In this document: in pieces, positions 1 to 64,000 of the stretch
How the letters are laid out: the number at the start of each line of letters is the position of its first letter
How positions within the stretch are numbered: the stretch's first letter is position 1
DNA from: Betaproteobacteria bacterium
Lineage (GTDB): Bacteria; Pseudomonadota; Gammaproteobacteria; Burkholderiales; Casimicrobiaceae
Reading direction: 5' to 3'
Assembly (NCBI GenBank): GCA_029884335.1
Contig: JAOUIA010000003.1
Location: 1 to 64,000, forward strand
Length of the DNA: 64,000 bases
Notes under the pieces: model-generated
Seen by the model: only the letters and a program-made list of their open reading frames with translations
Databases searched by the model: none
Told to the model about the DNA's origin: nothing
Position numbers and translations under genes: made by a program

Positions 1-91
1 GCTGCGACGCCGATTGGGCGGGGGCGAACGCGGGCAGGGCGGCAAGCGGCAGAAGACAGAACGCGGCGGCGAAGCGGCGGCGGTCGGGCAC
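1..91 (-). CDS. N-terminus of an exported protein (partial, runs off the left edge)
   Basis: Read on the minus strand from a GTG at 91, the frame encodes about 30 residues with a typical signal peptide: a basic start (PDRRRF), a hydrophobic core (CLLPLAALPAF) and an Ala-rich end likely cut near APAQ. The mature part lies outside the window, so the function cannot be told. An in-frame TTG at 109 would add six residues. Neither start has a clear Shine-Dalgarno (SD) sequence. It is divergent from the small plus-strand ORF at 184. Confidence 0.5.
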   Translation of the reverse strand, partial: MPDRRRFAAAFCLLPLAALPAFAPAQSASQ

Positions 92-111
92 GGCGGGGGT
101 CCGATCCAAGG

Positions 112-117
112 TAGAAT
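112..117 (+). promoter_or_regulatory. Candidate -10 box TAGAAT
   Basis: TAGAAT lies 67 bases before the 42-codon ORF at 184, in the gap between two divergent genes. No convincing -35 box is visible. The same hexamer recurs in other gaps of this window. Confidence 0.35.
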
Positions 118-183
118 GCGCATTTTCCACCCATCCGCGGCCGCGGGCACGATCCGGCGGCCTTGCCATTCCCGGAGACCGTC

Positions 184-312
184 ATGGCCGAACGCAACCG
201 CACCCGCCGCAACACGCTCGAGCGCCGCTGCCTGCCCAAGTCGTTCAAGCGCATGTTCGCCGGCGCGCCGAAGGGCATCTTCAAGATGCTCGAGAAGGTC
301 AAGAAGCACTGA
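184..312 (+). CDS. Small basic hypothetical protein, 42 aa
   Basis: An ATG at 184 with an SD-like GGAGA a few bases upstream opens 42 codons ending in TGA at 310-312. Nearly every third base is G or C, as in the neighbouring genes, which argues for real coding. The product is rich in Arg and Lys (about 15 of 42) with one Cys; the C-terminal half (FKRMFAGAPKGIFKMLEKVKK) could form an amphipathic helix. I do not recognise a family. A nucleic-acid-binding or membrane-active peptide would fit the charge, but that is only inference. Confidence 0.55.
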   Translation: MAERNRTRRNTLERRCLPKSFKRMFAGAPKGIFKMLEKVKKH

Positions 313-379
313 CCGCGCGTTCCTCGCAGCGCGATCGCCGAAGGGCCGCCGCCGCGCGGCCCTTCGCCATTTCCGGCCC

Positions 380-904
380 ATGCCCTTCGCCTACTACGAC
401 CGGCTCTCGCCCGCCCGCAAGGCGATCTACCGGCGCAGCGACGCGATCGTCGAGCTCGCGCTGCCGCGCGGCGCCGAGCTGGGCGCGACGGTCGCGGCGA
501 TCCGCGAAACGCTGGAAGGCGACCGCAGGACGGAGGTCGAGCGGGCGTGCCAGGCGCTGTGCGACGCGCTCGCCTCCGGCTACCGCGTGCCGCCGGTGCG
601 CGCGAGCGTCCTGGAGCGACGCCCGTCCGACGACTACGGCGAGCTGCACGGCCTCTACGAGCCCGCGGAAGCCCGGCGCCGCGCCCGCATCACCGTGTGG
701 ATGCGCACCGCCGCGCGGCAGCAGGTGGTCGCGTTCCGCTCGTTCCTGCGCACGGTCGTCCACGAGCTCGGCCACCACCTCGACTACGAGCTCTACGCGC
801 TCGAGGAGTCCTTCCACACCGAGGGCTTCTACAAGCGCGAGTCGACGCTGGCCAACGCGCTCTTCGCGCAGCTGGCCGCGCGCGACGCCCCGCCCCCCGC
901 CTGA
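380..904 (+). CDS. Conserved hypothetical with HExxH zinc-protease-like motif, 174 aa
   Basis: The ATG at 380 gives a 174-residue protein without a signal peptide. Near residues 128-137 it carries VVHELGHHLDYE, an HExxH zinc-binding signature, followed by a conserved-looking acidic and aromatic stretch (EESFHTEGFYKRE). HExxH with a downstream acidic residue is typical of zincin metallopeptidases, so a small cytoplasmic zinc peptidase is plausible, but no named family was recognised. The 75 bases before it lack a strong promoter, so it may be co-transcribed with the small ORF at 184. An ahcY leader follows it. Confidence 0.6.
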   Translation: MPFAYYDRLSPARKAIYRRSDAIVELALPRGAELGATVAAIRETLEGDRRTEVERACQALCDALASGYRVPPVRASVLERRPSDDYGELHGLYEPAEARRRARITVWMRTAARQQVVAFRSFLRTVVHELGHHLDYELYALEESFHTEGFYKRESTLANALFAQLAARDAPPPA

Positions 905-925
905 CCCCGGCTCCGGCGATTCCGG

Positions 926-931
926 TACAAT
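926..931 (+). promoter_or_regulatory. Candidate -10 box (TACAAT) of the ahcY transcript
   Basis: TACAAT lies 10 bases before the first paired base of the SAH riboswitch, the right place for a -10 element if the aptamer is at the 5' end of the RNA. The -35 region is poor (CTGACC, long spacer). Confidence 0.5.
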
Positions 932-940
932 CCGCGCTCG

Positions 941-1006
941 CCCCGAGGAGCGCTGCAATCCGGCTTGCGGACCAGGCTCGGGGCCTCTTCATCCGAACGG
1001 CGCTCG
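941..1006 (+). promoter_or_regulatory. SAH (S-adenosylhomocysteine) riboswitch
   Basis: The leader of ahcY matches the SAH aptamer. CCCCGAG (941-947) pairs with CTCGGGG (977-983) to form P1. The conserved GAGGAGCGCTGCAA and CCAGGCTCG segments are present, and GAGCGC (948-953) can form the diagnostic pseudoknot with GCGCTC (1000-1005). In known members, SAH binding turns expression on, so ahcY is made when its substrate accumulates. The ahcY ribosome-binding site (GAGGAG, 1071-1076) lies about 65 bases downstream. Confidence 0.93.
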
Positions 1007-1086
1007 TTGAACCGTGACTGCTCACGGGGAACGGGCCGCATGGCCGCTTTCCTCGCGAAGGTCACCCTACGAGGAGCATCGACGCC

Positions 1087-2517
<1,431 letters not shown>

Positions 2518-2640
2518 TCGCTGGGGCGGGAACGTGGCGCGACGCCCCGACGCTTCGGACCGGGCGCCTTGCGGCGCCGGTCGATGCCGCCGGGACGTCG
2601 TGGCCTGCGTCGTGCCGGCGCGCAGCGTAGGAGGCACTGG

Positions 2641-3561
2641 ATGCGCATCGCGGTAATCGGGACGGGAGGCATCGGCGGCTACTTCGGCGCGCAGCTCGCC
2701 AAGGCCGGCGCGGACGTGACGTTCGTCGCGCGCGGAGCCCAGCTCGCCGCGCTGCGCGATCGCGGCCTGACGGTCGAGAGCGGCGTGGCGCCCGTGCGGC
2801 TGGCGGAAGTCCGCGCGACCGACGACGTCGCCTCGATCGGCCCCGTCGACGCGACGATGCTGTGCGTCAAGCTGTGGGACGTCGAGCCGACGGCGCCGCG
2901 GCTCGCGCCGCTGGTCGCCGGGGGCGGCGTGGTCATCCCGTTCCAGAATGGCGTGGACGCGCCCGACGTGCTGCGCCGCGCGCTGGGCGACGAGGCGGTC
3001 GCCGGCGGCACCGCGCACATCGCGGCGACCATCCGCGCGCCCGGGGTGATCGCGCACACGGGCACGCTCGCGCGCCTGCGCGTGGGCGCGTTCGAGCGCA
3101 CGCGCTCAGCGCCCGTCGACGCGTTCGTCGCGGCGGCGAAGGCCGCGGGCGTCGACTGCGAGCGCGTGACGGACATCACGGCCACGCTGTGGGAGAAGTT
3201 CACGTTCCTCGCGTCGATGTCGGGCATGACGGCGGTGGCGCGCGTGCCGATCGGCCCGATCCGCGCCGACCCGGCGATGCGCGCGACGTTCCTCGCCGCG
3301 ATGCAGGAGGTGGTGACGCTCGGCCGCGCGCGAGGCGTCGCGCTGCCCGAGGACTTCGCGAACCGCGCGCTCGCGTTCGGCGACACGCTGCCCGCCGAGA
3401 TGAAGAGCTCGCAGCTCGTCGATCTCGCCGCCGGCCGGCGCATCGAGGCGCCGTGGCTGTCCGGCGCGGTCGCGCGCATGGCCGCGGAGGCCGGCATTCC
3501 CGCGCCGGTGCACGCCACGCTCTACGCCGCGCTCAAGCCCTGGGTGAACGGGGCGCCCTGA
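2641..3561 (+). CDS. panE: 2-dehydropantoate 2-reductase (ketopantoate reductase family)
   Basis: A 306-residue NADPH-dependent reductase of the ApbA/PanE family; the classical member converts ketopantoate to pantoate for CoA synthesis. It opens with the Rossmann motif IGTGGIGGYFGAQLAKAG (residues 5-22), has the PFQNGVDAPD segment typical of the family and a helical C-terminal dimerisation domain with the conserved Lys in TLWEKFTFLASMSG. An ideal AGGAGG sits just before the ATG. It lies between ahcY and metF, an unusual place for a pantothenate gene; family paralogues of other specificity exist, so the substrate is not certain. Confidence 0.85.
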   Translation: MRIAVIGTGGIGGYFGAQLAKAGADVTFVARGAQLAALRDRGLTVESGVAPVRLAEVRATDDVASIGPVDATMLCVKLWDVEPTAPRLAPLVAGGGVVIPFQNGVDAPDVLRRALGDEAVAGGTAHIAATIRAPGVIAHTGTLARLRVGAFERTRSAPVDAFVAAAKAAGVDCERVTDITATLWEKFTFLASMSGMTAVARVPIGPIRADPAMRATFLAAMQEVVTLGRARGVALPEDFANRALAFGDTLPAEMKSSQLVDLAAGRRIEAPWLSGAVARMAAEAGIPAPVHATLYAALKPWVNGAP

Positions 3562-3578
3562 ACCGACGAGGAAGACCG

Positions 3579-3929
3579 ATGCGCATCGTGCTTCACTGGC
3601 TGATCAGCGCCGCGGCGCTGTTCCTGCTGCCCTACGTGTTCAAGTGGGTCCAGATCGACTCCGTGCAGGCCGCGCTGATCGCGGCGCTCGTGCTCGGCCT
3701 GGTCAACGCGCTCGTGTGGCCGATCCTCTTCGTGCTCACTCTGCCGGTGACGCTGCTCACGCTCGGGCTGTTCATCTTCGTGCTGAACGGGCTCCTTTTC
3801 TGGGCGGTGGGCTCGCTGGTCGACGGCTTCCGCGTCTCCGGCTTCTGGTCGGGCGTGTTCGGCGCCATCGTCTACAGCCTGATCTCGTGGGCGCTCGCGG
3901 CGATCCTCATGCCGCGCAAGCCCGCGTAG
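3579..3929 (+). CDS. Phage holin family (YvlD-type) small membrane protein, 116 aa
   Basis: An integral inner-membrane protein with four predicted hydrophobic helices separated by short loops (about residues 5-20, 29-47, 48-72 and 85-108). The pattern resembles the phage_holin_4/YvlD family, which despite its name is usually chromosomal and not lytic. It starts 17 bases after panE behind GAGGAAGA. A protein of this type commonly sits between ahcY and metF in Betaproteobacteria, which supports one transcript. Its function is unknown. Confidence 0.8.
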   Translation: MRIVLHWLISAAALFLLPYVFKWVQIDSVQAALIAALVLGLVNALVWPILFVLTLPVTLLTLGLFIFVLNGLLFWAVGSLVDGFRVSGFWSGVFGAIVYSLISWALAAILMPRKPA

Positions 3930-3945
3930 GGTTCCGGCTCGCGCC

Positions 3946-4785
3946 ATGGCAGGCGTCTTCAGCCTCGAGTTCTTCCCGCCGCGCACTGCCGAGGGGACGG
4001 AAAAGCTGCGCGCAGCGCGACGTCAGCTGGCCCAGCTCGGGCCGGCGTTCTGCTCCGTGACGTTCGGCGCCGGCGGCAGCACGCGCGAAGGCACGCTCGC
4101 CACGGTGCTCGAGATCCGCGACGAGGGCATCGAGGCGGCGCCGCACGTCTCCTGCATCGGCAGCACGCGGGAGAGCATCCGCGCGGTGCTGGCGCAGTAC
4201 CGCGAGCACGGCATCCGCCACCTCGTGGCGCTGCGGGGCGACCTGCCGTCGGGGACCGCCGACGTCGGGGAGTTCCGCTACGCGAGCGAGCTGGTCGAGT
4301 TCATCCGCCGCGAGACCGGCGACTGGTTCGCCATCGACGTCGCCGCCTATCCCGAGGTGCACCCGCAGGCGCGCTCGGCGGAGGACGACCTCGCGAACTT
4401 CCGGCGCAAGGTGGATGCCGGGGCGAACTCGGCGATCACGCAGTACTTCTTCAACCCCGACGCCTACTGGCACTTCGTCGACGCCGCCGCGGCGCTCGGC
4501 GTGAGCGTCCCGGTCGTGCCGGGCATCATGCCGATCGGCAGCTTCGCCAAGCTCGCGCGCTTCTCCGACGCGTGCGGCGCGGAGATCCCGCGCTGGATCC
4601 GGCGCCGGCTCGAGGGGTATGGCGACGACACGGCGTCGATCCGCGGGTTCGGCCTCGACGTCGTCACCGGCCTGTGCGAGCAGCTGCTCGCGCGCGGCGC
4701 GCCGGGGCTGCACTTCTATACGCTGAACCAGGCGTCGCTCACGACGACGATCTGGCAGCGCCTCGGGCTCCCGCACGCGCAGTGA
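3946..4785 (+). CDS. metF: Methylenetetrahydrofolate reductase
   Basis: A 279-residue FAD-containing enzyme that reduces 5,10-methylene-THF to 5-methyl-THF, the methyl donor for methionine synthesis from homocysteine. Recognisable elements are SLEFFPPRT near the N-terminus, the flavin and folate barrel segments SVTFGAGGSTREGT, HLVALRGDLPSG, AYPEVHPQA, AITQYFFN and VPGIMPI, and the closing HFYTLNQ. It lies 16 bases after the holin-like gene and completes the SAH-to-methionine route begun by ahcY. Its stop overlaps the next start (GTGA), implying translational coupling. Confidence 0.95.
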   Translation: MAGVFSLEFFPPRTAEGTEKLRAARRQLAQLGPAFCSVTFGAGGSTREGTLATVLEIRDEGIEAAPHVSCIGSTRESIRAVLAQYREHGIRHLVALRGDLPSGTADVGEFRYASELVEFIRRETGDWFAIDVAAYPEVHPQARSAEDDLANFRRKVDAGANSAITQYFFNPDAYWHFVDAAAALGVSVPVVPGIMPIGSFAKLARFSDACGAEIPRWIRRRLEGYGDDTASIRGFGLDVVTGLCEQLLARGAPGLHFYTLNQASLTTTIWQRLGLPHAQ

Positions 4786-5150
4786 ACTCGGAGGACTTCG
4801 TCGCCCACGTGGTCGAGACGATGCGGCCCGCGGTGGCCGCGACGGCGAAGCGCATGTTCGGCGGGCATGGCATCTTCGGCGGCGAGCGCATGTTCGCGCT
4901 GATCGTCGACGACGTGCTCTACCTGCGCTGCGGCGAAGGCAACCGCGCGGCGTTCGATCGGCTGGGCCTGCCGGCGTTCGAGTACTCGCGCGCCGGCGGC
5001 AGGCGCGTGGCGATGGCCTACCGCCAGGCGCCCGACGAGGCGCTGGACAGCCCCTCGGAGATGCGCGACTGGGCGCTGGGCGCGCTTGCGGCGGCGCGCG
5101 CGGCCGCGCCGGGCGGAGCGCGCCGGCGCCGGCCTACGAACCCGGCCTGA
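4782..5150 (+). CDS. TfoX N-terminal domain protein
   Basis: A 122-residue protein that starts at a GTG overlapping the metF stop. The sequence TAKRMFGGHGIFGGERMFALIVDDVLYLRC is split across the classic TfoX_N fold; the motif RMFGG-G is diagnostic. Only the N-terminal domain is present, without the C-terminal domain of enteric competence regulators, so a role in competence should not be assumed. The C-terminus is a low-complexity Ala/Arg tail. Its end overlaps the last bases of the convergent minus-strand gene. Confidence 0.8.
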   Translation: MNSEDFVAHVVETMRPAVAATAKRMFGGHGIFGGERMFALIVDDVLYLRCGEGNRAAFDRLGLPAFEYSRAGGRRVAMAYRQAPDEALDSPSEMRDWALGALAAARAAAPGGARRRRPTNPA

Positions 5151-5868
5151 ACGCGACGAGCTCGACGATCTCGCTCTGCGAGATCATCGGCGCGTTGTCC
5201 ATCGGATTGCCCTTCTCGCGCCACTCGGAGCGGCGATCCTCGCGCACGACGCCGCGCACGGCGGGCGCGTACCACACGGTGTGGTTGCACTCGGTGGCCC
5301 AGCGGAACGGCGTCTCGTCGTCGAGCCGCATGATGACGTTCATCCGCACGGCGTCGAACGTGCCCGCGCGCACCGTCACCTGCTCGGCGCGGCGCACTGC
5401 GACGTAGCGGTTAACCTTGCCCTCGGTGCGCCCCGTGTCGTTGACCTGCTCGACCCACTGGTTCCAGCTCTGCCCGGCGGCGAGCGGGAAGCGGAAGCGC
5501 TCGAGCGGCCGCGCGAAGCGCCGCGTCTCGACGTCCATCATCGAGCCCTGCACGACGAGGCCCGGCGCGCTCCAGCGCTCGGTGCGCGTCCCGTCGCCGC
5601 CGCCGCCGCGCGTGGTCACGCTCGCGACGATGCCGTCGGCGCCGATGGCGGTGACCTCCACGACCTCCTCGGCGTCGCCGACCGCGCGGAAGCGCGAGCG
5701 GATCTGGTAGGTCCAGCGGTCGCCGATCCGGTAGGCGGGCACCTCGGCGAGCGGAGGCCCGCCGGAGCCGAACCCGAACTGCGCCGCCGCGCTGCCCGCC
5801 CACGCGAGCGGGGCGGCGGCCAGCGCGCGAAGCAGCCCGCGGCGACGGATGAACGCGTTGTCGATCAC
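5134..5868 (-). CDS. Exported hypothetical protein with Tat-like signal, 244 aa
   Basis: The GTG start at 5868 overlaps the stop of the upstream gene (GTGA). The N-terminus FIRRRGLLRALAAAPLAW ending in SAAAQ is a signal peptide with a twin-arginine-like RRRGLLR. The mature part looks all-beta (YRIGDRWTYQIRSRF, GIVASVTTRGG, VRAGTFDAVRMNVIM) and resembles lipocalin-like or DUF3108-like periplasmic domains in style, but no family was firmly recognised. It ends with ISQSEIVELVAF. It is third in the ilvD transcription unit. Confidence 0.7.
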   Translation of the reverse strand: MIDNAFIRRRGLLRALAAAPLAWAGSAAAQFGFGSGGPPLAEVPAYRIGDRWTYQIRSRFRAVGDAEEVVEVTAIGADGIVASVTTRGGGGDGTRTERWSAPGLVVQGSMMDVETRRFARPLERFRFPLAAGQSWNQWVEQVNDTGRTEGKVNRYVAVRRAEQVTVRAGTFDAVRMNVIMRLDDETPFRWATECNHTVWYAPAVRGVVREDRRSEWREKGNPMDNAPMISQSEIVELVAFRPGS

Positions 5869-6560
5869 TTCGCGGGTCCTTTCGACGGCGGCTCGGAGAC
5901 GGGGGCTGCGTCGGCGACGACGTCGAGCGCGGTGTCGTCGATCCAGGCCCTGCCCGGGCCGAACAGCACGAGGCCGGCCTCTATTCCTTCGGCCTCTGCG
6001 CGCACCTTGAGCGTGATCTCGTAGCGCGCCCAGTCGGTCGTCCCGTGCACGGCGTCGCGGCGCATCTCGGCGATGTCGAGCGGGTAGCCGCCCTTCACCG
6101 AGTGAAGCTTGAGGCCGGCACCGGAGGCGAAGCGGTTGCCCGTCGTCCCCTCCGTGCGCAGCCACGCGGAGAAGCGCAGCGTCCTGCCGCGGTAGGCGGC
6201 TGCAGGCACGGTCTGGTACACCGCGCCGAACGGCTCCGGGCCGACGTTGGTCACGCGCAGGCTGCGATCGCCGCTGCGGCGGATCGTCGTGTCGGGCTCG
6301 AACGTGTACGAGACCGGCCCGGCGTGCTGCACGACCCACCACCCCTCCGGCGAGCCGACCTTGCCCGGCACGGTCGACTCGAAGCCGGCGTTGACCAGCG
6401 GCACGCTCGCCAGCGGCTTCGCCGCCTTGTCGGGGGGAACCGCAGGCGGCGGCCTGATCTCGCGCGCCGCGCGCGCGGGCTGCGGCGCGGAGTCCTGCGC
6501 CGTGGCAGGTCCGACCAGCGCCGCCGCGACCGCGAACAGGATGGACAGGGTGCGCAGCAT
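5865..6560 (-). CDS. Exported protein with carbohydrate-binding-module-like fold, 231 aa
   Basis: The ATG at 6560 begins a signal peptide ([21 protein letters not shown]), then a Pro/Ala-rich linker. From about residue 55 there is a jelly-roll-like domain: VNAGFES, PEGWWV, a [11 protein letters not shown] strand and [10 protein letters not shown] at the end, which is the usual layout of CBM4/9-like or galactose-binding modules. Binding residues cannot be assigned. It lies 12 bases after ilvD and overlaps the next gene by four bases, so the three genes probably share a transcript, though no metabolic link to branched-chain amino acids is evident. Confidence 0.65.
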
Positions 6561-6571
6561 CTTCTCGGAAC

Positions 6572-8254
6572 TCAGTCGTCGGCGTCGGTGACCGCGCCGC
6601 GGCTCGCCGTCGACACCTGCCGTGTGTACTTGGCGAGCAGGCCCCGCGCGTAGCGCGGCGCGGGCGGCTTCCACTGCGCGCGGCGCCGCGCGAGCTCCTC
6701 GTCGCTCACGTTGAGCTGGATGAGCAGCTTGTGCGCGTCGATGGTGATCGGGTCGCCTTCGCGCACCAGCGCGATCGTGCCGCCGACCTGCGCCTCGGGC
6801 GCGACGTGGCCGACGACCATGCCCCAGGTGCCGCCGGAGAAGCGGCCGTCGGTGATGAGGCCGACCGACTCGCCGAGACCCTGCCCGATGATCGCGGAGG
6901 TCGGCGCGAGCATTTCCTGCATGCCGGGCCCGCCCTTCGGGCCTTCGTACCGGATCACGACGACGTCGCCGGCGTTGATCCTGCGAGCCATGATCGCTTC
7001 CATGCACTGCGGCTCGGAGTCGAACACCCGCGCGGGGCCGGTGATCGACGGGTTCTTGAGGCCGGTGATCTTCGCGACGCAACCTTCGGTGGCGAGGTTG
7101 CCCTTGAGGATCGCGAGGTGCCCGTGCTCGTACATCGGGTTCTTCCAGGGCCGGATCACCTCCTGGTCGCGGCGCGGCTCGGCGGGGACGCCGGCGAGCT
7201 CCTCGGCCATCGTCCGGCCGGTGATCGTTGTGCAGTCGCCGTGGAGCAGGCCGTTGACCAGCAGCATCTTCAGCACCTGCGGCACGCCGCCCGCCGCGTG
7301 GAAGTCGGTCGCGACGAACCGGCCCGAGGGCTTGAGGTCGCACAGCACCGGCGTGCGCCTGCGGATGCGCTCGAAGTCGTCGATCGTCCACGGCACTTGC
7401 GCCGCGTGCGCGATCGCGAGGTAGTGCAGCACCGCGTTCGTCGATCCGCCGGTGGCCATCACCAGCGCGATCGCGTTCTCGATGGACTCGCGCGTGATGA
7501 TGTCGCGGGGCTTGAGGTCGCGCTCGATCGCGCTCACCAGCACCTTCGCCGACGCCGCCGCGCTGTCGGCCTTCTCGGGGTCCGGCGAGGCCATCTGCGA
7601 GCTGCCGAGCAGGCTCATGCCCAGCGCCTCGAAAGACGACGACATGGTATTGGCGGTGTACATGCCGCCGCACGCGCCCACCGTCGGGCACGCGTTGCGC
7701 TCGATGCCGTCGTAGTCCTCCTTGCTCATCTTCCCGGCCACGTACGCGCCCACCGCCTCGAACGGCGAGACGATCGTGAGCTTCTGGCCCTTCCACTCGC
7801 CGGGCTTGATGGTGCCCGCGTAGACGTAGATGCCCGGGACGTTCATGCGCGCGAGCGCCATCATCCCGCCCGGCATGTTCTTGTCGCAGCCGCCGACGAT
7901 GAGCGCGCCGTCCATCGCCTGGCCGTTGACCGAGGTCTCGATGGCGTCGGCAATCACCTCGCGCGAGACGAGCGAGTACTTCATCGCCTCCGTACCCATG
8001 CCGATGCCGTCGGTGACGGTGGGCACGCCGAACGTTTGCGGCATCGCGCCCGCCGACTTCAGCGCCGCGATGGCGCGGTCGACGAGCGGCTGTATGCCGG
8101 CGTTGCAGGGGTTCATCGTCGAGTGGCCGTTGGCCACCCCGACGATGGGCTTCTCGAAGTCGGCGTCGCCGAAGCCCACGGCGCGCAGCATGGCGCGGTT
8201 CGGCGAGCGGGCGACGCCCTGGGTGATGAGGCGGGATCGGCGGTTGGCGCCCAT
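6572..8254 (-). CDS. ilvD: Dihydroxy-acid dehydratase
   Basis: A 560-residue iron-sulfur enzyme of valine, leucine and isoleucine synthesis that dehydrates 2,3-dihydroxy acids to 2-keto acids. Signature segments with cluster-ligand cysteines are clear: [13 protein letters not shown] (about residues 120-132) and [16 protein letters not shown] (about 190-205), plus NPCNAGIQP near the N-terminus, the lid [10 protein letters not shown] and [13 protein letters not shown]. Length is normal for the family. It diverges from lgt across about 105 bases. Confidence 0.96.
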
Positions 8255-8314
8255 GGCGATGCGTTCCTTCGCGTGTCGACGGACGGCGGCGCGGCCCTTC
8301 GGACGACGCTTTCG

Positions 8315-8320
8315 TATAAT
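8315..8320 (+). promoter_or_regulatory. Candidate -10 box TATAAT upstream of lgt
   Basis: A perfect TATAAT lies 40 bases before the lgt start in the ilvD/lgt divergent gap. The -35 region is GC-rich and not consensus. Confidence 0.5.
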
Positions 8321-8359
8321 CGCCCAATTCTAGCGCAGGGCCATCGGGACGCTTCCGCG

Positions 8360-9175
8360 ATGCTCGTCCACCCGCAGTTCGATCCGGTCGCTTTCTCGAT
8401 CGGGCCCGTTGCCGTGCGCTGGTACGGGCTCATGTACCTCGTCGGCTTCGCGCTGTTCGTCCTGCTTGGCAAGTACCGCGCGAACAAGCAGCTGCTGACC
8501 GGCTGGCACCCGCGCGACGTCGACGACATGCTTTTCTACGGCGTGCTCGGCGTGATCCTCGGCGGGCGACTCGGCTACGTCCTCTTCTACAAGCCGCTTC
8601 ACTATCTCGCGAACCCGCTCGAGATCTTCGCCGTGTGGACCGGCGGCATGAGTTTCCACGGCGGCTTCCTCGGCGTGCTGGTGGCGATGTGGTGGTTCGC
8701 GCGGCGCCGCGGCAAGCGATGGCTCGACGTCACCGACTTCATCGCGCCGCTCGTGCCGCTCGGGCTCGCGGCGGGGCGGCTGGGCAACTTCATCAACGGC
8801 GAGCTGTGGGGACGGCCCACCGACGGGCCGTGGGGCATGGTGTTCCCCCAGGCGGACAACCTGGCGCGCCACCCGTCGCAGCTCTACCAGTTCGCGCTGG
8901 AGGGCGTCGCGCTGTTCGCGATCCTGTGGTGGTACACGAGCCGGCGCCGGCCGATGGGCGCGCCTTCGGCCCTCTTCCTGATCGGCTACGGCGCGTTCCG
9001 CTTCGTCGCCGAGTACGCGCGCGAGCCCGACGGCTTCCTCGGCCTGCTGGCCGGGGGGCTCACGATGGGCCAGTGGCTGTCGCTGCCGATGGTCGTGGCG
9101 GGCCTGCTGATGATGGCGTGGGCGCACCGCAACGCCGACAAGACCCAGCCGACGCTGATCGATCGCATGAAGTGA
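8360..9175 (+). CDS. lgt: Prolipoprotein diacylglyceryl transferase
   Basis: A 271-residue inner-membrane enzyme that moves diacylglyceryl from phosphatidylglycerol to the lipobox cysteine of prolipoproteins. The Lgt signature [18 protein letters not shown] is present near residue 140, as are [14 protein letters not shown] at the start, [10 protein letters not shown] and RHPSQLYQ. About seven transmembrane segments can be seen. Length is normal. It stands alone after the promoter at 8315 and converges on fxsA. Confidence 0.96.
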
Positions 9176-9274
9176 CGGGCCGGACCGGGGGCGCGCGGCC
9201 AGGATGCCTGGCAGGCGCCGTCCGTGCGTGACGATGGAAGGGGCCGCCGGCTTGCCGGCCCGGCGCCGTCGGCC

Positions 9275-9658
9275 CTACTCGATCCTGCGAAAGCGCCCCT
9301 CGATCGCGCGGTTGCCGCTCGCCGTGCCGAACGCCGGCCCGACGTTGAGAGGGAGCATCAGGAGCGCGACGGCCAGCAGGTCGCTCACCACGCCGGGCAG
9401 CAGGAGCAGGAAGCCGGCCAGCACCTTGCGGCCGCTGTCGACGACGCCTCGCAGCAGCGGCTCGTCGCCGTGCAGCGCGGCCAGCGTGCGGGCCCGGAAC
9501 GCGAGCCGCTCGTTGCGCAGCAGCACGATGCCGGCGGCCAGCCCGAACGCGAGCCAGATCCACACCGGGACTCCGGTCCACTGCGCGATCCTGAGCGTGG
9601 CGTAGAGGTCCGCCACGGGGAATCCCAGTAGAATCGCCAGCAAGAGGACGAACCGCAT
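9275..9658 (-). CDS. fxsA: FxsA family membrane protein
   Basis: A 127-residue inner-membrane protein. It matches FxsA (suppressor of F exclusion of phage T7) in layout: N-terminal hydrophobic segments (FVLLLAILLGFPVADLY, VWIWLAFGLAAGIVLLR), the motif GEEPLLRG-like DEPLLRGVVDSGRKVLAGFLLLLPG, and a further helix. The start is preceded by AGGAG. That SD overlaps, on the opposite strand, the TTG start of cutA only 10 bases away. The biochemical role of the family is not established. Confidence 0.85.
   Translation of the reverse strand: MRFVLLLAILLGFPVADLYATLRIAQWTGVPVWIWLAFGLAAGIVLLRNERLAFRARTLAALHGDEPLLRGVVDSGRKVLAGFLLLLPGVVSDLLAVALLMLPLNVGPAFGTASGNRAIEGRFRRIE
9629..9634 (+). promoter_or_regulatory. 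Candidate -10 box (TAGAAT) for cutA inside fxsA
   Basis: TAGAAT lies 35 bases before the cutA start and inside the fxsA coding region on the other strand. With so little room between the two starts, a promoter for cutA has to lie within fxsA. No good -35 is visible. Confidence 0.35.
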
Positions 9659-9668
9659 CGGCTGCTCC

Positions 9669-9989
9669 TTGGAATACATACTGGTCCACACGACGCTTCC
9701 GGACGAGGACGCGGCCCGGGCCCTCGCCCGTACGCTCGTCGAGGGCAGGCTCGCCGCGTGCGTCAGCGTCGGCGCCCCGGTGCAGTCACTCTATCACTGG
9801 CGGGGTGCCGTGGAGAACGCCCGCGAAGTGCCGCTGACCGCGAAGACGCGCGCCGACCGCTACGCCGACGTCGCCGCCGCCATTGCCGCGGGGCATCCCT
9901 ACGAACTTCCCGAGATCGTCGCTGTCCCCGTCATCGAGGGCAGTGCCGATTACCTCGCCTGGATCGATGAACACACGAAGCGCTCCTGA
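9669..9989 (+). CDS. cutA: Divalent-cation tolerance protein CutA
   Basis: A 106-residue cytosolic trimeric protein of the CutA1 family, linked to copper and divalent-metal tolerance. Family features: LVHTTLPDEDAARALARTLVEGRLAACVSV, YHWRGAVENAREVPLTAKT and HPYELPEIVAVPVIEGSADYLAWI. The start is a TTG; no ATG or GTG exists close enough to supply the first strand, so low translation is likely. The end overlaps the next gene by 23 bases. Confidence 0.93.
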   Translation: MEYILVHTTLPDEDAARALARTLVEGRLAACVSVGAPVQSLYHWRGAVENAREVPLTAKTRADRYADVAAAIAAGHPYELPEIVAVPVIEGSADYLAWIDEHTKRS

Positions 9990-10527
9990 CAGCCTACGCC
10001 GCCGCCCGCGGGCCGCGACTGCGCCCGTCGCCCTTCGCGCGGCGCTCGTCGGCTGCGCGCTGCTGGCGGGCGCCCTGGCGAACATCGGTGCGGCGGCGGC
10101 CGAGATCAAGCTGCTCCCCCCGGAGGAGGCGTTCCGCTACGCCGCGCGCGCCGTCGACGCGCGCACGCTCGAGGCGCGCTTCACGATCGCGGACGGCTAT
10201 TACCTGTACCGCGACAAGCTGCGCTTCGGAGTCGAGCCCGCGGCCGTCACCGCGGCCGCGCCCGCGCTGCCGCCCGGGAAGCTCAAGGACGACGAGTTCT
10301 TCGGTCGCGTCGAGACCTACCGCGAGCAGGTCGTCGTCCGCATCCCCGTCGAGAACGCCGCGCCCGGGCAGACCGTCACGCTGCGCGCGGACTCGCAGGG
10401 CTGCGCGGACGCGGGCGTGTGCTACCCGCCGATGAGCCAGCGCATCGAGCTCGTCGTGCCCGCGGCGGGCTCGGCGGCCGGGCCGCTGATCGAAGCCGTG
10501 CCGGCGAAGAAGCGCTGGTTCCGTTGA
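9967..10527 (+). CDS. Stand-alone DsbD alpha-domain-like (DsbC/DsbD N-terminal) periplasmic protein
   Basis: A 186-residue exported protein. After a long basic signal sequence (hydrophobic core about residues 22-40) comes the fold of the N-terminal domain of DsbD: LLPPEEAFRYAARAVDARTLEARFTIADGYYLYRDKL, then DEFFGRVETYREQV and the redox pair in QGCADAGVCYPPM, with two cysteines six residues apart. In full DsbD this domain passes electrons from the membrane part to periplasmic partners. Here the membrane and gamma domains are absent; the next gene encodes a membrane-anchored thioredoxin. The start overlaps cutA. Confidence 0.82.
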   Translation: MNTRSAPDSLRRRPRAATAPVALRAALVGCALLAGALANIGAAAAEIKLLPPEEAFRYAARAVDARTLEARFTIADGYYLYRDKLRFGVEPAAVTAAAPALPPGKLKDDEFFGRVETYREQVVVRIPVENAAPGQTVTLRADSQGCADAGVCYPPMSQRIELVVPAAGSAAGPLIEAVPAKKRWFR

Positions 10528-11054
10528 GCGCGGCCTCGCCTTCGCGGCGCTGGCTGCTCGTCGCGGCCGCGGTCGTCGCGCTGCTCCTCGGCGCCTGGGT
10601 CGCGCGCTCGCTGCTGCAGGGCGGGGCGAACCGCGACGCCAGCACGCTGCTTGCCGTGTCCTTGCCGGATGCCGAGGGCGTGCAGCAGTCGCTGGGGCAG
10701 TGGCGGGGCAAACTGCTCGTCGTGAACTTCTGGGCGACGTGGTGCGCGCCCTGCCGCGAGGAGATGCCGATGTTCGTGGCGGCCCAGAAGGCCCACGGCG
10801 CGAAGGGGTTGCAGTTCGTCGGCGTGGCGGTGGACGAGGTACCCAAGGTGAGGCAATTCGCCGCGGAGATCGGGCTCAACTACCCCTCGCTGATCGGCGG
10901 CTTCGGTGCGCTGGAGTTGTCCAAGGCGCTGGGCAACTCGCTCATGGCGCTCCCTTTCACCATCGTCGTCGGCCGCGACGGACAGGTGATGCACACTCAG
11001 CTCGGGCCGCTCAGGAAGGAGCAGCTGGAGCAGATGATCGAGGCGGGCCTCTAG
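10524..11054 (+). CDS. TlpA/ResA-like membrane-anchored thiol-disulfide oxidoreductase
   Basis: A 176-residue protein with one N-terminal transmembrane anchor (WLLVAAAVVALLLGAWVA) and a periplasmic thioredoxin fold. The active site WATWCAPCREEMP carries the CxxC pair, and LPFTIVVGRDGQV holds the cis-proline. The start is a TTG overlapping the preceding stop (TTGA), so translation is coupled to the DsbD-alpha-like gene, and the two probably act in one periplasmic reducing pathway. The specific client (cytochrome c maturation or other) cannot be told. Confidence 0.85.
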   Translation: MSAASPSRRWLLVAAAVVALLLGAWVARSLLQGGANRDASTLLAVSLPDAEGVQQSLGQWRGKLLVVNFWATWCAPCREEMPMFVAAQKAHGAKGLQFVGVAVDEVPKVRQFAAEIGLNYPSLIGGFGALELSKALGNSLMALPFTIVVGRDGQVMHTQLGPLRKEQLEQMIEAGL

Positions 11055-11387
11055 CCGAAGTATCGTCAAACCCGCTGGAACGTCGGCTAAGTTCTGGCAA
11101 CTTGTGCCAAGGCGATTGCAGGAGGGCTGCGGTTCCGCAGCAGTCCGGCCGCCTTCCTCCCGGATTACTGCTGGCCCGGACTCCCGGGCTGCCGGTTTCG
11201 CGTACTTCCCGGTTTCCTCCGGCTTTGCTGGACATCTTGCGCCGAACCGCGGCAAACTCACCCTCTTCCGGCATCAATTCCCGAGGGGGTTGACGATGGC
11301 CGCACGAGGACGCAGGACCGCCGCGAGTCGCTCTGCCCAGGGGCGGCCCGCGGGAGTGCGGACGGCGCAGGCAGCCCGGGAGTGACG
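11055..11387. other. Gene-free gap before accB
   Basis: This 333-base stretch shows no convincing coding frame. It contains a compact hairpin at 11126-11141 (GCTGCGG/CCGCAGC) without a T-run, and several GC-rich imperfect palindromes around 11160-11240. It most likely holds the accBC promoter and leader. aroQ, often found next to accB in related bacteria, is absent here. Confidence 0.5.
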
Positions 11388-11843
<456 letters not shown>

Positions 11844-11859
11844 CCGGCGCCGCCCGCCC

Positions 11860-13227
11860 GTGCCCGCCGCCCCGAGCAAGCTGTTCGACAAGATCCTGAT
11901 CGCCAATCGCGGCGAAATCGCGCTGCGCATCCAGCGCGCGTGCCGCGAGCTCGGCATCAAGACGGTCGTCGTCCACTCGGAAGCCGACCGCGACGCGAAG
12001 TACGTGCGCCTCGCCGACGAGTCGGTCTGCATCGGCCCGCCGCCGTCGGCGCTCTCCTACCTCAACATCCCGGCCATCATCGCCGCGGCCGAGGTCACCG
12101 ACGCGCAGGCGATCCACCCCGGCTACGGCTTCCTTTCGGAGAACGCGGACTTCGCCGAGAAGGTCGAGCGCTCCGGCTTCGTCTTCATCGGCCCGCGCCC
12201 CGACACGATCCGCCTGATGGGCGACAAGGTCAGCGCGAAGGCCGCGATGATCAAGGCCGGCGTGCCCTGCGTGCCCGGCTCGGACGGCGCGCTGCCCGAG
12301 GACCCGAAGGAGATCGTGCGCATCGCGCGCGTGGTCGGCTACCCGGTGATCATCAAGGCGGCCGGCGGCGGGGGCGGTCGCGGCATGCGCGTGGTCAACA
12401 CGGAGGCCGCGCTGCTGTCCGCGGTGACGCTCACCCGCGCCGAAGCGCAGTCGGCGTTCGGCAACCCGACCGTCTACATGGAGAAGTTCCTCACCACCCC
12501 GCGGCACATCGAGATCCAGGTGCTCGCCGACGAGCACAAGAACGCCGTGTGGCTCGGCGAGCGCGACTGCTCGATGCAACGCCGCCACCAGAAGATCATC
12601 GAGGAGGCGCCCGCCCCCGGCATCAGCGCCCGGGCGCTCGTGCGCATCGGCGACCGCTGCGCGGACGCCTGCCGCAAGATCGGCTACCGCGGCGCCGGCA
12701 CCTTCGAGTTCCTCTACCAGGACGACGAGTACTACTTCATCGAGATGAACACGCGGGTGCAGGTCGAGCACCCGGTCACGGAGCTCGTCACCGGCATCGA
12801 CATCGTCCAGCAGCAGATCCGCATCGCCGCCGGCCACAAGCTGCCGTTCCGCCAGCGCGACGTGGTCAAGCGCGGCCACGCGATCGAGTGCCGCATCAAC
12901 GCCGAGGACCCGTTCACGTTCGTGCCCTCGCCGGGCCGCATCACCTCGTGGCACGCGCCGGGAGGGCCCGGCATCCGCGTCGACTCGCACGTCTACGCCA
13001 ACTACTTCGTGCCGCCGAACTACGACTCGATGATCGGCAAGGTGATCGCCTTCGGCGACACGCGCGAGCAGGCGCTCGCCCGCATGCGCATCGCGCTCTC
13101 CGAGATGGTGGTCGAGGGCATCCGCACGAACATCCCGCTGCACCAGGAGCTGCTGCTCGACGAGAAGTTCGTGCGCGGGGGCACGAACATCCACTTCCTC
13201 GAGGAGCGGTTGGCGAAGCGCAAGTGA
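11860..13227 (+). CDS. accC: Acetyl-CoA carboxylase biotin carboxylase subunit
   Basis: A 455-residue ATP-grasp enzyme that carboxylates the biotin on AccB. Seen in order: the N-terminal domain with [24 protein letters not shown], the glycine-rich ATP loop [11 protein letters not shown] (about residue 160), [12 protein letters not shown], the active-site run [14 protein letters not shown] and the C-terminal HFLEERL. It starts with GTG at 11860. The accBC order is the usual operon, with accA and accD elsewhere. A REP-type inverted repeat follows. Confidence 0.97.
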
Positions 13228-13272
13228 GGCGGGGCGGGGGGGGGAGGGGTGAGCGTGCCCACGCCTGCGCCG

Positions 13273-13359
13273 GGAAAGTAGGGTCAGACTCGACTTTCCA
13301 CGCACTGCGGCGCGAGGCGCAGTCGAGCAGCAGGAAAGTCGAGTCTGACCCTACTTTCC
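13273..13359. repeat. REP-like inverted pair, cluster 1 (2 copies)
   Basis: Two 27-bp copies of the window's REP-like family face each other: 13273-13299 (GGAAAGTAGGG + TCAGACTCGACTTTCC) and 13333-13359 in reverse orientation, with 33 bases between, so the RNA could form a long hairpin. The pair fills most of the gap between accC and prmA. The second copy ends two bases before the prmA ATG. Confidence 0.9.
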
Positions 13360-13361
13360 CC

Positions 13362-14252
13362 ATGTCGTACACCGCACTCTCCTTCACCTGCCCCGGCTCC
13401 GACGCGGATGCGTGGGGCGACGCGCTGCTCGGGACCGGTGCGCTGGCGGTCGAGTCGACGGATGCGCAAGCGGGCACCGCGCAGGAGGTGGCGCAGTTCG
13501 CCGAGCCCGGTCTGCCGGGTTTCGTCGCGTGGCCGGTCGCCCGCGTGACCGCGCTGTTCGCGGCCGAGATCGACGCGGGGGCGGCGCTTGCCGAGGCGGC
13601 GGGCGCGTTGGGGCGCGCGACGCCGGCGGCGACGAGCGCGACGCTGGAGGAGCAGGACTGGGTGCGCGCCACGCAGGCGCAGTTCGGCCCCATCCGCATC
13701 GCCGAGGACTTCCACGTGGTACCGACCTGGTGCGAGCCGCCCCCTCCCGGCACGGCGATCCGCCTCGATCCGGGCCTCGCGTTCGGCACGGGCTCGCATC
13801 CGACCACGCGCCTGTGCCTCGAGTGGCTGCACGCGACGCTGCCGCGCGGCGCGAGCGTGCTCGACTATGGCTGCGGCTCCGGCATCCTCGCGATCGCCGC
13901 GGCGAAACTCGGCGCGGGCGAGGTCGCCGGCACCGACGTCGACGCGCAGGCGCTCGCGGCGAGCCGCGCCAACGCGGCGGCGAACGCGGTTCGCGCGAGC
14001 TTCGCCCGGCCCGAGGGGCTGCGCCCGGGGCCGTTCGACGTCGTCGTCGCGAACATCCTCGCCAACCCGCTCGTGCTGCTTGCGCCGGCGATCGCCGCGC
14101 GCGTGGCGCGCGAGGGGAGGCTCGCGCTATCCGGCATCCTTGCGGACCAGGCGGCCGAAGTGATCGCTGCGTACGCGCCTTGGATTACACTTCGCGCCTG
14201 GCGCACGGGCGAAGGCTGGGTGCTCCTCGCAGGCGCCCGGGGCCTCGCGTGA
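13362..14252 (+). CDS. prmA: Ribosomal protein L11 methyltransferase
   Basis: A 296-residue SAM-dependent enzyme that trimethylates ribosomal protein L11. The N-terminal substrate-recognition domain is followed by RLDPGLAFGTGSHPTTRLCLEWL, the SAM motif VLDYGCGSGILAIAAAKLGA and VVANILANPL, the NPPY-like element of the family. The ATG comes two bases after a REP-like repeat, so the normal SD position (TACTTTCCCC) is repeat sequence with no purine-rich SD. Weak or leader-coupled initiation is expected. Confidence 0.94.
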   Translation: MSYTALSFTCPGSDADAWGDALLGTGALAVESTDAQAGTAQEVAQFAEPGLPGFVAWPVARVTALFAAEIDAGAALAEAAGALGRATPAATSATLEEQDWVRATQAQFGPIRIAEDFHVVPTWCEPPPPGTAIRLDPGLAFGTGSHPTTRLCLEWLHATLPRGASVLDYGCGSGILAIAAAKLGAGEVAGTDVDAQALAASRANAAANAVRASFARPEGLRPGPFDVVVANILANPLVLLAPAIAARVAREGRLALSGILADQAAEVIAAYAPWITLRAWRTGEGWVLLAGARGLA

Positions 14253-14290
14253 AGCGGGATCGATGAGGATGGCGTGACGTGCACGTCGCG

Positions 14291-15124
14291 ATGACCGAAG
14301 AGAAGTTCACGCGCTGCCCCGGCTGCCGGACCGTGTTCCGCGTCACCGCAGCGCAGCTCGCGCTGCGCGAGGGGCAGGTGCGTTGCGGCCACTGCCGGAC
14401 GATCTTCGACGGCACGGCGCGGCTGGTCAGGCTCGCGCCCGGCAGCGCGCCGCCGCCAGACGAGGAAGCCAACGGCCCGCTGACGGTGACGCTGCGCAGC
14501 GCGCGCGCGCTCGAGCCGGTGACGGCCGAAGCTCCGGCACACGCCGCCCGCGCGGTGGCGGAGGCCGCGAAGGCCGAGGCGCAGCCCGAGCAGCACGTCG
14601 ACTACGACCAGCGGTTCGCCTGGGACCGGCCGCGGCGTCGCTCGCGCGCGGTCACGCTGGCCTACGTCGCGGGCTTCGTGCTGCTCGTCGCGTTGTTCGT
14701 CGCGCAGCTCGGCTGGCACTACCGCGACCAACTGGCGGCCCACTTCCCGTCCACGCGTCCGCTGCTCGAGCGCCTGTGCGTCGCGGCCGGCTGCACGATC
14801 AAGCCGCTGCGCGACATCGGATGGCTGGCGATCGACGCCTCGGACCTGCAGGCCGACCCCGCGCACAAGGGCCTGCTGATCCTCACCGCCACGGTCCGCA
14901 ACCGCGCGCCCTACGCCGTCGCGTACCCGCACCTCGAGCTCACGCTGACTGACGCGCAGGACGCCGTCGTCGTGCGCCGGGCGCTCGCGCCAGGCGAGTA
15001 CCTTGGGGCGACGGTGGACGCCGGCAAGGGCATCGCCGGCAACGGCGAGGTGGCCGTGCGGCTGTTCGTCGACGCCAGCGCGACCGTGCAATCGGGCTAT
15101 CGGGTCTACCTGTTCTACCCCTGA
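14291..15124 (+). CDS. Zinc-ribbon domain, DUF3426 membrane protein
   Basis: A 277-residue protein. An N-terminal zinc ribbon (TRCPGCRTVFRVTAAQL then RCGHC, CxxC...CxxC) is followed by a disordered Ala/Glu linker, one transmembrane helix (about residues 120-140, AYVAGFVLLVALFVAQLGW) and a DUF3426 domain with NRAPYAVAYPHLELTLTDAQ. The family commonly follows prmA in Betaproteobacteria; its role is unknown, and the topology would put the DUF3426 part in the periplasm. The start at 14291 is chosen because the ribbon begins a few residues later; a GTG at 14279 is possible. Confidence 0.82.
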   Translation: MTEEKFTRCPGCRTVFRVTAAQLALREGQVRCGHCRTIFDGTARLVRLAPGSAPPPDEEANGPLTVTLRSARALEPVTAEAPAHAARAVAEAAKAEAQPEQHVDYDQRFAWDRPRRRSRAVTLAYVAGFVLLVALFVAQLGWHYRDQLAAHFPSTRPLLERLCVAAGCTIKPLRDIGWLAIDASDLQADPAHKGLLILTATVRNRAPYAVAYPHLELTLTDAQDAVVVRRALAPGEYLGATVDAGKGIAGNGEVAVRLFVDASATVQSGYRVYLFYP

Positions 15125-15264
15125 GGGCCGGGGCACCGCACCCCGTTGGTGCGCGCATCCGCGAGTCCGGCTGGCCGAAGGAGGTGCCTGCCGCCCTTCG
15201 GCCCAACGCGAGGCGCCTGTTACGCGCCAGGCGCGTGCATCGGAAACGTGCGGCGATGCCGGCT

Positions 15265-15279
15265 GCACCGAGTTGGCGC
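15265..15279 (+). promoter_or_regulatory. Candidate NtrC enhancer site 1 (GCAC-N7-GCGC)
   Basis: GCAC, seven bases, then GCGC: one mismatch from the NtrC half-site pattern GCAC-N7-GTGC. Its centre is about 138 bases before the predicted glnA start point and 31 bases from the second site. Confidence 0.6.
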
Positions 15280-15295
15280 GCGCATCCGGACAGGC

Positions 15296-15310
15296 GCACA
15301 ATACCGGTGC
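15296..15310 (+). promoter_or_regulatory. Candidate NtrC enhancer site 2 (GCAC-N7-GTGC)
   Basis: An exact GCAC-N7-GTGC palindrome centred about 107 bases before the predicted sigma-54 start of glnA. Together with the first site it gives the spacing (31 bp, three helical turns) known for paired NtrC sites at enteric glnA. Confidence 0.72.
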
Positions 15311-15336
15311 GACGCCTGCCTGGCCGGGTACGCGAA

Positions 15337-15362
15337 GTTTGAACATTATATTTTGAAACAAT
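15337..15362. promoter_or_regulatory. AT-rich patch between enhancer and sigma-54 promoter
   Basis: About 25 bases rich in A and T (TTTGAACATTATATTTTG) stand out in this GC-rich genome. The position between NtrC sites and a sigma-54 promoter is where a DNA-bending protein such as IHF often binds; the match to the IHF consensus is only partial. It could also contain a weak sigma-70 promoter. Confidence 0.4.
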
Positions 15363-15383
15363 GGCTTGCGATGTGCCGCGGCG

Positions 15384-15399
15384 TGGCACGGTTATCGCA
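15384..15399 (+). promoter_or_regulatory. Sigma-54 promoter of glnA
   Basis: TGGCAC, five bases, TCGCA matches the -24/-12 consensus TGGCAC-N5-TTGCW with a single mismatch. Both essential dinucleotides (GG at 15385-15386, GC at 15397-15398) are correctly spaced. Transcription should begin near 15410, leaving a leader of about 47 bases before glnA. Confidence 0.85.
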
Positions 15400-15456
15400 A
15401 AGGACTCCGGCCTGTTCTTGCAGCGCAACCAACACCGAACCGAAGAGGGAGATCCC

Positions 15457-16872
15457 ATGGCCATGACCGGCGCCGACGTCCTCAAGATGCTCAAGGAGAA
15501 GGACGTCAAGTTCGTCGACCTTCGCTTCACCGATACTCGGGGCAAGGAGCAGCACGTCTCCGTGCCGGCACGTTACTTCGGCGCCGACAAGTTCGAGTCG
15601 GGTCACGCGTTCGACGGCTCGTCGATTGCCGGCTGGAAGGGCATCCAGGCCTCCGACATGCTGCTGATGCCCGACCCGAACACCGCGGTCGTCGACCCGT
15701 TCATGGACGAGACGACGGTCAACATCACGTGCGACGTGATCGAGCCGTCCGACGGCAAGGGCTACGAGCGCGACCCCCGGTCGCTGGCCAAGCGCGCCGA
15801 GGCCTACCTCAAGTCCACCGGCATCGGCGACGTCGCCTACTTCGGGCCCGAGCCGGAGTTCTTCGTCTTCGACGCGGTCGAGTGGAACGTCGACATGTCC
15901 GGGAGCTACTGCAAGATCTTCTCCGAGGAAGCGGCCTGGTCGACCGGCGAGAAGTTCGAGGGCGGCAACATGGGTCACCGGCCGACCGTCAAGGGCGGCT
16001 ACTTCCCGGTTCCGCCGGTCGACTCGCTGCAGGACGTGCGCTCGGCGATGTGCCTCGCGCTCGAACAGATGGGCGTCGAGGTCGAGGTGCACCACCACGA
16101 GGTCGCGACCGCCGGCCAGTGCGAGATCGGCACGAAGTTCGCGCCGCTGGTGCAGCGCGCCGACTGGCTGCAGATCCTGAAGTACGTCGTGCATAACACC
16201 GCGGCCGCGTACGGCAAGACGGCCACGTTCATGCCCAAGCCCATCGTCGGCGACAACGGCTCCGGCATGCACGTCCACCAGTCGGTGTGGAAGGACGGCA
16301 AGAACCTGTTCGCCGGCGACGGCTACGCGGGGCTCTCGGAGTTCGCGCTCTACTACATCGGCGGCATCATCAAGCACGCGCGCGCGCTCAACGCGATCAC
16401 CAATCCCGGCACGAACTCGTACAAGCGCCTCGTCCCCGGCTTCGAGGCGCCCGTCAAGCTCGCGTACTCGGCGCGCAACCGCTCGGCGTCGATCCGCATC
16501 CCCTACGTCAGCAACCCGAAGGGGCGCCGCATCGAGGTGCGCTTCCCGGACCCGACGGCCAACGCCTACCTCGCGTTCTCGGCGATGCTGATGGCGGGGC
16601 TCGACGGCGTGCAGAACAAGATCCACCCGGGGGACCCGGCCGACAAGAACCTCTACGACCTGCCGCCCGAGGAGGACAGGAAGATCCCGACGGTGTGCAG
16701 CTCGCTCGACATGGCGCTCGACTACCTCGACCGCGACCGCGAGTTCCTCACGCGCGGCGGCGTGTTCACCAACGACCTCATCGACGCGTTCATCGAGCTC
16801 AAGATGGAGGAGGTGACGCGGTTCCGGATGACCACGCATCCGGTGGAGTACGACATGTACTACAGCCTGTAG
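15457..16872 (+). CDS. glnA: Glutamine synthetase type I
   Basis: A 471-residue dodecameric cytosolic enzyme that makes glutamine from glutamate, ammonia and ATP. Family motifs are plain: [31 protein letters not shown], the [17 protein letters not shown] loop, [10 protein letters not shown] and [10 protein letters not shown], which holds the adenylylated tyrosine, so activity is probably also controlled by GlnE. GAGGGAGA precedes the start. It lies downstream of the sigma-54 promoter and NtrC sites, with ntrB and ntrC in the same direction beyond one small gene. Confidence 0.98.
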
Positions 16873-16980
16873 GGCGTCCCCGGCCCGGGGCTCGCGGCGA
16901 ACGCGGCGAGGGGCGGGCGCGACGGGCGAGCGCTCCCGCGCGCTTCTGCCCGCGCGCGATGTTCGCTACACTCGGGCGTG

Positions 16981-17523
16981 ATGTCACTCGATGACCGGCT
17001 ACGCTCTTCGCTTCGCACGCTCGCGGCCGCCGCCCTCGCGCTCGCGTGCGCGAGCGCGCTCGCGCAGTCGCTGCAGTCCAAGTCGCGCGAACTGGGCTGC
17101 ACGGACGCGCCCCGCGTCGTGGCCGGCACGAACCTCTACAAGTGCACGACGGCGACCGGCAACGCGGCGTTCTTCAACGTGCCGGACGCCGGCGAGCGGC
17201 CTGCGCCCAAGCGCGCTCCGGCCGTCGCGCCGGCGCCCGCCGCCGCGCCGAGCGCCGCCGCCAGCTTCCCGCGGGTCGACGCGAACACGCAGAAGGGCCG
17301 CGACGAGATGCGCCGCAAGGTGCTGCAGGACGAGCTTGCGGTCGAGGAGAAGCTGCTCGCCGAGGCGCGCGGCGCGTACGGCAACGGCGCGCCGCCGGCC
17401 CTGGCCGACGAGCAGTCGCAGCCGCAGCGCTACGCCGAGCGGATCGCGCGACTGCGCCAGTCGGTCCAGCTGCACGAGCGCAACGTCGAGGCGCTGCGCA
17501 AGGAGCTCGGACTCCCGCGCTGA
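16981..17523 (+). CDS. Exported DUF4124-like protein, 180 aa
   Basis: A periplasmic protein with a signal peptide ending near ACASALAQ. The early mature region (ELGCTDAPRVVAGTNLYKCTTATGNAAFFNVP) holds two cysteines and resembles DUF4124-type domains. An Ala/Pro linker follows, and residues 105-180 are a charged helix likely to coil (EMRRKVLQDELAVEEKLLAEA ... LHERNVEALRKELGLP). Proteins of this kind often sit between glnA and ntrB in Betaproteobacteria; the function is unknown. A possible -10 (TACACT) lies just upstream. Confidence 0.75.
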   Translation: MSLDDRLRSSLRTLAAAALALACASALAQSLQSKSRELGCTDAPRVVAGTNLYKCTTATGNAAFFNVPDAGERPAPKRAPAVAPAPAAAPSAAASFPRVDANTQKGRDEMRRKVLQDELAVEEKLLAEARGAYGNGAPPALADEQSQPQRYAERIARLRQSVQLHERNVEALRKELGLPR

Positions 17524-17658
17524 CGGCGCCGATGCAGGAAGCGTTCGCGCGCCCCCGGGCGGCGCGACGCCGTCGGATGAAACGACCCCCACGCTCGCCA
17601 TGCTCGCTGCCCCCGGAGGGGGCGGGTCAGTGGCTTGGGACGGCCCGGCGCCACTGAC

Positions 17659-18765
17659 ATGAGCGCCGCCCTGCCCGCGTACGTCGCAGCGGACAGCGCG
17701 CTCCCGCCGGCGGGCCTCGACGCGCTCGCCACGGCCGTGCTGTTCCTCACCGGCGAGCGTCGCATTGCTTACGCGAACCCCGCCGCCGAGAACCTGCTCG
17801 AGATGTCGCGCGCGCGGCTCGCCGGCACGGCGATCGGCGCGCTGTTCGCCGACGCGCGGCTGCTCTCGGCTGCGATCGACCACGCGGTCGCCGCCGGCAC
17901 GTCGTACACCGAGCAGGACGTCGAGCTTGCCGTTGTCGGCAAGGGGAAGCTGCACGTCGCGGTCACCGTGACGCCCGTGGCGGCAGGCGACGTCGCGCTG
18001 GCCGTCGAGCTTCGGCAGATCGACCAGCAGCTCAGGGCCGCGCGCGAGGAGCGCCAGCTCGAGCAGCAGCAGGCGAACCGCGAGCTGATCCGCAACCTCG
18101 CGCACGAGATCAAGAACCCGCTCGGCGGCATCCGCGGCGCCGCGCAGCTGCTCGAGCGCGAGCTCGGCGCGCCGCACCTGTCCGAGTACACGCAGGTCAT
18201 CATCGGCGAGGCCGACCGCCTGCAGTCGCTGGTCAACCGGCTGCTCACGCCGCATCGGGTGCCGGCGTACCGGCGCATCAACGTCCACGAGCTGCTGGTG
18301 CGCGTGAAGGGGGTCGTGCAGGCCGAGTTCCCGGGGGTGCGCATCGACGCCGACTTCGACATCTCGCTGCCCGACGTGGAGGCCGACGCCGAGCAGCTGA
18401 CGCAGGCGGTGCTCAACGTCGTGCGCAACGCCGCGCAGGCGCTGGCGACGACCTCCGATCCGGCGATCGTGCTGCGAACGCGCGTGGCGCGCTACGTCAC
18501 GCTCTCGCGCAAGCTGCACCGCCTCGCGCTGGAGGTCGACGTCGAGGACAACGGGCCGGGCGTGCCGCCCGCGCTGCGCGAGCGCATGTTCTACCCTCTG
18601 GTTTCGGGGCGCGAGGGCGGCAGCGGCCTGGGCCTCACCATCGCGCAGACCTACGTCGCCCAGCACGGCGGGACCATCGACTGCGACAGCGAGCCGGGCC
18701 GCACCGTGTTCCGCATCGTGCTGCCGTTCGACGCCGCACGGCCGCAGGCGGGGGGGCAGCCGTGA
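17659..18765 (+). CDS. ntrB: Nitrogen regulation sensor kinase/phosphatase NtrB
   Basis: A 368-residue cytosolic histidine kinase. A PAS-like sensor domain (residues about 15-125) is followed by the H-box NLAHEIKNPLGGIRGAAQLLE with the phosphorylated His, then the ATPase N-box NVVRNAAQAL, the G1 box DVEDNGPGVPP and GGSGLGLTIAQTYVAQHGG. There is no transmembrane segment, as expected for NtrB, which is controlled through PII. It phosphorylates NtrC. Its stop is followed within two bases by a tandem palindromic repeat that separates it from ntrC. Confidence 0.95.
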   Translation: MSAALPAYVAADSALPPAGLDALATAVLFLTGERRIAYANPAAENLLEMSRARLAGTAIGALFADARLLSAAIDHAVAAGTSYTEQDVELAVVGKGKLHVAVTVTPVAAGDVALAVELRQIDQQLRAAREERQLEQQQANRELIRNLAHEIKNPLGGIRGAAQLLERELGAPHLSEYTQVIIGEADRLQSLVNRLLTPHRVPAYRRINVHELLVRVKGVVQAEFPGVRIDADFDISLPDVEADAEQLTQAVLNVVRNAAQALATTSDPAIVLRTRVARYVTLSRKLHRLALEVDVEDNGPGVPPALRERMFYPLVSGREGGSGLGLTIAQTYVAQHGGTIDCDSEPGRTVFRIVLPFDAARPQAGGQP

Positions 18766-18766
18766 C

Positions 18767-18919
18767 CCCTCACCCCCGACCCCTCTCCCCGCTTGCGCGG
18801 GGCGAGGGGAGCATGAGCCCTCACCCCCGAGCCCCCTCCCCGCTTGCGCGGGGCGAGGGGAGCATGAGCCCTCACCCCCGACCCCCCTCCCCGCTTGCGA
18901 TGGGCAAGGGGAGTACGAG
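18767..18919. repeat. Three tandem copies of a 51-bp palindromic unit between ntrB and ntrC
   Basis: The units 18767-18817, 18818-18868 and 18869-18919 begin CCCTCACCCCCGA and contain the hairpin CTCCCCGCTTGCGCGGGGCGAGGGGAG in broken form (CTCCCCGC ... GCGGGGcGAGGGGAG). The third copy is diverged (TTGCGATGGGCAAGG). Each unit can fold, so the RNA between ntrB and ntrC carries three stable hairpins. The inverted repeat at 22996 shares the core. Confidence 0.9.
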
Positions 18920-18979
18920 CCCGCAGGGCCGTCCCGAGGGCGAACGAGCCCCGCAGCGCGCAGCGCGGAGGGTAGTCCA

Positions 18980-20455
<1,476 letters not shown>

Positions 20456-20471
20456 CGGCGCGCGCGGGCGC

Positions 20472-22154
20472 TCAGGGTCCCGCGAGCTTCGCCAGCGCGC
20501 GGTTGAGCTCGCGCAACGCAGCGGCCTGCGGCCCGGGCTTGCCTTCGAGCGTGCGGATGCGCGAGTGCTGGACGTGGTGATACAGCTCGATGCGGTCGAG
20601 CTCGACGCCGTCCTGCGCGACGATCTCGAGGCGGAACTCGGGAGCGAGCGGGGCGGCTGCGCAGCGACGCTCCGCGACCGCGCCGAATTCCAGCGCGACC
20701 GGCGCGGGCAGCCCGTTCGCGCGCACGCCTGCGGTCGCGGAAGCGAGCGCGCGCCCGACCATGCACAGGGTTCCGGTGCTGCCGCGCTCGAATCCGGTCT
20801 CGCGCCCCGTGGCGACGATCGCCTGCGCCACGCCCGCTCCCGCCGCAAGCCGTAGGACCGCGGCGCCGTCGGGCTCTGCCGCGACGCTCGCCGCGCCGCG
20901 CGCCTCCCATCCGGCGAGCCCGCGCTGGAAGCCGGGGTTGTAGAGGATGTTCGCCGCGTAGTCCTCGTCGAGCCACAGCGCGTAGCCGGCCCCGTGGCGC
21001 GCGAGCACCTCCGCCGCGCCGGCGAGCATCGCGTCGTACTCTTCCTCGGCGAGGCGCGTGTTCGTGCTGAACTCCGGCGTGTTGTCGAAGAAGTTGAACT
21101 GATCGACGAACAACCCGTCGCGCGGGTTCTGCGCGGCTGTCAGCTCGAGCAGCCGCGCGAATCGACTGAGCGCGCTCCGCGCGTCGGTCACGTCGCCGGC
21201 ATTGGGCATGCCCCACGCGACCGCGTAGTAGAGCGTCGCGACCTCCGCGCCCGCGCGGCCGGTGACGCTCGGATGGCGGTGCCACTCGGCCCGCTCGCCC
21301 TGCGTCCACACCGGATCCCAGTCGACGCGCTCCTCGAACGAGAGGCCGGGGAATCGCGCACGCGCCGGCAGGAAGAAGCGCTCGGCCAGCATGTCGTCCC
21401 ACCACGCGAGCACGTACTCGTAGGCGGGGCTGCGACGCTCCGGAAGCGGCACCTCGTCCCAGGTCGCGAACGCTCGCCCGTAGCGTGCCGCGACCGCGGC
21501 GAGATCGTGGCGCTCGCGCAGCCAGCCGGCGTAGACGCTCCGCAAGCCCGGATCGTCTCTGCTGGGCTCGGCGCCGAGCAGGTTGAACGGGTGCAGGTCC
21601 TCCCACGACAGGAAGGCGAGCCGGAAGTTCGGCGCGCTGCAGACGCGACGGCACACCTCCTCGACGAACGCGAGCCAGGCATGGTGGACGGCAGCGTCGT
21701 GGAACGCCGCGTCGACGCGCACCGCGTTCGGCATCTCGGCGTCGGGCCGGAACGACCAGATGAAGCCGACGCGCAGCACAACGCGCAGCCCGTGGTCGGC
21801 GGCCTTGCCGACCAGCAGCGCGAGGTCGCGGAACGCCCGCTCGTCGAACGCCGGCGCGGGTGTGAGGCGCGGCTGGAACTCGGGCCACGAGACGGCGAGC
21901 ACGACCGCGTTGAAGCCCTGCGCGCGGATGCGCGCGTAGTCGGCGTCGATGCGCGACGGATCGAGCCCGTCCCAGAACGACTTCGGGTAGCCGCCGGCCC
22001 AGTAGTGCGTCGCGCGCAGCGTGGCGATGCCGCCGCGCTGCTCGGCCCGCGTCGCCAGCACCCAGGCCGCGAGGGCGAGCAGGGCGCACGCCGCGACGGC
22101 CAGCGCGACGACGAGCGCGCGCGGGACGGCGGGCGCACGGCCCGGCCCGGTCAA
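20472..22154 (-). CDS. Membrane-anchored glycosidase-like TIM-barrel protein, 560 aa
   Basis: An N-terminal transmembrane anchor (about residues 12-33) precedes a large extracytoplasmic part. Residues 45-400 look like a beta/alpha barrel of the cellulase/beta-galactosidase type: THYWAGGYPKSFWDGLDP, FNAVVLAVSWPEFQP, GLRVVLRVGFIWSF, LAFLSWEDLHPFN (possible acid/base Glu) and GLFVDQFNFFDNTPE. The last 150 residues resemble a carbohydrate-binding beta-sandwich (NPGFQRGLAGWEARG). No named GH family was recognised and catalytic residues are a guess. It follows xth on the minus strand but shows no functional link. Confidence 0.65.
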   Translation of the reverse strand: MTGPGRAPAVPRALVVALAVAACALLALAAWVLATRAEQRGGIATLRATHYWAGGYPKSFWDGLDPSRIDADYARIRAQGFNAVVLAVSWPEFQPRLTPAPAFDERAFRDLALLVGKAADHGLRVVLRVGFIWSFRPDAEMPNAVRVDAAFHDAAVHHAWLAFVEEVCRRVCSAPNFRLAFLSWEDLHPFNLLGAEPSRDDPGLRSVYAGWLRERHDLAAVAARYGRAFATWDEVPLPERRSPAYEYVLAWWDDMLAERFFLPARARFPGLSFEERVDWDPVWTQGERAEWHRHPSVTGRAGAEVATLYYAVAWGMPNAGDVTDARSALSRFARLLELTAAQNPRDGLFVDQFNFFDNTPEFSTNTRLAEEEYDAMLAGAAEVLARHGAGYALWLDEDYAANILYNPGFQRGLAGWEARGAASVAAEPDGAAVLRLAAGAGVAQAIVATGRETGFERGSTGTLCMVGRALASATAGVRANGLPAPVALEFGAVAERRCAAAPLAPEFRLEIVAQDGVELDRIELYHHVQHSRIRTLEGKPGPQAAALRELNRALAKLAGP

Positions 22155-22194
22155 TGCCGGTCTCTCACGCTTGCGGCTGGCGCCGCCCGGCCGC

Positions 22195-22971
22195 TCATGG
22201 ATCGGCGAGCTCGGCGATCACCGGCGCGTGGTCCGAGGGCTTCTCGCCCTTGCGCTCGTTGCGGTCGATGCGCGCCGCGGTGCAGCGCCGCGCGAGCGCG
22301 GGCGACAGGAGCACGTGGTCGATCCGCAGGCCGCGGTTCTTCGGGAACGCCAGCATGCGGTAGTCCCACCAGCTGAACGCGTTCGGCGGCTGGTCGAACA
22401 GGCGGAAGCTGTCGACCAGCCCCAGCGCGATCCAGTCGCGGAACTGCGCGCGCTCGGGCTCCGAGAACAGCACCTGGCCTTCCCACGCGGCAGGGTCGTG
22501 CACGTCGCGCGGTTCCGGCGCGATGTTCATGTCGCCGCAGAACGCGAGCTGCGCGTGCGCCGACAGCGCGTCGCGCAGCATCGCGGTGGCCGCGGCGCAC
22601 CACGCGAGCTTGTAGGCGTACTTGTCGCTGCCGACCTCCTGCCCGTTCGGCACGTACGCGCAGATGACGCGCACGCCGGCGACGGTGGCGGCGATCATGC
22701 GCTTCTGCTCGTCGGCGAAGCCCGGCAGGCCCGCGGCGACGTCCGTTGCCGCGAGCCCGTCGCGCACCAGCAGCGCGACGCCGTTGTAGGTCTTCTGTCC
22801 CGAGGCGTGCGACGCGTAGCCGGCCGCGCGCAGCTCTGCGTGCGGAAACCGGGCGTCCTCGAGCTTGGTCTCCTGCAGGCAGACGACGTCGGGGCGGTGC
22901 GCCGCGAGCCACGCGAGGAGGCGCGGCAGGCGCACGTTCAGCGAGTTGACGTTCCAGGTGACGAGCTTCAC
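22195..22971 (-). CDS. xth: Exodeoxyribonuclease III
   Basis: A 258-residue DNA-repair enzyme (AP endonuclease and 3'-5' exonuclease). Motifs in order: [21 protein letters not shown] with the metal-binding Glu, [38 protein letters not shown] and the terminal SDHAPV with the catalytic His. The start is a GTG at 22971. A large inverted repeat lies between it and the next gene upstream. Confidence 0.96.
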
Positions 22972-22995
22972 GGCGCGATTGTACGCAGCGCCGTT

Positions 22996-23153
22996 CCCTC
23001 ACCCCCGGCCCCTCTCCCCGTGACGGCGGGCGAGGGGAGACCACCACTCCCCTCTCCCGCCGTCACGGGGAGAGGGGCCGGGGGTGAGGGCCGTCAGGCG
23101 GGAGAGGGGCCGGGGGTGAGGGCCGTCAGGCGGGAGAGGGGAGGGGGTGAGGG
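22996..23153. repeat. 44-bp-arm inverted repeat with two extra partial repeats
   Basis: Arm 22996-23039 (begins CCCTCACCCCCGGCCCCTCT) and arm 23047-23090 are reverse complements with about one mismatch, separated by seven bases. Two shorter direct copies of the right end follow (about 23091-23123 and 23124-23153), each ending GGGGGTGAGGG. The CCCTCACCCCCGRCCCCTC core is shared with the ntrB-ntrC tandem repeat, so both belong to one family of palindromic repeats. Confidence 0.9.
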
Positions 23154-23714
23154 CTACCGCGGCGCCGCGGCCGTGCGCGGCGGCTCTTCCGCGCTCTCGC
23201 CCGGCTTGACCGGGGTGTTGCGCCGGGGTGCCGACTTGGGGTAGCCGGCCTGGTCGAGCATCGCGTTCCACTGCGACTCGCCGAAGCCCTTCGCGACGAG
23301 CTTGTCGCCGACCTGCAGCACCGGCGCCTGCAGCTCGCCCGTGAGCTGCTGCAGCTTCTGCGCGTTGTTGCCGTCCTCGACGTTGATCGTCGTGTGCGGG
23401 ACGCCGCGCCGGTTGAGCAGCGCCGCCGCGCGGTCGCAGGCTTCGCCGCAGGCGAACGTGTACAGCGTCACCGGGTAGCGCTCGGTCGCCTGCTGCAGCG
23501 CGAGCGGCATCGTCGAGGTCTCGATCGTGTTGCCGGCGACGCGCTTCGATTGCAGGTCCTTCACCTGGCCGGTCGGCGCGCGGTCGGAGTAGACGGTGCG
23601 GCCGTCCGCATCGATGTAGCGATAGACCTGCCGCTCCTGGGCCGCGGCGGCGGCGGCGAGCGCGAAGGCGAGGACGCCGCACAGGCCGGCGGCGGGCAAT
23701 GGCAGGCGTTGCAT
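23154..23714 (-). CDS. Exported DUF4124 plus glutaredoxin-like protein, 186 aa
   Basis: After a signal peptide (cleavage near AAAAAQ) comes a short DUF4124 segment, VYRYIDADGRTVYSDRAPTG, typical of periplasmic proteins that begin with a Tyr-rich strand. Residues about 80-155 form a glutaredoxin fold: VTLYTFACGEACDRAAALLNRRGVPHTTINVED. The cysteines are spaced CxxxC rather than CxxC, which is usual in this subfamily and leaves the redox activity uncertain. The tail is Pro/Ala-rich. It ends within the repeat block. Confidence 0.8.
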   Translation of the reverse strand: MQRLPLPAAGLCGVLAFALAAAAAAQERQVYRYIDADGRTVYSDRAPTGQVKDLQSKRVAGNTIETSTMPLALQQATERYPVTLYTFACGEACDRAAALLNRRGVPHTTINVEDGNNAQKLQQLTGELQAPVLQVGDKLVAKGFGESQWNAMLDQAGYPKSAPRRNTPVKPGESAEEPPRTAAAPR

Positions 23715-23725
23715 CGGACCTCCCG

Positions 23726-25798
23726 TCAGGGCGACGATGACGTTGTCATGCCATTATGGCGCAGGAGCGCGTCGATTTGGGGGGGCCTGCCGCGGAAGGC
23801 GACGAACGACTCGAGCGCCGGCCGGCTGCCTCCCCGGGCGAGGACCTCGTCGCGGAAGCGGGCGCCGGCCTCGGGCGACAGGACGCCCACCTCCTCGAAC
23901 AGGCTGAACGCGTCGGCGGAGAGCACTTCCGCCCACTTGTAGCTGTAGTAGCCGGCCGCGTAGCCGCCGGCGAAGACGTGGCCGAAGGCGTGCATGAAGC
24001 GGTCGTAGTCGGGGCGTGGCACGACCGCAACTTCCCGACGAACGGCAGCCAGCAGCGCCTGCGCGTCGGCGTGGGGGCCGCCCCGGCCGGGCAGGTACTC
24101 CGTGTGCAGCAGCATGTCGAACAGGGCGAACTCGACCTGCCGCAGCGTGCCCATCCCGGTCTGGAAGTTCTTCGCCGCGATCATGCGGTCGAAGAGCGCG
24201 CGCGGCAGCTTCTCGCCCGTGCGGACGTGCGCGGTCATCGACTGCAGCACGTCCCACTCCCAGCACCAGTTCTCCATGATCTGCGAGGGCAGCTCGACCG
24301 CGTCCCACTCGACGCCCTCGAGGCCCGACGCGCCCGGCACGTCCACGCCGGTCAGCAGCAGGTGCAGGCCGTGGCCGAACTCGTGGAACATCGTCTCGAC
24401 CTCGCGGTGCGTGAGCAGGGAGGGCTGCGCCACGCCGCCGACGGTCGCAGGCGGGGAGAAGTTGCAGGTGAGGAACGCCACCGGGTGCTGCGCGCGGCCG
24501 CCCGCGCGTCGGCGGTTGATCGCATCGTCCATCCACGCGCCACTCTGCTTGTCCTCGCGCGCGAAGAGATCGAGGAAGAACTGCCCGACGAGCGAGCCGT
24601 CGGCGCCGACGACGTCGAAGAAGCGGACGTCGGGGTGCCATGCCGGCGCCCGCGAGGCGCGGATCGTCACTCCGTAGAGCGTGCGCGTCAGGTCGAAGAG
24701 GCCGGCGAGCACGCGCTCCGCGGGAAAGTACTCGCGGACCTCCTGGTCGGAGAACGCGTAGCGAGCCTGGCGCAGCTTCTCCGCCGCGTACGCGAAGTCC
24801 CAGGGCTGCGGGTCGGCGATGCGAAGCTCGCTGCGGGCGAATTCGACGAGCTCGGCGAAGTCGCGCTCGGCGAACGGGCGCGCGCGGCTCGCGAGGTCGC
24901 GGACGAACGCGATCACCTCGGCCGGCGAGCCGGCCATCTTCGCCTCCAGCGAGACCTCGGCGAAGTTGCCGTACCCGAGCAGCTGCGCCTCCTCGGCGCG
25001 CAGGGCGAGTATCCGCTCGATGATCGCGCTGTTGTCGTGCGCGGGGTCGGCGCCGAGGTCGGAGGCCAGCGTGGCGTAGCCGCGGTGCACGCGCTCGCGC
25101 ACGGCGCGGTCGTCGGCGTACTGCATCACCGCCAGGTAGCAGGGCATGCGCAGCGTCAGCTTGCAGCCTTCGCGCCCCTCGGCCGCCGCCTCGGCGCGCG
25201 CGTTCGCCACGGCGTCCGCAGGCATGCCGGCCAGCGCGTCTTCGCCGGCGTACAGCGCCCACGCGTTCGTCGCGTCGAGCACGTTGTCGTCGAACTTCGC
25301 CGACAGGTTGGCGAGCTCTTCCTGAACCTCCTTGAAGCGCAGCTTCTGCGCTTCGGGAAGCTCCGCGCCGCCGAGCCGGAAGTCGCGCAGCTCGTTGCCG
25401 ATCACGCGCTGTTGCGCCGCGTCGAGCGCGGCGAACTCCGTCGACGCCGCGATCGCCTTGTACTTCGCGTACAGGCGTTCGTCCTGGCCGATGTCGGTGT
25501 GCAGCGCGGTCACCTTGGGCAGGCTGCCGTTGTACGCGTCGCGCAGCTCGGGCGTGCTGACCACCGCGTTCAGGTGGCGCACCGCGCTCCATGCGCGATC
25601 GAGGCGGTCCAGTACGTCGGCGATCGGCGCGGCGACGTTGTCCCAGTGCGCGGGGGCGGCGCCGGCGGCCACGCGCTCGACCGTCGCGCGCGTTTCGGCG
25701 ATCAGCGCCTCGATCGCGGGCTCGACGTGCGCAGGAAGGATCGCGTCGAAGCGCGGCAGTCCGTCGAGGTCGAGCAGCGGGTTGTCGGTGGGTTTCAT
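23726..25798 (-). CDS. prlC: Oligopeptidase A (M3 family)
   Basis: A 690-residue cytosolic zinc metallopeptidase that degrades short peptides, including cleaved signal peptides. The catalytic motif FHEFGHGLHLLL (HExxH) is near residue 475, with the downstream Glu in SQIMENW. The N-terminal helical domain (LPRFDAILPAHVEPAIEALIAE) is typical of OpdA. Length is normal. Its start overlaps the murU stop (ATGA). Confidence 0.96.
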   Translation of the reverse strand: MKPTDNPLLDLDGLPRFDAILPAHVEPAIEALIAETRATVERVAAGAAPAHWDNVAAPIADVLDRLDRAWSAVRHLNAVVSTPELRDAYNGSLPKVTALHTDIGQDERLYAKYKAIAASTEFAALDAAQQRVIGNELRDFRLGGAELPEAQKLRFKEVQEELANLSAKFDDNVLDATNAWALYAGEDALAGMPADAVANARAEAAAEGREGCKLTLRMPCYLAVMQYADDRAVRERVHRGYATLASDLGADPAHDNSAIIERILALRAEEAQLLGYGNFAEVSLEAKMAGSPAEVIAFVRDLASRARPFAERDFAELVEFARSELRIADPQPWDFAYAAEKLRQARYAFSDQEVREYFPAERVLAGLFDLTRTLYGVTIRASRAPAWHPDVRFFDVVGADGSLVGQFFLDLFAREDKQSGAWMDDAINRRRAGGRAQHPVAFLTCNFSPPATVGGVAQPSLLTHREVETMFHEFGHGLHLLLTGVDVPGASGLEGVEWDAVELPSQIMENWCWEWDVLQSMTAHVRTGEKLPRALFDRMIAAKNFQTGMGTLRQVEFALFDMLLHTEYLPGRGGPHADAQALLAAVRREVAVVPRPDYDRFMHAFGHVFAGGYAAGYYSYKWAEVLSADAFSLFEEVGVLSPEAGARFRDEVLARGGSRPALESFVAFRGRPPQIDALLRHNGMTTSSSP

Positions 25799-26496
25799 CG
25801 TCTGTCTTCCTTCAGGGCAGCGTCCAGCCGCGCGAGGTCGTCGGGCGTGCCGACGTTCTCCCACGGCCCGTCGTAGCGTTCGCCGGCGACGAGCCCGCGT
25901 CCGATCCACTCGCGCAGGAGCGGGCCGAGCGCGATCCTCGCGTGGCGCGGCAGCGCGGCGAACAGCGCGGTGTCGTACACGCCGATGTTGCCGTAGGTGA
26001 GCCGCGGCTCGCCGTCCGGCACGAGGCGAGCGTCCCGCAGCGCGAAGTCGCCGCGCGGATGGTACGCCGGATTGGGCACCATCACGAGGTGGACGCGCGG
26101 CGCGGCCGCATTGGCGGCCATCGCCTCCGCGACCGGACGCAGGCGCGAGTAGTCGTAGCCGGTCCACACGTCCCCGGACACGACCAGCGCCGGCCCGGGG
26201 GGAAGCAGCGGCAGCGCCGTCGCGATGCCGCCCGCGGCTTCCAGCGGCGTGTCCTCGCGCGACCACCGCACGCGCGCCCCGAAGCGCGCGCCATCGCCGA
26301 TCGCCTCCACGAGGCGCTCGGCGAGGTGCGAGGCGTTGATCGCGACGTCGGCGAAGCCGGCGCGCGCCAGCGCGCGCAGCTGGCGGACGATCAGCGGCTC
26401 GCCGCCGACGGCGAGCAGCGGCTTCGGGCAGGCGTCCGACAGCGGCCGCATGCGCTCGCCGCGACCGGCCGCGAGGATCATCGCGCCGATGGCCAT
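25795..26496 (-). CDS. murU: N-acetylmuramate alpha-1-phosphate uridylyltransferase-like nucleotidyltransferase
   Basis: A 233-residue sugar-1-phosphate nucleotidyltransferase. The signature AMILAAGRGERMRPLSDACPKPLL is at the N-terminus, the metal-binding Asp lies in VVSGDVWTGYD, and LTYGNIGVYD is typical of the group. It is preceded with a one-base overlap by an amgK-like kinase, the arrangement of the Pseudomonas MurNAc-recycling pair, in which MurU makes UDP-MurNAc. The same fold occurs in LPS sugar nucleotide enzymes, but the context favours MurU. Confidence 0.88.
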   Translation of the reverse strand: MAIGAMILAAGRGERMRPLSDACPKPLLAVGGEPLIVRQLRALARAGFADVAINASHLAERLVEAIGDGARFGARVRWSREDTPLEAAGGIATALPLLPPGPALVVSGDVWTGYDYSRLRPVAEAMAANAAAPRVHLVMVPNPAYHPRGDFALRDARLVPDGEPRLTYGNIGVYDTALFAALPRHARIALGPLLREWIGRGLVAGERYDGPWENVGTPDDLARLDAALKEDRR

Positions 26497-27530
26497 CAGA
26501 ACGTGTAGCCCGCCGCGGCGACCGTGCCGTCGAGACGGTCGAGCAGCCGCGCAAGCGGCGCGAGCTCGCGGTAGCGGTTGGCGACCGGCTTCGCGTAGGC
26601 GAGGAAGCGCGGCGTGTCCTCGACGTAGCCCGACTTGCCGTCGCGGTGGCGCAGGCGCGCGAAGATGCCCAGCACCTTGAGGTGCCGCTGCAGCCCCATC
26701 CACTCCAGCGCGCGAAAGAACGCGTGGAAGTCCGGGTCGACGGGGAGGCCGGCGCGCTTCGCCTTCTCCCAGTAGCGGATCGCGCCGTCGAGGAACGTCG
26801 CCTCGTCCCAGGAGAGGAAGGCGTCCTTGTACAGGCACACGCAGTCGTAGGTGATCGGCCCCTCCACCGCGTCCTGGAAGTCGAGTACGCCGGGGTTGGG
26901 CGCGCTCACCATCAGGTTGCGCGGCATGAAGTCGCGGTGCACGAACACGCGCGGCTGCGCGAGGTGGTCGGCGACGAGCAGGTCGAACACGCGCGCGAGG
27001 CCGTCGCGCTCGTCGCCGGAGAGCTTCGCGCCGAGGTGCGCGCCGACGTACCACTCGGGAAACAGCGCGAGCTCGCGGCGCAGCAGCGCGTCGTCGTAAG
27101 GCGGGAGCACGCCGGGCCGCGTCGCGAGCTGCCAGCGCACCAGCGCGTCGGTCGCGTCGTCGAAGAGCGCGGCGTCGAAGCCGCGGCGCAGCGCGGCGAG
27201 GTAGGTCGTCTCGCCGAGGTCGGTGAGCAAGAGAAAGCCGCGCTCGAGGTCCTGCGCCAGCACCCGCGGCGCGTGCACGCCGGCCTCGCCGAGAAGTGCC
27301 GCCACCTTGACGAACGGGCGGCAGTCCTCGCGCGGCGGCGGTGCGTCCATCGCGATCAGCGTCCGCTGCCCGAGCGCGCTTGCCGCGGGGGTCACGCGGA
27401 AGTAACGCCGGAAGCTCGCGTCGGCGGAAGCGCTCGCGTACGCGAAGTCGCGCGTGCGAAGCGTCGCGGCGATCCAGCCGGTGAGGAGGGCGAGGCGCTC
27501 TTCGGCGCCGGCTGCGTCGGGTTCGGTCAT
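26496..27530 (-). CDS. amgK: Anomeric MurNAc/GlcNAc kinase AmgK (APH-type fold)
   Basis: A 344-residue aminoglycoside-phosphotransferase-fold kinase. Catalytic loop VFVHRDFMPRNLMV and the metal-binding LDFQDAVEGPITYD are in place; the N-terminal lobe has SFRRYFRV. AmgK phosphorylates MurNAc or GlcNAc at C1 so that MurU can activate it, bypassing de novo UDP-MurNAc synthesis. It is divergent from lptD with a 169-bp palindromic element between them, as the pair is also next to lptD in Pseudomonas. Confidence 0.9.
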   Translation of the reverse strand: MTEPDAAGAEERLALLTGWIAATLRTRDFAYASASADASFRRYFRVTPAASALGQRTLIAMDAPPPREDCRPFVKVAALLGEAGVHAPRVLAQDLERGFLLLTDLGETTYLAALRRGFDAALFDDATDALVRWQLATRPGVLPPYDDALLRRELALFPEWYVGAHLGAKLSGDERDGLARVFDLLVADHLAQPRVFVHRDFMPRNLMVSAPNPGVLDFQDAVEGPITYDCVCLYKDAFLSWDEATFLDGAIRYWEKAKRAGLPVDPDFHAFFRALEWMGLQRHLKVLGIFARLRHRDGKSGYVEDTPRFLAYAKPVANRYRELAPLARLLDRLDGTVAAAGYTF

Positions 27531-27574
27531 CGCGTGGCCCTGCGCGCGGGGCGCCGTGCCGCGTGCCGCAGGAG

Positions 27575-27743
27575 AGTGTAGTGAGTCGGCAGTTCGTCGG
27601 GCAATCCGGCCAGTCCGCTCCCAACCTTCGCTGCCCCTGCGCGGCAGGCGCCCAGCCTCGCCGCGCAGGAGCGTCGCGGCCGGATTGCGCGGGGCGCCTC
27701 GGCCGAGCGCAGGTTCTCCAACGAACTGCCGACTCACTACACT
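27575..27743. repeat. 169-bp palindromic element with 23-bp perfect terminal inverted repeats
   Basis: AGTGTAGTGAGTCGGCAGTT... (27575-27597) is repeated exactly in reverse complement at 27721-27743. Inside, GCAATCCGGCC (27601-27611) and GGCCGGATTGC (27678-27688) form a second inverted pair, so the whole element can fold on itself. It has no coding frame of its own and sits in the amgK/lptD promoter gap. No target-site duplication is obvious. It looks like a non-autonomous MITE or repeat cassette. Confidence 0.8.
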
Positions 27744-27748
27744 AGAAT
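27743..27748 (+). promoter_or_regulatory. Candidate -10 (TAGAAT) of lptD at the element edge
   Basis: TAGAAT begins with the last base of the palindromic element, 40 bases before the lptD start. If it is the real -10, the -35 region would be element sequence. Confidence 0.4.
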
Positions 27749-27787
27749 GCCGAGAATTCTAGCAAACGCACTTTGCGCTCCCGCCGC

Positions 27788-30082
27788 ATGTTCCGCTCGT
27801 CCGCGCTTTCGCTCGCCGTCGCCGCCACGCTCGCGGCGCCGGCGTGGGGGCAGGACGCGCCGCTCGCTCTGCGCCCGGCCCGCGAACTCGCCCCGCCGGT
27901 TGCATCCGCGGGAGCGCAGCGGCGCGCGCTGGCCTTCGACGAGGCGCGGGGCGGCGCGCTGTTCCTGCGCGCCGACCGCATCGACGGCACGCGCCAGCGC
28001 GTCGAGGCGAGCGGGGCGGTGGAGCTGCGCGGACGTCGCGAGACGGTGCTCGCCGACTGGCTGGCGTACGACGTCGCGACCGAGGAGGTGCACGCGAAGG
28101 GCAACGTCGTGCTGCGCCAGGGCAACGACCGTGTCGGCGGGCCCGAGGTGCGATTCCGGCGCGGCGACGAGACCGGCTTCTTCGCGCAGCCGAGCTTCGT
28201 GGTCGGGCAGGTCGGAGCCCGCGGCGACGCCGACCGCCTCAACTTCGCCGGACCGGACCGCTACGAGATCCTGAAGGGCCGGGTGACGACCTGCGTCGCG
28301 CCGCGCGAGGACTGGTTCCTGCGCGCCGAGTCGATCGAGCTCGACACGCAGAAGAAGGTCGGCGTGGCGCACGAGGCACGGCTCGACTTCCTCGGCCTCC
28401 CGGTGCTCTACACCCCGTGGCTCGAATTCCCGCTCTCCGACGAGCGCAAGTCCGGCTTGCTCACGCCGACGTTCGGCTCGTCGGGCACGCGGGGCCTCGA
28501 CTTCGCGCTGCCCTACTACTTCAACCTCGCGCCGAACTACGACGCCACGGTGACGCCGCGCATCATGACCAAGCGCGGCCTGCAGGTCGGCGGGCAGTTC
28601 CGCTACCTGTTCGACGGCGCGCTCGCGAACCAGGGCGAGGCCTACGCCGAGGTGCTCCCCGACCGCTCGACCGACACGACGCGCTGGCTCTACTCGTGGC
28701 GGCACAACCAGCAGCTCGCGCCGTGGCTCAACGGCTACCTCAACATCAACCGGGTCTCCGACGGCAAGTACTTCGCCGACCTCTCCGAGCGCGTCTCGAT
28801 CACCTCGCAGTCGACGCTGGTGCAGGAGGGCGGGCTCGTCGCGAACTTCGGCCCGTTGCAGGTGCTCGCCCGGGCGCAGCGCTTCCAGACGCTGCAGGAC
28901 GAGAACGCGCCGATCGTCCCGCCCTACGACCGCGTGCCGCAGGTGCTCGCCACGCTCTCCCCGGTCGAGTGGGGCGGGCTCTCGCTCGCCGGCACCGCCG
29001 AGTACGCGCGCTTCTCGCGCGCCGACGTGGCCGAGGGCGACCGCGCGCTGATCTACCCGCAGGTGGAGTGGCGCCGGCAGGCGCCGGGGTGGTTCGTCGC
29101 CGCGCGCGGATCGGTGCACGCGCGGCAGTACGAGATCAGCGACCCCGCGCGCGCCGCGGACCGCTCCGAGTCGGTCGTCGTCCCGATCGCGAGCTTCGAC
29201 GCCGGCCTCGTGTTCGAGCGCGAGTGGTCCGCCTTCGGCAACCGCTACCTGCAGACGCTGGAGCCGCGCGCGTTCTACGTCTACGTGCCCTACCGCGACC
29301 AGGCGCAGCTCCCGGTGTTCGACACCGCGGTGGACGACTTCAACTTCTCGCAGCTGTTCGCCGAGAACCGGTACCTCGGCAACGACCGCATCGGCGACGC
29401 GAACCAGCTGACGCTCGCGGTCACCTCGCGCCTCGTCGATCCGCAGTCGGGCGCGGAGCGCCTGCGCGTGGCGCTCGGCGGGCGCCTCTACTTCGAGGAC
29501 CAGCGCGTGACGCTGCCCAACGAGACGCCGCGGTCGGGGTCGTCCTCCGACGTGCTGCTCGGCGCCGAGGGCCGGCTCACCGACGCGTGGCTGCTGAACG
29601 GGCTGGTGCAATACAACCTCGACTCGGGCGAGACAGAGCGCTTCAACGTCGGCGCGCGCTGGAACCCGGAACCGGGGAAGGTCGTCGCGGGCAGCTGGCG
29701 CTACACGCGCCGCCTCGTCGACGCCGCCGGCGGCGTGTCGCAGCTCAAGCAGTTCGACCTCGCCGCGCAGTGGCCGGTCGACTCGCGGTGGACCTTGCTG
29801 GCCCGCTGGAACTACTCGCTGGTGGAGAGCAAGACGCTCGAGGCGCTGGCGGGCGTCGAGTACAATGCCGACTGCTGGGTGCTGCGCGCCGTCGTGCACC
29901 GGCTGACGACGACCTCGCAGCAGACGACGACCGCGGCGTACGTGCAGCTCGAGCTGAGCGGGCTGGCGAGGATCGGGCCGAGCCCGCTCGACCTGCTTCG
30001 CCGCAGCGTTCCCGGCTTCCTGCGCTCGAACGACCCCGCCCGCTTCACCGGCGGCGGGCCCGATCCGTATCCGGAGTATTAG
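27788..30082 (+). CDS. lptD: LPS assembly protein LptD
   Basis: A 764-residue outer-membrane beta-barrel that, with LptE, inserts lipopolysaccharide into the outer leaflet. A signal peptide (residues 1-20, ends APAWG) is followed by an OstA/LptA-type jelly roll (about 45-170; VEASGAVELRG, VHAKGNVVLRQGND) and a C-terminal barrel beginning near VLYTPWLEFPLSDERKSG. Only two cysteines are seen, one in VTTCVAP and one in NADCWVL, enough for a single interdomain disulfide rather than the two of E. coli. The ATG at 27788 is favoured over a TTG at 27773. surA follows 25 bases later. Confidence 0.95.
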   Translation: MFRSSALSLAVAATLAAPAWGQDAPLALRPARELAPPVASAGAQRRALAFDEARGGALFLRADRIDGTRQRVEASGAVELRGRRETVLADWLAYDVATEEVHAKGNVVLRQGNDRVGGPEVRFRRGDETGFFAQPSFVVGQVGARGDADRLNFAGPDRYEILKGRVTTCVAPREDWFLRAESIELDTQKKVGVAHEARLDFLGLPVLYTPWLEFPLSDERKSGLLTPTFGSSGTRGLDFALPYYFNLAPNYDATVTPRIMTKRGLQVGGQFRYLFDGALANQGEAYAEVLPDRSTDTTRWLYSWRHNQQLAPWLNGYLNINRVSDGKYFADLSERVSITSQSTLVQEGGLVANFGPLQVLARAQRFQTLQDENAPIVPPYDRVPQVLATLSPVEWGGLSLAGTAEYARFSRADVAEGDRALIYPQVEWRRQAPGWFVAARGSVHARQYEISDPARAADRSESVVVPIASFDAGLVFEREWSAFGNRYLQTLEPRAFYVYVPYRDQAQLPVFDTAVDDFNFSQLFAENRYLGNDRIGDANQLTLAVTSRLVDPQSGAERLRVALGGRLYFEDQRVTLPNETPRSGSSSDVLLGAEGRLTDAWLLNGLVQYNLDSGETERFNVGARWNPEPGKVVAGSWRYTRRLVDAAGGVSQLKQFDLAAQWPVDSRWTLLARWNYSLVESKTLEALAGVEYNADCWVLRAVVHRLTTTSQQTTTAAYVQLELSGLARIGPSPLDLLRRSVPGFLRSNDPARFTGGGPDPYPEY

Positions 30083-30107
30083 GCTCAACCGCGTTCAGGA
30101 CTCCACG

Positions 30108-31511
30108 ATGGCGACCGGACGAACCGCCGCCCTTCGCGCCGCCGTCGCGGCGCTCGCCTGCGCCGCGCTGCCGTCGCTCGCGCAGATCCAGCTGCCGAAG
30201 CCCGCGCCGGGCGCTCCGGCCGCTGCCCCGCGCCCCGCTCCGGCGGCGCCGTCGCGCCCGGCCGCTCCCGCCGCGGCAGCCGGCCGCGAGGTCTTGCTCG
30301 ATCGCGTGGTCGCCGTCGTCAACGACGAGGCGCTCACCCAGTACGAGCTCGACGCGCAGCGCCGAGCGATCCTCGCGCAGATGCGCGAGGCGAAGATGAC
30401 GCCGCCGGCCACCGACGTGCTGGAGCGCCAGGTGCTCGAGCGCATGATCACGGAGCGCGCGCTGCTGCAGTTCGCGCGCGAGACCGGCATCCGCGTCGAC
30501 GACACCGGCGTCGAGCGCACGATCGCGCGCATCGCGCAGGACAACAAGCTCACGCCCGACCAGTTCCGCGCGGCGCTGCAGCGCGAGGGCATCCCGTATG
30601 CGAAGTACCGCGAGGATGTCCGGCGCGAGATGACCGTGCAGCGGCTGCGCGAACGCGAGGCCGAGTCGCGCGCGAACGTCTCCGACGCCGAGGTCGACCA
30701 GTTCCTGCAGCTCACGGCGTCGCGCGGCGCGGGCGACGCCGAGTACCAGCTCGCGCACATCCTGGTCGGGGTGCCCGAGCAGAGCTCGCCGGACCAGCTC
30801 GGCGAGCGGCGCCGGCGCGCCGAGGATGCGCTCGCGCAGATCAAGGGCGGGGCCGACTTCGCGCAGGTCGCTGCGGCGCTGTCCGACGCCCCCGACGCGC
30901 TGCAGGGCGGCAACCTCGGCTGGCGCGCGGCGGCGCGGCTGCCGACGGTGTTCGTCGAGGTCATTCGGGGCATGAAGCCCGGCGACGTGTCCGAGGTGCT
31001 GCGCAGCCCGGCCGGCTATCACATCGTGAAGCTCGTCGACCTGCGCGACCGCAACGCGCCGGTGGTCGTCGAGCAGGCGCGGGTGCGCCACGTTCTCGTG
31101 CGCGTGAGCGAGACGGTCTCCGAGGCCGACGCGAAGGCGCGCATCGACCGCGTCAAGGACCGTCTCGACACCGGGGCGAAGTTCGAGGACATGGCGCGCA
31201 TCAATTCCGAGGATCCGTCGAGCGCGCGCGGCGGGGAGCTCGGCTGGGTGAGCCCCGGCGACACGGTGCCCGAGTTCGAGCAGGCGTTCCGGGCGCTTGC
31301 GCTCGGCGAGGTGTCGCAACCGGTGCGCACGCCTTTCGGGTGGCACCTGATCCGCGTTGACGAGCGCCGCACGCAGGACGTGACGCAGGAACGCCAGCGC
31401 GAGCAGGCGCGCATGGCGCTGCGCCAGCGGCGTTCGGACGAGCTGTTCGCCGACTTCGTGCGGCAGACGCGCGACCGCGCGTACGTCGAGTACAAGGCCG
31501 ACGAGCGGTGA
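30108..31511 (+). CDS. surA: Periplasmic chaperone/peptidyl-prolyl isomerase SurA
   Basis: A 467-residue exported chaperone that escorts outer-membrane proteins, including LptD. A signal peptide (ends LPSLAQ) and a Pro/Ala linker precede the N-terminal chaperone domain (LLDRVVAVVNDEALTQYEL) and two parvulin domains (about residues 213-310, YQLAHILVGV; and 325-425, RVRHVLVRV, with GGELGWVSPGD). Operon with lptD is conserved. The pdxA-rsmA genes that usually follow are absent; rsmA lies at 62.8 kb on the other strand, and a repeat cluster begins three bases after the stop. Confidence 0.95.
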   Translation: MATGRTAALRAAVAALACAALPSLAQIQLPKPAPGAPAAAPRPAPAAPSRPAAPAAAAGREVLLDRVVAVVNDEALTQYELDAQRRAILAQMREAKMTPPATDVLERQVLERMITERALLQFARETGIRVDDTGVERTIARIAQDNKLTPDQFRAALQREGIPYAKYREDVRREMTVQRLREREAESRANVSDAEVDQFLQLTASRGAGDAEYQLAHILVGVPEQSSPDQLGERRRRAEDALAQIKGGADFAQVAAALSDAPDALQGGNLGWRAAARLPTVFVEVIRGMKPGDVSEVLRSPAGYHIVKLVDLRDRNAPVVVEQARVRHVLVRVSETVSEADAKARIDRVKDRLDTGAKFEDMARINSEDPSSARGGELGWVSPGDTVPEFEQAFRALALGEVSQPVRTPFGWHLIRVDERRTQDVTQERQREQARMALRQRRSDELFADFVRQTRDRAYVEYKADER

Positions 31512-31514
31512 CGC

Positions 31515-31753
31515 GGAAAGTAGGGTCAGACTCGACTTTCCGGCCTACACCCGGCCGACGGAAATGAGGGTCAGACTCGACTTTCCGGCTTGCGCCCGGC
31601 CGATGGGGCTGTCCCCAAAGGGGAATCGGGTCTGACTCTCACCTTCCTGGCCCGGGGCCGGCCGATGCTGCCGTCCCTGGAAGAAAGTCGAGTCTGACCC
31701 TACTTTTCGCTCAAGCCGGAAAGTCGGGAAAGTCGAGTCTGACCCTCATTTCC
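31515..31753. repeat. REP-like cluster 2 (5 copies)
   Basis: Copies at 31515-31541 (GTAGGG type) and 31560-31586 (TGAGGG type) face right; a degenerate copy is at 31622-31647; copies at 31682-31708 and 31727-31753 face left. They fill the entire gap between the convergent genes surA and the glycosidase-like gene. Such an array of opposed palindromes could act as a bidirectional terminator or RNA stabiliser, as known for BIMEs. Confidence 0.9.
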
Positions 31754-31762
31754 TGACTGGCG

Positions 31763-34141
31763 TCAGCGCGGAATGAGCGCCACGCGCGCCAGCGCAGCGG
31801 CCCCGGTGCCGCGCGTGACCAGCGTCAACCGCAGCTGCTCGACAGGTGCGCCGGCCCGGCGCGGCAAGTCGACCACGGGTCCCGCAGCGTCGGCAAGCGC
31901 GAGCCACGGTGCGTCGGCGGCGCCGCGGCCCTCCGCGCGCAGCGCCTCGACCGTTCCGGGCTGCGCCACCAGCACCACGCGCCACGCGCGCCTGCCGTCG
32001 AGCGCAAGCTCGCGCGGCGAGACGATCGTCACGCGACGCTCGCCGTCGGGCTCCAGCAGGAGGTGCCCCGGCTGCGCCGCGAGCTTGCCGCGCTCGGCGC
32101 GCCACCCGTCGTCGTCGGCGTGCTGCGCCGAGCCGAACGTCCACAGCCGGCTGCCGGGAGCGAGGTCGGCGCGCGCCACCATGAAGTCGCGCGCCGCCTC
32201 CTCGAGCGGCGTGTCGCGCCACGCCATGTACGGGTCGTAGCCCGGCTGGCCGGCGTTGCGCCCGCTCGGCCCCGGCCACGCCATCGGCGAGACGTAGCGC
32301 GCGCCGTGGTTCCACATCTCGCGCAGGCCACGGTAGGCGTCCGCGTACGTCGGCAGCTCCTTCGGGCGGCGCAGGTCGGCCGAGTTGTACTCGACCACGG
32401 CCCAGCGCGGATCGAACGACGCGAACGCGCCGAACAGCGTGCGCGGGCCTTCCATCGGGATGTCGTTGAGCGCGGCGTTGCCGTAGAGCACGGCGCCGAG
32501 GTGCCCCGACGCGGGCTTCGCGCCCTCGACGGAGACGCCGCCGCTGTCGAAGTTCTTCACCGGGCTCGCGACGGTGAGCGCGAACGGCGTGCCGTTGGGC
32601 AGCGGCGCCATGAAGCCCTGCGACGACCAGATGCGGTCGGCGGGGATGCCCGCCTCGACCAGCCAGCGCGACAGCTCGTCGTAGTGCAGGTCGACGAGGT
32701 GGCGGCGGAAGATCTCCCACTCGCGCAACCAAGGGTCGTTCCACCATCCGGGCTTGACCTCGAGGAGGTTGTCGCGCGGCGGCTGCACGTCCTCCCAGCG
32801 GGCGAACTCGCGGCCGGCGAGACGGCTCGCCTCGCGCAGCGTCAGCGGCCTGGCGCGCCGATACGCCGAGAGATCGGGCGCGCCGCCGGCGGCGCGGCCC
32901 GCGTAGGGGCCGCTGCCCGCGAGCCACTCGCGGAACTGGCGCAGCGTGCCCGGGTTGAAGTCGAACCACTTCTGGTGGGAGAAGAACGGGTTGAGCGTGA
33001 GGTCGGGGTCGAGGTTGACGCCGACGAAGAGGTCCGGCCGCTCCTTCGCGAACGCCGCGAGAACGCGCGCCGCCTGCTGCAGATTGCGCTTCTTGTAGCG
33101 CCGCACTTCCCGCGCGTGGACGTTGAGCGTGAGCATGCGGCCGAGCTCGGGGCTCGCGAACGCGCCGGGCAGGTCGGAGAGCGCGTTGTCGCGCGGCACC
33201 TCGTCCTTCTCGCTCCACTGGCAGTTCGCCGGCTCGCGCTCGAGCATGTCGGTCGCGTCCCACTCGGGCACGTCGCAGGCCGCGTCGGCCCACACGCCGC
33301 CGTTGAGCGTGAAGAGCACCGGCAGCGAGTGCTTCTTCGCGTGCGCGATCACGCCGTTGAGCGAGTCGTCGGAGAGCCGCCGCTCGCTGCCGGGCGCGCA
33401 GCGCCGGCCGATGTCCCAGTCGGGGTCGAACGCGAAGTCGTGCGTCGCGCCGCGCGTCGTGCGCATGTACAGCACCGGCACGCGCGTGCCGACGCGCATC
33501 GTCGGCGAGACGTAGGCGGCGTACGCGGTGTCGAGGCCCGCCGCCGCGCCCAGCGCGACGCCCGAGAGCGCGGGCAGCAGGTGGAACGGCTCGCCTGCCG
33601 TCCCCGCGTGCGCTGCCCAGCGTCGCAGGGCCTCGGGCGAGATCAGGCTGCGCGTGCCGAGCAGGCTCTCGCGGCCGTCGGAGCCGATCGCGTAGACGTC
33701 GACGCGCCGCCGATCGACGCCGAACGCAGCGCCTCCGGCGTCGACGTCGATCGCGAATCCCGCTGCCGCCTGGCCCGCCGGCGCGGGAGCGCCCGCGGGT
33801 GCGGCGCGAAGCTCGGCGCGGAACACCTGCCCGGCGACGCGTGCCTCGACCGCGCGCACGCCATCGGGAGCGTGCGCCCACCCGGCGATCGCGACGCGCG
33901 AACCCACGGTCGCCTCCGCCGCGGGCTCGTCGATCGAGCCGCGCAACGGCTCCTTCGGCGCCGCCGGGGAGGTGGGCGGCGCGACGGCGACCGGCGCGGG
34001 CGTGCGCGGCGCGAGCGCGACGGGTGAGCGCCCCAGCTTGCGGATCGCGTAGACCTCGGCGAGCGTGATCGCGAGCGCGATCGCCAGCGCGACCATGAGC
34101 GCGACTGTCGCGCGGCCGGCCGCGCGCGCGCGGGGGGTCAT
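31763..34141 (-). CDS. Large membrane-anchored glycosidase-like protein, 792 aa
   Basis: The ATG at 34141 overlaps the stop of the upstream acetyltransferase (ATGA). Residues 12-32 form a transmembrane anchor, then a Pro-rich linker and an Ig-like domain (about 55-140; GSIDEPAAEATVGSRVAIAGWAH). Residues about 170-640 have a barrel-like pattern of strands ending in acidic residues (VPVLYMRTTRG, PVLFTLNGGVW, LFVGVNLDPDLTLNPF, DRIWSSQGFMAPLP, WAVVEYNSADL), and the rest is beta-rich. The style is that of glycoside hydrolases of the TIM-barrel type, but no family was recognised. Confidence 0.6.
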   Translation of the reverse strand: MTPRARAAGRATVALMVALAIALAITLAEVYAIRKLGRSPVALAPRTPAPVAVAPPTSPAAPKEPLRGSIDEPAAEATVGSRVAIAGWAHAPDGVRAVEARVAGQVFRAELRAAPAGAPAPAGQAAAGFAIDVDAGGAAFGVDRRRVDVYAIGSDGRESLLGTRSLISPEALRRWAAHAGTAGEPFHLLPALSGVALGAAAGLDTAYAAYVSPTMRVGTRVPVLYMRTTRGATHDFAFDPDWDIGRRCAPGSERRLSDDSLNGVIAHAKKHSLPVLFTLNGGVWADAACDVPEWDATDMLEREPANCQWSEKDEVPRDNALSDLPGAFASPELGRMLTLNVHAREVRRYKKRNLQQAARVLAAFAKERPDLFVGVNLDPDLTLNPFFSHQKWFDFNPGTLRQFREWLAGSGPYAGRAAGGAPDLSAYRRARPLTLREASRLAGREFARWEDVQPPRDNLLEVKPGWWNDPWLREWEIFRRHLVDLHYDELSRWLVEAGIPADRIWSSQGFMAPLPNGTPFALTVASPVKNFDSGGVSVEGAKPASGHLGAVLYGNAALNDIPMEGPRTLFGAFASFDPRWAVVEYNSADLRRPKELPTYADAYRGLREMWNHGARYVSPMAWPGPSGRNAGQPGYDPYMAWRDTPLEEAARDFMVARADLAPGSRLWTFGSAQHADDDGWRAERGKLAAQPGHLLLEPDGERRVTIVSPRELALDGRRAWRVVLVAQPGTVEALRAEGRGAADAPWLALADAAGPVVDLPRRAGAPVEQLRLTLVTRGTGAAALARVALIPR

Positions 34142-34620
34142 GCCGGCTCCGCGCGCAGGCGCTTCGACATCAGCTTGCAGCCGATCGAGTGGCCGCCGCC
34201 GAGCGGGTGCCGCAGGTCGCCTTCGATCGCATAGCCGAGCGCCGAGTAGAACGGCACCGCGTTGAGCGAGGCGTCGAGCGAGATTCGCTCGATGCCCAGC
34301 CGCACGGCCTCGTCCTCGACGGCCGCGACCAGCGCCCGCCCCACGCCCTGGCGCATGAAGTCGGGGTCGACGTAGACGCCTTCGATGACGCCTTCGCCCG
34401 GCTCGAACTGCGCGAAGCCGGCCACGCGCCCGTCGTCGACTTCGGCCACCAGCAGCGTGCGCGTGAACAGCGGCTCGGCGTAGGACTCCGGGGTCATGCG
34501 GCCCGACCACGCGGCGATGTCGCCGGGCGCGTAGTGCGACGCGCAGCCGTGGCGGATGGCGCGGGTGTGGACGGCCCACATCGGCGCGCAGTCGGCCGCG
34601 GTGGCGCGACGGATGCGCAT
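34138..34620 (-). CDS. GNAT family N-acetyltransferase
   Basis: A 160-residue cytosolic acetyltransferase. It starts MRIRRATAADCAPMWAVHTRAI, the usual GNAT N-terminus, and the acetyl-CoA-binding motif A is VYVDPDFMRQGVGRALVAAVEDEA, followed by SLNAVPFYSALGY. The acceptor substrate cannot be told. The four-base overlap with the downstream glycosidase-like gene suggests co-translation. Confidence 0.9.
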   Translation of the reverse strand: MRIRRATAADCAPMWAVHTRAIRHGCASHYAPGDIAAWSGRMTPESYAEPLFTRTLLVAEVDDGRVAGFAQFEPGEGVIEGVYVDPDFMRQGVGRALVAAVEDEAVRLGIERISLDASLNAVPFYSALGYAIEGDLRHPLGGGHSIGCKLMSKRLRAEPA

Positions 34621-34651
34621 CGTGGCCGCCGTGCGCTGCCGCGCGGCGGCG

Positions 34652-34861
34652 CTACTCGGATTCCGTCTGGTAGGCGTAGGGCTTGGCCGGGACCTTGCCC
34701 TGCGCCATCGCGCGACCCTCCGCGAGCGTGCGCGGATCCTTGTCCCACCAGAGCGCCCGCGCTTCGCGCTGCTTCTCCTCGATCTCGGGGCGCTTCTCCT
34801 TGAGCTCGCGCACGAACTTCGTGTGCTCGGACTCGTAGTGGCGGGAAGGCAGCATCGGCAT
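34652..34861 (-). CDS. DUF3460 family protein, 69 aa
   Basis: A short protein with the conserved DUF3460 pattern: YESEHTKFVRELKEKRPEI, then REARALWWDKDPRTLAE and a VPAKPYAYQ tail. The family is largely confined to Betaproteobacteria, has no known function, and supports the taxonomic placement. The start could also be the internal Met at residue 3. Confidence 0.88.
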   Translation of the reverse strand: MPMLPSRHYESEHTKFVRELKEKRPEIEEKQREARALWWDKDPRTLAEGRAMAQGKVPAKPYAYQTESE

Positions 34862-34888
34862 GGCGGAGACCTTCGGCGTGCGGCGCGA

Positions 34889-36070
34889 TCAGTCGTGGAT
34901 TCTAGCATCGGGCGACGCGGGCCTCGCGTGGCGGCCGGCGACGAGCGGGAAGCCGAACAGGCGGCACTCGATCGCGCCGTTGTAGAGCGGGATGCGCCGC
35001 TCGACGCGCAGCCCGATCAGCTTCGCGAGCCGGAGGTCGCCGGTCAGCAGCCACGCGTGCCAGCCCGCGAAGCGGCGCTTGAGCGCGTCGCCGAGCTGCG
35101 GGTAGAACGCGGCCATCCGCGCCTGGTCGGCGAGGCGCACGCCGTAGGGCGGGTTGCTGACGATGAGGCCGGCGGGCGCGGGTGCGGCGCGCTCGAGCAC
35201 GTCGGCGCGCTCGATCGCGACGAAGCGCTCGACCTTCGCGGCACGCGCGTTCGCCTGCGCCTTCGCCACCGCGCCCGGCGCCGAGTCGCTCGCGAAGATC
35301 GCGACCGCTCCGGCCGCTGTCGCGGCCGCGGCCGCGCGATCCACGGCCTTCTGCCGCACGCGTTGCCACGCGGGGCCGTCGTACCACGCGAGCTTCTGGA
35401 AGCCGAACGTGCGCGCGAGCCCCGGCGCGCGGCCCGCGGCGACGAGCGCCGCCTCGACGGCGATCGTGCCGCTGCCGCACATCGGGTCGAGCAACGGCGT
35501 CCCCGGCGTCCAGCCCGCGAGCGCCAGCAGGCCCGCGGCGAGGTTCTCGCGCAGCGGCGCCTCGTCGGTGTCGCGCCGCCAGCCGCGCTTGAACAGCGGC
35601 TCGCCCGAGGTGTCGACGTAGAACGTCGCTTCGTCGGCGGTGAGGTGCGCCGAAACGCGCACGTCGGGGGAGCGCTTGTCGACCGACGGGCGCGCGCCGG
35701 TGTCGGCGCGGAAGCGGTCGCACACCGCGTCCTTGATCGTGAGCGTGGCGAACTCGAGGCTCCGGAGCGGCGAGCGGGTCGCGGCGACGTCGACGCGCAG
35801 CGTGCGGTCGGCGCGGAAGTGGAGCTTCCAGTCGATCTCCTTCGCCAGCGCGTGCACGTCGCTCTCGTTGCGGTAGCGGCCGCCGCCGACGCGCCACAGC
35901 ACGCGGCTCGCGATGCGCGACTCGAGGTTCGCGCGGCAGGCCAGCTCCAGGGTGCCGGCGAACGCCGCGCCGCCGTCGGCGCTGCGCACGTCCGTTGCGC
36001 CGAGCGCGCCGAGCTCCGCGGCGAGCGCCGCCTCGAGCCCGCGCGGGCAGGGCGCGAAGAAGCGTTCCAT
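34889..36070 (-). CDS. rlmL: 23S rRNA (guanine-N2) methyltransferase, RlmL-type
   Basis: A 393-residue SAM-dependent rRNA methyltransferase. The N-terminus FFAPCPRGLEAALAAEL and a THUMP domain (about 50-150) are followed by LLDPMCGSGTIAVEAALVAAGRAPGL and the catalytic NPPYG in LIVSNPPYGVRL. It corresponds to the RlmL half of the enteric RlmKL fusion (702 residues in E. coli), which makes m2G2445. A MITE-like element ends four bases before the ATG, so the native leader has been displaced and no SD is visible. Confidence 0.92.
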   Translation of the reverse strand: MERFFAPCPRGLEAALAAELGALGATDVRSADGGAAFAGTLELACRANLESRIASRVLWRVGGGRYRNESDVHALAKEIDWKLHFRADRTLRVDVAATRSPLRSLEFATLTIKDAVCDRFRADTGARPSVDKRSPDVRVSAHLTADEATFYVDTSGEPLFKRGWRRDTDEAPLRENLAAGLLALAGWTPGTPLLDPMCGSGTIAVEAALVAAGRAPGLARTFGFQKLAWYDGPAWQRVRQKAVDRAAAAATAAGAVAIFASDSAPGAVAKAQANARAAKVERFVAIERADVLERAAPAPAGLIVSNPPYGVRLADQARMAAFYPQLGDALKRRFAGWHAWLLTGDLRLAKLIGLRVERRIPLYNGAIECRLFGFPLVAGRHARPASPDARIHD

Positions 36071-36074
36071 CGAC

Positions 36075-36309
36075 TAGGGAAGCTCTGCGTAACCCGCGGA
36101 TGCGCGACGCGCTTCCCCGGGACGATGGCCAGGCGCGGCCCGCAACGGCGTGGCAGTCCCCACGCCCCGGAACCAAACACAGACCGCAACACCGCCAGCG
36201 CCCGGGGAAGCACGTCCCGAAGGGCAGCCGAGCGAACTGCACATGGCGGATTGCGGAAAGTCTTGCATGCGAGGCTGCGCGTGCCGTGAGGTTGCGCAGA
36301 GGTTCCCTA
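36075..36309. mobile_element. 235-bp MITE-like element, copy 1
   Basis: The ends TAGGGAAGCTCTGCGTAACC and GGTTGCGCAGAGGTTCCCTA are imperfect inverted repeats of 20 bp; inside, CGCTTCCCCGGG and CCCGGGGAAGC pair as well. A second copy of exactly the same length and roughly 90 percent identity lies at 63573-63807. The TA at each end could be a TA target duplication as made by IS630/mariner elements. The last three bases give the TAG stop of the ABC permease gene; the other end is four bases from the rlmL start. Confidence 0.9.
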
Positions 36310-37116
36310 GCGCAGCAGCCGGCGGCGCGTGAGCGCGAGCGCGACCCAGTAGGCGGCCAGCGCGTAGGCGGCGAGCACGGCGACGTGCAGCGCGACGTCC
36401 GAAGGCACGTGGCCCAGCATCAGCGGGCGGGCGAGGTCGATCGCGTGCTTGAGCGGCAGGAAGTTCGACGCCGTCGCGAGCCACGCGGGCATCTGCTCGA
36501 CGGGAAAGTAGACGCCCGAGGTCAGCAGCATCGGCGTCAGCGCGAGCGTGAAGAAGTAGCTGAAGAAGTCGTAGCCGGGAGCGAGCGCGGTCATCGTCAG
36601 CCCGAACGCCCCGAACACGAGCCCGACGAGGAAGCCGAGCGGCAGGATCCACAGCGCGAGCCAGGTGTGGCCGAATCCCAGCGCCATCAGCACGAGCAGG
36701 ATCGCCACCGTCGACATCAGCGCCTTCGTCCCCGCCCACGCCCACTCGGCGAGCACGACGTCGTCGAGCCCGATCGGCGCGTTGATGATCGCGTCCCACG
36801 TGCGCTGCACGTGCATGCGCGAGAACGCCGAGTACATGCCCTCGAAGCTCGCCGTGAACATCGCGCTCTGGCAGACCATGCCGGTGCCGATGAAAGCGAC
36901 GTAGGGCATGCCGCCGACCTCGCCGATCATCGCGCCGATGCCGTAGCCCAGCGCCAGCATGTAGAGCAGCGGGTCGGCGATGTTGCCGAGCACGCTCGCC
37001 GCCGCGAGCTTGCGCCAGACGAGCAGGTTGCGCTGCCACACGGGCACGAAGCGCGACGAGAACGTCGGCGGGCGCCAGAAGCTGGGGGGGAGGCTTGTGG
37101 CCGTCGTCGTGTTCAT
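36307..37116 (-). CDS. ABC-2 type transporter permease (NodJ-like)
   Basis: A 269-residue inner-membrane permease with six predicted helices and the ABC-2 pattern: FVPVWQRNLLVWRKLAAASVLGNIADPLLYMLALG at the N-terminus, then AFIGTGMVCQSAMF, the central NAPIGLDDVVLAEW and GVYFPVEQMP. It resembles NodJ of the lipo-oligosaccharide exporter NodIJ and homologues in Betaproteobacteria that lack nodulation genes. The stop codon TAG is formed by the end of the MITE-like element. The partner ATPase lies 142 bases upstream. Confidence 0.9.
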   Translation of the reverse strand: MNTTTATSLPPSFWRPPTFSSRFVPVWQRNLLVWRKLAAASVLGNIADPLLYMLALGYGIGAMIGEVGGMPYVAFIGTGMVCQSAMFTASFEGMYSAFSRMHVQRTWDAIINAPIGLDDVVLAEWAWAGTKALMSTVAILLVLMALGFGHTWLALWILPLGFLVGLVFGAFGLTMTALAPGYDFFSYFFTLALTPMLLTSGVYFPVEQMPAWLATASNFLPLKHAIDLARPLMLGHVPSDVALHVAVLAAYALAAYWVALALTRRRLLR

Positions 37117-37258
37117 GGGGTCGGTTGCGTCCGAAGTGAGACCGGGCGGGTATCGTGCGATGCGCTTCGAAGGAGCCCCGGCGCCCCGCACTCGATGCTA
37201 GAGGCGCGGCTCCCCCATTCGCCTGCCGCCGGACTCGCGAAAGCCTTTTGCATCGACG

Positions 37259-38221
37259 CTAGTCGCGGAGATCGCGCCCGGTGAGCTTGACGAAGAGGTC
37301 CTCGAGGTTCGCCGGCCTGTGCAGGTAGCGCACGCCGGCGCGCGAGGCGAGGTCGGCGAGCAGCGGCTTCGCGTCGGCCGCGTAGCAGAACGCGGTCTCG
37401 CCGGCCAGCTCGAGCCGCTTCGCCATGCGCCGGCCGTGCATCTGCGCCCAGGCCTTCGCCTCGTCGCCGTAGACCTCGATCACCTCGGGCTCGACGTGCT
37501 GCGCGATCAGCGCCCGCGGCGTGTCGCAGGCGATCAGCATGCCGCGGTCGATGACGGCGAGCCGCGTTGCGAGCCGCTCGGCCTCGTCCATGAAGTGCGT
37601 GGTGAGCAGGATCGTCTTGCCGGCGCCGAGCAGCTGCCGCAGGCCGTCCCAGATGAGGTGCCGCGCCTGCGGGTCGAGCCCCGTCGTCGGCTCGTCGAGG
37701 ATCAGGAGCTCGGGGTCGTTGATCAGCGCGCGCGCGAGCGTGAGCCGCCGCTTCATGCCGCCCGAGAGCGTGCGGATCGCGGCGGCGCCCTTGCCGGCCA
37801 GTCCGGCGAACTCGAGCAGCTTCGGGATGCGCGCGTCGATCGCCCCCCGCGAGATGCCGAAGTAGCGCCCGTAGACGTGCAGGTTCTCGGCCACGGTGAA
37901 GTCGGGGTCGAGGTTGTCCTGCTGCGGCACGACGCCCACGCGCACGCGCGCCTCGCGCGCGGACCGCGGGACGCCCTCGCCGCACAGCGTGATCGTGCCG
38001 CCGTCGGGGTCGATCAGGCCGAGCACGCAACGCAGCGTGGTCGTCTTGCCCGCGCCGTTGGGGCCGAGCAGGCCGAAGCACTCGCCGCGGCGGATCGCGA
38101 ACGAGAGGCCGCGCACGACCGGTTGCCCCCCGTAGCGCTTGGTGAGCTCGCGCACGTCGAGCACGACCTCGCGCGTCGCGGCGTCGGCCGGCGGCCCGGC
38201 GACCGAGGCGGCGTCGCGCAT
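37259..38221 (-). CDS. ABC transporter ATPase (NodI-like)
   Basis: A 320-residue ATPase. Walker A is [17 protein letters not shown], the signature is [23 protein letters not shown], Walker [17 protein letters not shown], and TTHFMDEAE holds the switch His. The extra C-terminal domain is as in NodI/DrrA-type exporters. It pairs with the permease downstream for export of an unknown glycolipid or hydrophobic molecule. Its start overlaps the upstream hydrolase stop by one base. Confidence 0.93.
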
Positions 38222-38853
38222 CACGCTCCCGGCAGCGTCGGGTGGCGGTGCCACGCCCCCGTCACCGTGCGCGCGAGCTGCGGCAGCCGGCCGTGGAAGA
38301 AGTGGCCGCAGCCGGGGAACACGACGACCGGCAGCTGCTGCGGCCGCGCCCACGCCAGCACGTCGGCGAGCGGCACGACGTCGTCCTCTTCGCCGTGCAC
38401 GACGATGGTCTCCGCGGGAACGGAATCGACCGCGAAGCGACCCACGGCGGGGCCGACCAGCACCAGGCGCTCGGCGCTCACCCGCGCGGCCAGCCGCGCG
38501 GCGACGAACGCGCCGAACGAGAAGCCGGCGAGCGCGACGCGCAACTCGCCGAGCCGCTCGCGCGCGTGCGCGAGCGCGGCGAAGGCGTCGTCGGTCTCGC
38601 CGTGGCCGCGGTCGAATGCGCCCTCCGAGCGTCCCACTCCCCGGTAGTTGAAGCGCACGGCAGCGTAGGAGAGCGAGTGGAAGGCGCGGGCGAGCGTGTG
38701 CACGACCTTGTTGTCCATCGTGCCGCCCTCGACCGGGTTCGGGTGCGCGACCAGCGCGATGCCCGCGAGCGGTGCGGTCGGGACCTCGAGCGCAACCTCG
38801 AGCGCGCCGGCCGGGCCGGCGATGGTGTAGCGCTCGAGCGTGCGCGGCCCCAA
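38221..38853 (-). CDS. Alpha/beta hydrolase (dienelactone-hydrolase-like fold)
   Basis: A 210-residue hydrolase of the short esterase type. [22 protein letters not shown] and [11 protein letters not shown] are hallmarks of this small alpha/beta-hydrolase group; the nucleophile elbow is GFSFGAF (Ser), the acid is in HGEEDDVVP, and [10 protein letters not shown] provides the His. The likely start is a TTG just after the preceding gene. The substrate is unknown. It is coupled to the ABC ATPase gene by a TGATG overlap. Confidence 0.85.
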
Positions 38854-38854
38854 T

Positions 38855-39163
38855 TCAGATCTTCAGGCGCTCGACGACCTCGCCGCGCACGACGTGCCGG
38901 TCGATGATCTCGTCGACGTCGGCGCGATCGACGTACGTGTACCAGACCGCCTCGGGGTAGACGACCGCCACCGGGCCTTCCTCGCAGCGGTCGAGGCAGC
39001 CGGCCCGGTTCACCCGCACGTTGCCCGGCCCGGCGAGGCCGAGCTCCTTCACGCGCTGCTTCGCGTACTTCTGCAGCTCGGCGGCGCCGGCGTCGCAGCA
39101 GCACTTCTCCGGCGCCGCGCGCTCGTTGCAGCAGAAGAACACGTGGCGTCGGTAGTAGCCCAT
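38855..39163 (-). CDS. Thioredoxin-like [2Fe-2S] ferredoxin
   Basis: A 102-residue cytosolic protein. It starts YYRRHVFFCCNER, then KCCCDAGA, and after a helix GCLDRCEEGPVAVVYPEAVWYTYV; the cysteines of CNER, KCCC and CLDRC supply cluster ligands as in the (2Fe-2S) ferredoxin family of thioredoxin fold (NuoE-like). It likely shuttles electrons or stores a cluster; the partner is not known. It heads a run of four minus-strand genes. Confidence 0.88.
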   Translation of the reverse strand: MGYYRRHVFFCCNERAAPEKCCCDAGAAELQKYAKQRVKELGLAGPGNVRVNRAGCLDRCEEGPVAVVYPEAVWYTYVDRADVDEIIDRHVVRGEVVERLKI

Positions 39164-39189
39164 GGTCGCGATCCGGAGAGGGGGGCGGA

Positions 39190-40353
39190 TTATAGCGGAT
39201 GGGGCCCGCGCGGCCGCCGCTCCGGCTCGTCGGGCGGGCGTCCCCAGTCCGGCGCGCCGGCGAGCGCGAACAGCCACGCGGCCGCGGCGAGCGGCCAGGC
39301 GACCAGCACGATCCGCGTCACGCCGTTGAACGACAGCAGGTGCCCGAAGCGCCAGTTGAACAGCGTCAGAGGCGGCGCGGCGAACATGAGCTCGGGCGTG
39401 AGCAGCGGCGTGAGCAGCGACGAGAGCAGCGCGATCGCGCACAGCGCGACCTGCGCCGGGCGCGGCAGTATCACGGCGGGCAGCAGCAGCAGCGCGCCGA
39501 CGGCCACGCCGAGCAGCGCGCCGGGCGACAGCCACGACTGCAGGGCCTCGGGCTTCAGCAGCAACGCGGCCGCCGCACCCTTGACGAGCAGCGCTGCGCC
39601 GACGACGAGCAGGATCGCGCCGCCCGCGTAGCTGCGCCTGCGCACGAGGAGCGCGGCGAACAGGCCGATGCCGAGCAGCTGGAACGCGCTCTGCGCGGCC
39701 TCGATCAGCGTCGCGGCGACGTCGGCCGCCGGCGGCGACTCGCGCAGCGCCGTTACGGGATCCGGGTCGAACGTGAGCGCGAACGGCGGGATCGCCGGGT
39801 TGACCTGCGCGACCAGCCACGCGGCCACAAGCGCGAGCCCGACGTCGCCCAGGCTGCCCGGCAGCACGAAGCTGCGGTGCGCGTCGCGGCCGGCTGCGCG
39901 CAGGCCGGAGCCGGCGAGAAACGCGCCGACGGCCCCGCCGACCAGCGCCCCCGCGCAGTTGGCCGCAAAGTCGACCGCGTTCGCGTGACGCGAGGGCAGC
40001 CAGGCCTGCAGCGTCTCCATCGCGAAGGACAGCATCGCGCCGGCGCCGAGCGCGACGAGGACGCGACGGCCGAAGCTCGCGTGCGCGGGCACGAGCGCGA
40101 CGAGGAGCCCGAACGGCAGGTAGGAGAGCACGTTGGTGGCGACGTCGGCGCGCGGCACGCGCGAAGCGCCTGCGCCGAACAGCCAGAATGGCGTCCCGGG
40201 CAGCGGCGCGAGCCAGTCGCCGAACGGCCACAGGCTCGCGTAGGCGATGGCGAGCGCGTACATCGCGGCCATCGCATGGGGGAGGCGAGACGCGCGGACC
40301 GGAGGCCCGTGTCCCGGCGCAGGTCGCTCGGCGCGGTGCGGATCGCCGATCAT
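39190..40353 (-). CDS. VanZ-like domain membrane protein, 387 aa
   Basis: A polytopic membrane protein with about nine hydrophobic helices. The N-terminal 130 residues match the VanZ-like fold: AIAYASLWPFGDW, ATNVLSYLPFGLLVALV, SFAMETLQAWLPSRHANAVDFAANCAGALVG. The C-terminal half is another hydrophobic domain ending at a Pro/Arg tail. VanZ relatives are linked to glycopeptide tolerance in Gram-positives, but in Proteobacteria the function is not defined. The start at 40353 was chosen as the last Met before the hydrophobic part with acceptable context. Confidence 0.8.
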   Translation of the reverse strand: MIGDPHRAERPAPGHGPPVRASRLPHAMAAMYALAIAYASLWPFGDWLAPLPGTPFWLFGAGASRVPRADVATNVLSYLPFGLLVALVPAHASFGRRVLVALGAGAMLSFAMETLQAWLPSRHANAVDFAANCAGALVGGAVGAFLAGSGLRAAGRDAHRSFVLPGSLGDVGLALVAAWLVAQVNPAIPPFALTFDPDPVTALRESPPAADVAATLIEAAQSAFQLLGIGLFAALLVRRRSYAGGAILLVVGAALLVKGAAAALLLKPEALQSWLSPGALLGVAVGALLLLPAVILPRPAQVALCAIALLSSLLTPLLTPELMFAAPPLTLFNWRFGHLLSFNGVTRIVLVAWPLAAAAWLFALAGAPDWGRPPDEPERRPRGPHPL

Positions 40354-40458
40354 GGCGGGAATGATCGCACGCCCCCCCTGGCAGCGGATGGGCGCCACTC
40401 CGCTGGCCCGGCTCGGACACGAGGCCGCGGCCACGGGTCCGCTGAAACGCGTGCCCGC

Positions 40459-41730
40459 CTACCGTCCGGCGGCCTGGGCACGCAGCCGCGCGGCCAGCCG
40501 CTGCGCCTCAGGCGTGGCGTGCGCAAAGAAGCGCTTCAATCCCGGGCAGAGGTAGTTGAGTCCAGCCTCGCCGTCCGGTGCGCGAACGATGCGGTTCCTG
40601 GGGCACTCGCCCCAACAGTCGCGCAGGAAGCTGCAATCGCGGCAATACTTCGGCAGCGTCTCCGACTTCGCGTAGCCGAAGCGGACCTGCGCGGGGTCGA
40701 AGACCATGTCCGCCAACGCCGTGGTGCGCACGTTGCCGCGTCGGTACTGCGGGTAGACGTAGTGGTCGCAGGCGTAGACGCTGCCGTCGTGCTCGACCGC
40801 GACACCCTTGCCGCAGTTCTCCGCATGGATGCACAGCTGCGACGGCAGGCCCATGTGCTGCGCCACCAGCGTCTCGCAGAAGTTGACCAGCACCTTGCCG
40901 ACGTCGCGGCGCCGCCACTCGTCCCAGACCTTGCAGAGGAAGTCGCCATACTCCTCCGGGTCGACCGACCAGTCGGTCACCACGGAGTCCGGTCGGCCCG
41001 GACGCGCCTGCGAACTGCCCACGACGGGCAGTCGCGCCGGGTCCCACGTCTGCGGAGCGGTCGTCTCGAAATCCCGTGTCTGCACGATGGGGATGAACTG
41101 CAGATAGGTCGATCCGAGCTCCCGCCGCAGGAACCGGTAGACATCGAGCGGCCGCTTCGCGTTGTACCGATGCACGCATGTCAGCGTGTTGAACGGAACG
41201 CCGAATCGCCGCAGCCACCGCGCGCCCGTCATGACCTGGTCGAACGTCGGCTTGCCGCGCTTGGTGACGCGAAACCGGTCGTGCACGTCCTTCGGACCAT
41301 CTACCGAGAGCCCGACCAGGAACCGGTTTTCCTTGAGGAACCGCGCCCAGTTCTCGTCGAGCAGCGTGCCGTTGGTCTGCAGGTCGTTCTCGATGCGCTG
41401 GCCGGGCTTCGCGTGCCTGCGCTGCAGCGCCACGGCCTTGGCGAAGAAGTCGATGCCGAGCAGCGTCGGCTCGCCGCCCTGCCAGGAGAAGACGACTTCG
41501 TCCCCGGTGACGCCGGCGATGTAGTCCCGGATGAACGTCTCCAGGAGCTCGTCGCTCATCCGCCCCGTCCCGGCCCCCCCCGGCAGGCTCTCCTTGCCGA
41601 GGTAGAAGCAGTACGTGCAGTCGAGGTTGCAGGCCGGCCCCGCCGGCTTGGCCATGACGTGGAAGCGGCGCCGTGCTTTCGCACCCAGCCACTGCGGGAC
41701 GTGGTACTTGTCGACCGGGGATTGCGTCAC
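40459..41730 (-). CDS. Anaerobic sulfatase-maturating enzyme (radical SAM, SPASM)
   Basis: A 423-residue radical-SAM protein. FHVMAKPAGPACNLDCTYCFYLGKE bears the CxxxCxxC cluster motif, then SWQGGEPTLLG, and QTNGTLLDENWARFLKEN; the C-terminal region has the SPASM-type cysteines (CGKGVAVEHDGSVYACDHYVYP, CRDCSFLRDCWGECP). Such enzymes oxidise the active-site Cys or Ser of sulfatases to formylglycine. The sulfatase CTAGR site lies in the same cluster. The GTG start at 41730 has GAGG at the right distance; a TTG at 41820 would add 30 low-complexity residues. Confidence 0.92.
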   Translation of the reverse strand: MTQSPVDKYHVPQWLGAKARRRFHVMAKPAGPACNLDCTYCFYLGKESLPGGAGTGRMSDELLETFIRDYIAGVTGDEVVFSWQGGEPTLLGIDFFAKAVALQRRHAKPGQRIENDLQTNGTLLDENWARFLKENRFLVGLSVDGPKDVHDRFRVTKRGKPTFDQVMTGARWLRRFGVPFNTLTCVHRYNAKRPLDVYRFLRRELGSTYLQFIPIVQTRDFETTAPQTWDPARLPVVGSSQARPGRPDSVVTDWSVDPEEYGDFLCKVWDEWRRRDVGKVLVNFCETLVAQHMGLPSQLCIHAENCGKGVAVEHDGSVYACDHYVYPQYRRGNVRTTALADMVFDPAQVRFGYAKSETLPKYCRDCSFLRDCWGECPRNRIVRAPDGEAGLNYLCPGLKRFFAHATPEAQRLAARLRAQAAGR

Positions 41731-41806
41731 CGCAAGGTCCTCGGCGGAAGTCGCGACAGTCGCCCGTGTCGCTGTTGCCGCGGCACGGTGGCGAATCCAC
41801 GCTCCG

Positions 41807-42286
41807 TCATGGCGAGCCAAACGGCCCGAAGTCGAATGCCATGCTCGCCAGCGCGAACAGGCCGATCGCGAGCAGCGCCGCCGCGGTGATCAGCGTCAGC
41901 GAGACGGGAAACGCGCTCTCGCCGTGGATCAGCCCGTCAGCCTTCATCTGCGCCCGCTCGCGCCGCAGGCCGGCCATGAACTGTAGATGATAGACGATGC
42001 CGAGCAGGAGCATCACCGTGCCGATCAATACCAAGGCCAGCCCGAAATTGTGCGCCGCGAGGCTGCTCCTCAGCAGCTGCGCTTCATGCGCCTTCTGGAA
42101 CACCTGGAAGATCGTGAACCCGAAGCTGATCAGCGAGAGCGACGTTCGCATGACCGACATCAGCGTACGGTCGGCGGACAGGCGCGAGCGCTGGAACGAC
42201 ATCCCGGTGCGGCGCGACGACAGTTCGACCGAGATGCGGTCGGAATTCGATGCGGAGGTGACGCGGGCGGCGATCGGCTCGTTCAT
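41807..42286 (-). CDS. DUF202 (YidH-like) membrane protein, 159 aa
   Basis: A small membrane protein whose LSADRTLMSVMRTSLSLISFGFTIFQVF matches the DUF202 consensus (ERTLLAWIRTSLALIGFG type), followed by two further transmembrane helices (about residues 77-98 and 125-148). Function is unknown. GGAG lies six bases before the ATG at 42286; an alternative ATG at 42298 abuts the DUF1622 stop. It lies between DUF1622 and the maturase gene. Confidence 0.85.
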   Translation of the reverse strand: MNEPIAARVTSASNSDRISVELSSRRTGMSFQRSRLSADRTLMSVMRTSLSLISFGFTIFQVFQKAHEAQLLRSSLAAHNFGLALVLIGTVMLLLGIVYHLQFMAGLRRERAQMKADGLIHGESAFPVSLTLITAAALLAIGLFALASMAFDFGPFGSP

Positions 42287-42298
42287 GCGGTTCTCCAT

Positions 42299-42685
42299 TC
42301 ATCCGGCGCGGGGCGGCACGGCCGCCGGCGCGTCGGCCCGGGAGGCGGGCCGCGGCCCCGCCGCGCGCTCCATTTCACGATCGAGGAAATAGCTCAGGAA
42401 CGTCCGGATCGCGGCCACTGCCGCCAGCCGCCCGAGCTCTTCCCACGTCGGCGCGAGCGACGTGGCGACGATGTCCGCACCCAGCTGGAAGGTGAGCGCC
42501 GCGACGAGCCAGCGCGCGTAGTCGAGCCAGACGTCGCGCGGCGTCGCGGCTCCGCGCGGCGACGGCAGGACGCTCCTCGCGATGCCGGCCAGCGCGCGCA
42601 CGCTGCCGAACGCGACGAGGAGGATCGCGATCGCCTGAAGGGCGAGCGTGATCTGGTTGGCTGCAGCATGCAGGATCGCTTCCAT
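42299..42685 (-). CDS. DUF1622 family membrane protein, 128 aa
   Basis: A small membrane protein with the DUF1622 pattern: an N-terminal helix (ITLALQAIAILLVAFGSVRAL), then DYARWLVAALTFQLGADIVATSLAPTWEELGRLAAVAAIRTFLSYFLDREM, the conserved core of the family. The function is unknown. The next gene starts within a few bases of its stop, and both probably belong to the sulfatase transcript. Confidence 0.87.
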   Translation of the reverse strand: MEAILHAAANQITLALQAIAILLVAFGSVRALAGIARSVLPSPRGAATPRDVWLDYARWLVAALTFQLGADIVATSLAPTWEELGRLAAVAAIRTFLSYFLDREMERAAGPRPASRADAPAAVPPRAG

Positions 42686-42743
42686 CGGTAACACCCGCCT
42701 GCGCGGTGCGTGCCGCGGCGCGTGCGCCGCGCCACGCCACCGC

Positions 42744-43184
42744 TCAGCGCCCGCCGCTCCCCAGCGCCGCCGTCATCTTCTCCAGCGCCTGTTCGATCGT
42801 GAACGTCCTGCCCGCCGCCTCGTATCCCCCGAGCATCTTGCGGCTGATGCCCGGCGCGCCGGCCATCGCGAGGAACGTAGGCAGCCAGTCGCGGTGCTGG
42901 ACGATGTCGTTGCTCACCACGCCCGCCGGCACCTTGCCCGGCCGGCGCACCAGCAGCGGAGCGCGGAACGCGCCTTCCCAGTTCGTGTTCTTCTCGCTGC
43001 GCAACGGCGTCATCGCGCCGTCCGGCCAGGTGTTCATGGGCGGCCCTATGTCGGTGCCGTACATCACGAATGTGTCCTCGGCGATGCCCAGCCGGTCGAT
43101 CAGGCCCAGCAGTTCGCCGACGTGCTTGTCGTGGTCGACCATCGTGTCGTGGTAGGGCGACTGCCGGGGGCCCGCGCGATCCGC
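42744..43184 (-). pseudogene. Truncated sulfatase remnant (catalytic half missing)
   Basis: The 146 in-frame codons after the TGA of the intact sulfatase encode a sulfatase middle part: DHDKHVGELLGLIDRLGIAEDTFVMYGTDIGPP, PDGAMTPLRSEKNTNWEGAF, RAPLLVRRPGKVPAGVVSNDI. It aligns with about residues 245-380 of the neighbour (ADGMKQLDDNVGALLGKLDQLGVADNT...). The N-terminal half with the formylglycine site and the C-terminal third are lacking, so it cannot be an active sulfatase. No frameshift separates it from the intact gene. Loss of the rest by recombination between tandem paralogues is the simplest origin. Confidence 0.8.
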
Positions 43185-44705
43185 TCACTTGCCGGCGCCG
43201 GCACCCTGCTGCAGGCGCTGCATCACCTGGTCGATGTTGAAGCTGGCCGACTTCTGCCGCTGCGGAAACTCCGCGAAAGACTGCAGGAACAGGCCGACGA
43301 CTGCCTGCATCGGCACGAATGCCCAGAACTTGTCGCCCATCCAGCGCATGGCCATCGGCGAGGCGGCGAAGTCCACGTGGTTCTCCAGCGGGTCCATGCG
43401 CAGGTTGACGATCCGCGGGAAGGTGAGCGGCAGCGGCGGCCCGCCGTAGAGCCAATCGCCCGGCTGCGCGAAGTGCGCCTTCCAGTCGCGCACGCGCACC
43501 GCGTTCAGGTTGCCGTTGTCGTCGAAGTAGAAAATCTCGTTGCGCTGGCCCACTTCCTTTCCGGCGAGGAGCTCGCGCTGGTCGTAGCCGTCCAGGTGCA
43601 CCTTGAAGTTCTTGCCGTTGGCGACATGGCCCTTCTTGAGCTTCTCCTTGACGTCGGGCTCACCGGCGGCGGCGAGCAGCGTCACCGCCCAGTCCTCGTG
43701 CGAGAAGATGCCGTTGATCACCGTTCCGGGCTTGACCACGCCCGGCCAGCGCACGACGCAGGGCACGCGGAAGCCGCCTTCCCAGGTGCTTCCCTTCTCG
43801 CCGTGGAACGGCGTCTCGCCGCCGTCCGGCCACGTGAACTTCTCGGCGCCGTTGTCGGTGGAGAAGACGACGATCGTGTTGTCGGCGACGCCGAGCTGGT
43901 CGAGCTTCCCGAGCAGGGCGCCGACGTTGTCGTCGAGCTGCTTCATGCCGTCGGCGTACATGCCGTAGCCCGTGCTGTTCTCGTACTTCGGGCCGAGGCG
44001 CGTCCAGACGTGCATGCGGGTCGTGTTGTGCCAGACGAAGAACGGCTTGCCGGCCTTGGCCGCGCGCTCCATGAAGTCGAGCGAGGCTTCGAGGAACTCG
44101 TCGTCCACGGTCTCCATGCGCTTGCGCGTGATCGGGCCGGTGTCCTCGATCACCTGCCTGCCGACCTTGCCGAAGCGCGGGTCGACGGTCGGATCGTCAC
44201 GGTCGGTCGCCTTGCAGCGCAAGGCCCCGCGCGGGCCGAAGCGCTGGATGAACCGCGGGTCCTTCGGGTACTGCGGATCCTCGGGCTCCTCCTCGGCGTT
44301 CAGGTGATACAGGTTGCCGAAGAACTCGTCGAAGCCGTGAACGGTCGGCAGGAACTCGTTGCGGTCACCGAGGTGGTTCTTGCCGAACTGGCCGGTCGTG
44401 TAGCCGTGGTTCTTGAGGAGATCGGCGATCGTCGGGTCCTCCGGCCGCAGGCCGAGCTCGGCGCCCGGCAGGCCGACCTTCAGGAGGCCGGTGCGAAATG
44501 GGTGCTGCCCGGTGATGAACGCGGCGCGGCCGGCGGTGCAGCTCTGCTGACCGTAGCAGTCGGTGAACAGTGCGCCTTCGGTGGCGATGCGGTCGATGTT
44601 GGGCGTGCGGCCCCCCATCGTGCCGCGGTGGTAGCAGGAGAGGTTCCAGACGCCGATGTCGTCGCCCCAGATGACTAGGATGTTGGGCTTGCCGGTCTGT
44701 GCCAT
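43185..44705 (-). CDS. Type I sulfatase (formylglycine-dependent)
   Basis: A 506-residue sulfatase that starts KPNILVIWGDDIGVWNLSCYHRG, with the two metal-binding Asp. The activation site is SCTAGRAAFITG (CxAxR), whose Cys is converted to formylglycine. FGKNHLGD, TRMHVW and STDNGAEK supply the other metal and sulfate ligands. There is no signal peptide, so the enzyme appears cytosolic or exported by an unusual route, and the substrate is not predictable. A maturase gene lies downstream in the same cluster. The protein ends QQGAGAGK just before the in-frame remnant. Confidence 0.95.
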   Translation of the reverse strand: MAQTGKPNILVIWGDDIGVWNLSCYHRGTMGGRTPNIDRIATEGALFTDCYGQQSCTAGRAAFITGQHPFRTGLLKVGLPGAELGLRPEDPTIADLLKNHGYTTGQFGKNHLGDRNEFLPTVHGFDEFFGNLYHLNAEEEPEDPQYPKDPRFIQRFGPRGALRCKATDRDDPTVDPRFGKVGRQVIEDTGPITRKRMETVDDEFLEASLDFMERAAKAGKPFFVWHNTTRMHVWTRLGPKYENSTGYGMYADGMKQLDDNVGALLGKLDQLGVADNTIVVFSTDNGAEKFTWPDGGETPFHGEKGSTWEGGFRVPCVVRWPGVVKPGTVINGIFSHEDWAVTLLAAAGEPDVKEKLKKGHVANGKNFKVHLDGYDQRELLAGKEVGQRNEIFYFDDNGNLNAVRVRDWKAHFAQPGDWLYGGPPLPLTFPRIVNLRMDPLENHVDFAASPMAMRWMGDKFWAFVPMQAVVGLFLQSFAEFPQRQKSASFNIDQVMQRLQQGAGAGK

Positions 44706-44773
44706 CGCGTGTCCTTTCGAGGCCGTGTTCAGTCAGGGTGCGCTCGACCGTCGGATGCGGAGCATCCGGTTCG

Positions 44774-45775
44774 CTATTCGAACGCGTACACCTTCTTCCA
44801 GTCGCGCTTCATGTCGACGACGATCCAGCCTCTCGTTCTCGCTTCCCGAAGCGCCTTGTCGAGTTCGCCGAAGCCGGGCGTGCGCTCGTAGGCCCACTCG
44901 CGTTCCCCGTCGGTGTGATGGACGATCAGGGCGAAGCGGTGGCCGGGTCCGGCGGCCGTCCACTGCAGCATCTCCAGGTCGCCGTCGGAGTTGCCGAACG
45001 CGGCGATCGGGCGACGGCCGATGTGCTTGTGTATGGCGACCGGCTTGCCGGCCTTGTCATCGATCAGGTCGACCTGCGGCAGCTTGACCAGCACCGGCCT
45101 GCCTTCGCGAGTCTCGAAGGCGACCTTGCCCTGGCTTCCGATCACTTGTTCCGGCGGGATGCCGTAGGCCCTCTGTGCCCAGACGCGCATGAACTCGATG
45201 CCGCCGCCCGACACGATGTAGGTCTTGAAGCCGTTGTCGCGCAGGTAGTCAAGCAGTTCGACCATCGGCCGGTAGACGAGCCCGGTGTAGGGTCGACCGA
45301 AGCGCGGATGGCGCGCGGTGGCGACCCACCCCGCGACCTGGGCTTCAAACTCATCCGTCGTCATGCCGGAATGGGTCGCGGCGAGGAGCGCGACGGCCGC
45401 CTTTTCCCCGCCTGCGAGCGCCGTCGCGAGATTGCCGGCAAGGATCGACTTGAACGGCTCCTGGTCCTTCCACTCGGGGTGCTGAGCTGCCAGTGCCTTG
45501 ATGCGGTCGACGACGAACGCGAGTTGGAAGGGGATGGGCTGCTCGGGCCACAGCGTGCCGTCATTGTCGAATACGGCAATGCGCTCGTCGGGCGGGACGC
45601 ACGACGGCGTTCCTCGCGCGTCGACGTTCGTCACGAACTGGACGATCGCTGCCTTCGCCGGCGAGTCGTTCCAGGATGCCAGCGGCTGCGCGATCGAAGG
45701 CTGCGCGAGCGCCAGCATTGCCGCGGCGGCAACGGGCGCGACGCCCGGCCGGGCGAGCTTCGAGTCGATGGCCAT
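44774..45775 (-). CDS. Exported HAD-superfamily phosphatase, 333 aa
   Basis: A signal peptide (residues 1-28, AAAAMLALAQPSIAQ) leads into a HAD fold: motif I VFDNDGTLWPEQ, motif II TYIVSGGG, the Lys in the middle part and motif IV FGNSDGDLEML. It is therefore a periplasmic acid-phosphatase-type enzyme; it could remove phosphate from sulfated or phosphorylated organic compounds. It is first in the sulfatase unit with 68 bases to the sulfatase. The start at 45775 is chosen because it directly opens the signal peptide. Confidence 0.88.
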   Translation of the reverse strand: MAIDSKLARPGVAPVAAAAMLALAQPSIAQPLASWNDSPAKAAIVQFVTNVDARGTPSCVPPDERIAVFDNDGTLWPEQPIPFQLAFVVDRIKALAAQHPEWKDQEPFKSILAGNLATALAGGEKAAVALLAATHSGMTTDEFEAQVAGWVATARHPRFGRPYTGLVYRPMVELLDYLRDNGFKTYIVSGGGIEFMRVWAQRAYGIPPEQVIGSQGKVAFETREGRPVLVKLPQVDLIDDKAGKPVAIHKHIGRRPIAAFGNSDGDLEMLQWTAAGPGHRFALIVHHTDGEREWAYERTPGFGELDKALREARTRGWIVVDMKRDWKKVYAFE

Positions 45776-46629
45776 TGCACCGTTCCCCGCTGCGGGACCG
45801 ATCGGCACCGGGCAACGACGCCGCCGAGAGATTTCGACGGACACCTTGCCGGAGAACGAACCGATTCGCGCGATGCGCCTGACCGACTCCGTTCCGTGCG
45901 GTCGGAATCGTCCGCCACGGGTGTGGGGATGGGGCGGAAGCGGATCCGCCTCAGGCGCGCCCGGAGGTCTGCTGCACGGAACAAGCCGGCGAAACCGCTT
46001 CGCCCTTGCAGCGTCAAGGAAAAGCTACATCCGCGTTCCGCCCCGCGGGTTGACTGCGATCAAGGGACGTCGACCGATGACGCGCCCCATCAGGGACGCG
46101 CGGCGTCGCGCGGGCGGTTTCCTTGCCGTCGCCTCTGCAGCAGGAGAAAGATGGGCGGCACATTGCTCGATACGGCAGCAAAGGCAATCGACCCGGGCGA
46201 TGGATGGCGGCCGTACAGAGCGAGCGGAGGACGCGTCGACCGGCGTCCAGAACCCTGCGGCCATGACGCGCCTCGATGCCGCGCAGCCATCGCTCGGCGG
46301 GCATCTGCTCCATGCCGATCCGGGCTTCTCGATCGGCCAAGGAACCGCCCCCGCGTTCGGCGACCGCAGCGGGGGCAATCCGGTCGGTGCATTCCCCTGG
46401 GGCGGGCTGTTCCTGGGCTCGGAAGCCCTAATGTCCCGTACCGGAAGTCCCTTGCGCGAGCGTAGGCGGTTGCCGCGCTGCGATGTGGCAAGGAACTCCC
46501 GGTACGGGACAGCAGCAGGCTGTCGAACAGCTGCTGCGGGGTGGTCCACGCGCAACGCCGCGACGCGGGCACCGACTCGATCCACGCGGTGCGCGACCGA
46601 CCCCGCAAGATCATGGACGCGCTGCGACG
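45776..46629. other. 854-base gene-free region
   Basis: Between the HAD gene and the polyamine operon I see no frame that reads as a protein in either strand, although several long chance frames are open. It holds the 80-bp hairpin at 46432-46511 and may contain the promoter of the HAD-sulfatase unit at its left end. It may be the remains of a lost gene. Confidence 0.6.
46432..46511. repeat. 80-bp hairpin element with 24-bp imperfect inverted ends
   Basis: TGTCCCGTACCGGAAGTCCC TTGC (46432-46455) and its near-exact reverse complement (46488-46511) flank a 32-base loop. Only two positions of the 24 differ. It stands alone in the gap and has no second copy in the window. It resembles a REP or MITE remnant. 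Confidence 0.75.
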
Positions 46630-47694
46630 CTAGCGAACCTTGATCTCGGTCCAGAGCCGACTGCGGTAGCGGCGGTCCTTCGCGCCGAAGTCCTTCTGTT
46701 GCTCGAGCTTGGCGAGCACGGCCTGGTCGGGGAACACGGCCTTGTTGCTCTTCACGTCGGCCTTGATGTGCTGCAGGGCGTCGTTGTTCGGATTGCCCGA
46801 CCCGATCAGGTTGGAGAGCTCCGCCGAGTTCTTGCCGTCGAGCATGAAGTCGATGAACTTGTAGGCGAGGTCCGGGCGCGGGGCGTTGGCGAGGATGGCC
46901 ATGCTGTCGACGGCCAGCACCGCGCCTTCCTTCGGCAGCGCGTGTACGATGCGGAACTTGCGGCCGGCCGCCTGGGCGTCGAGGTTCGCCTGGAAGATGT
47001 CGTTCGAGTAGCCGTGCGCGACCCAGATGTTGCCGACGGTCAGCTCCTTGATGTACGAGGACGCGTTGAACGCCGCCCAGTACGGCTTCGCCTTCTTGAT
47101 GAGGTCGGCGGCCTCCTTGAGCTTCTTCTCGTCGGTCTCGTTGATCGAGTGGCCGAGGTACTTGAGCGCCGCGGCCATCAGCTCGCTCGAGCTGTCCAGC
47201 ACGGTCACCCGCCCCTTGATCTTCTCCAGGATCTTCGGGTCGAAGATCACCGCCCACGTGTCCATCGGGATGCCGAGCTCGCGGATCTTCTCGTCGTTGT
47301 ACCCCAGCATCGTGATCGTGTACGCGTAGGGCACGGAGTACTGGTTCTTCGGGTCGAACGCGGTGTCGAGGTAGGCGGCATTGATGTTCTTGAGGTTCGG
47401 CAGCTTGGCCTTGTCGATGGGCCGCAACTTCTTCTGCTTGATCAGCGACTCGAGCGCATTGCCCGTCGGCACGACGATGTCGTAGCCCTTGGCGCCGGCC
47501 GCGAGCTTGGCGAGCATCTCCTCGTTGTCCGAGTAGTAGGTCTGCTTGAGCTCGCAGTTGCACGAAGCCTCGAAGCGCTTGACCGTCTCCGGCGCGATGT
47601 AGTTGTTCCAGTTGTACAGGTGGAGAACGTCCTTGGCATGGGCTGCGGGCGCGGCCAGCGCAGCGGCGAGGACGAGCGGGAGAAGGCGTCGCAT
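46630..47694 (-). CDS. potD: Spermidine/putrescine ABC transporter substrate-binding protein
   Basis: A 354-residue periplasmic binding protein with a signal peptide (residues 1-20, ends PAAHA). VLHLYNWNNYIAPETVKRFE is the hallmark of PotD/PotF, with SDNEEMLAKL, DIVVPTGNAL and PYAYTITMLGYN. It delivers polyamines to the permease encoded upstream. PotF-type proteins prefer putrescine; the sequence alone does not decide. It is the last gene in a potA-potB-potC-potD order. Confidence 0.93.
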   Translation of the reverse strand: MRRLLPLVLAAALAAPAAHAKDVLHLYNWNNYIAPETVKRFEASCNCELKQTYYSDNEEMLAKLAAGAKGYDIVVPTGNALESLIKQKKLRPIDKAKLPNLKNINAAYLDTAFDPKNQYSVPYAYTITMLGYNDEKIRELGIPMDTWAVIFDPKILEKIKGRVTVLDSSSELMAAALKYLGHSINETDEKKLKEAADLIKKAKPYWAAFNASSYIKELTVGNIWVAHGYSNDIFQANLDAQAAGRKFRIVHALPKEGAVLAVDSMAILANAPRPDLAYKFIDFMLDGKNSAELSNLIGSGNPNNDALQHIKADVKSNKAVFPDQAVLAKLEQQKDFGAKDRRYRSRLWTEIKVR

Positions 47695-47725
47695 GATGGA
47701 GGCTCCTCGGGGGGTGGGACGGCGG

Positions 47726-48496
47726 TCAGGACGTGCGCAGCGCGCCGGGGGCGAGCTTGCTCGCCAGCACGATGAGCACCAACGTGAGCAGCATGAGAAG
47801 GGTTGACACGGCGTTGACCTCCGGAGTGACGGAGATCTTGATCATCGAGTAGATCTGCAGGGGCAGCGTCTGCGTCCCGGCGCCGGCGGTGAAAAACGTT
47901 ATCACGAAGTCGTCGATCGACAGCGTGAAGGCCATCAGCGCGCCGGCGATCACCGCGGGCATGATGAGCGGCAGCGTGACCAGCCGGAATGCCTGGGCCG
48001 GGGTGGCGCCGCAGTCGCGGGCCGCCTCGGTCAGGCTCTCGTCCATCCCGGCCAGCCGCGAGCGGACGACGATCGCGACGAAGCCAATGCAGAAGGCGAT
48101 GTGCGCCAGCGTCACCGAGACGATCCCCAGCGTGAAGTTGAGGAGGACGAAGAAGAGCAGCAGCGAGACGCCCATCAGGATCTCGGGAATGGCGATGGGC
48201 GTCAGCACCAGGACCGGCAGCAGGCGGCTGCGGTAGCGGTGCATGGCGAAGCCGGCCATCGTCCCCAGGACCGTCGACACGAGGCTCGCGACGGCGGCGA
48301 TGGCCAGCGAATTGACCGCCGCCTGGATCATCTCGTCGTTGGCGAAGAGCCTGCGGTACCAGTCGAACGTGAAGCCGACCCACTCGGCGTTGAGGCGCGA
48401 GTCGTTGAACGAGTAGACGACGACGATGACGAGCGGGACGTAGAGGAACAGGTAGCCCGCCACCGCCGCGGCGTAGAGGGCCCAGGAGCGCTTCAC
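47726..48496 (-). CDS. potC: Polyamine ABC transporter permease, PotC/PotI-type
   Basis: A 256-residue inner-membrane permease with six helices. FLYVPLVIVVVYSFNDSR is typical of PotC/PotI, and the EAA loop EAARDCGATPAQAFRLVTLPLIMPAV contacts the ATPase. It is 32 bases after potD in the genome and 11 bases before potB. Confidence 0.93.
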   Translation of the reverse strand: MKRSWALYAAAVAGYLFLYVPLVIVVVYSFNDSRLNAEWVGFTFDWYRRLFANDEMIQAAVNSLAIAAVASLVSTVLGTMAGFAMHRYRSRLLPVLVLTPIAIPEILMGVSLLLFFVLLNFTLGIVSVTLAHIAFCIGFVAIVVRSRLAGMDESLTEAARDCGATPAQAFRLVTLPLIMPAVIAGALMAFTLSIDDFVITFFTAGAGTQTLPLQIYSMIKISVTPEVNAVSTLLMLLTLVLIVLASKLAPGALRTS

Positions 48497-48506
48497 GGCA
48501 CGTCCC

Positions 48507-49418
48507 TCACGCGGTGCGGCGCGGGCGCGACACCCACGCGGCGAGCCCGGCCAGCGCCAGCGCGATGGCGGTGAGCACGATGGACAGCACGCTGCCGAAC
48601 GGCCAGTCGCGGGTCTCGAGGAACTGCTGCTTGATCAGGTTGCCGATCAGCGTGTCCTCGGTGCCGCCGAGGATGTCGGGGATCGCGAAGATGCCGAGCG
48701 CCGGGATGAAGACGAGCGCGGCGCCGGCCCAGACGCCGGGCAGCGAGAGCGGAAACGTCACGCGCCAGAACCGCTGCCAGGCGTTCGCGCCGAGGTCCTG
48801 CGCGGCGTCGAGCAGCGCCGGGTCGTGCTTCTCGAGGTTCGCGTAGAGCGGCAGCACCATGAAGGGCAGGTGCACGTACACGAGGCCCACCAGGACTGCG
48901 AACGAGCTGAACAGCAGCGAGACCGGTTCGAAACCGAGGGGCTCGACGACCGCGTTGACGGCGCGGCTCAGCGCGGACTGCGGCCCGAGGATGATCATCC
49001 ACGCGTAGACGCGGATCAGGAAGTTGCTCCAGAACGGCAGGATGACCAGCAGCATGAGGAGGTCGCGGTACTTCCTGGGGCTGCGGGCGACCAGCATCGC
49101 CAGCGGGTAGGCGAGCACCAGGCAGCACAGCGTGGTGATGCCTGCATAGACGACCGACTTGGCGAACACCTCCCAGTAGATCGGGTCGCCGGCGAGGCGC
49201 TCGTAGGCCTCCAGCGTCAGGTTCGCCTTGCCGTCCTCGAACAGCGGCGCGAGTCCGCCGTACTCGCCCGGCGGCGTGAACGACGCGACCACCATGATCA
49301 GCGCCGGGATCGCGAAGAACACCAGCAGGTAGGCGAGCGGCGGGCCGCTCACGAGCCACCGGCCCGTGCCGCGGTCGCGCGCCTGCCAGGAGGGGTGGCG
49401 TGCCCCGGACGCGCTCAC
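48507..49418 (-). CDS. potB: Polyamine ABC transporter permease, PotB/PotH-type
   Basis: A 303-residue inner-membrane permease. After a cytosolic leader come FFAIPALIMVVASF, LLMLLVILPFWSNFLIRVYAWMIIL, and the EAA loop DAAQDLGANAWQRFWRVTFPLSLPGV. A GTG at 49418, ten bases after the potA stop, is the probable start; an upstream ATG at 49481 would overlap potA by 50 bases and encode nothing conserved. Confidence 0.92.
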   Translation of the reverse strand: MSASGARHPSWQARDRGTGRWLVSGPPLAYLLVFFAIPALIMVVASFTPPGEYGGLAPLFEDGKANLTLEAYERLAGDPIYWEVFAKSVVYAGITTLCCLVLAYPLAMLVARSPRKYRDLLMLLVILPFWSNFLIRVYAWMIILGPQSALSRAVNAVVEPLGFEPVSLLFSSFAVLVGLVYVHLPFMVLPLYANLEKHDPALLDAAQDLGANAWQRFWRVTFPLSLPGVWAGAALVFIPALGIFAIPDILGGTEDTLIGNLIKQQFLETRDWPFGSVLSIVLTAIALALAGLAAWVSRPRRTA

Positions 49419-49428
49419 GCCGGCGCCC

Positions 49429-50526
49429 TCAGCCGGGGATGAAGTGCCCGGCATCGAACCGCCACGCGGCTTCCACCGCATCGCCGGCCTCGAAGAACTT
49501 CGTGCGCCCGGCCTCGGAGTTGGCGAGCAGCGCCTCGACGCGCTGGCCGCCGGTGGCCTCCACGACGTACATGGTGACGTCGCCCATGTACAGGAAGTCG
49601 CGGATGTGGCCCGCGCAGTGGTTGTCGTCCGCGCCTTGCGTCACCGAGGACGAGATGCGGACCTTCTCCGGACGCACCGCGACCGAGCCCTTGCTGCCGG
49701 CGGGCACGCTCGCCTGGGTGAGCGTGCGGATGCGCCCGAGCCCCGCGACGTCGAGATCGACGAGCGATCCGCCGCCCGAGGGCGCCGACGCGGCGACGAC
49801 GCCGTCGAAGAGGTTGCAGTGCCCGATGAAGTCGGCGACGAAGCGGGTCCGGGGGAAGCCGTAGATGCGCGAGGGCTCGTCGAGCTGCTCGACGCGGCCG
49901 TGGTTCATCACGGCGATCCGGTGCGACAGGGCCAGCGCCTCGGTCTGGTCGTGCGTGACGTACACGAACGTGATGCCGACGTCCTTCTGCAGATTGATGA
50001 GCTCGAGCTGCAGCTGTTCGCGCAGCTTGGCGTCCAGCGCTGCGAGGGGCTCGTCGAGCAGCAGCACGCGCGGCTTGGTGACGAGCGCGCGTGCGATCGC
50101 CACGCGCTGCTTCTGCCCGCCGGAGAGCTCGTGCGGGTAGCGGTCCGCCTTGCCCGCGAGCTGCACGCCCTCGAGCGCGGCCCAGACCTGGCGGTCGGTC
50201 TCGGCGCCGCCGACCTTCGCCATCTTGAGCGGGAAGGCGACGTTGCCCGCCACCGTCATGTGCGGGAACAGCGCGTAGCTCTGGAACACCGTCCGCACGG
50301 GCCTGCGCTCGGGCGGGTCGCCGGCGAGGTCCTTGCCGTCGAGCACGATGGCGCCACCGTCGGGCAGGTCGAAGCCCGCGATCATCCGCAGCAGCGTCGT
50401 CTTGCCGCAGCCGGACGGCCCGAGCAGCGTGAAGAATTCGCCGGCCTCGATGGCCAGGCTCACGTCGTCGACGGCAGCGAAGTCGCCGAAGCGACGCGTG
50501 ACGTTCCTGATTTCGAGCAGCGCCAT
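49429..50526 (-). CDS. potA: Polyamine ABC transporter ATPase
   Basis: A 365-residue ATPase with Walker A GPSGCGKTTLLRMIAGF, signature LSGGQKQRVAIARALVTKP, Walker B VLLLDEPLAALDAKLREQ, VTHDQTEALALSHRI, and a C-terminal TOBE domain with GSVAVRPEKVRI. It energises import of spermidine or putrescine. It opens the operon; a TAGAAT at 50563-50568 on the minus strand is a candidate -10. Confidence 0.95.
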   Translation of the reverse strand: MALLEIRNVTRRFGDFAAVDDVSLAIEAGEFFTLLGPSGCGKTTLLRMIAGFDLPDGGAIVLDGKDLAGDPPERRPVRTVFQSYALFPHMTVAGNVAFPLKMAKVGGAETDRQVWAALEGVQLAGKADRYPHELSGGQKQRVAIARALVTKPRVLLLDEPLAALDAKLREQLQLELINLQKDVGITFVYVTHDQTEALALSHRIAVMNHGRVEQLDEPSRIYGFPRTRFVADFIGHCNLFDGVVAASAPSGGGSLVDLDVAGLGRIRTLTQASVPAGSKGSVAVRPEKVRISSSVTQGADDNHCAGHIRDFLYMGDVTMYVVEATGGQRVEALLANSEAGRTKFFEAGDAVEAAWRFDAGHFIPG

Positions 50527-50562
50527 CGCCGCGGCGGGCTCCGGGGGAATTTGTGCAGCGCG

Positions 50563-50568
50563 ATTCTA
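50563..50568 (-). promoter_or_regulatory. Candidate -10 box TAGAAT of the pot operon
   Basis: Read on the minus strand, TAGAAT lies 36 bases before the potA start in the 229-base gap to the divergent gene at 50756. The -35 region is not consensus. The rest of the gap shows GC-rich palindromes only. Confidence 0.4.
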
Positions 50569-50755
50569 AAGCATACGCGTCTGGGCGAGGCACGGGATTT
50601 GCAGCGCTTCTTCCTCGCTCCCGCAGGATCGAGCGGCGGCCCCGTCGCGTGACGCTGTACGTCACCGGTTGTCGCATCGCGTCGAGACGCGGGCCCGTCC
50701 TCGGCCGAGCGGCCGAAATCGGCCCGCGGCGGGCGCGTGGTAACTTGGATTCCCC

Positions 50756-51502
50756 ATGGCCGACAAGCCCGCCGCCTCCTCCCTCCTCGCACGGCTGCGC
50801 CAGCAGTCCGACGCCGTGCGGGCGACCGAGTCGCCGCGCCGGTCGATGGAGGAGATCCTCCTCGACATGGACCAGCGGCTGTGGCGCGCCTACCGCTGGA
50901 TCGACGAGGCGCTCGCCCACCTCGGCGTCATCAAGCCGGTCGTCGCGCACGAGTTCCGCGTCGAGTCCTACCTCACGCTCTCCGGACTGCAGTTCGAGCA
51001 GGGCTTCGTCTCGTACCGGCGCCGTCATCTTGCCGGTCAGGAGCTCCTCGACTACGTCGAACTGTTCTACCGGCTGTCGTCGACCAAGCCGGTCAGGCTG
51101 AAGGTGCAGCCGACCGCGGTCGCCGAGGTCGACGGACGCCTGCGCACCGCCGGCATGCAGTTCCGCTACGAGGCCGAGGTCGACGAGCGCAAGGTGATCA
51201 AGTCGGGCATCTTCACCGTGACGCCGGCGGTGACCGGCTCGGTGCGCTTCAATCCCGACTACAGGCTGCACGGCATCAACGTGCGGCTGACCAACGTCGA
51301 TCGCCTCGAGACGGTCGACCTCGAGTTCAAGCCGGAGCAGGTCGACGAGGGCGCGCTCGAGGATCTCGTGCGCCTGGTGCTCGGCGAGTCGAACGCGTTC
51401 CTGCACCGCGCTCCGCTTGCCGGCGTGGGCGCGGGGAAGAAGCCCGCCGCGATCGAGGAGCCGGTCGTCTACCGCATCGAGAAGACGATCCGCAGCCGCT
51501 GA
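50756..51502 (+). CDS. Conserved hypothetical protein, 248 aa
   Basis: A soluble cytosolic protein without signal peptide or hydrophobic segment. Landmarks: MEEILLDMDQRLWRAYRWIDEALAHLGVIKP, FRVESYLTLSGLQFEQGFVSYRRRHLAGQELLDYVELFYRL, and a beta-rich middle (VRLKVQPTAVAEVDGRLRTAGMQFRYEAEVDE). The family was not recognised. It stands alone on the plus strand between divergent potA and convergent ubiB, ending three bases from the ubiB stop. Confidence 0.75.
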   Translation: MADKPAASSLLARLRQQSDAVRATESPRRSMEEILLDMDQRLWRAYRWIDEALAHLGVIKPVVAHEFRVESYLTLSGLQFEQGFVSYRRRHLAGQELLDYVELFYRLSSTKPVRLKVQPTAVAEVDGRLRTAGMQFRYEAEVDERKVIKSGIFTVTPAVTGSVRFNPDYRLHGINVRLTNVDRLETVDLEFKPEQVDEGALEDLVRLVLGESNAFLHRAPLAGVGAGKKPAAIEEPVVYRIEKTIRSR

Positions 51503-51505
51503 CCT

Positions 51506-53035
51506 TCAGGCCGGCCTCAACAGCAGCACGACGACCAGCGCCGCGAGCAGCAAGGACAGCACCGCCATCCAGCGGTTGCGCCACCGCTGCGCGGCGGCGA
51601 GCTCGTGCACCGAGTCCGGCGTGTTCGCCGGCGGTGCCGACAGCCGCTGGTGCAGCAGCCGCGGCAGCTCGGGGAGCGCGGCCACGAGGTAAGGCGCCTC
51701 CGCGAGGAGACGGCGCTGCAGCGCGGGCAGCCCGATGCGGTTCTCCATCCAGCGCTCGAGGAACGGCTTCGCGGTGACCCACAGGTCGAGGTCGGGGTCG
51801 AGCATGCGCCCCAGCCCCTCGATGTTGAGCAGCGTCTTCTGCAGCAGCGCCAACTGCGGCTGCACCTCGACGTTGAAGCGACGCGACGCGCGGAACAGCT
51901 GCATCAGCACCTTGCCGAGCGAGATTTCCTTGAGCGGCCGGTCGAAGATCGGCTCGCACACCACGCGGATCTCGGTCTCCAGCTCGTCGACGCGCGTGTG
52001 GGCAGGCACCCAGCCCGACTCGATGTGCGCGGTGGCCACGCGGCGGTAGTCGCGGCGGAAGAAGGCGAGGAAGTTCTGCGCGAGGTAGCTCTGGTCGCGC
52101 TCCGAGAGCGCGCCGACGATGCCGAAGTCGAGCGCGACGTACTTGCCGAAGTGCGCCGGGTCGACCGACACGAAGATGTTGCCCGGGTGCATGTCGGCGT
52201 GGAAGAAGCCGTCGCGGAACACCTGCGTGAAGAAGAGCTCCACGCCGGCGCGCGACAGGCGCTTGAGGTCCACGCCCGCCTCGACCAGCCGCTCGACCTG
52301 CGCGATCGGGATGCCGGTCATGCGCTCCATCACCATGACCTCGCTCGTGCACCAGTCCCAGTGGACGCCGGGCACCAGCAGCAGCGGCGAGTGCTGGAAG
52401 TTGCGGCGCAGCTGCGCGCAGTTCGCGGCCTCGCGCATGAGGTCGAGCTCGTCGGCGAGGTTCTTCTCGAACTCGTGCACGACCTCGCGCGGCCGCAGCC
52501 GCTTGCCGTCCGACCACAGCTTCTCGGCCAGCATCGCGCCGGCCATCATCAGCTGGACGTCCTTGTCGATCACCGCGCGGATGCCCGGCCTCAGCACCTT
52601 GACCGCCACCGGCGTGCCGTCGGGGAGCTTCGCGAAGTGCACCTGCGCCACCGAAGCCGAGGCGACCGGCTCGCGCTCGAACTCCGCGAAGACCTGCGCC
52701 AGCGGCTTGCGGTAGGCGCGCTGCAGCGTGGCCTCGACGTCGCTCCACGGGAACGGCGGCACGCGGTCCTGCAGCTTCGCGAGCTCGTCGGCGATGTCGG
52801 GCGGCAAGAGGTCGCGGCGCGTGGAGAGCACCTGCCCGAACTTGACGAAGATCGGCCCGAGGCTCTCGAGCGCCAGGCGCAGCCGCACCGCGCGCGGCTC
52901 TCCCAGGTCGCGCCAGAACGCGACGCGGTTGATCATCGGCCGCAGCCAGCGCACGCGCTCGTGGCCGAGCAGGAACTCGTCGAGCCCGTAGCGCTGCGCG
53001 ACGAGGAGGATGCGGGCCAGGCGCAGGAGGCGCAT
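51506..53035 (-). CDS. ubiB: Ubiquinone biosynthesis protein UbiB
   Basis: A 509-residue atypical kinase/ATPase (ADCK family) needed for coenzyme Q synthesis. Signature motifs are present: [14 protein letters not shown] (KxGQ), the alanine-rich loop [15 protein letters not shown], catalytic [12 protein letters not shown], and LDFGIVGAL. Two transmembrane helices at the C-terminus ([16 protein letters not shown]) anchor it. It closes the ubi group; a REP-like cluster lies between it and ubiJ. Confidence 0.95.
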
Positions 53036-53045
53036 GGCCCCGATT

Positions 53046-53175
53046 GTAAATGAGGGTCAGAGTCGCATTTCCGCGCCGTCGGGGCGGCTTCGCGAGAGGA
53101 AACGCGGCTGTGACCCTCGTTTCTCGCCGGCGACGGAAGCGCCGGTTCGGAAATGCGGCTCCGGCCCTACTTTCG
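53046..53175. repeat. REP-like cluster 3 (3 diverged copies)
   Basis: Copies at 53046-53072 (TGAGGGTCAGAGTCGCATTTCC), 53098-53124 and 53149-53175 share the 27-bp layout, but their core is TCAGAGTCGCATTTCC-like or reads GGAAATGCGGCTCCGGCCC in reverse. All three carry the same changes, so they form a subfamily distinct from clusters 1, 2 and 4. The third copy includes the ubiJ stop codon. Confidence 0.85.
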
Positions 53176-53751
53176 CTCGAGGTCGGCGATGCGCTGCGCG
53201 AGCGCGTCGACGCGCTGCGCGAGATCCGCGTTCTGCGCGGCGAACGCGCGGGCCTCCTCGCCGCGCGCGAGCAGGCCCGCCTCGTCGCGCGCGTAGCTGA
53301 CCACGTTGTCGGCGAGGTGCTCGCCCACGTACCCCGGGAGCGAGAGGATGCTCCGGCCCGCGTCCGCCAGCCGTTGTCCCACGACCGGGCCGAACGCCTT
53401 GGCGAACGCACGCTCGACGAACCAGGGCAGCGTCTGCGCGAGGTCCCTCAACGTCGCGGCGAGCGCGGGGTCGCCCTTCGCGGTGACGAGCCCGTCCCAG
53501 CGCGCCGGCTCGGCGAGCAGCGCCGGGACGTCGAACGGCGACAGGTGGAACTCCGCGTCGGGCGTGGCGGGGCGCGAATGCGCGTCCTCCAGCGTGCCGT
53601 CGGCGCCAATGGCGAACGCGACGCTCACCGGTCCGCTTGCGAGCGTGAACGTGCGGCCGGCGTGCGCGGCGAGCCTCTCGCGCGCCCACGACTCGTCGCC
53701 CAGCAGGCGGTTGGCGAGCCCGCGGCCGAGAGCGCTCGCCGGATCGGCCAT
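53167..53751 (-). CDS. ubiJ: Ubiquinone biosynthesis accessory factor UbiJ (SCP2 domain)
   Basis: A 194-residue lipid-binding accessory factor of the Ubi complex. The SCP2-like domain spans about residues 15-120 (GPVSVAFAIGADGTLEDAH, HLSPFDVPALLAEP), and the C-terminus is a helix likely to coil (RGEEARAFAAQNADLAQRVDALAQRIADLERK). The final Arg, Lys and TAG stop are read from the repeat copy at 53149-53175. It lies between the Tim44-like gene and ubiB, the usual order. Confidence 0.88.
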   Translation of the reverse strand: MADPASALGRGLANRLLGDESWARERLAAHAGRTFTLASGPVSVAFAIGADGTLEDAHSRPATPDAEFHLSPFDVPALLAEPARWDGLVTAKGDPALAATLRDLAQTLPWFVERAFAKAFGPVVGQRLADAGRSILSLPGYVGEHLADNVVSYARDEAGLLARGEEARAFAAQNADLAQRVDALAQRIADLERK

Positions 53752-53780
53752 GGCGTCGCTGCCTGCCGCCGCCCGCGCCG

Positions 53781-54737
53781 TCAGGCGTGACCGGCTGCCG
53801 GCTCGCCCTGCTGGATGCCCGCGAGCAGCCAGCCGCTCTTGCCGTCGACGGGCTTCACGAGGTGCCAGACCTCGTCCAGCGGGCGCGGCATCGGCTCGCC
53901 GTCCTCGCGCACGAGCCCGCGGAAGTGCACGCTCGCCCAGTGCTCGCCGCCGTCGGTGACGACCTCGACCAGCTCGGGGTTGAGCGCGACGATCTCCGTG
54001 GGGTGCTCGCCTCGCGTCGGCGGCATCTCCGCGGCGATCTGCGCGAACAGCGCAGGCGTCATCACGTCGGCGAGCGCCTCGCGGTCGCCGCGGTCGTGCG
54101 CTGCCTGCAGGCGCGCGAACTGGTGCTTTGCCTCGAGCAGGAAGCGCTCCGCGTCGAAGCCGGGCGGGACGTTGCGCCGCGGCTGCACCGCGGCGGACAC
54201 CGGCGTCACGGCGGGCGGCGGCGGCGGCGCGTAATCACGCGGAGCGTTCGAGGACGTCCCGGCGGTGGCGCCGGCATAGCGGATCGGACCCTGCGACGCG
54301 TTGCGGCGCGCGAGGATCGCGCGGACTGCGACGATGGCGATCAGCACCAATCCGGCGATGAGCAACGCGCTCAGCAGCTCGTCGGCTATGCCCAGGTACG
54401 AAGCCAGCGCGGCGAGCCCGAGCCCGGCGGCGAGACCGGCGAGCGGGCCCATCCACCGCCCGAGGCCGCTCTTCGGCGCAGCCGCGGCTGCTCCGGCTTG
54501 CGCAGCGCCCGCCGGAGCCTGCGCCGTGCCCTGGCGCGGCATCACGGGGTTGGCGGCCGCTCCGCTCGGCGCGGCCTGCGCCGGCGCCGCGGATGGCGGC
54601 GTCGCCTGCTGCGCGGGGGCCGTGCGCTGCGCGCCGAGGCTGCGACCGCCGCTCATGCGACGCGCGTCGGCGAAGTCGGCGGCGACCAGCGCGGCGCCTG
54701 CGGCGAAGGCGAGTGCGAGGGTGAGCGGTCGGTTCAT
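53781..54737 (-). CDS. Tim44-like domain membrane protein, 318 aa
   Basis: A signal peptide (ends DFADA) is followed by a Pro/Ala/Gln-rich region, two hydrophobic segments (about residues 92-112 and 120-140), a Pro-rich linker and a Tim44-like domain from about residue 195 (FDAERFLLEAKHQFARLQAAHDRGDREALADVMTPALFAQ). In bacteria the domain is a small NTF2-like fold that may bind lipids or proteins; the function is unknown. It is a constant neighbour of ubiE and ubiJ in Betaproteobacteria. Confidence 0.88.
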   Translation of the reverse strand: MNRPLTLALAFAAGAALVAADFADARRMSGGRSLGAQRTAPAQQATPPSAAPAQAAPSGAAANPVMPRQGTAQAPAGAAQAGAAAAAPKSGLGRWMGPLAGLAAGLGLAALASYLGIADELLSALLIAGLVLIAIVAVRAILARRNASQGPIRYAGATAGTSSNAPRDYAPPPPPAVTPVSAAVQPRRNVPPGFDAERFLLEAKHQFARLQAAHDRGDREALADVMTPALFAQIAAEMPPTRGEHPTEIVALNPELVEVVTDGGEHWASVHFRGLVREDGEPMPRPLDEVWHLVKPVDGKSGWLLAGIQQGEPAAGHA

Positions 54738-54780
54738 GTGGGCAGTCCTCCCGGCGATTGCATTCAGTCAGTTGGGGGCG

Positions 54781-55515
54781 TCAGAACACCCTTCCAAGGT
54801 GCACGGCGACCACCCCCGCCATCAGGTTGTGGTATTCGACCCGATCGAAGCCCGCCCGTTCCATCATGGACTTGAGCTCCTCCTGGTCGGGGTGCATGCG
54901 GATCGACTCGGCGAGGTAGCGGTAGCTGCCGTCGTCGCCGGCCACCAGCTTCCCCAGCCGGGGCAGCACGTTGAAACTGTACCAGTCGTAGGCCGGCGCC
55001 AGCGGCGCCCAGACGCGCGAGAACTCGAGCACCAGCGCGACGCCGCCGGGCTTCAGCACGCGGCGCATCTCGGCGAGCGCCGCCTCCTTGCGCGTCACGT
55101 TGCGCAGCCCGAAGCCGATCGAGACCGCGTCGAACGCGCGGTCGCGGAACGGGAGCTTCTCGGCGTCGCACTGCACGACCGGGAGGTTGCAGCCGCCGTC
55201 GAGCAGCTTGTCGCGGCCCTCCGCGAGCATCGCGTGGTTGATGTCGGACAGCACGACCCGCCCCTGCTCGCCCACGGCCTTCGCGAACAGCCGCGCGAGG
55301 TCGCCCGTGCCGCCGGCGAGGTCGAGCACGGCGGCCCCGGGGCGGAGGCCGGCGACGTGCACCGCGTAGCGCTTCCACCACCGGTGCAGGCCGGCGGACA
55401 TGAGGTCGTTCATCAGGTCGTAGCGCGAGGCGACGGAGTCGAACACGCCGCGCACGCGCTTCGCCTTGTCGTCCGCGGGTACCTGCTCGAAGCCGAAGTG
55501 CGTCCTGTCGTCCAC
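54781..55515 (-). CDS. ubiE: Ubiquinone/menaquinone C-methyltransferase UbiE
   Basis: A 244-residue SAM-dependent methyltransferase that C-methylates 2-polyprenyl-6-methoxy-1,4-benzoquinol. [36 protein letters not shown] is the family start, [20 protein letters not shown] the SAM-binding motif, and IGFGLRNVT and [14 protein letters not shown] are conserved. The probable start is the GTG at 55515, 20 bases after the DUF971 stop. Confidence 0.95.
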
Positions 55516-55535
55516 CGGAGGCCGCCCCGCGCGCG

Positions 55536-55895
55536 TCACGGCTCGCGGCTCGCGCCGGCCTGCGCCAGCCGGTCGAGGTAGCGCTGCCACAGCTCGTCGC
55601 GCTCCGCGCCGAGCCCGTAGAGGTACTCCCACGAATAGATGCCGGTGTCGTGGCCGTCGGAGAACGTCGGGCGGATCGCGTAGTGGCCGACCGGCTCGAC
55701 CTCGCTGATCGTCACGTCGCGCTTGCCCGTCTGCAGCGTCTCCTGCCCGGGGCCGTGCCCGCGCACCTCGGCCGAGGGCGAGTACACGCGCAGGAGCTCG
55801 TAGGGCAGCTTGAAGCTCGCCCCGTCGGCGAACGCGATCTCGAGGATGCGCGAGGCCTGGTGGAGCTTGATTTCCGTGGGGGCGGGCGTTGACAT
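55536..55895 (-). CDS. DUF971 domain protein (gamma-butyrobetaine-hydroxylase-like N-terminal domain)
   Basis: A 119-residue small protein. [42 protein letters not shown] and the metal-site-like [14 protein letters not shown] are typical of DUF971. The domain occurs fused to 2-oxoglutarate oxygenases and alone, as here, where it is regularly found before ubiE in Betaproteobacteria. The function is not established. Confidence 0.9.
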
Positions 55896-55987
55896 GGGGG
55901 GCGCGGCGCGTGGCCAGCCGGGAAGGCTAGCACAGCGCGCGCGCCGCGACCCGGACGGCGGGCGGGGGACCCTCGCCTTCGTCGCGC

Positions 55988-56104
55988 GAAAAGTAGGGTC
56001 AGACTCGACTTTCCGGAAATGAGGGTCAGACTCGACTTTCCCGGGGCGACCGCGCCGCGCCGTCGCCTGGTGGCGCGGGAAAGTCGAGTCTGACCCTCAT
56101 TTCC
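55988..56104. repeat. REP-like cluster 4 (3 copies)
   Basis: Copies at 55988-56014 (GTAGGG type) and 56015-56041 (TGAGGG type) are directly adjacent and face the same way; a third at 56078-56104 faces back. The last base of the third copy is also part of the pilU stop codon. The gap between pilU and the DUF971 gene is 92 bases beyond these repeats. Confidence 0.9.
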
Positions 56105-57276
56105 TAGAACCGCGTCCCCCCCGCCGACTGCGGCTGGTCCGGGACGATGTCGAGGCTCGCGGTGCCGGCGAAGATGTTGCGGTTCTTCGCCTCCTTGCCG
56201 TGCAGCTTGATCTCGAGGCGCAGGTCGTTGAGCGAGTCGGCGTTGCGCAGCGCGTCCTCGTAGCTGATGAGCCCTGCCTCGTAGAGGTCGAACAGCGACT
56301 GGTCGAAAGTCTGCATGCCGAGCTCGCGCGACTTCTTCATGATCTCCTTGATGCCGGAGACGTCGCCCTTGAAGATGAGGTCGGAGATGAGCGGCGAGTT
56401 CAGCATCACCTCGACCGCCGGCACGCGGCCGCGGCCGTCGCGGCGCGGAATGAGGCGCTGCGCCACGAACGCGCGCACGTTGAGCGAGAGGTCCATCAGC
56501 AGCTGCGCGCGCCGCTCCTCGGGGAAGAAGTTGATGATGCGGTCGAGCGCCTGGTTCGTGCTGTTCGCGTGCAGCGTGGCGAGGCACAGGTGGCCGGTCT
56601 CGGCGAACGCGATCGCGTAGTCCATCGTCTCGCGCTCGCGCACCTCGCCGATCAGGATGACGTCGGGCGCCTGGCGCAGCGTGTTCTTCAGCGCCACCTG
56701 CCAGCCGTCGGTGTCGGTGCCCACCTCGCGCTGCGTGATGATGCAGTTCGCGTGGTCGTGCACGAACTCGATCGGGTCCTCGATCGTGATGATGTGGCCG
56801 AAGCTGTTCTCGTTGCGGTAGCCGAGCAGCGAGGCCATCGACGTCGACTTGCCGGAGCCCGTCGCGCCGACGAACAGCATGATGCCGCGCTTGGACATGA
56901 TCACGTCCCTCAGCACCGGCGGCAGGCCCAGCTCCTCGAACTTCGGGATGTTCGTGTTGATCGTGCGCAGCACCATGCCCACGCGGCCCTGCTGGACGAA
57001 CGCGTTGCAGCGGAAGCGGCCGATGCCCGGCGGCGCGATCGCGAAGTTGCACTCCTTCGTCGACTCGAACTCGGCGGCCTGCTTGTCGTTCATCACGCTG
57101 CGCACGAGCTCGATCGTGTGCTGCGGCGTGAGCGCGGACTTGGACACCGGGCTGATCTTGCCGTCGACCTTGATCGCCGGCGGGAAGCCGGCGGTGATGA
57201 AGAGGTCCGAGCCCTTCTGCTTGTAGAGCAGGTCGAGCAGCTCGTGGATGAACTTGGTGGCGCGTTCGCGTTCCAT
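56104..57276 (-). CDS. pilU: Type IV pilus retraction-associated ATPase PilU
   Basis: A 390-residue secretion-type ATPase of the PilT/PilU group. It starts ERERATKFIHELLDLLYKQKGSDLFITAGFPP; Walker A is FVGATGSGKSTSMASL, the Asp box HIITIEDPIEFVH, and Walker B VILIGEVRERETM. The C-terminus is longer than PilT and lacks its AIRNLIRE motif, which separates PilU from PilT. It powers pilus retraction with PilT. It follows pilT with a 151-base gap. The stop TAG borders the repeat cluster. Confidence 0.94.
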   Translation of the reverse strand: MERERATKFIHELLDLLYKQKGSDLFITAGFPPAIKVDGKISPVSKSALTPQHTIELVRSVMNDKQAAEFESTKECNFAIAPPGIGRFRCNAFVQQGRVGMVLRTINTNIPKFEELGLPPVLRDVIMSKRGIMLFVGATGSGKSTSMASLLGYRNENSFGHIITIEDPIEFVHDHANCIITQREVGTDTDGWQVALKNTLRQAPDVILIGEVRERETMDYAIAFAETGHLCLATLHANSTNQALDRIINFFPEERRAQLLMDLSLNVRAFVAQRLIPRRDGRGRVPAVEVMLNSPLISDLIFKGDVSGIKEIMKKSRELGMQTFDQSLFDLYEAGLISYEDALRNADSLNDLRLEIKLHGKEAKNRNIFAGTASLDIVPDQPQSAGGTRF

Positions 57277-57427
57277 GGCGTTCCCTGTTCGGTGGCGGGA
57301 GGCGCGGGCCTGCGGCCTCCTCGTGCCGTCGTCGCTGTCGGTCGGGTCTCGTTGTCGGCCGCGCCGCCCGCTCGCCTTGCCGTCGATCCCCGCTGCGCGG
57401 GGCCCCTCGACGGGTGGCTCGGAGCGG

Positions 57428-58471
57428 CTACCCGGCGAACAGCTCCTTGTTCACGGCGCGGTTGCGCGCCTCGGCGACCTGCACCTGGTTGCGGCGCACC
57501 AGCTCGACGAGGCACTGGTCGAGCGTCTGCATGCCGGCCGCCTGGCTCGTCTGGATCGACGAGTACATCTGCGCGACCTTGTTCTCGCGGATCAGGTTGC
57601 GGATCGCCGGCGTGCCGATCATGATCTCGTGCGCGGCGATGCGGCCCTGGCCGTCCTTCGTCTTGAGCAGCGTCTGCGAGATCACGCAGACCAGCGACTC
57701 GGAGAGCATCGCGCGCACCATGTCCTTCTCCGCGGCGGGGAACACGTCGATGATGCGGTCGACGGTCTTGGCCGCCGAGCTCGTGTGCAGCGTGCCGAAC
57801 ACGAGGTGGCCGGTCTCGGCCGCGGTCAGCGCGAGGCGGATCGTCTCGAGGTCGCGCATCTCGCCGACCAGGATGTAGTCGGGGTCCTCGCGCAGCGCCG
57901 CGCGCAGCGCGTTGGCGAACGACAGCGTGTGCGGGCCGACCTCGCGCTGGTTGATCAGGCACTTCTTCGCTTCGTGCAGGAACTCGATCGGGTCCTCGAT
58001 CGTCAGCACGTGGCCGTACTCGTTCTCGTTGACGTGGTTCACCATCGCCGCGAGCGTGGTCGACTTGCCCGAGCCGGTCGGCCCCGTGACAAGGATCAGG
58101 CCGCGCGGGCGGTTGGTGATGTCGGCGAAGATCTTCGGCGCGTTGAGCTCCTCGAGCGAGAGCACCTTCGACGGAATGGTCCGGAACGCGGCGGCCGCGC
58201 CGCGCTGCTGGTTGTAGGCGTTGACGCGGAAGCGCGCGAGGTTGGGCACCGCGAAGCTGAAGTCGCACTCGAGGAACTCCTCGTACATCTTGCGCTGCGT
58301 GTCGCTCATGATGTCGTACACCATGGCGTGCACGTCCTCGTGCTCCATCGGCGGCAGGTTGATGCGCCGGATGTCGCCGTGCACGCGGATCATCGGGGGC
58401 AGTCCCGACGACAGGTGCAGGTCGGAGGCCTTGTTCTTGACCGCGAAGGCCAGGAGCTCGGTGATGTCCAT
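57428..58471 (-). CDS. pilT: Twitching motility ATPase PilT
   Basis: A 347-residue hexameric ATPase that retracts type IV pili. MDITELLAFAVKNKASDLHLSSG is the family start, Walker A GPTGSGKSTTLAAM, Asp box LTIEDPIEFLHE, Walker B ILVGEMRDLETI, and the PilT-specific AIRNLIRE is present near residue 288. It is divergent from yggS across 89 bases, the usual layout in Betaproteobacteria. Confidence 0.97.
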   Translation of the reverse strand: MDITELLAFAVKNKASDLHLSSGLPPMIRVHGDIRRINLPPMEHEDVHAMVYDIMSDTQRKMYEEFLECDFSFAVPNLARFRVNAYNQQRGAAAAFRTIPSKVLSLEELNAPKIFADITNRPRGLILVTGPTGSGKSTTLAAMVNHVNENEYGHVLTIEDPIEFLHEAKKCLINQREVGPHTLSFANALRAALREDPDYILVGEMRDLETIRLALTAAETGHLVFGTLHTSSAAKTVDRIIDVFPAAEKDMVRAMLSESLVCVISQTLLKTKDGQGRIAAHEIMIGTPAIRNLIRENKVAQMYSSIQTSQAAGMQTLDQCLVELVRRNQVQVAEARNRAVNKELFAG

Positions 58472-58472
58472 C

Positions 58473-58478
58473 TATAAT
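58473..58478 (+). promoter_or_regulatory. Candidate -10 box TATAAT of the yggS operon
   Basis: A perfect TATAAT on the plus strand starts two bases beyond the pilT start codon and 82 bases before the yggS start. No strong -35 is visible. Confidence 0.45.
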
Positions 58479-58560
58479 CCCTCGCCGCGGGGGTGTCTTC
58501 GACCCCGAAATGACGCAAGAACCGTGCCGCGGCACGTTTCATGCCGCTGTCATTGCCATT

Positions 58561-59265
58561 ATGGTCCCCGTCGAGAAGGCGTTGCAAGGCGTATTGGCGA
58601 GGATCGCGGCGGCGGCGCGCGCGGCGGGCCGCGACCCGGCCGAAGTGACGCTGCTCGCCGTGTCCAAGACGTTTCCGGCAGCTGCCGTCCGGGAGGCCTA
58701 CGCGGCGGGGCTGCGGGCCTTCGGCGAGAACTACGTGCAGGAGGGCGCGGCCAAGCGCGCCGAACTCGCCGACCTGCCCGGACTGCGCCTCGCCCTGATC
58801 GGCCCCCTGCAGTCGAACAAGGCGCGGCTGGCCGCCGAGGCCTTCGACGCCGTCGAGACCGTCGAAAGGCTGAAGACCGCGCAGCGCCTGTCGGCGGCGA
58901 GGCCCGCCGGCCGACCGCCGCTCGACGTGCTGGTGCAGGCCAACATCAGCGGGGAGGCGACGAAGAGCGGCTGCGCGCCGGAGGATGCCGTCGCACTCGC
59001 GCAGGCGGTCGCCGGCCTGCCGCACCTTCGCCTACGGGGCTTCATGGGCATCGCCGAGCCCACCGAGGACGTGGCGAAGCAGCGCGCCCAGTTCGCGCTG
59101 CTGCGGCGGTGCCGCGACGAGGCGCGTGCGAAGGGCCTCGACGTCCCGGTGCTGTCGATGGGCATGACCGCGGACCTCGAGGCGGCGATCGCCGAGGGCG
59201 CGACAGAGGTGCGAGTCGGCACGGCGATCTTCGGCGCGCGGCCGGCGGCGAGCGGCGTTCGGTAG
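58561..59265 (+). CDS. yggS: Pyridoxal-phosphate homeostasis protein (YggS/PLPBP family)
   Basis: A 234-residue PLP-binding protein of fold type III that buffers PLP. VTLLAVSKTFPAAAVREAYAAGLRAFGENYVQE includes the PLP Lys in VSK; LALIGPLQSNK, LVQANISGE, LSMGMTADLEAAI and VRVGTAIFGAR complete the pattern. The ATG at 58561 gives the usual length; an in-frame ATG at 58510 would add 17 residues. It is followed by proC, yggT and a DUF167 gene. Confidence 0.95.
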   Translation: MVPVEKALQGVLARIAAAARAAGRDPAEVTLLAVSKTFPAAAVREAYAAGLRAFGENYVQEGAAKRAELADLPGLRLALIGPLQSNKARLAAEAFDAVETVERLKTAQRLSAARPAGRPPLDVLVQANISGEATKSGCAPEDAVALAQAVAGLPHLRLRGFMGIAEPTEDVAKQRAQFALLRRCRDEARAKGLDVPVLSMGMTADLEAAIAEGATEVRVGTAIFGARPAASGVR

Positions 59266-59298
59266 ACTCCCGGCTTTCGGCCCGCGGACGCGCAGCGC

Positions 59299-60129
59299 AT
59301 GCAGGGGATCGTGTTCATCGGCGGCGGCAACATGGCCACGGCGCTCGTCGGCGGGCTGCTCGCGGCCGGCACGCCGGCGGCGAGCATGAGCGTCGTCGAG
59401 CCCTCCGCGGAGCAGCGCGCGAGGCTCGCCGCGCGGTTCCCGGGCGTGGCGGTGTTCGAGGCGGCCGGCGCGGACTGCCTGCGCGCGGCGCAGCTCGTCG
59501 TGCTCGCGGTGAAGCCGCAGCAGATGCGCGAGGCGTGCACGACGCTCGCGCCGCACGTGCGGGACGTCGGCGCCGTGCTGTCGATCGCGGCCGGCACGCG
59601 CGTCGGCGACATCTCGCGCTGGCTCGGCGGCTACGCGCGCATCGTCCGTGCGATGCCCAACACTCCGGCGCTGGTCGGCGCCGGCATCAGCGGGATGTAC
59701 GCGGCGCCGGGCGTGGACGCCGCGGCGCGCGAGGCGGCGGAGGCCGTGCTGCGCGCCGCCGGCGACGTGCTGCGTTGCGAGCGCGAGGCCATGCTCGACC
59801 CCGTGACCGGCGTCTCGGGCAGCGGTCCCGGCTACGTGTTCTACCTGCTCGAGGCGCTCGAGGCCGCGGCGCGCGCGGCGGGCTTCGGCGCCGGCGACGC
59901 GCGGCGGCTCGCGCTGGCCACGTTCGCGGGCTCGGTGAAGCTCGCGCAGTCCTCGGACGCGGACTTCGCGACGCTGCGCGCGCAGGTGACGTCGAAGGGC
60001 GGCACGACGGAGCGCGGCGTCGCCGCGCTGGAGGCGGGCGACGTCAAGGGCGCGATCGCGCGCGCGGTGCGCGACGCGACGCGCCGCGCCGACGAGATGG
60101 GCGAGCTGTTCGGCCGCGACGACCGCTGA
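59299..60129 (+). CDS. proC: Pyrroline-5-carboxylate reductase
   Basis: A 276-residue enzyme that makes proline from pyrroline-5-carboxylate with NAD(P)H. The Rossmann motif FIGGGNMATALVGGLL opens the protein; VLAVKPQQM, VRAMPNTPALVGAG and the C-terminal signature ALATFAGSVKL, SKGGTTERGVAALE are typical. It lies 33 bases after yggS and one base before yggT. Confidence 0.97.
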   Translation: MQGIVFIGGGNMATALVGGLLAAGTPAASMSVVEPSAEQRARLAARFPGVAVFEAAGADCLRAAQLVVLAVKPQQMREACTTLAPHVRDVGAVLSIAAGTRVGDISRWLGGYARIVRAMPNTPALVGAGISGMYAAPGVDAAAREAAEAVLRAAGDVLRCEREAMLDPVTGVSGSGPGYVFYLLEALEAAARAAGFGAGDARRLALATFAGSVKLAQSSDADFATLRAQVTSKGGTTERGVAALEAGDVKGAIARAVRDATRRADEMGELFGRDDR

Positions 60130-60130
60130 G

Positions 60131-60709
60131 ATGCTCGACCAGGCCGCCAAGCTGATCCTCGACGTCGCCTTCGGCGTCGTCGTCTACTCGCTGCTGATCC
60201 GCTTCCTGATGCAGCTGATGCGCGCGCCGTTCCGCAACCCGCTCGGGCAGGCGGTGATGGCGCTGACCGACTGGATCGTCAAGCCGCTGCGCAAGCTGCT
60301 GCCCGGCTTCGGCGGCGTCGACTGGGCCACGCTCGTCGCGGCGTTCGTGCTGCAGGTCGCGTGGCTGCTGGCGCTCTACGCGCTGCTCGGGCGCGGTTTC
60401 GCGCTCGGCGGCGCGGGCGTCGCGTTCGTCCTCGCGGCCGCGCTGCTCGAGCTCGCCAAGACGACGATCTGGATCCTGATCCTCGTGGTGATCGCGCAGG
60501 CCGTGCTCTCCTGGGTCGCGCCCGACGGCCCGCTCGCGGGCCTGCTCAACGCGCTGACGTTCCCGTTCCTGCGCCCCCTGCGCCGGTTCATCCCGCCGCT
60601 CGGCGGCTCGCTCGACCTGACGCCGCTGATCCTGATCGTGCTGCTGCAGCTCGTGCTGATCCTGCCGGTGGCGTGGCTCGAGCGCCTGCTCGCGACGCTG
60701 CTGCGGTGA
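60131..60709 (+). CDS. yggT: YggT family membrane protein
   Basis: A 192-residue integral membrane protein made of two tandem YggT repeats, each with helices and the RFLMQLMRAPFRNPLGQAVMALTDWIVKPLRK-like core; the second repeat has FLRPLRRFIPPLGGSLDLTPL. Its plant relatives work in organelle cytochrome assembly, and a role in osmotic stress has been proposed for bacterial members. It overlaps the next gene (GTGA). Confidence 0.93.
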   Translation: MLDQAAKLILDVAFGVVVYSLLIRFLMQLMRAPFRNPLGQAVMALTDWIVKPLRKLLPGFGGVDWATLVAAFVLQVAWLLALYALLGRGFALGGAGVAFVLAAALLELAKTTIWILILVVIAQAVLSWVAPDGPLAGLLNALTFPFLRPLRRFIPPLGGSLDLTPLILIVLLQLVLILPVAWLERLLATLLR

Positions 60710-60990
60710 CGCGGGAGTGGATCCGCGAGGACGGCGACGCGCTCGTCCTGGCGATCCGCGCGCAGCCGGGAGCGAAGCGCAGCGAAGTCGCCGGCGAGCA
60801 CGGCGGCGCGCTCAAGGTGCGCCTCGCCGCGCCGCCGGTCGACGGCAAGGCGAACGCCGAGCTGTGCCGCTTCCTCGCCGACGCGTTCGGCGTGCCGCTG
60901 CGCAACGTCACGCTGCTGCGCGGGGCGGCGTCGCGCGCGAAGCAGGTGCGGGTCGACGCGCCCGCGTGCCGGCCCGACTGGGCCTCTTGA
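60706..60990 (+). CDS. yggU: DUF167 (YggU) family protein, 94 aa
   Basis: A small soluble protein with the DUF167 signature: LAIRAQPGAKRSEVAGEHGGALKVRLAAPPVDGKANAELCRFLADAFGV, then VTLLRGAASRAKQVRV. It starts at a GTG overlapping the yggT stop. The family is widespread; its function is unknown. Confidence 0.93.
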   Translation: MTREWIREDGDALVLAIRAQPGAKRSEVAGEHGGALKVRLAAPPVDGKANAELCRFLADAFGVPLRNVTLLRGAASRAKQVRVDAPACRPDWAS

Positions 60991-60991
60991 G

Positions 60992-61669
60992 TCAGCGGGC
61001 CGCGAACGCTTCCGCGAACGCGCGCCACGCCGCCGTCTTGTGGACGAAGAACGTCGGCAGCTGCGTTGCCACGAAGATGGCGAGCAGCGCCGGGTAGGCG
61101 CGCACCGGCGGCGCGCGCCGGCGCTCGCGCAGCAGCAGCGCGACGAGCAGCGCGTCGACGAGCGCGAACGTCGCGAACTGCATGAGCGGGGGCTGCGCGC
61201 CGAACGCGTGGAACAGGATCCGCGCACCGATCGGGTCGACCAGCGCGAGGGCCGTGCCGGTCATCCACGCGGCGTGGAGGTGCGGCGTGCGCCGGTGGCG
61301 GATCGCCTGGGCCCAGCAGAGCGCGAACACGGCGATCAGCGAAAGCTGCAGGTAGAGGAAGTACAGCGTCTCGTCGACGAGCGGCGTCTTCGCGTGGCGC
61401 AGCATGTGGCGCGCGAGCGCGAGCGTCGCGAGCACGGCGAGCGGCACGAGAACGTACGACACGCGTCCCAGCGCCCGGTGCGCCGCGCGCCGCCCGGAGC
61501 GCATGAGCCACGCCTGCGCGACGAGCAGGACGATCCACGCCGTCATGGCCGCGGCGTGCGCGTGCACCGGCGCTCCGACGTCGGTCAGGCGCGTGACGTA
61601 GGACGGCCAGAACGCCGCGACGGCGGCCAGCCCCAGGAACGCGAACGCCGCGAGGCTCTTGCCGGCCAC
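60992..61669 (-). CDS. DUF2306-like membrane protein, 225 aa
   Basis: A polytopic inner-membrane protein with about seven helices. VHAHAAAMTAWIVLLVAQAWLMRSGRRAAHRALGRVSYVLVPLAVLA is typical of the DUF2306-like group of predicted membrane proteins with conserved His residues, as is HRRTPHLHAAWMTGTAL. The function is unknown. Either GTG at 61669 or an in-frame GTG at 61687 may start it; the first lies after the upstream stop. Confidence 0.75.
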   Translation of the reverse strand: MAGKSLAAFAFLGLAAVAAFWPSYVTRLTDVGAPVHAHAAAMTAWIVLLVAQAWLMRSGRRAAHRALGRVSYVLVPLAVLATLALARHMLRHAKTPLVDETLYFLYLQLSLIAVFALCWAQAIRHRRTPHLHAAWMTGTALALVDPIGARILFHAFGAQPPLMQFATFALVDALLVALLLRERRRAPPVRAYPALLAIFVATQLPTFFVHKTAAWRAFAEAFAAR

Positions 61670-61673
61670 GGGG

Positions 61674-62674
61674 CTACTCCCCGACACGACGGTCGGCGCG
61701 CGCGAGCAACGACGGCGGCAACGCGATGCCCTGGGCTTTCGCGGTCGCCACGTTGATCACCAGCGCCAGCCGCGTGGGCTGCTCGATCGGCAGCTCGGCG
61801 GGGTTCGCGCCCTTGAGGATCAGGTCGACGTGGCGCGCCGCGCGGCGGTAGCTCTCCAGCACGTCGCCGGCATAGCTCATGAGCCCTCCGGCCTCGACCG
61901 TCTCCTCGAACGGATAGACGGCCGGAATGCGCAGCGGCCGCGCCGATTCCACGATGCGCGGCCCTGCGGCGAACACCTGCGGCCCCGGAACCACGAGCAG
62001 CGCCGCAGGACGGTCCCGGCGAGACCTGCGACGACTTCGATCATCGCCTCCGTGGTCGCCGCATCGGGCCACTGCAGGCGCAATCCCGCTGCGGCCGCCG
62101 ACTGTTCGAGCTTGCTGCGCATCTCCTGGCGCCACACTGCGGTGCTGGAGCTGCCGTCGAGCAGCGCGACGACGCGGGCGTCGCGCGGCACGAGGCCCGC
62201 GACGATCTCGAGCATCTTGTGGGGCGTGGACTCGCAGAAGCCGGTGAGCCCGGTGACGTTGCCGCCGGGGCGGGCGAGGCTGTCGGCCAGGCCGGCCGCG
62301 ACCGGGTCGGAGCCCGTTGCCATGACGATCGGGATGGTGGCGGTCGCCTTGCGCATCGCGATCGAGACGGCGTTCGAAGCGGTGAGGATGACGTCGGGCT
62401 TCGACTGCACGGTCTCCGCCGCAAGCCCGGGCAGGCGCTCGGGGCGGCCCTCCGCCCAGCGCAGCTCGATGACCACGTTGCGTCCATCGATCCAGCCGAG
62501 CTCGGCGAGCCCCTCGCGGAACGCGGCAAGCGCGCACGCGTGCGAAGTGGACGAGCCCATGGTCAGCCAGCCGATCTTGCGCATCCGGCCGACGCCCTGC
62601 GTGCAGCCGCTGCCGGACGCCACGAGAAGCACTGCGGCGGACAGAATCGGGTGCCTGCGTCGCGCAACCGGCAT
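61674..62674 (-). pseudogene. ABC transporter substrate-binding protein (PF04392-type), frameshifted
   Basis: From an ATG at 62674 the first frame encodes a signal region, then RKIGWLTMGSSTSHACALAAFREGLAELGWIDGRNVVIELRWAEGR, VMATGSDPVAAGLADSLARPGGNVTGLTGF, and continues to near 62020. The rest of the family (RPAALLVVPGPQVFAAGPRIVES, ALVINVATAKAQGIALPPSLLARADRRVGE) is in another frame ending at 61674. Restoring one G to the GGG run at 62015-62017 joins both into a normal 333-residue protein. It is a recent frameshift, or an assembly indel. Confidence 0.85.
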
Positions 62675-62785
62675 GGCAGACCTCTCCGGGGAGCCCGCCG
62701 ATACTCTACGCTCATCGCGAGTTCGTGTTCCCCGGGCGTTGCGGCGACGGTCATCGTGCCATGCCCCCGTGTCGACAGGCCCTCA

Positions 62786-63556
62786 TCAGCCGGCGAGGAC
62801 ATTCGCGAGGCGGACGAAGTCGGCCACCGACAGCGCCTCGCCGCGCAGCCCCGGGTCGATCCCCGCGCGCCGCATGGCGTCGGCGTCGCACACCGTCGCC
62901 AGCGCGTTGCGCAGCGTCTTGCGCCTCTGCGAGAACGCCGCTGCGACGACGCGCGCGAACAGCGCCGGGTCGGCAACCTGCGGAGCGCGCTCCCGCAACG
63001 GTGTGAGGCGCGCCACCGCCGAGTCCACCTTCGGCACCGGCCGGAACGCGCCGGGGGGCACGACGAACAGCCGCTCGACGGCGAACGTCGCCCGCAGCAT
63101 CACCGTGAGGCGACCGTAGTCTGCCGTTCCCGGCGAGGCCGTCATGCGGTCGACGACCTCCTTCTGCAGCATCACCGTGACGTCGGACAGGTGCGCGGCC
63201 TGCGCGGCGAGGCGGAACAGCAGCGGCGAGCTCACGTTGTACGGGAGGTTGCCGACGACGCGCAGGCCGTCGCCGAGCGCTGCGAAGTCGAAGTCCAGCG
63301 CGTCGCCCTCGACGAGCGTCAGCCGCGCGGGATCGAAGCGCTCGCGCAGGCGCGCGGCGAGGTCGCGGTCGATCTCCACTGCCGTCACGTGGCCCGCGCG
63401 CTCGATCAGCTTCGCGGTCAGCGCGGCCAGGCCCGGGCCGATCTCGACGATGCGCTGGCCGGGCCGCGGGTCGACGGCGGCGACGATGCGCGCGACGTAG
63501 TGCTCGTCGGCGAGGAAGTTCTGGCTGAACCGCTTGCGCGGCCGGTGGCCGTCCAC
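62786..63556 (-). CDS. rsmA: 16S rRNA dimethyladenosine transferase RsmA (KsgA)
   Basis: A 256-residue SAM-dependent enzyme that dimethylates A1518 and A1519 of 16S rRNA, a late step of 30S maturation. RPRKRFSQNFLADEHYVARIV is the family start, VEIGPGLAALTAKL the SAM motif, and VVGNLPYNVSSPLLFRL the catalytic NLPY. The start is a GTG; a MITE-like element ends 16 bases upstream. Loss of function confers kasugamycin resistance. It is far from lptD-surA, unlike the usual surA-pdxA-rsmA order. Confidence 0.95.
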   Translation of the reverse strand: MDGHRPRKRFSQNFLADEHYVARIVAAVDPRPGQRIVEIGPGLAALTAKLIERAGHVTAVEIDRDLAARLRERFDPARLTLVEGDALDFDFAALGDGLRVVGNLPYNVSSPLLFRLAAQAAHLSDVTVMLQKEVVDRMTASPGTADYGRLTVMLRATFAVERLFVVPPGAFRPVPKVDSAVARLTPLRERAPQVADPALFARVVAAAFSQRRKTLRNALATVCDADAMRRAGIDPGLRGEALSVADFVRLANVLAG

Positions 63557-63572
63557 GGCCGCGCGGCCCTGC

Positions 63573-63807
63573 TAGGGAAGCTCTGCGTAACCCGCGGATG
63601 CGCGACGCGCTTCCCCGGGACGATGGCTAGGCGCGGGCCTGTTGGGCGTGGCAGTCCCCACGCCAGGAGACCCAACTGAGCCCGCAACACCGCCAGCGTC
63701 CGGGGAAGCACGTCCCGAAGGGCAGCCGAGCGAACTGCACATGGCGGATTGCGGAAAGTCTTGCATGCGAGGCTGCGCGCGCCGCGAGGTTACGCAGAGA
63801 TTCCCTA
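63573..63807. mobile_element. 235-bp MITE-like element, copy 2
   Basis: Same length, orientation and ends (TAGGGAAGCTCTGCGTAACC / GGTTACGCAGAGATTCCCTA) as the copy at 36075-36309, differing mainly in the middle (around 63628-63676). Its last three bases form the TAG stop of the partial gene at the right edge, and its left end lies 16 bases before the rsmA start. Confidence 0.9.
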
Positions 63808-64000
63808 CGCGTCCGGCTTGCGCCGGCGCAGCTCGTAGAGGACGTCCTCGCGGACCGCGTAGCCGCGCTCGTGGTCGATCCAGAAGACCTCGCCGCCCAG
63901 CGCGCGCCAGCGCTGCCCCTTGCAGTACACCTCGGTGACGCGCACGTCCTGCCAGCGGTAGAGCCCGAAGTCGGCGGCACGCCGGCCGAACTCCGCGTGG
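63805..64000 (-). CDS. C-terminal part of a hypothetical protein (partial)
   Basis: The last 64 codons of a minus-strand gene that continues beyond the window: FGLYRWQDVRVTEVYCKGQRWRALGGEVFWIDHERGYAVREDVLYELRRRKPDA, read in segments. The composition (two Trp-rich strands, mixed charges) suggests a small beta-rich domain; no family was recognised. The TAG stop comes from the MITE-like element, so the natural C-terminus may have been altered by insertion. Confidence 0.65.
   Translation of the reverse strand, partial: HAEFGRRAADFGLYRWQDVRVTEVYCKGQRWRALGGEVFWIDHERGYAVREDVLYELRRRKPDA

What the first reader, a model, noticed from the sequence alone, without database searches (positions are those of the whole stretch)
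13273..56104. A 27-bp REP-like family: 13 copies in four clusters at gene ends
Units at 13273-13359, 31515-31753, 53046-53175 and 55988-56104 share GGAAAGTAGGG or GGAAATGAGGG at one end and TCAGACTCGACTTTCC at the other. Copies often face each other and could form hairpins. All lie between genes. This resembles REP/BIME repeats mobilised by RAYT (Y1, TnpA-REP) transposases, but no such gene is in the window. The two end variants (GTAGGG, TGAGGG) both place a stop triplet at the same spot.
Basis: partly seen in the sequence, partly recalled or inferred. Interest (0 to 1): 0.7.

Follow-up and report, generated by a model that had tools for sequence, protein, structure and literature searches.

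The report
Transposase-linked inverted repeat pairs (REPIN-like)
The short repeats closely resemble the end sequence of a transposase gene elsewhere in the same genome; they stand as mirror-image pairs at gene ends and often supply the gene's stop codon, which makes them a new family of a known kind of bacterial mini-element.

Summary
The repeats are real. The window holds 13 units; 10 match a 19-base core at 3 or fewer mismatches, 0 in shuffles. The genome holds 152 at 2 or fewer, control 0. It has one Y1_Tnp gene, flanked by near-copies of the unit, two at each end, inverted.

In anatomy it is nearer the TIRYT branch (GGGGWSAS terminal repeats) than classical GTAG REPs: GTAG lies partly inside the stem and is not kept in relatives. 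In the 138 units examined, neighbours always face inward (46 '+-', 0 '-+'), usually around a ~33-bp spacer of mostly unrelated sequence. Two other unit families, in relatives, match the transposase ends of four of the genomes that carry them; both show a ~52-bp spacing class. Clusters abut gene 3' ends, and the unit's TAG often is the neighbour's stop codon, a habit already published for GTAG REPs. Congeners show one apparently empty site and other unit families at two of the same sites. New member of a known kind. Movement is inferred, not shown.

The parts
13273..13299 (+). unit 1 of a two-unit pair, 45 bp after the accC stop
   Evidence: exact core match; accC by NCBIfam TIGR00514 over cut-off; context
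13333..13359 (-). unit 2 of the pair, ends 2 bp before the prmA start codon; 33-bp spacer between the units
   Evidence: prmA by NCBIfam TIGR00406 over cut-off
31515..31541 (+). outer unit, 3 bp after the stop of the left gene
31560..31586 (+). second + unit, TGAG variant
31620..31646 (-). degenerate unit (approximate borders)
   Evidence: read from the sequence; not matched
31682..31708 (-). - unit
   Evidence: 1 mismatch
31727..31753 (-). outer - unit, TGAG variant, 9 bp from the stop of the right gene
53046..53072 (+). older GCATTTCC-type unit; partly similar sequence stands at the same place in congener G015
   Evidence: 3 mismatches; alignment
53098..53124 (-). degenerate unit (approximate borders)
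   Evidence: read from the sequence
53149..53175 (-). degenerate unit whose TAG (53167-53169, minus strand) is the predicted stop codon of gene 53167-53751(-)
55988..56014 (+). outer + unit
56015..56041 (+). second + unit, directly abutting
56078..56104 (-). - unit; its last base is the G of the TAG stop of gene 56104-57276(-). Congener G015 shows no unit here

Best explanation
The repeats are non-autonomous, REPIN-like mini-elements. Each complete element is a pair of inverted 27-base units about 33 bp apart. They are related to, and presumably copied by, the single Y1 HUH transposase (RAYT/TIRYT type) found in this genome, whose gene on contig C101 carries two such units at each end as ~50-bp terminal inverted repeats. 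Each unit can fold in single-stranded DNA into an imperfect hairpin: outer stem GGAAAGT/ACTTTCC, an A.G mismatch, and an inner stem-loop GGGT-CAG-ACTC. Inferred steps: the transposase recognises the core GGGTCAGACTC inside a stem of its own type, cuts single-stranded DNA beside it, and copies the whole pair into new places; insertions survive mainly at gene 3' ends, where the unit's TAG or TGA closes the neighbouring reading frame. Shown here: similarity to the transposase ends, copy number, orientation order, geometry, position at predicted gene ends, use of the unit's stop codon, match between transposase ends and dispersed units in four relatives, presence or absence between species. Not shown: cutting, movement, effect on expression.
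For: 152 copies at <=2 mismatches, control 0. One Y1_Tnp gene, E 3.2e-11; HVH at residues 60-62 and Y120-x3-N124-P125, with H60, H62, Y120, N124 and P125 invariant in 23 homologues; AlphaFold2 model pLDDT 89, best PDB match 4er8, the E. coli REP transposase bound to its REP, E 2.9e-8, 16% identity. Ends of the gene: AAGTAGGGTCAGACTCGATTTCTCCGC[C/T]CGCGGGGAATGGGGTCAGACTC on both sides, inverted. Specificity: GGGTCAGAGACGACTTTCC at <=1 mismatch is in 5 of 21 chosen genomes (G013 48, G031 41, G029 7, G019 3, G007 2); GGGACGYACCACGTTTTC in 2 of 21 (G011 71, G035 36). G031, G029, G011 and G035 carry that same sequence at their transposase ends. Orientation: 46 '+-', 0 '-+', 22 '++', 20 '--'; 0 '-+' of 79 neighbouring pairs in four more genomes. 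Three spacer pairs on different contigs score >=12, 0.2 expected. One apparently empty site in congener G015. Hairpin of a whole pair: z -12.8.
Against: No movement, excision or transcript data. Nearest genomes are other species (at best ~90% identity over accC, up to 95% in one gene), so insertion borders are approximate and no target duplication could be read. In the genus, 3 of 12 genomes without a detected transposase have >=10 units, and 3 of 10 with one have fewer than 10 units of this type; those three no-gene genomes are 84-86% complete, and the other unit families were searched only in 21 chosen genomes. G013, with most copies of the second type, has no detected transposase, and the ends of the G019 and G007 genes do not match it. 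In one search, 9 of 30 homologues gave no convincing end repeat, and that call had no shuffled control. NCBIfam REP_Tyr_transpos scores 63.5, below its cut-off of 80; a single-sequence PDB search found nothing at E 0.001. The transposase sits on a 5-kb contig of a draft assembly. Most spacers show no similarity, so copying of whole pairs rests on a few related spacers. Outer-stem covariation inside this genome is clear only at pair 6-22, weak at 3-25 and 7-21, absent at 1-27 and 2-26; pairs 4-24 and 5-23 hardly vary. The TGAG form folds no better than shuffles (z -0.5). G011 has a second spacing class.
Confidence: 0.88

Rival explanations
1. Host-selected gene-end elements: the pairs are kept mainly because hairpin and stop codon help end translation or protect or terminate mRNA, and their spread by the transposase is now incidental.
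For: Strong bias to gene 3' ends: 21 of 45 clusters convergent, 2 of 45 divergent. 20 of 22 gene ends that run past position 5 of the outermost unit stop at its TAG or TGA, 1/3 expected by frame. The pair folds strongly.
Against: Of 20 congeners whose accC-prmA junction could be read, 17 show no unit, G014 one degenerate piece, G001 and G008 clusters of other types; G015 has none at 55988. So these genes do without this unit in most species. Purifying selection against harmful insertions would give the same bias.
Confidence: 0.2
2. Single units insert independently next to one another instead of moving as a pair.
For: Most spacers are unrelated in sequence; tandem ++ and -- units exist.
Against: Strict inward order and a preferred spacing (28 of 46 gaps are 32-36 bp) would not follow; three spacer pairs on different contigs are alike.
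Confidence: 0.1
3. Canonical GTAG-REP/BIME system of the E. coli or Pseudomonas type.
For: GTAG occurs in most units (AAGTAGGG); a Y1 transposase flanked by near-copies of the repeat; imperfect palindrome.
Against: G and T of GTAG pair inside the outer stem (pairs 6-22, 7-21) and other tetranucleotides stand there in relatives; no alternating orientation.
Confidence: 0.1

Closest known systems
TIRYT / TIRtron (Di Nocera, De Gregorio, Rocco 2013, PMC3733652; abstract, sections 14 and 16 and passages seen)
   Same: Y1 tyrosine transposase flanked by long terminal inverted repeats sharing GGGGWSAS; TIR copies dispersed as dimers and clusters
   Different: This unit was not seen in the parts read (figures and additional files not held). 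Matching of ends and dispersed copies between genomes, strict inward order and the ~52-bp spacing were not described in the parts read
REPIN-RAYT of Pseudomonas fluorescens SBW25 (Bertels and Rainey 2011, PMC3116915, passages seen; also PMC8049555, passages seen)
   Same: Inverted doublet with diverse spacer and fixed spacing, forms a long hairpin, extragenic, linked to a RAYT gene
   Different: 71 and 110 bp peaks there, ~52 bp here; tandem REPIN arrays there, +..+ -..- clusters here
GTAG REP / BIME (Nunvar 2010, PMC2817692, passages seen; PMC8266576, passages seen)
   Same: Repeat flanks its transposase in inverted orientation; GTAG REP termini often supply a TAG stop to flanking ORFs (PMC3733652, passage)
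   Different: GTAG precedes the palindrome there; here it straddles the stem and is not conserved in relatives; BIMEs alternate orientation
TnpAY1 subclass 2.1 (Quentin et al. 2018, PMC6006769; section 20 and passages seen)
   Same: That paper says 2.1 is probably the TIRYT group; class 2 signature Y-x3-NP; GGGG[AT][CG]A[CG] in flanking repeats
   Different: That paper found no REP-like sequences near subclass 2.1 genes; here hairpin-forming units flank the gene and are dispersed. Whether this transposase belongs to 2.1 was not tested by a tree

Membership tests
REPIN | two inverted repeats with a short diverse spacer that can form a hairpin, many copies, intergenic | tested here: met
   46 '+-' pairs, 28 with 32-36 bp spacer; pair hairpin z -12.8; 8 of 138 units with middle base in predicted CDS
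REPIN | a RAYT gene in the genome flanked by the repeat | tested here: met
   near-copies (3 mismatches to the core) at both ends:
REPIN | duplicated by the RAYT | not testable with these tools
   needs an assay or strain comparison
RAYT (class 2 Y1 HUH) | PF01797 domain, HUH and Y-x3-NP motifs | tested here: met
   fold match 4er8. Against: NCBIfam REP_Tyr_transpos 63.5 bits, cut-off 80
TIRYT | terminal inverted repeats with GGGGWSAS | tested here: met
   inner end units read GGGGTCAG; dispersed units mostly read AGGGTCAG, one base off. In named homologues a looser motif is in 43 of the 52 end repeats scoring >=30, of 79 loci tested
TIRYT / subclass 2.1 | C-terminal helix-turn-helix extension | tested here: inconclusive
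   Pfam: Y1_Tnp in 23 of 23 members; other weak matches in 1 to 3 members, none an HTH; model shows four helices after residue 150
TIRYT / subclass 2.1 | position in the TnpAY1 tree | not tested
   reference sequences not at hand
canonical GTAG REP | unpaired GT[AG]G at the foot of the stem, conserved | tested here: not met
   GT of GTAG in the outer stem; other tetranucleotides in relatives
BIME | alternating orientation in arrays | tested here: not met
   0 '-+' of 88 neighbouring pairs in G000 and of 79 in four other genomes

The most novel reading that the evidence does not exclude
A branch of RAYTs with hairpin ends (conserved GGGTCAG core, freely co-varying arms) copies mini-elements whose two units stand about 52 bp, five DNA turns, centre to centre and face inward. 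The transposase complex would then measure distance and orientation, while the spacer sequence, and even the unit sequence, can change. A genome's pairs would be readable as the current or past specificity of its transposase.
Probability: 0.33. Interest if true: 0.6.

Novelty: new member of a known kind. Interest (0 to 1): 0.4.

Why it matters
The experimental RAYT work that I saw (passages of PMC8266576) rests on enzymes of E. coli, Stenotrophomonas and Marinomonas. Here a TIR-type transposase has about 150 hairpin-forming units, mostly in pairs, and relatives carry matched but different sets. If it belongs to subclass 2.1 (not tested), it answers a survey that reported no REP-like sequences there. 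The sets are natural material to ask how such enzymes recognise their repeats and why a spacing is kept. The stop-codon use shows how a mobile element can settle at a gene end with little damage.

Tried and rejected
First gene prediction followed antisense frames in this GC-rich DNA and was discarded; the second, seeded on accC and prmA, was used. Cutting preference for CT beside the insertion: 20 of 25 stops at -3 to +4 from units are preceded by C, 120 of 264 in background (p 4e-4; the 25 were counted by eye), but position-wise CT upstream of 93 outer units is hardly raised (best -6, p 0.006 uncorrected), so not claimed. Spacer as its own hairpin: mean -10.3 against -10.0 for shuffles, nothing. 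Phage carriage: 0 exact matches to a 24-mer in viral contigs. Exact motif in print: four 11-mers gave 33 papers, 20 listed; none of those listed is on bacterial repeats by title, 13 were not seen. Other paper searches. The orthologous C106 junction was fetched but not analysed. The stem control was lenient (best motif per flank picked only for the real set); one search repeats it fairly.
Full report
Observation. The window (contig C51 of an unnamed 3.66-Mb, 120-contig genome) holds 13 units in four clusters. At <=3 mismatches to the 19-base core there are 10, with none in 100 shuffles. The genome holds 77 + 75 at <=2 mismatches and 0 of the reversed control; the listing of places was capped. 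I fetched 40 stretches, most of them around listed matches, together with the window 379 kb, and found 138 units in 50 clusters there; 31 shifted or reverse-complement self-matches were dropped from 169 raw hits. The 138 include one palindromic relic (C89:15687) and three end units of the transposase itself. This is a sample around listed places, not the whole genome, and units beyond 4 mismatches are not counted.

The transposase. The genome has one PF01797 match, on C101. Its gene (229 aa from the conserved start) has HVH and YIELNP and belongs with Y1 HUH transposases. NCBIfam REP_Tyr_transpos scores 63.5 bits, below its cut-off of 80, and a single-sequence search of PDB sequences found nothing at E 0.001. 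The AlphaFold2 model (pLDDT 89) matches best the E. coli REP transposase 4er8, then IS608 and ISDra2 enzymes. Both ends carry a 50-base inverted repeat made of two tandem units. The dispersed units differ from these ends by a few bases (ATTTCTC against ACTTTCC).

Anatomy. The unit folds as GGAAAGT-A-GGGT-CAG-ACTC-G-ACTTTCC (z -3.2 for the TAG form; -0.5 for the TGAG form). Inside this genome, 75 distinct units support the stem clearly at pair 6-22 and weakly at 3-25 and 7-21; 1-27 and 2-26 vary without support, 4-24 and 5-23 hardly vary. Over the seven pairs 71% of cells are paired, against 23-46% when one side is slid by 1 or 2 bases. In relatives the arms change together: GAAATGC/GCATTTC, AGAAGTC/GACTTCT, TTAAATG/CATTTAA, TAAGTG/CACTTA, though many relatives' units in that call have stems under 5. 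In the flanks of 80 named homologues (the best 80 of 574) 123 motif-bearing units were found in 74 loci; taking the one nearest the gene in each flank, 41 have a perfect stem of 5 or more, 33% against 12.7% when arms of different loci are mixed. The search motif GGG[TA]C[AG]G occurs 5.1 times per kb, read towards the gene, within 200 bp of it and 0.35 per kb per strand beyond 500 bp. End repeats score above the 95% point of mixed flanks in 45 of 79 loci; all loci share the motif, which makes that control strict.

Order and spacing. Neighbouring units are '+-' 46, '++' 22, '--' 20, '-+' 0. 28 of 46 central gaps are 32-36 bp, about 52 bp from core to core; the rest range from 6 to 103. In four other genomes 0 of 79 neighbouring pairs are '-+', and distances of 49-56 bp make up 10 of 12 (G031) and 7 of 9 (G013) for a unit close to ours, and 8 of 10 (G035) and 8 of 19 (G011) for a very different unit. 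G011 also has a second class at 16 and 23-25 bp, against a single fixed geometry. Spacers are mostly unrelated; 16 of 496 comparisons score >=8 against 2.6 expected, and three >=12 against 0.2.

Position. In my own gene prediction (386 genes, no outside annotation) 8 of 138 units have their middle base in coding sequence, which covers 89%. Clusters: 22 tandem, 21 convergent, 2 divergent, 2 inside, 3 at edges. Of 64 gene 3' ends taken as facing a cluster, 19 stop at a unit's TAG and 1 at its TGA. Of the 22 ends that run past position 5 of the outermost unit, 20 use that stop, against 1/3 by frame (p 3e-8; 18 of 20 without the relic C89:15687); one of the other two stops at the TAG of the second unit. 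TAG is the stop of 35 of 62 facing genes and 78 of 264 others. That GTAG REPs often supply TAG to neighbours is in print (PMC3733652, passage), and REPs near stop codons are reported to lower translation in E. coli (PMC12306157, passages).

Relatives. A transposase match (E <= 1e-10) is in 30 of 61 genomes, the unit at <=2 mismatches in 16 of 61. In the genus (22 genomes with own), 7 of 10 with the gene and 3 of 12 without have >=10 units; this link alone is weak. By my reading, 20 of 30 homologues have an end repeat with a motif of this kind, 1 (L095) another repeat and 9 none. Two other end sequences, searched in 21 chosen genomes, occur in 5 and 2 of them. G031, G029, G011 and G035 carry that type at their own transposase; G013 (48 copies) has no detected transposase (84% complete), and G007 (2) and G019 (3) have no matching end. 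At accC-prmA (names by NCBIfam) 20 congeners could be read: 17 show no unit, G014 one degenerate piece, G001 and G008 clusters of other types; G020 gave no ortholog. A scan for the 7-base motif finds it on both strands only in own, G001 and G008; 7 others have isolated matches on one strand, in a stretch that runs into prmA. At 31515 congener G015 carries a different pair with a ~32-bp spacer, and four others (G019, G014, G003, G005) show no unit in the 200 bp printed; at 55988 G015 shows no unit and the same TAG stop; the 53046 cluster is old, with partly similar sequence in G015.

Reading. This is a REPIN-like population tied to a TIR-type RAYT. It works like REPIN-RAYT and, by its tested features, belongs with TIRYT/TIRtrons rather than canonical GTAG REPs. 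The C-terminal HTH of subclass 2.1 was not found by Pfam, so that subclass stays open. The genome is probably from Pseudomonadota, since by title most of the 80 named homologues are; this is inference.

Noticed in passing
L124 (G008) and L120 (G001), accC-prmA junction: Two other species carry clusters of different unit families at this same junction, as if it were a repeated landing place.
   Followed up: partly
L252 (G015:C4 about 51810-51926): Ortholog of the 31515 site holds a different inverted pair (GGGGCCAGAGCCGTAAC type) with a ~32-bp spacer; a similar unit flanks the G019 transposase.
   Followed up: partly
G011: C143:15322, C189:45755 and 49580, C221:8267, C255:9660: Five pairs 16 bp apart would form about 34-bp palindromes with no spacer, a second geometry class.
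   Followed up: no
window 13333-13362: The unit ends 2 bp before the prmA start codon, so it occupies the place of a ribosome-binding site.
   Followed up: no
L031:1908-1929: The longest reading frame of the transposase starts inside its own end unit (ATGGGGTCAGACTCG); the conserved start is 21 codons later.
   Followed up: no
L178, L180, L166 flanks: These homologues have an extra, partial copy of the 5' arm (AATCAATAGGG-like) just outside the complete end unit, like the doubled units here.
   Followed up: no
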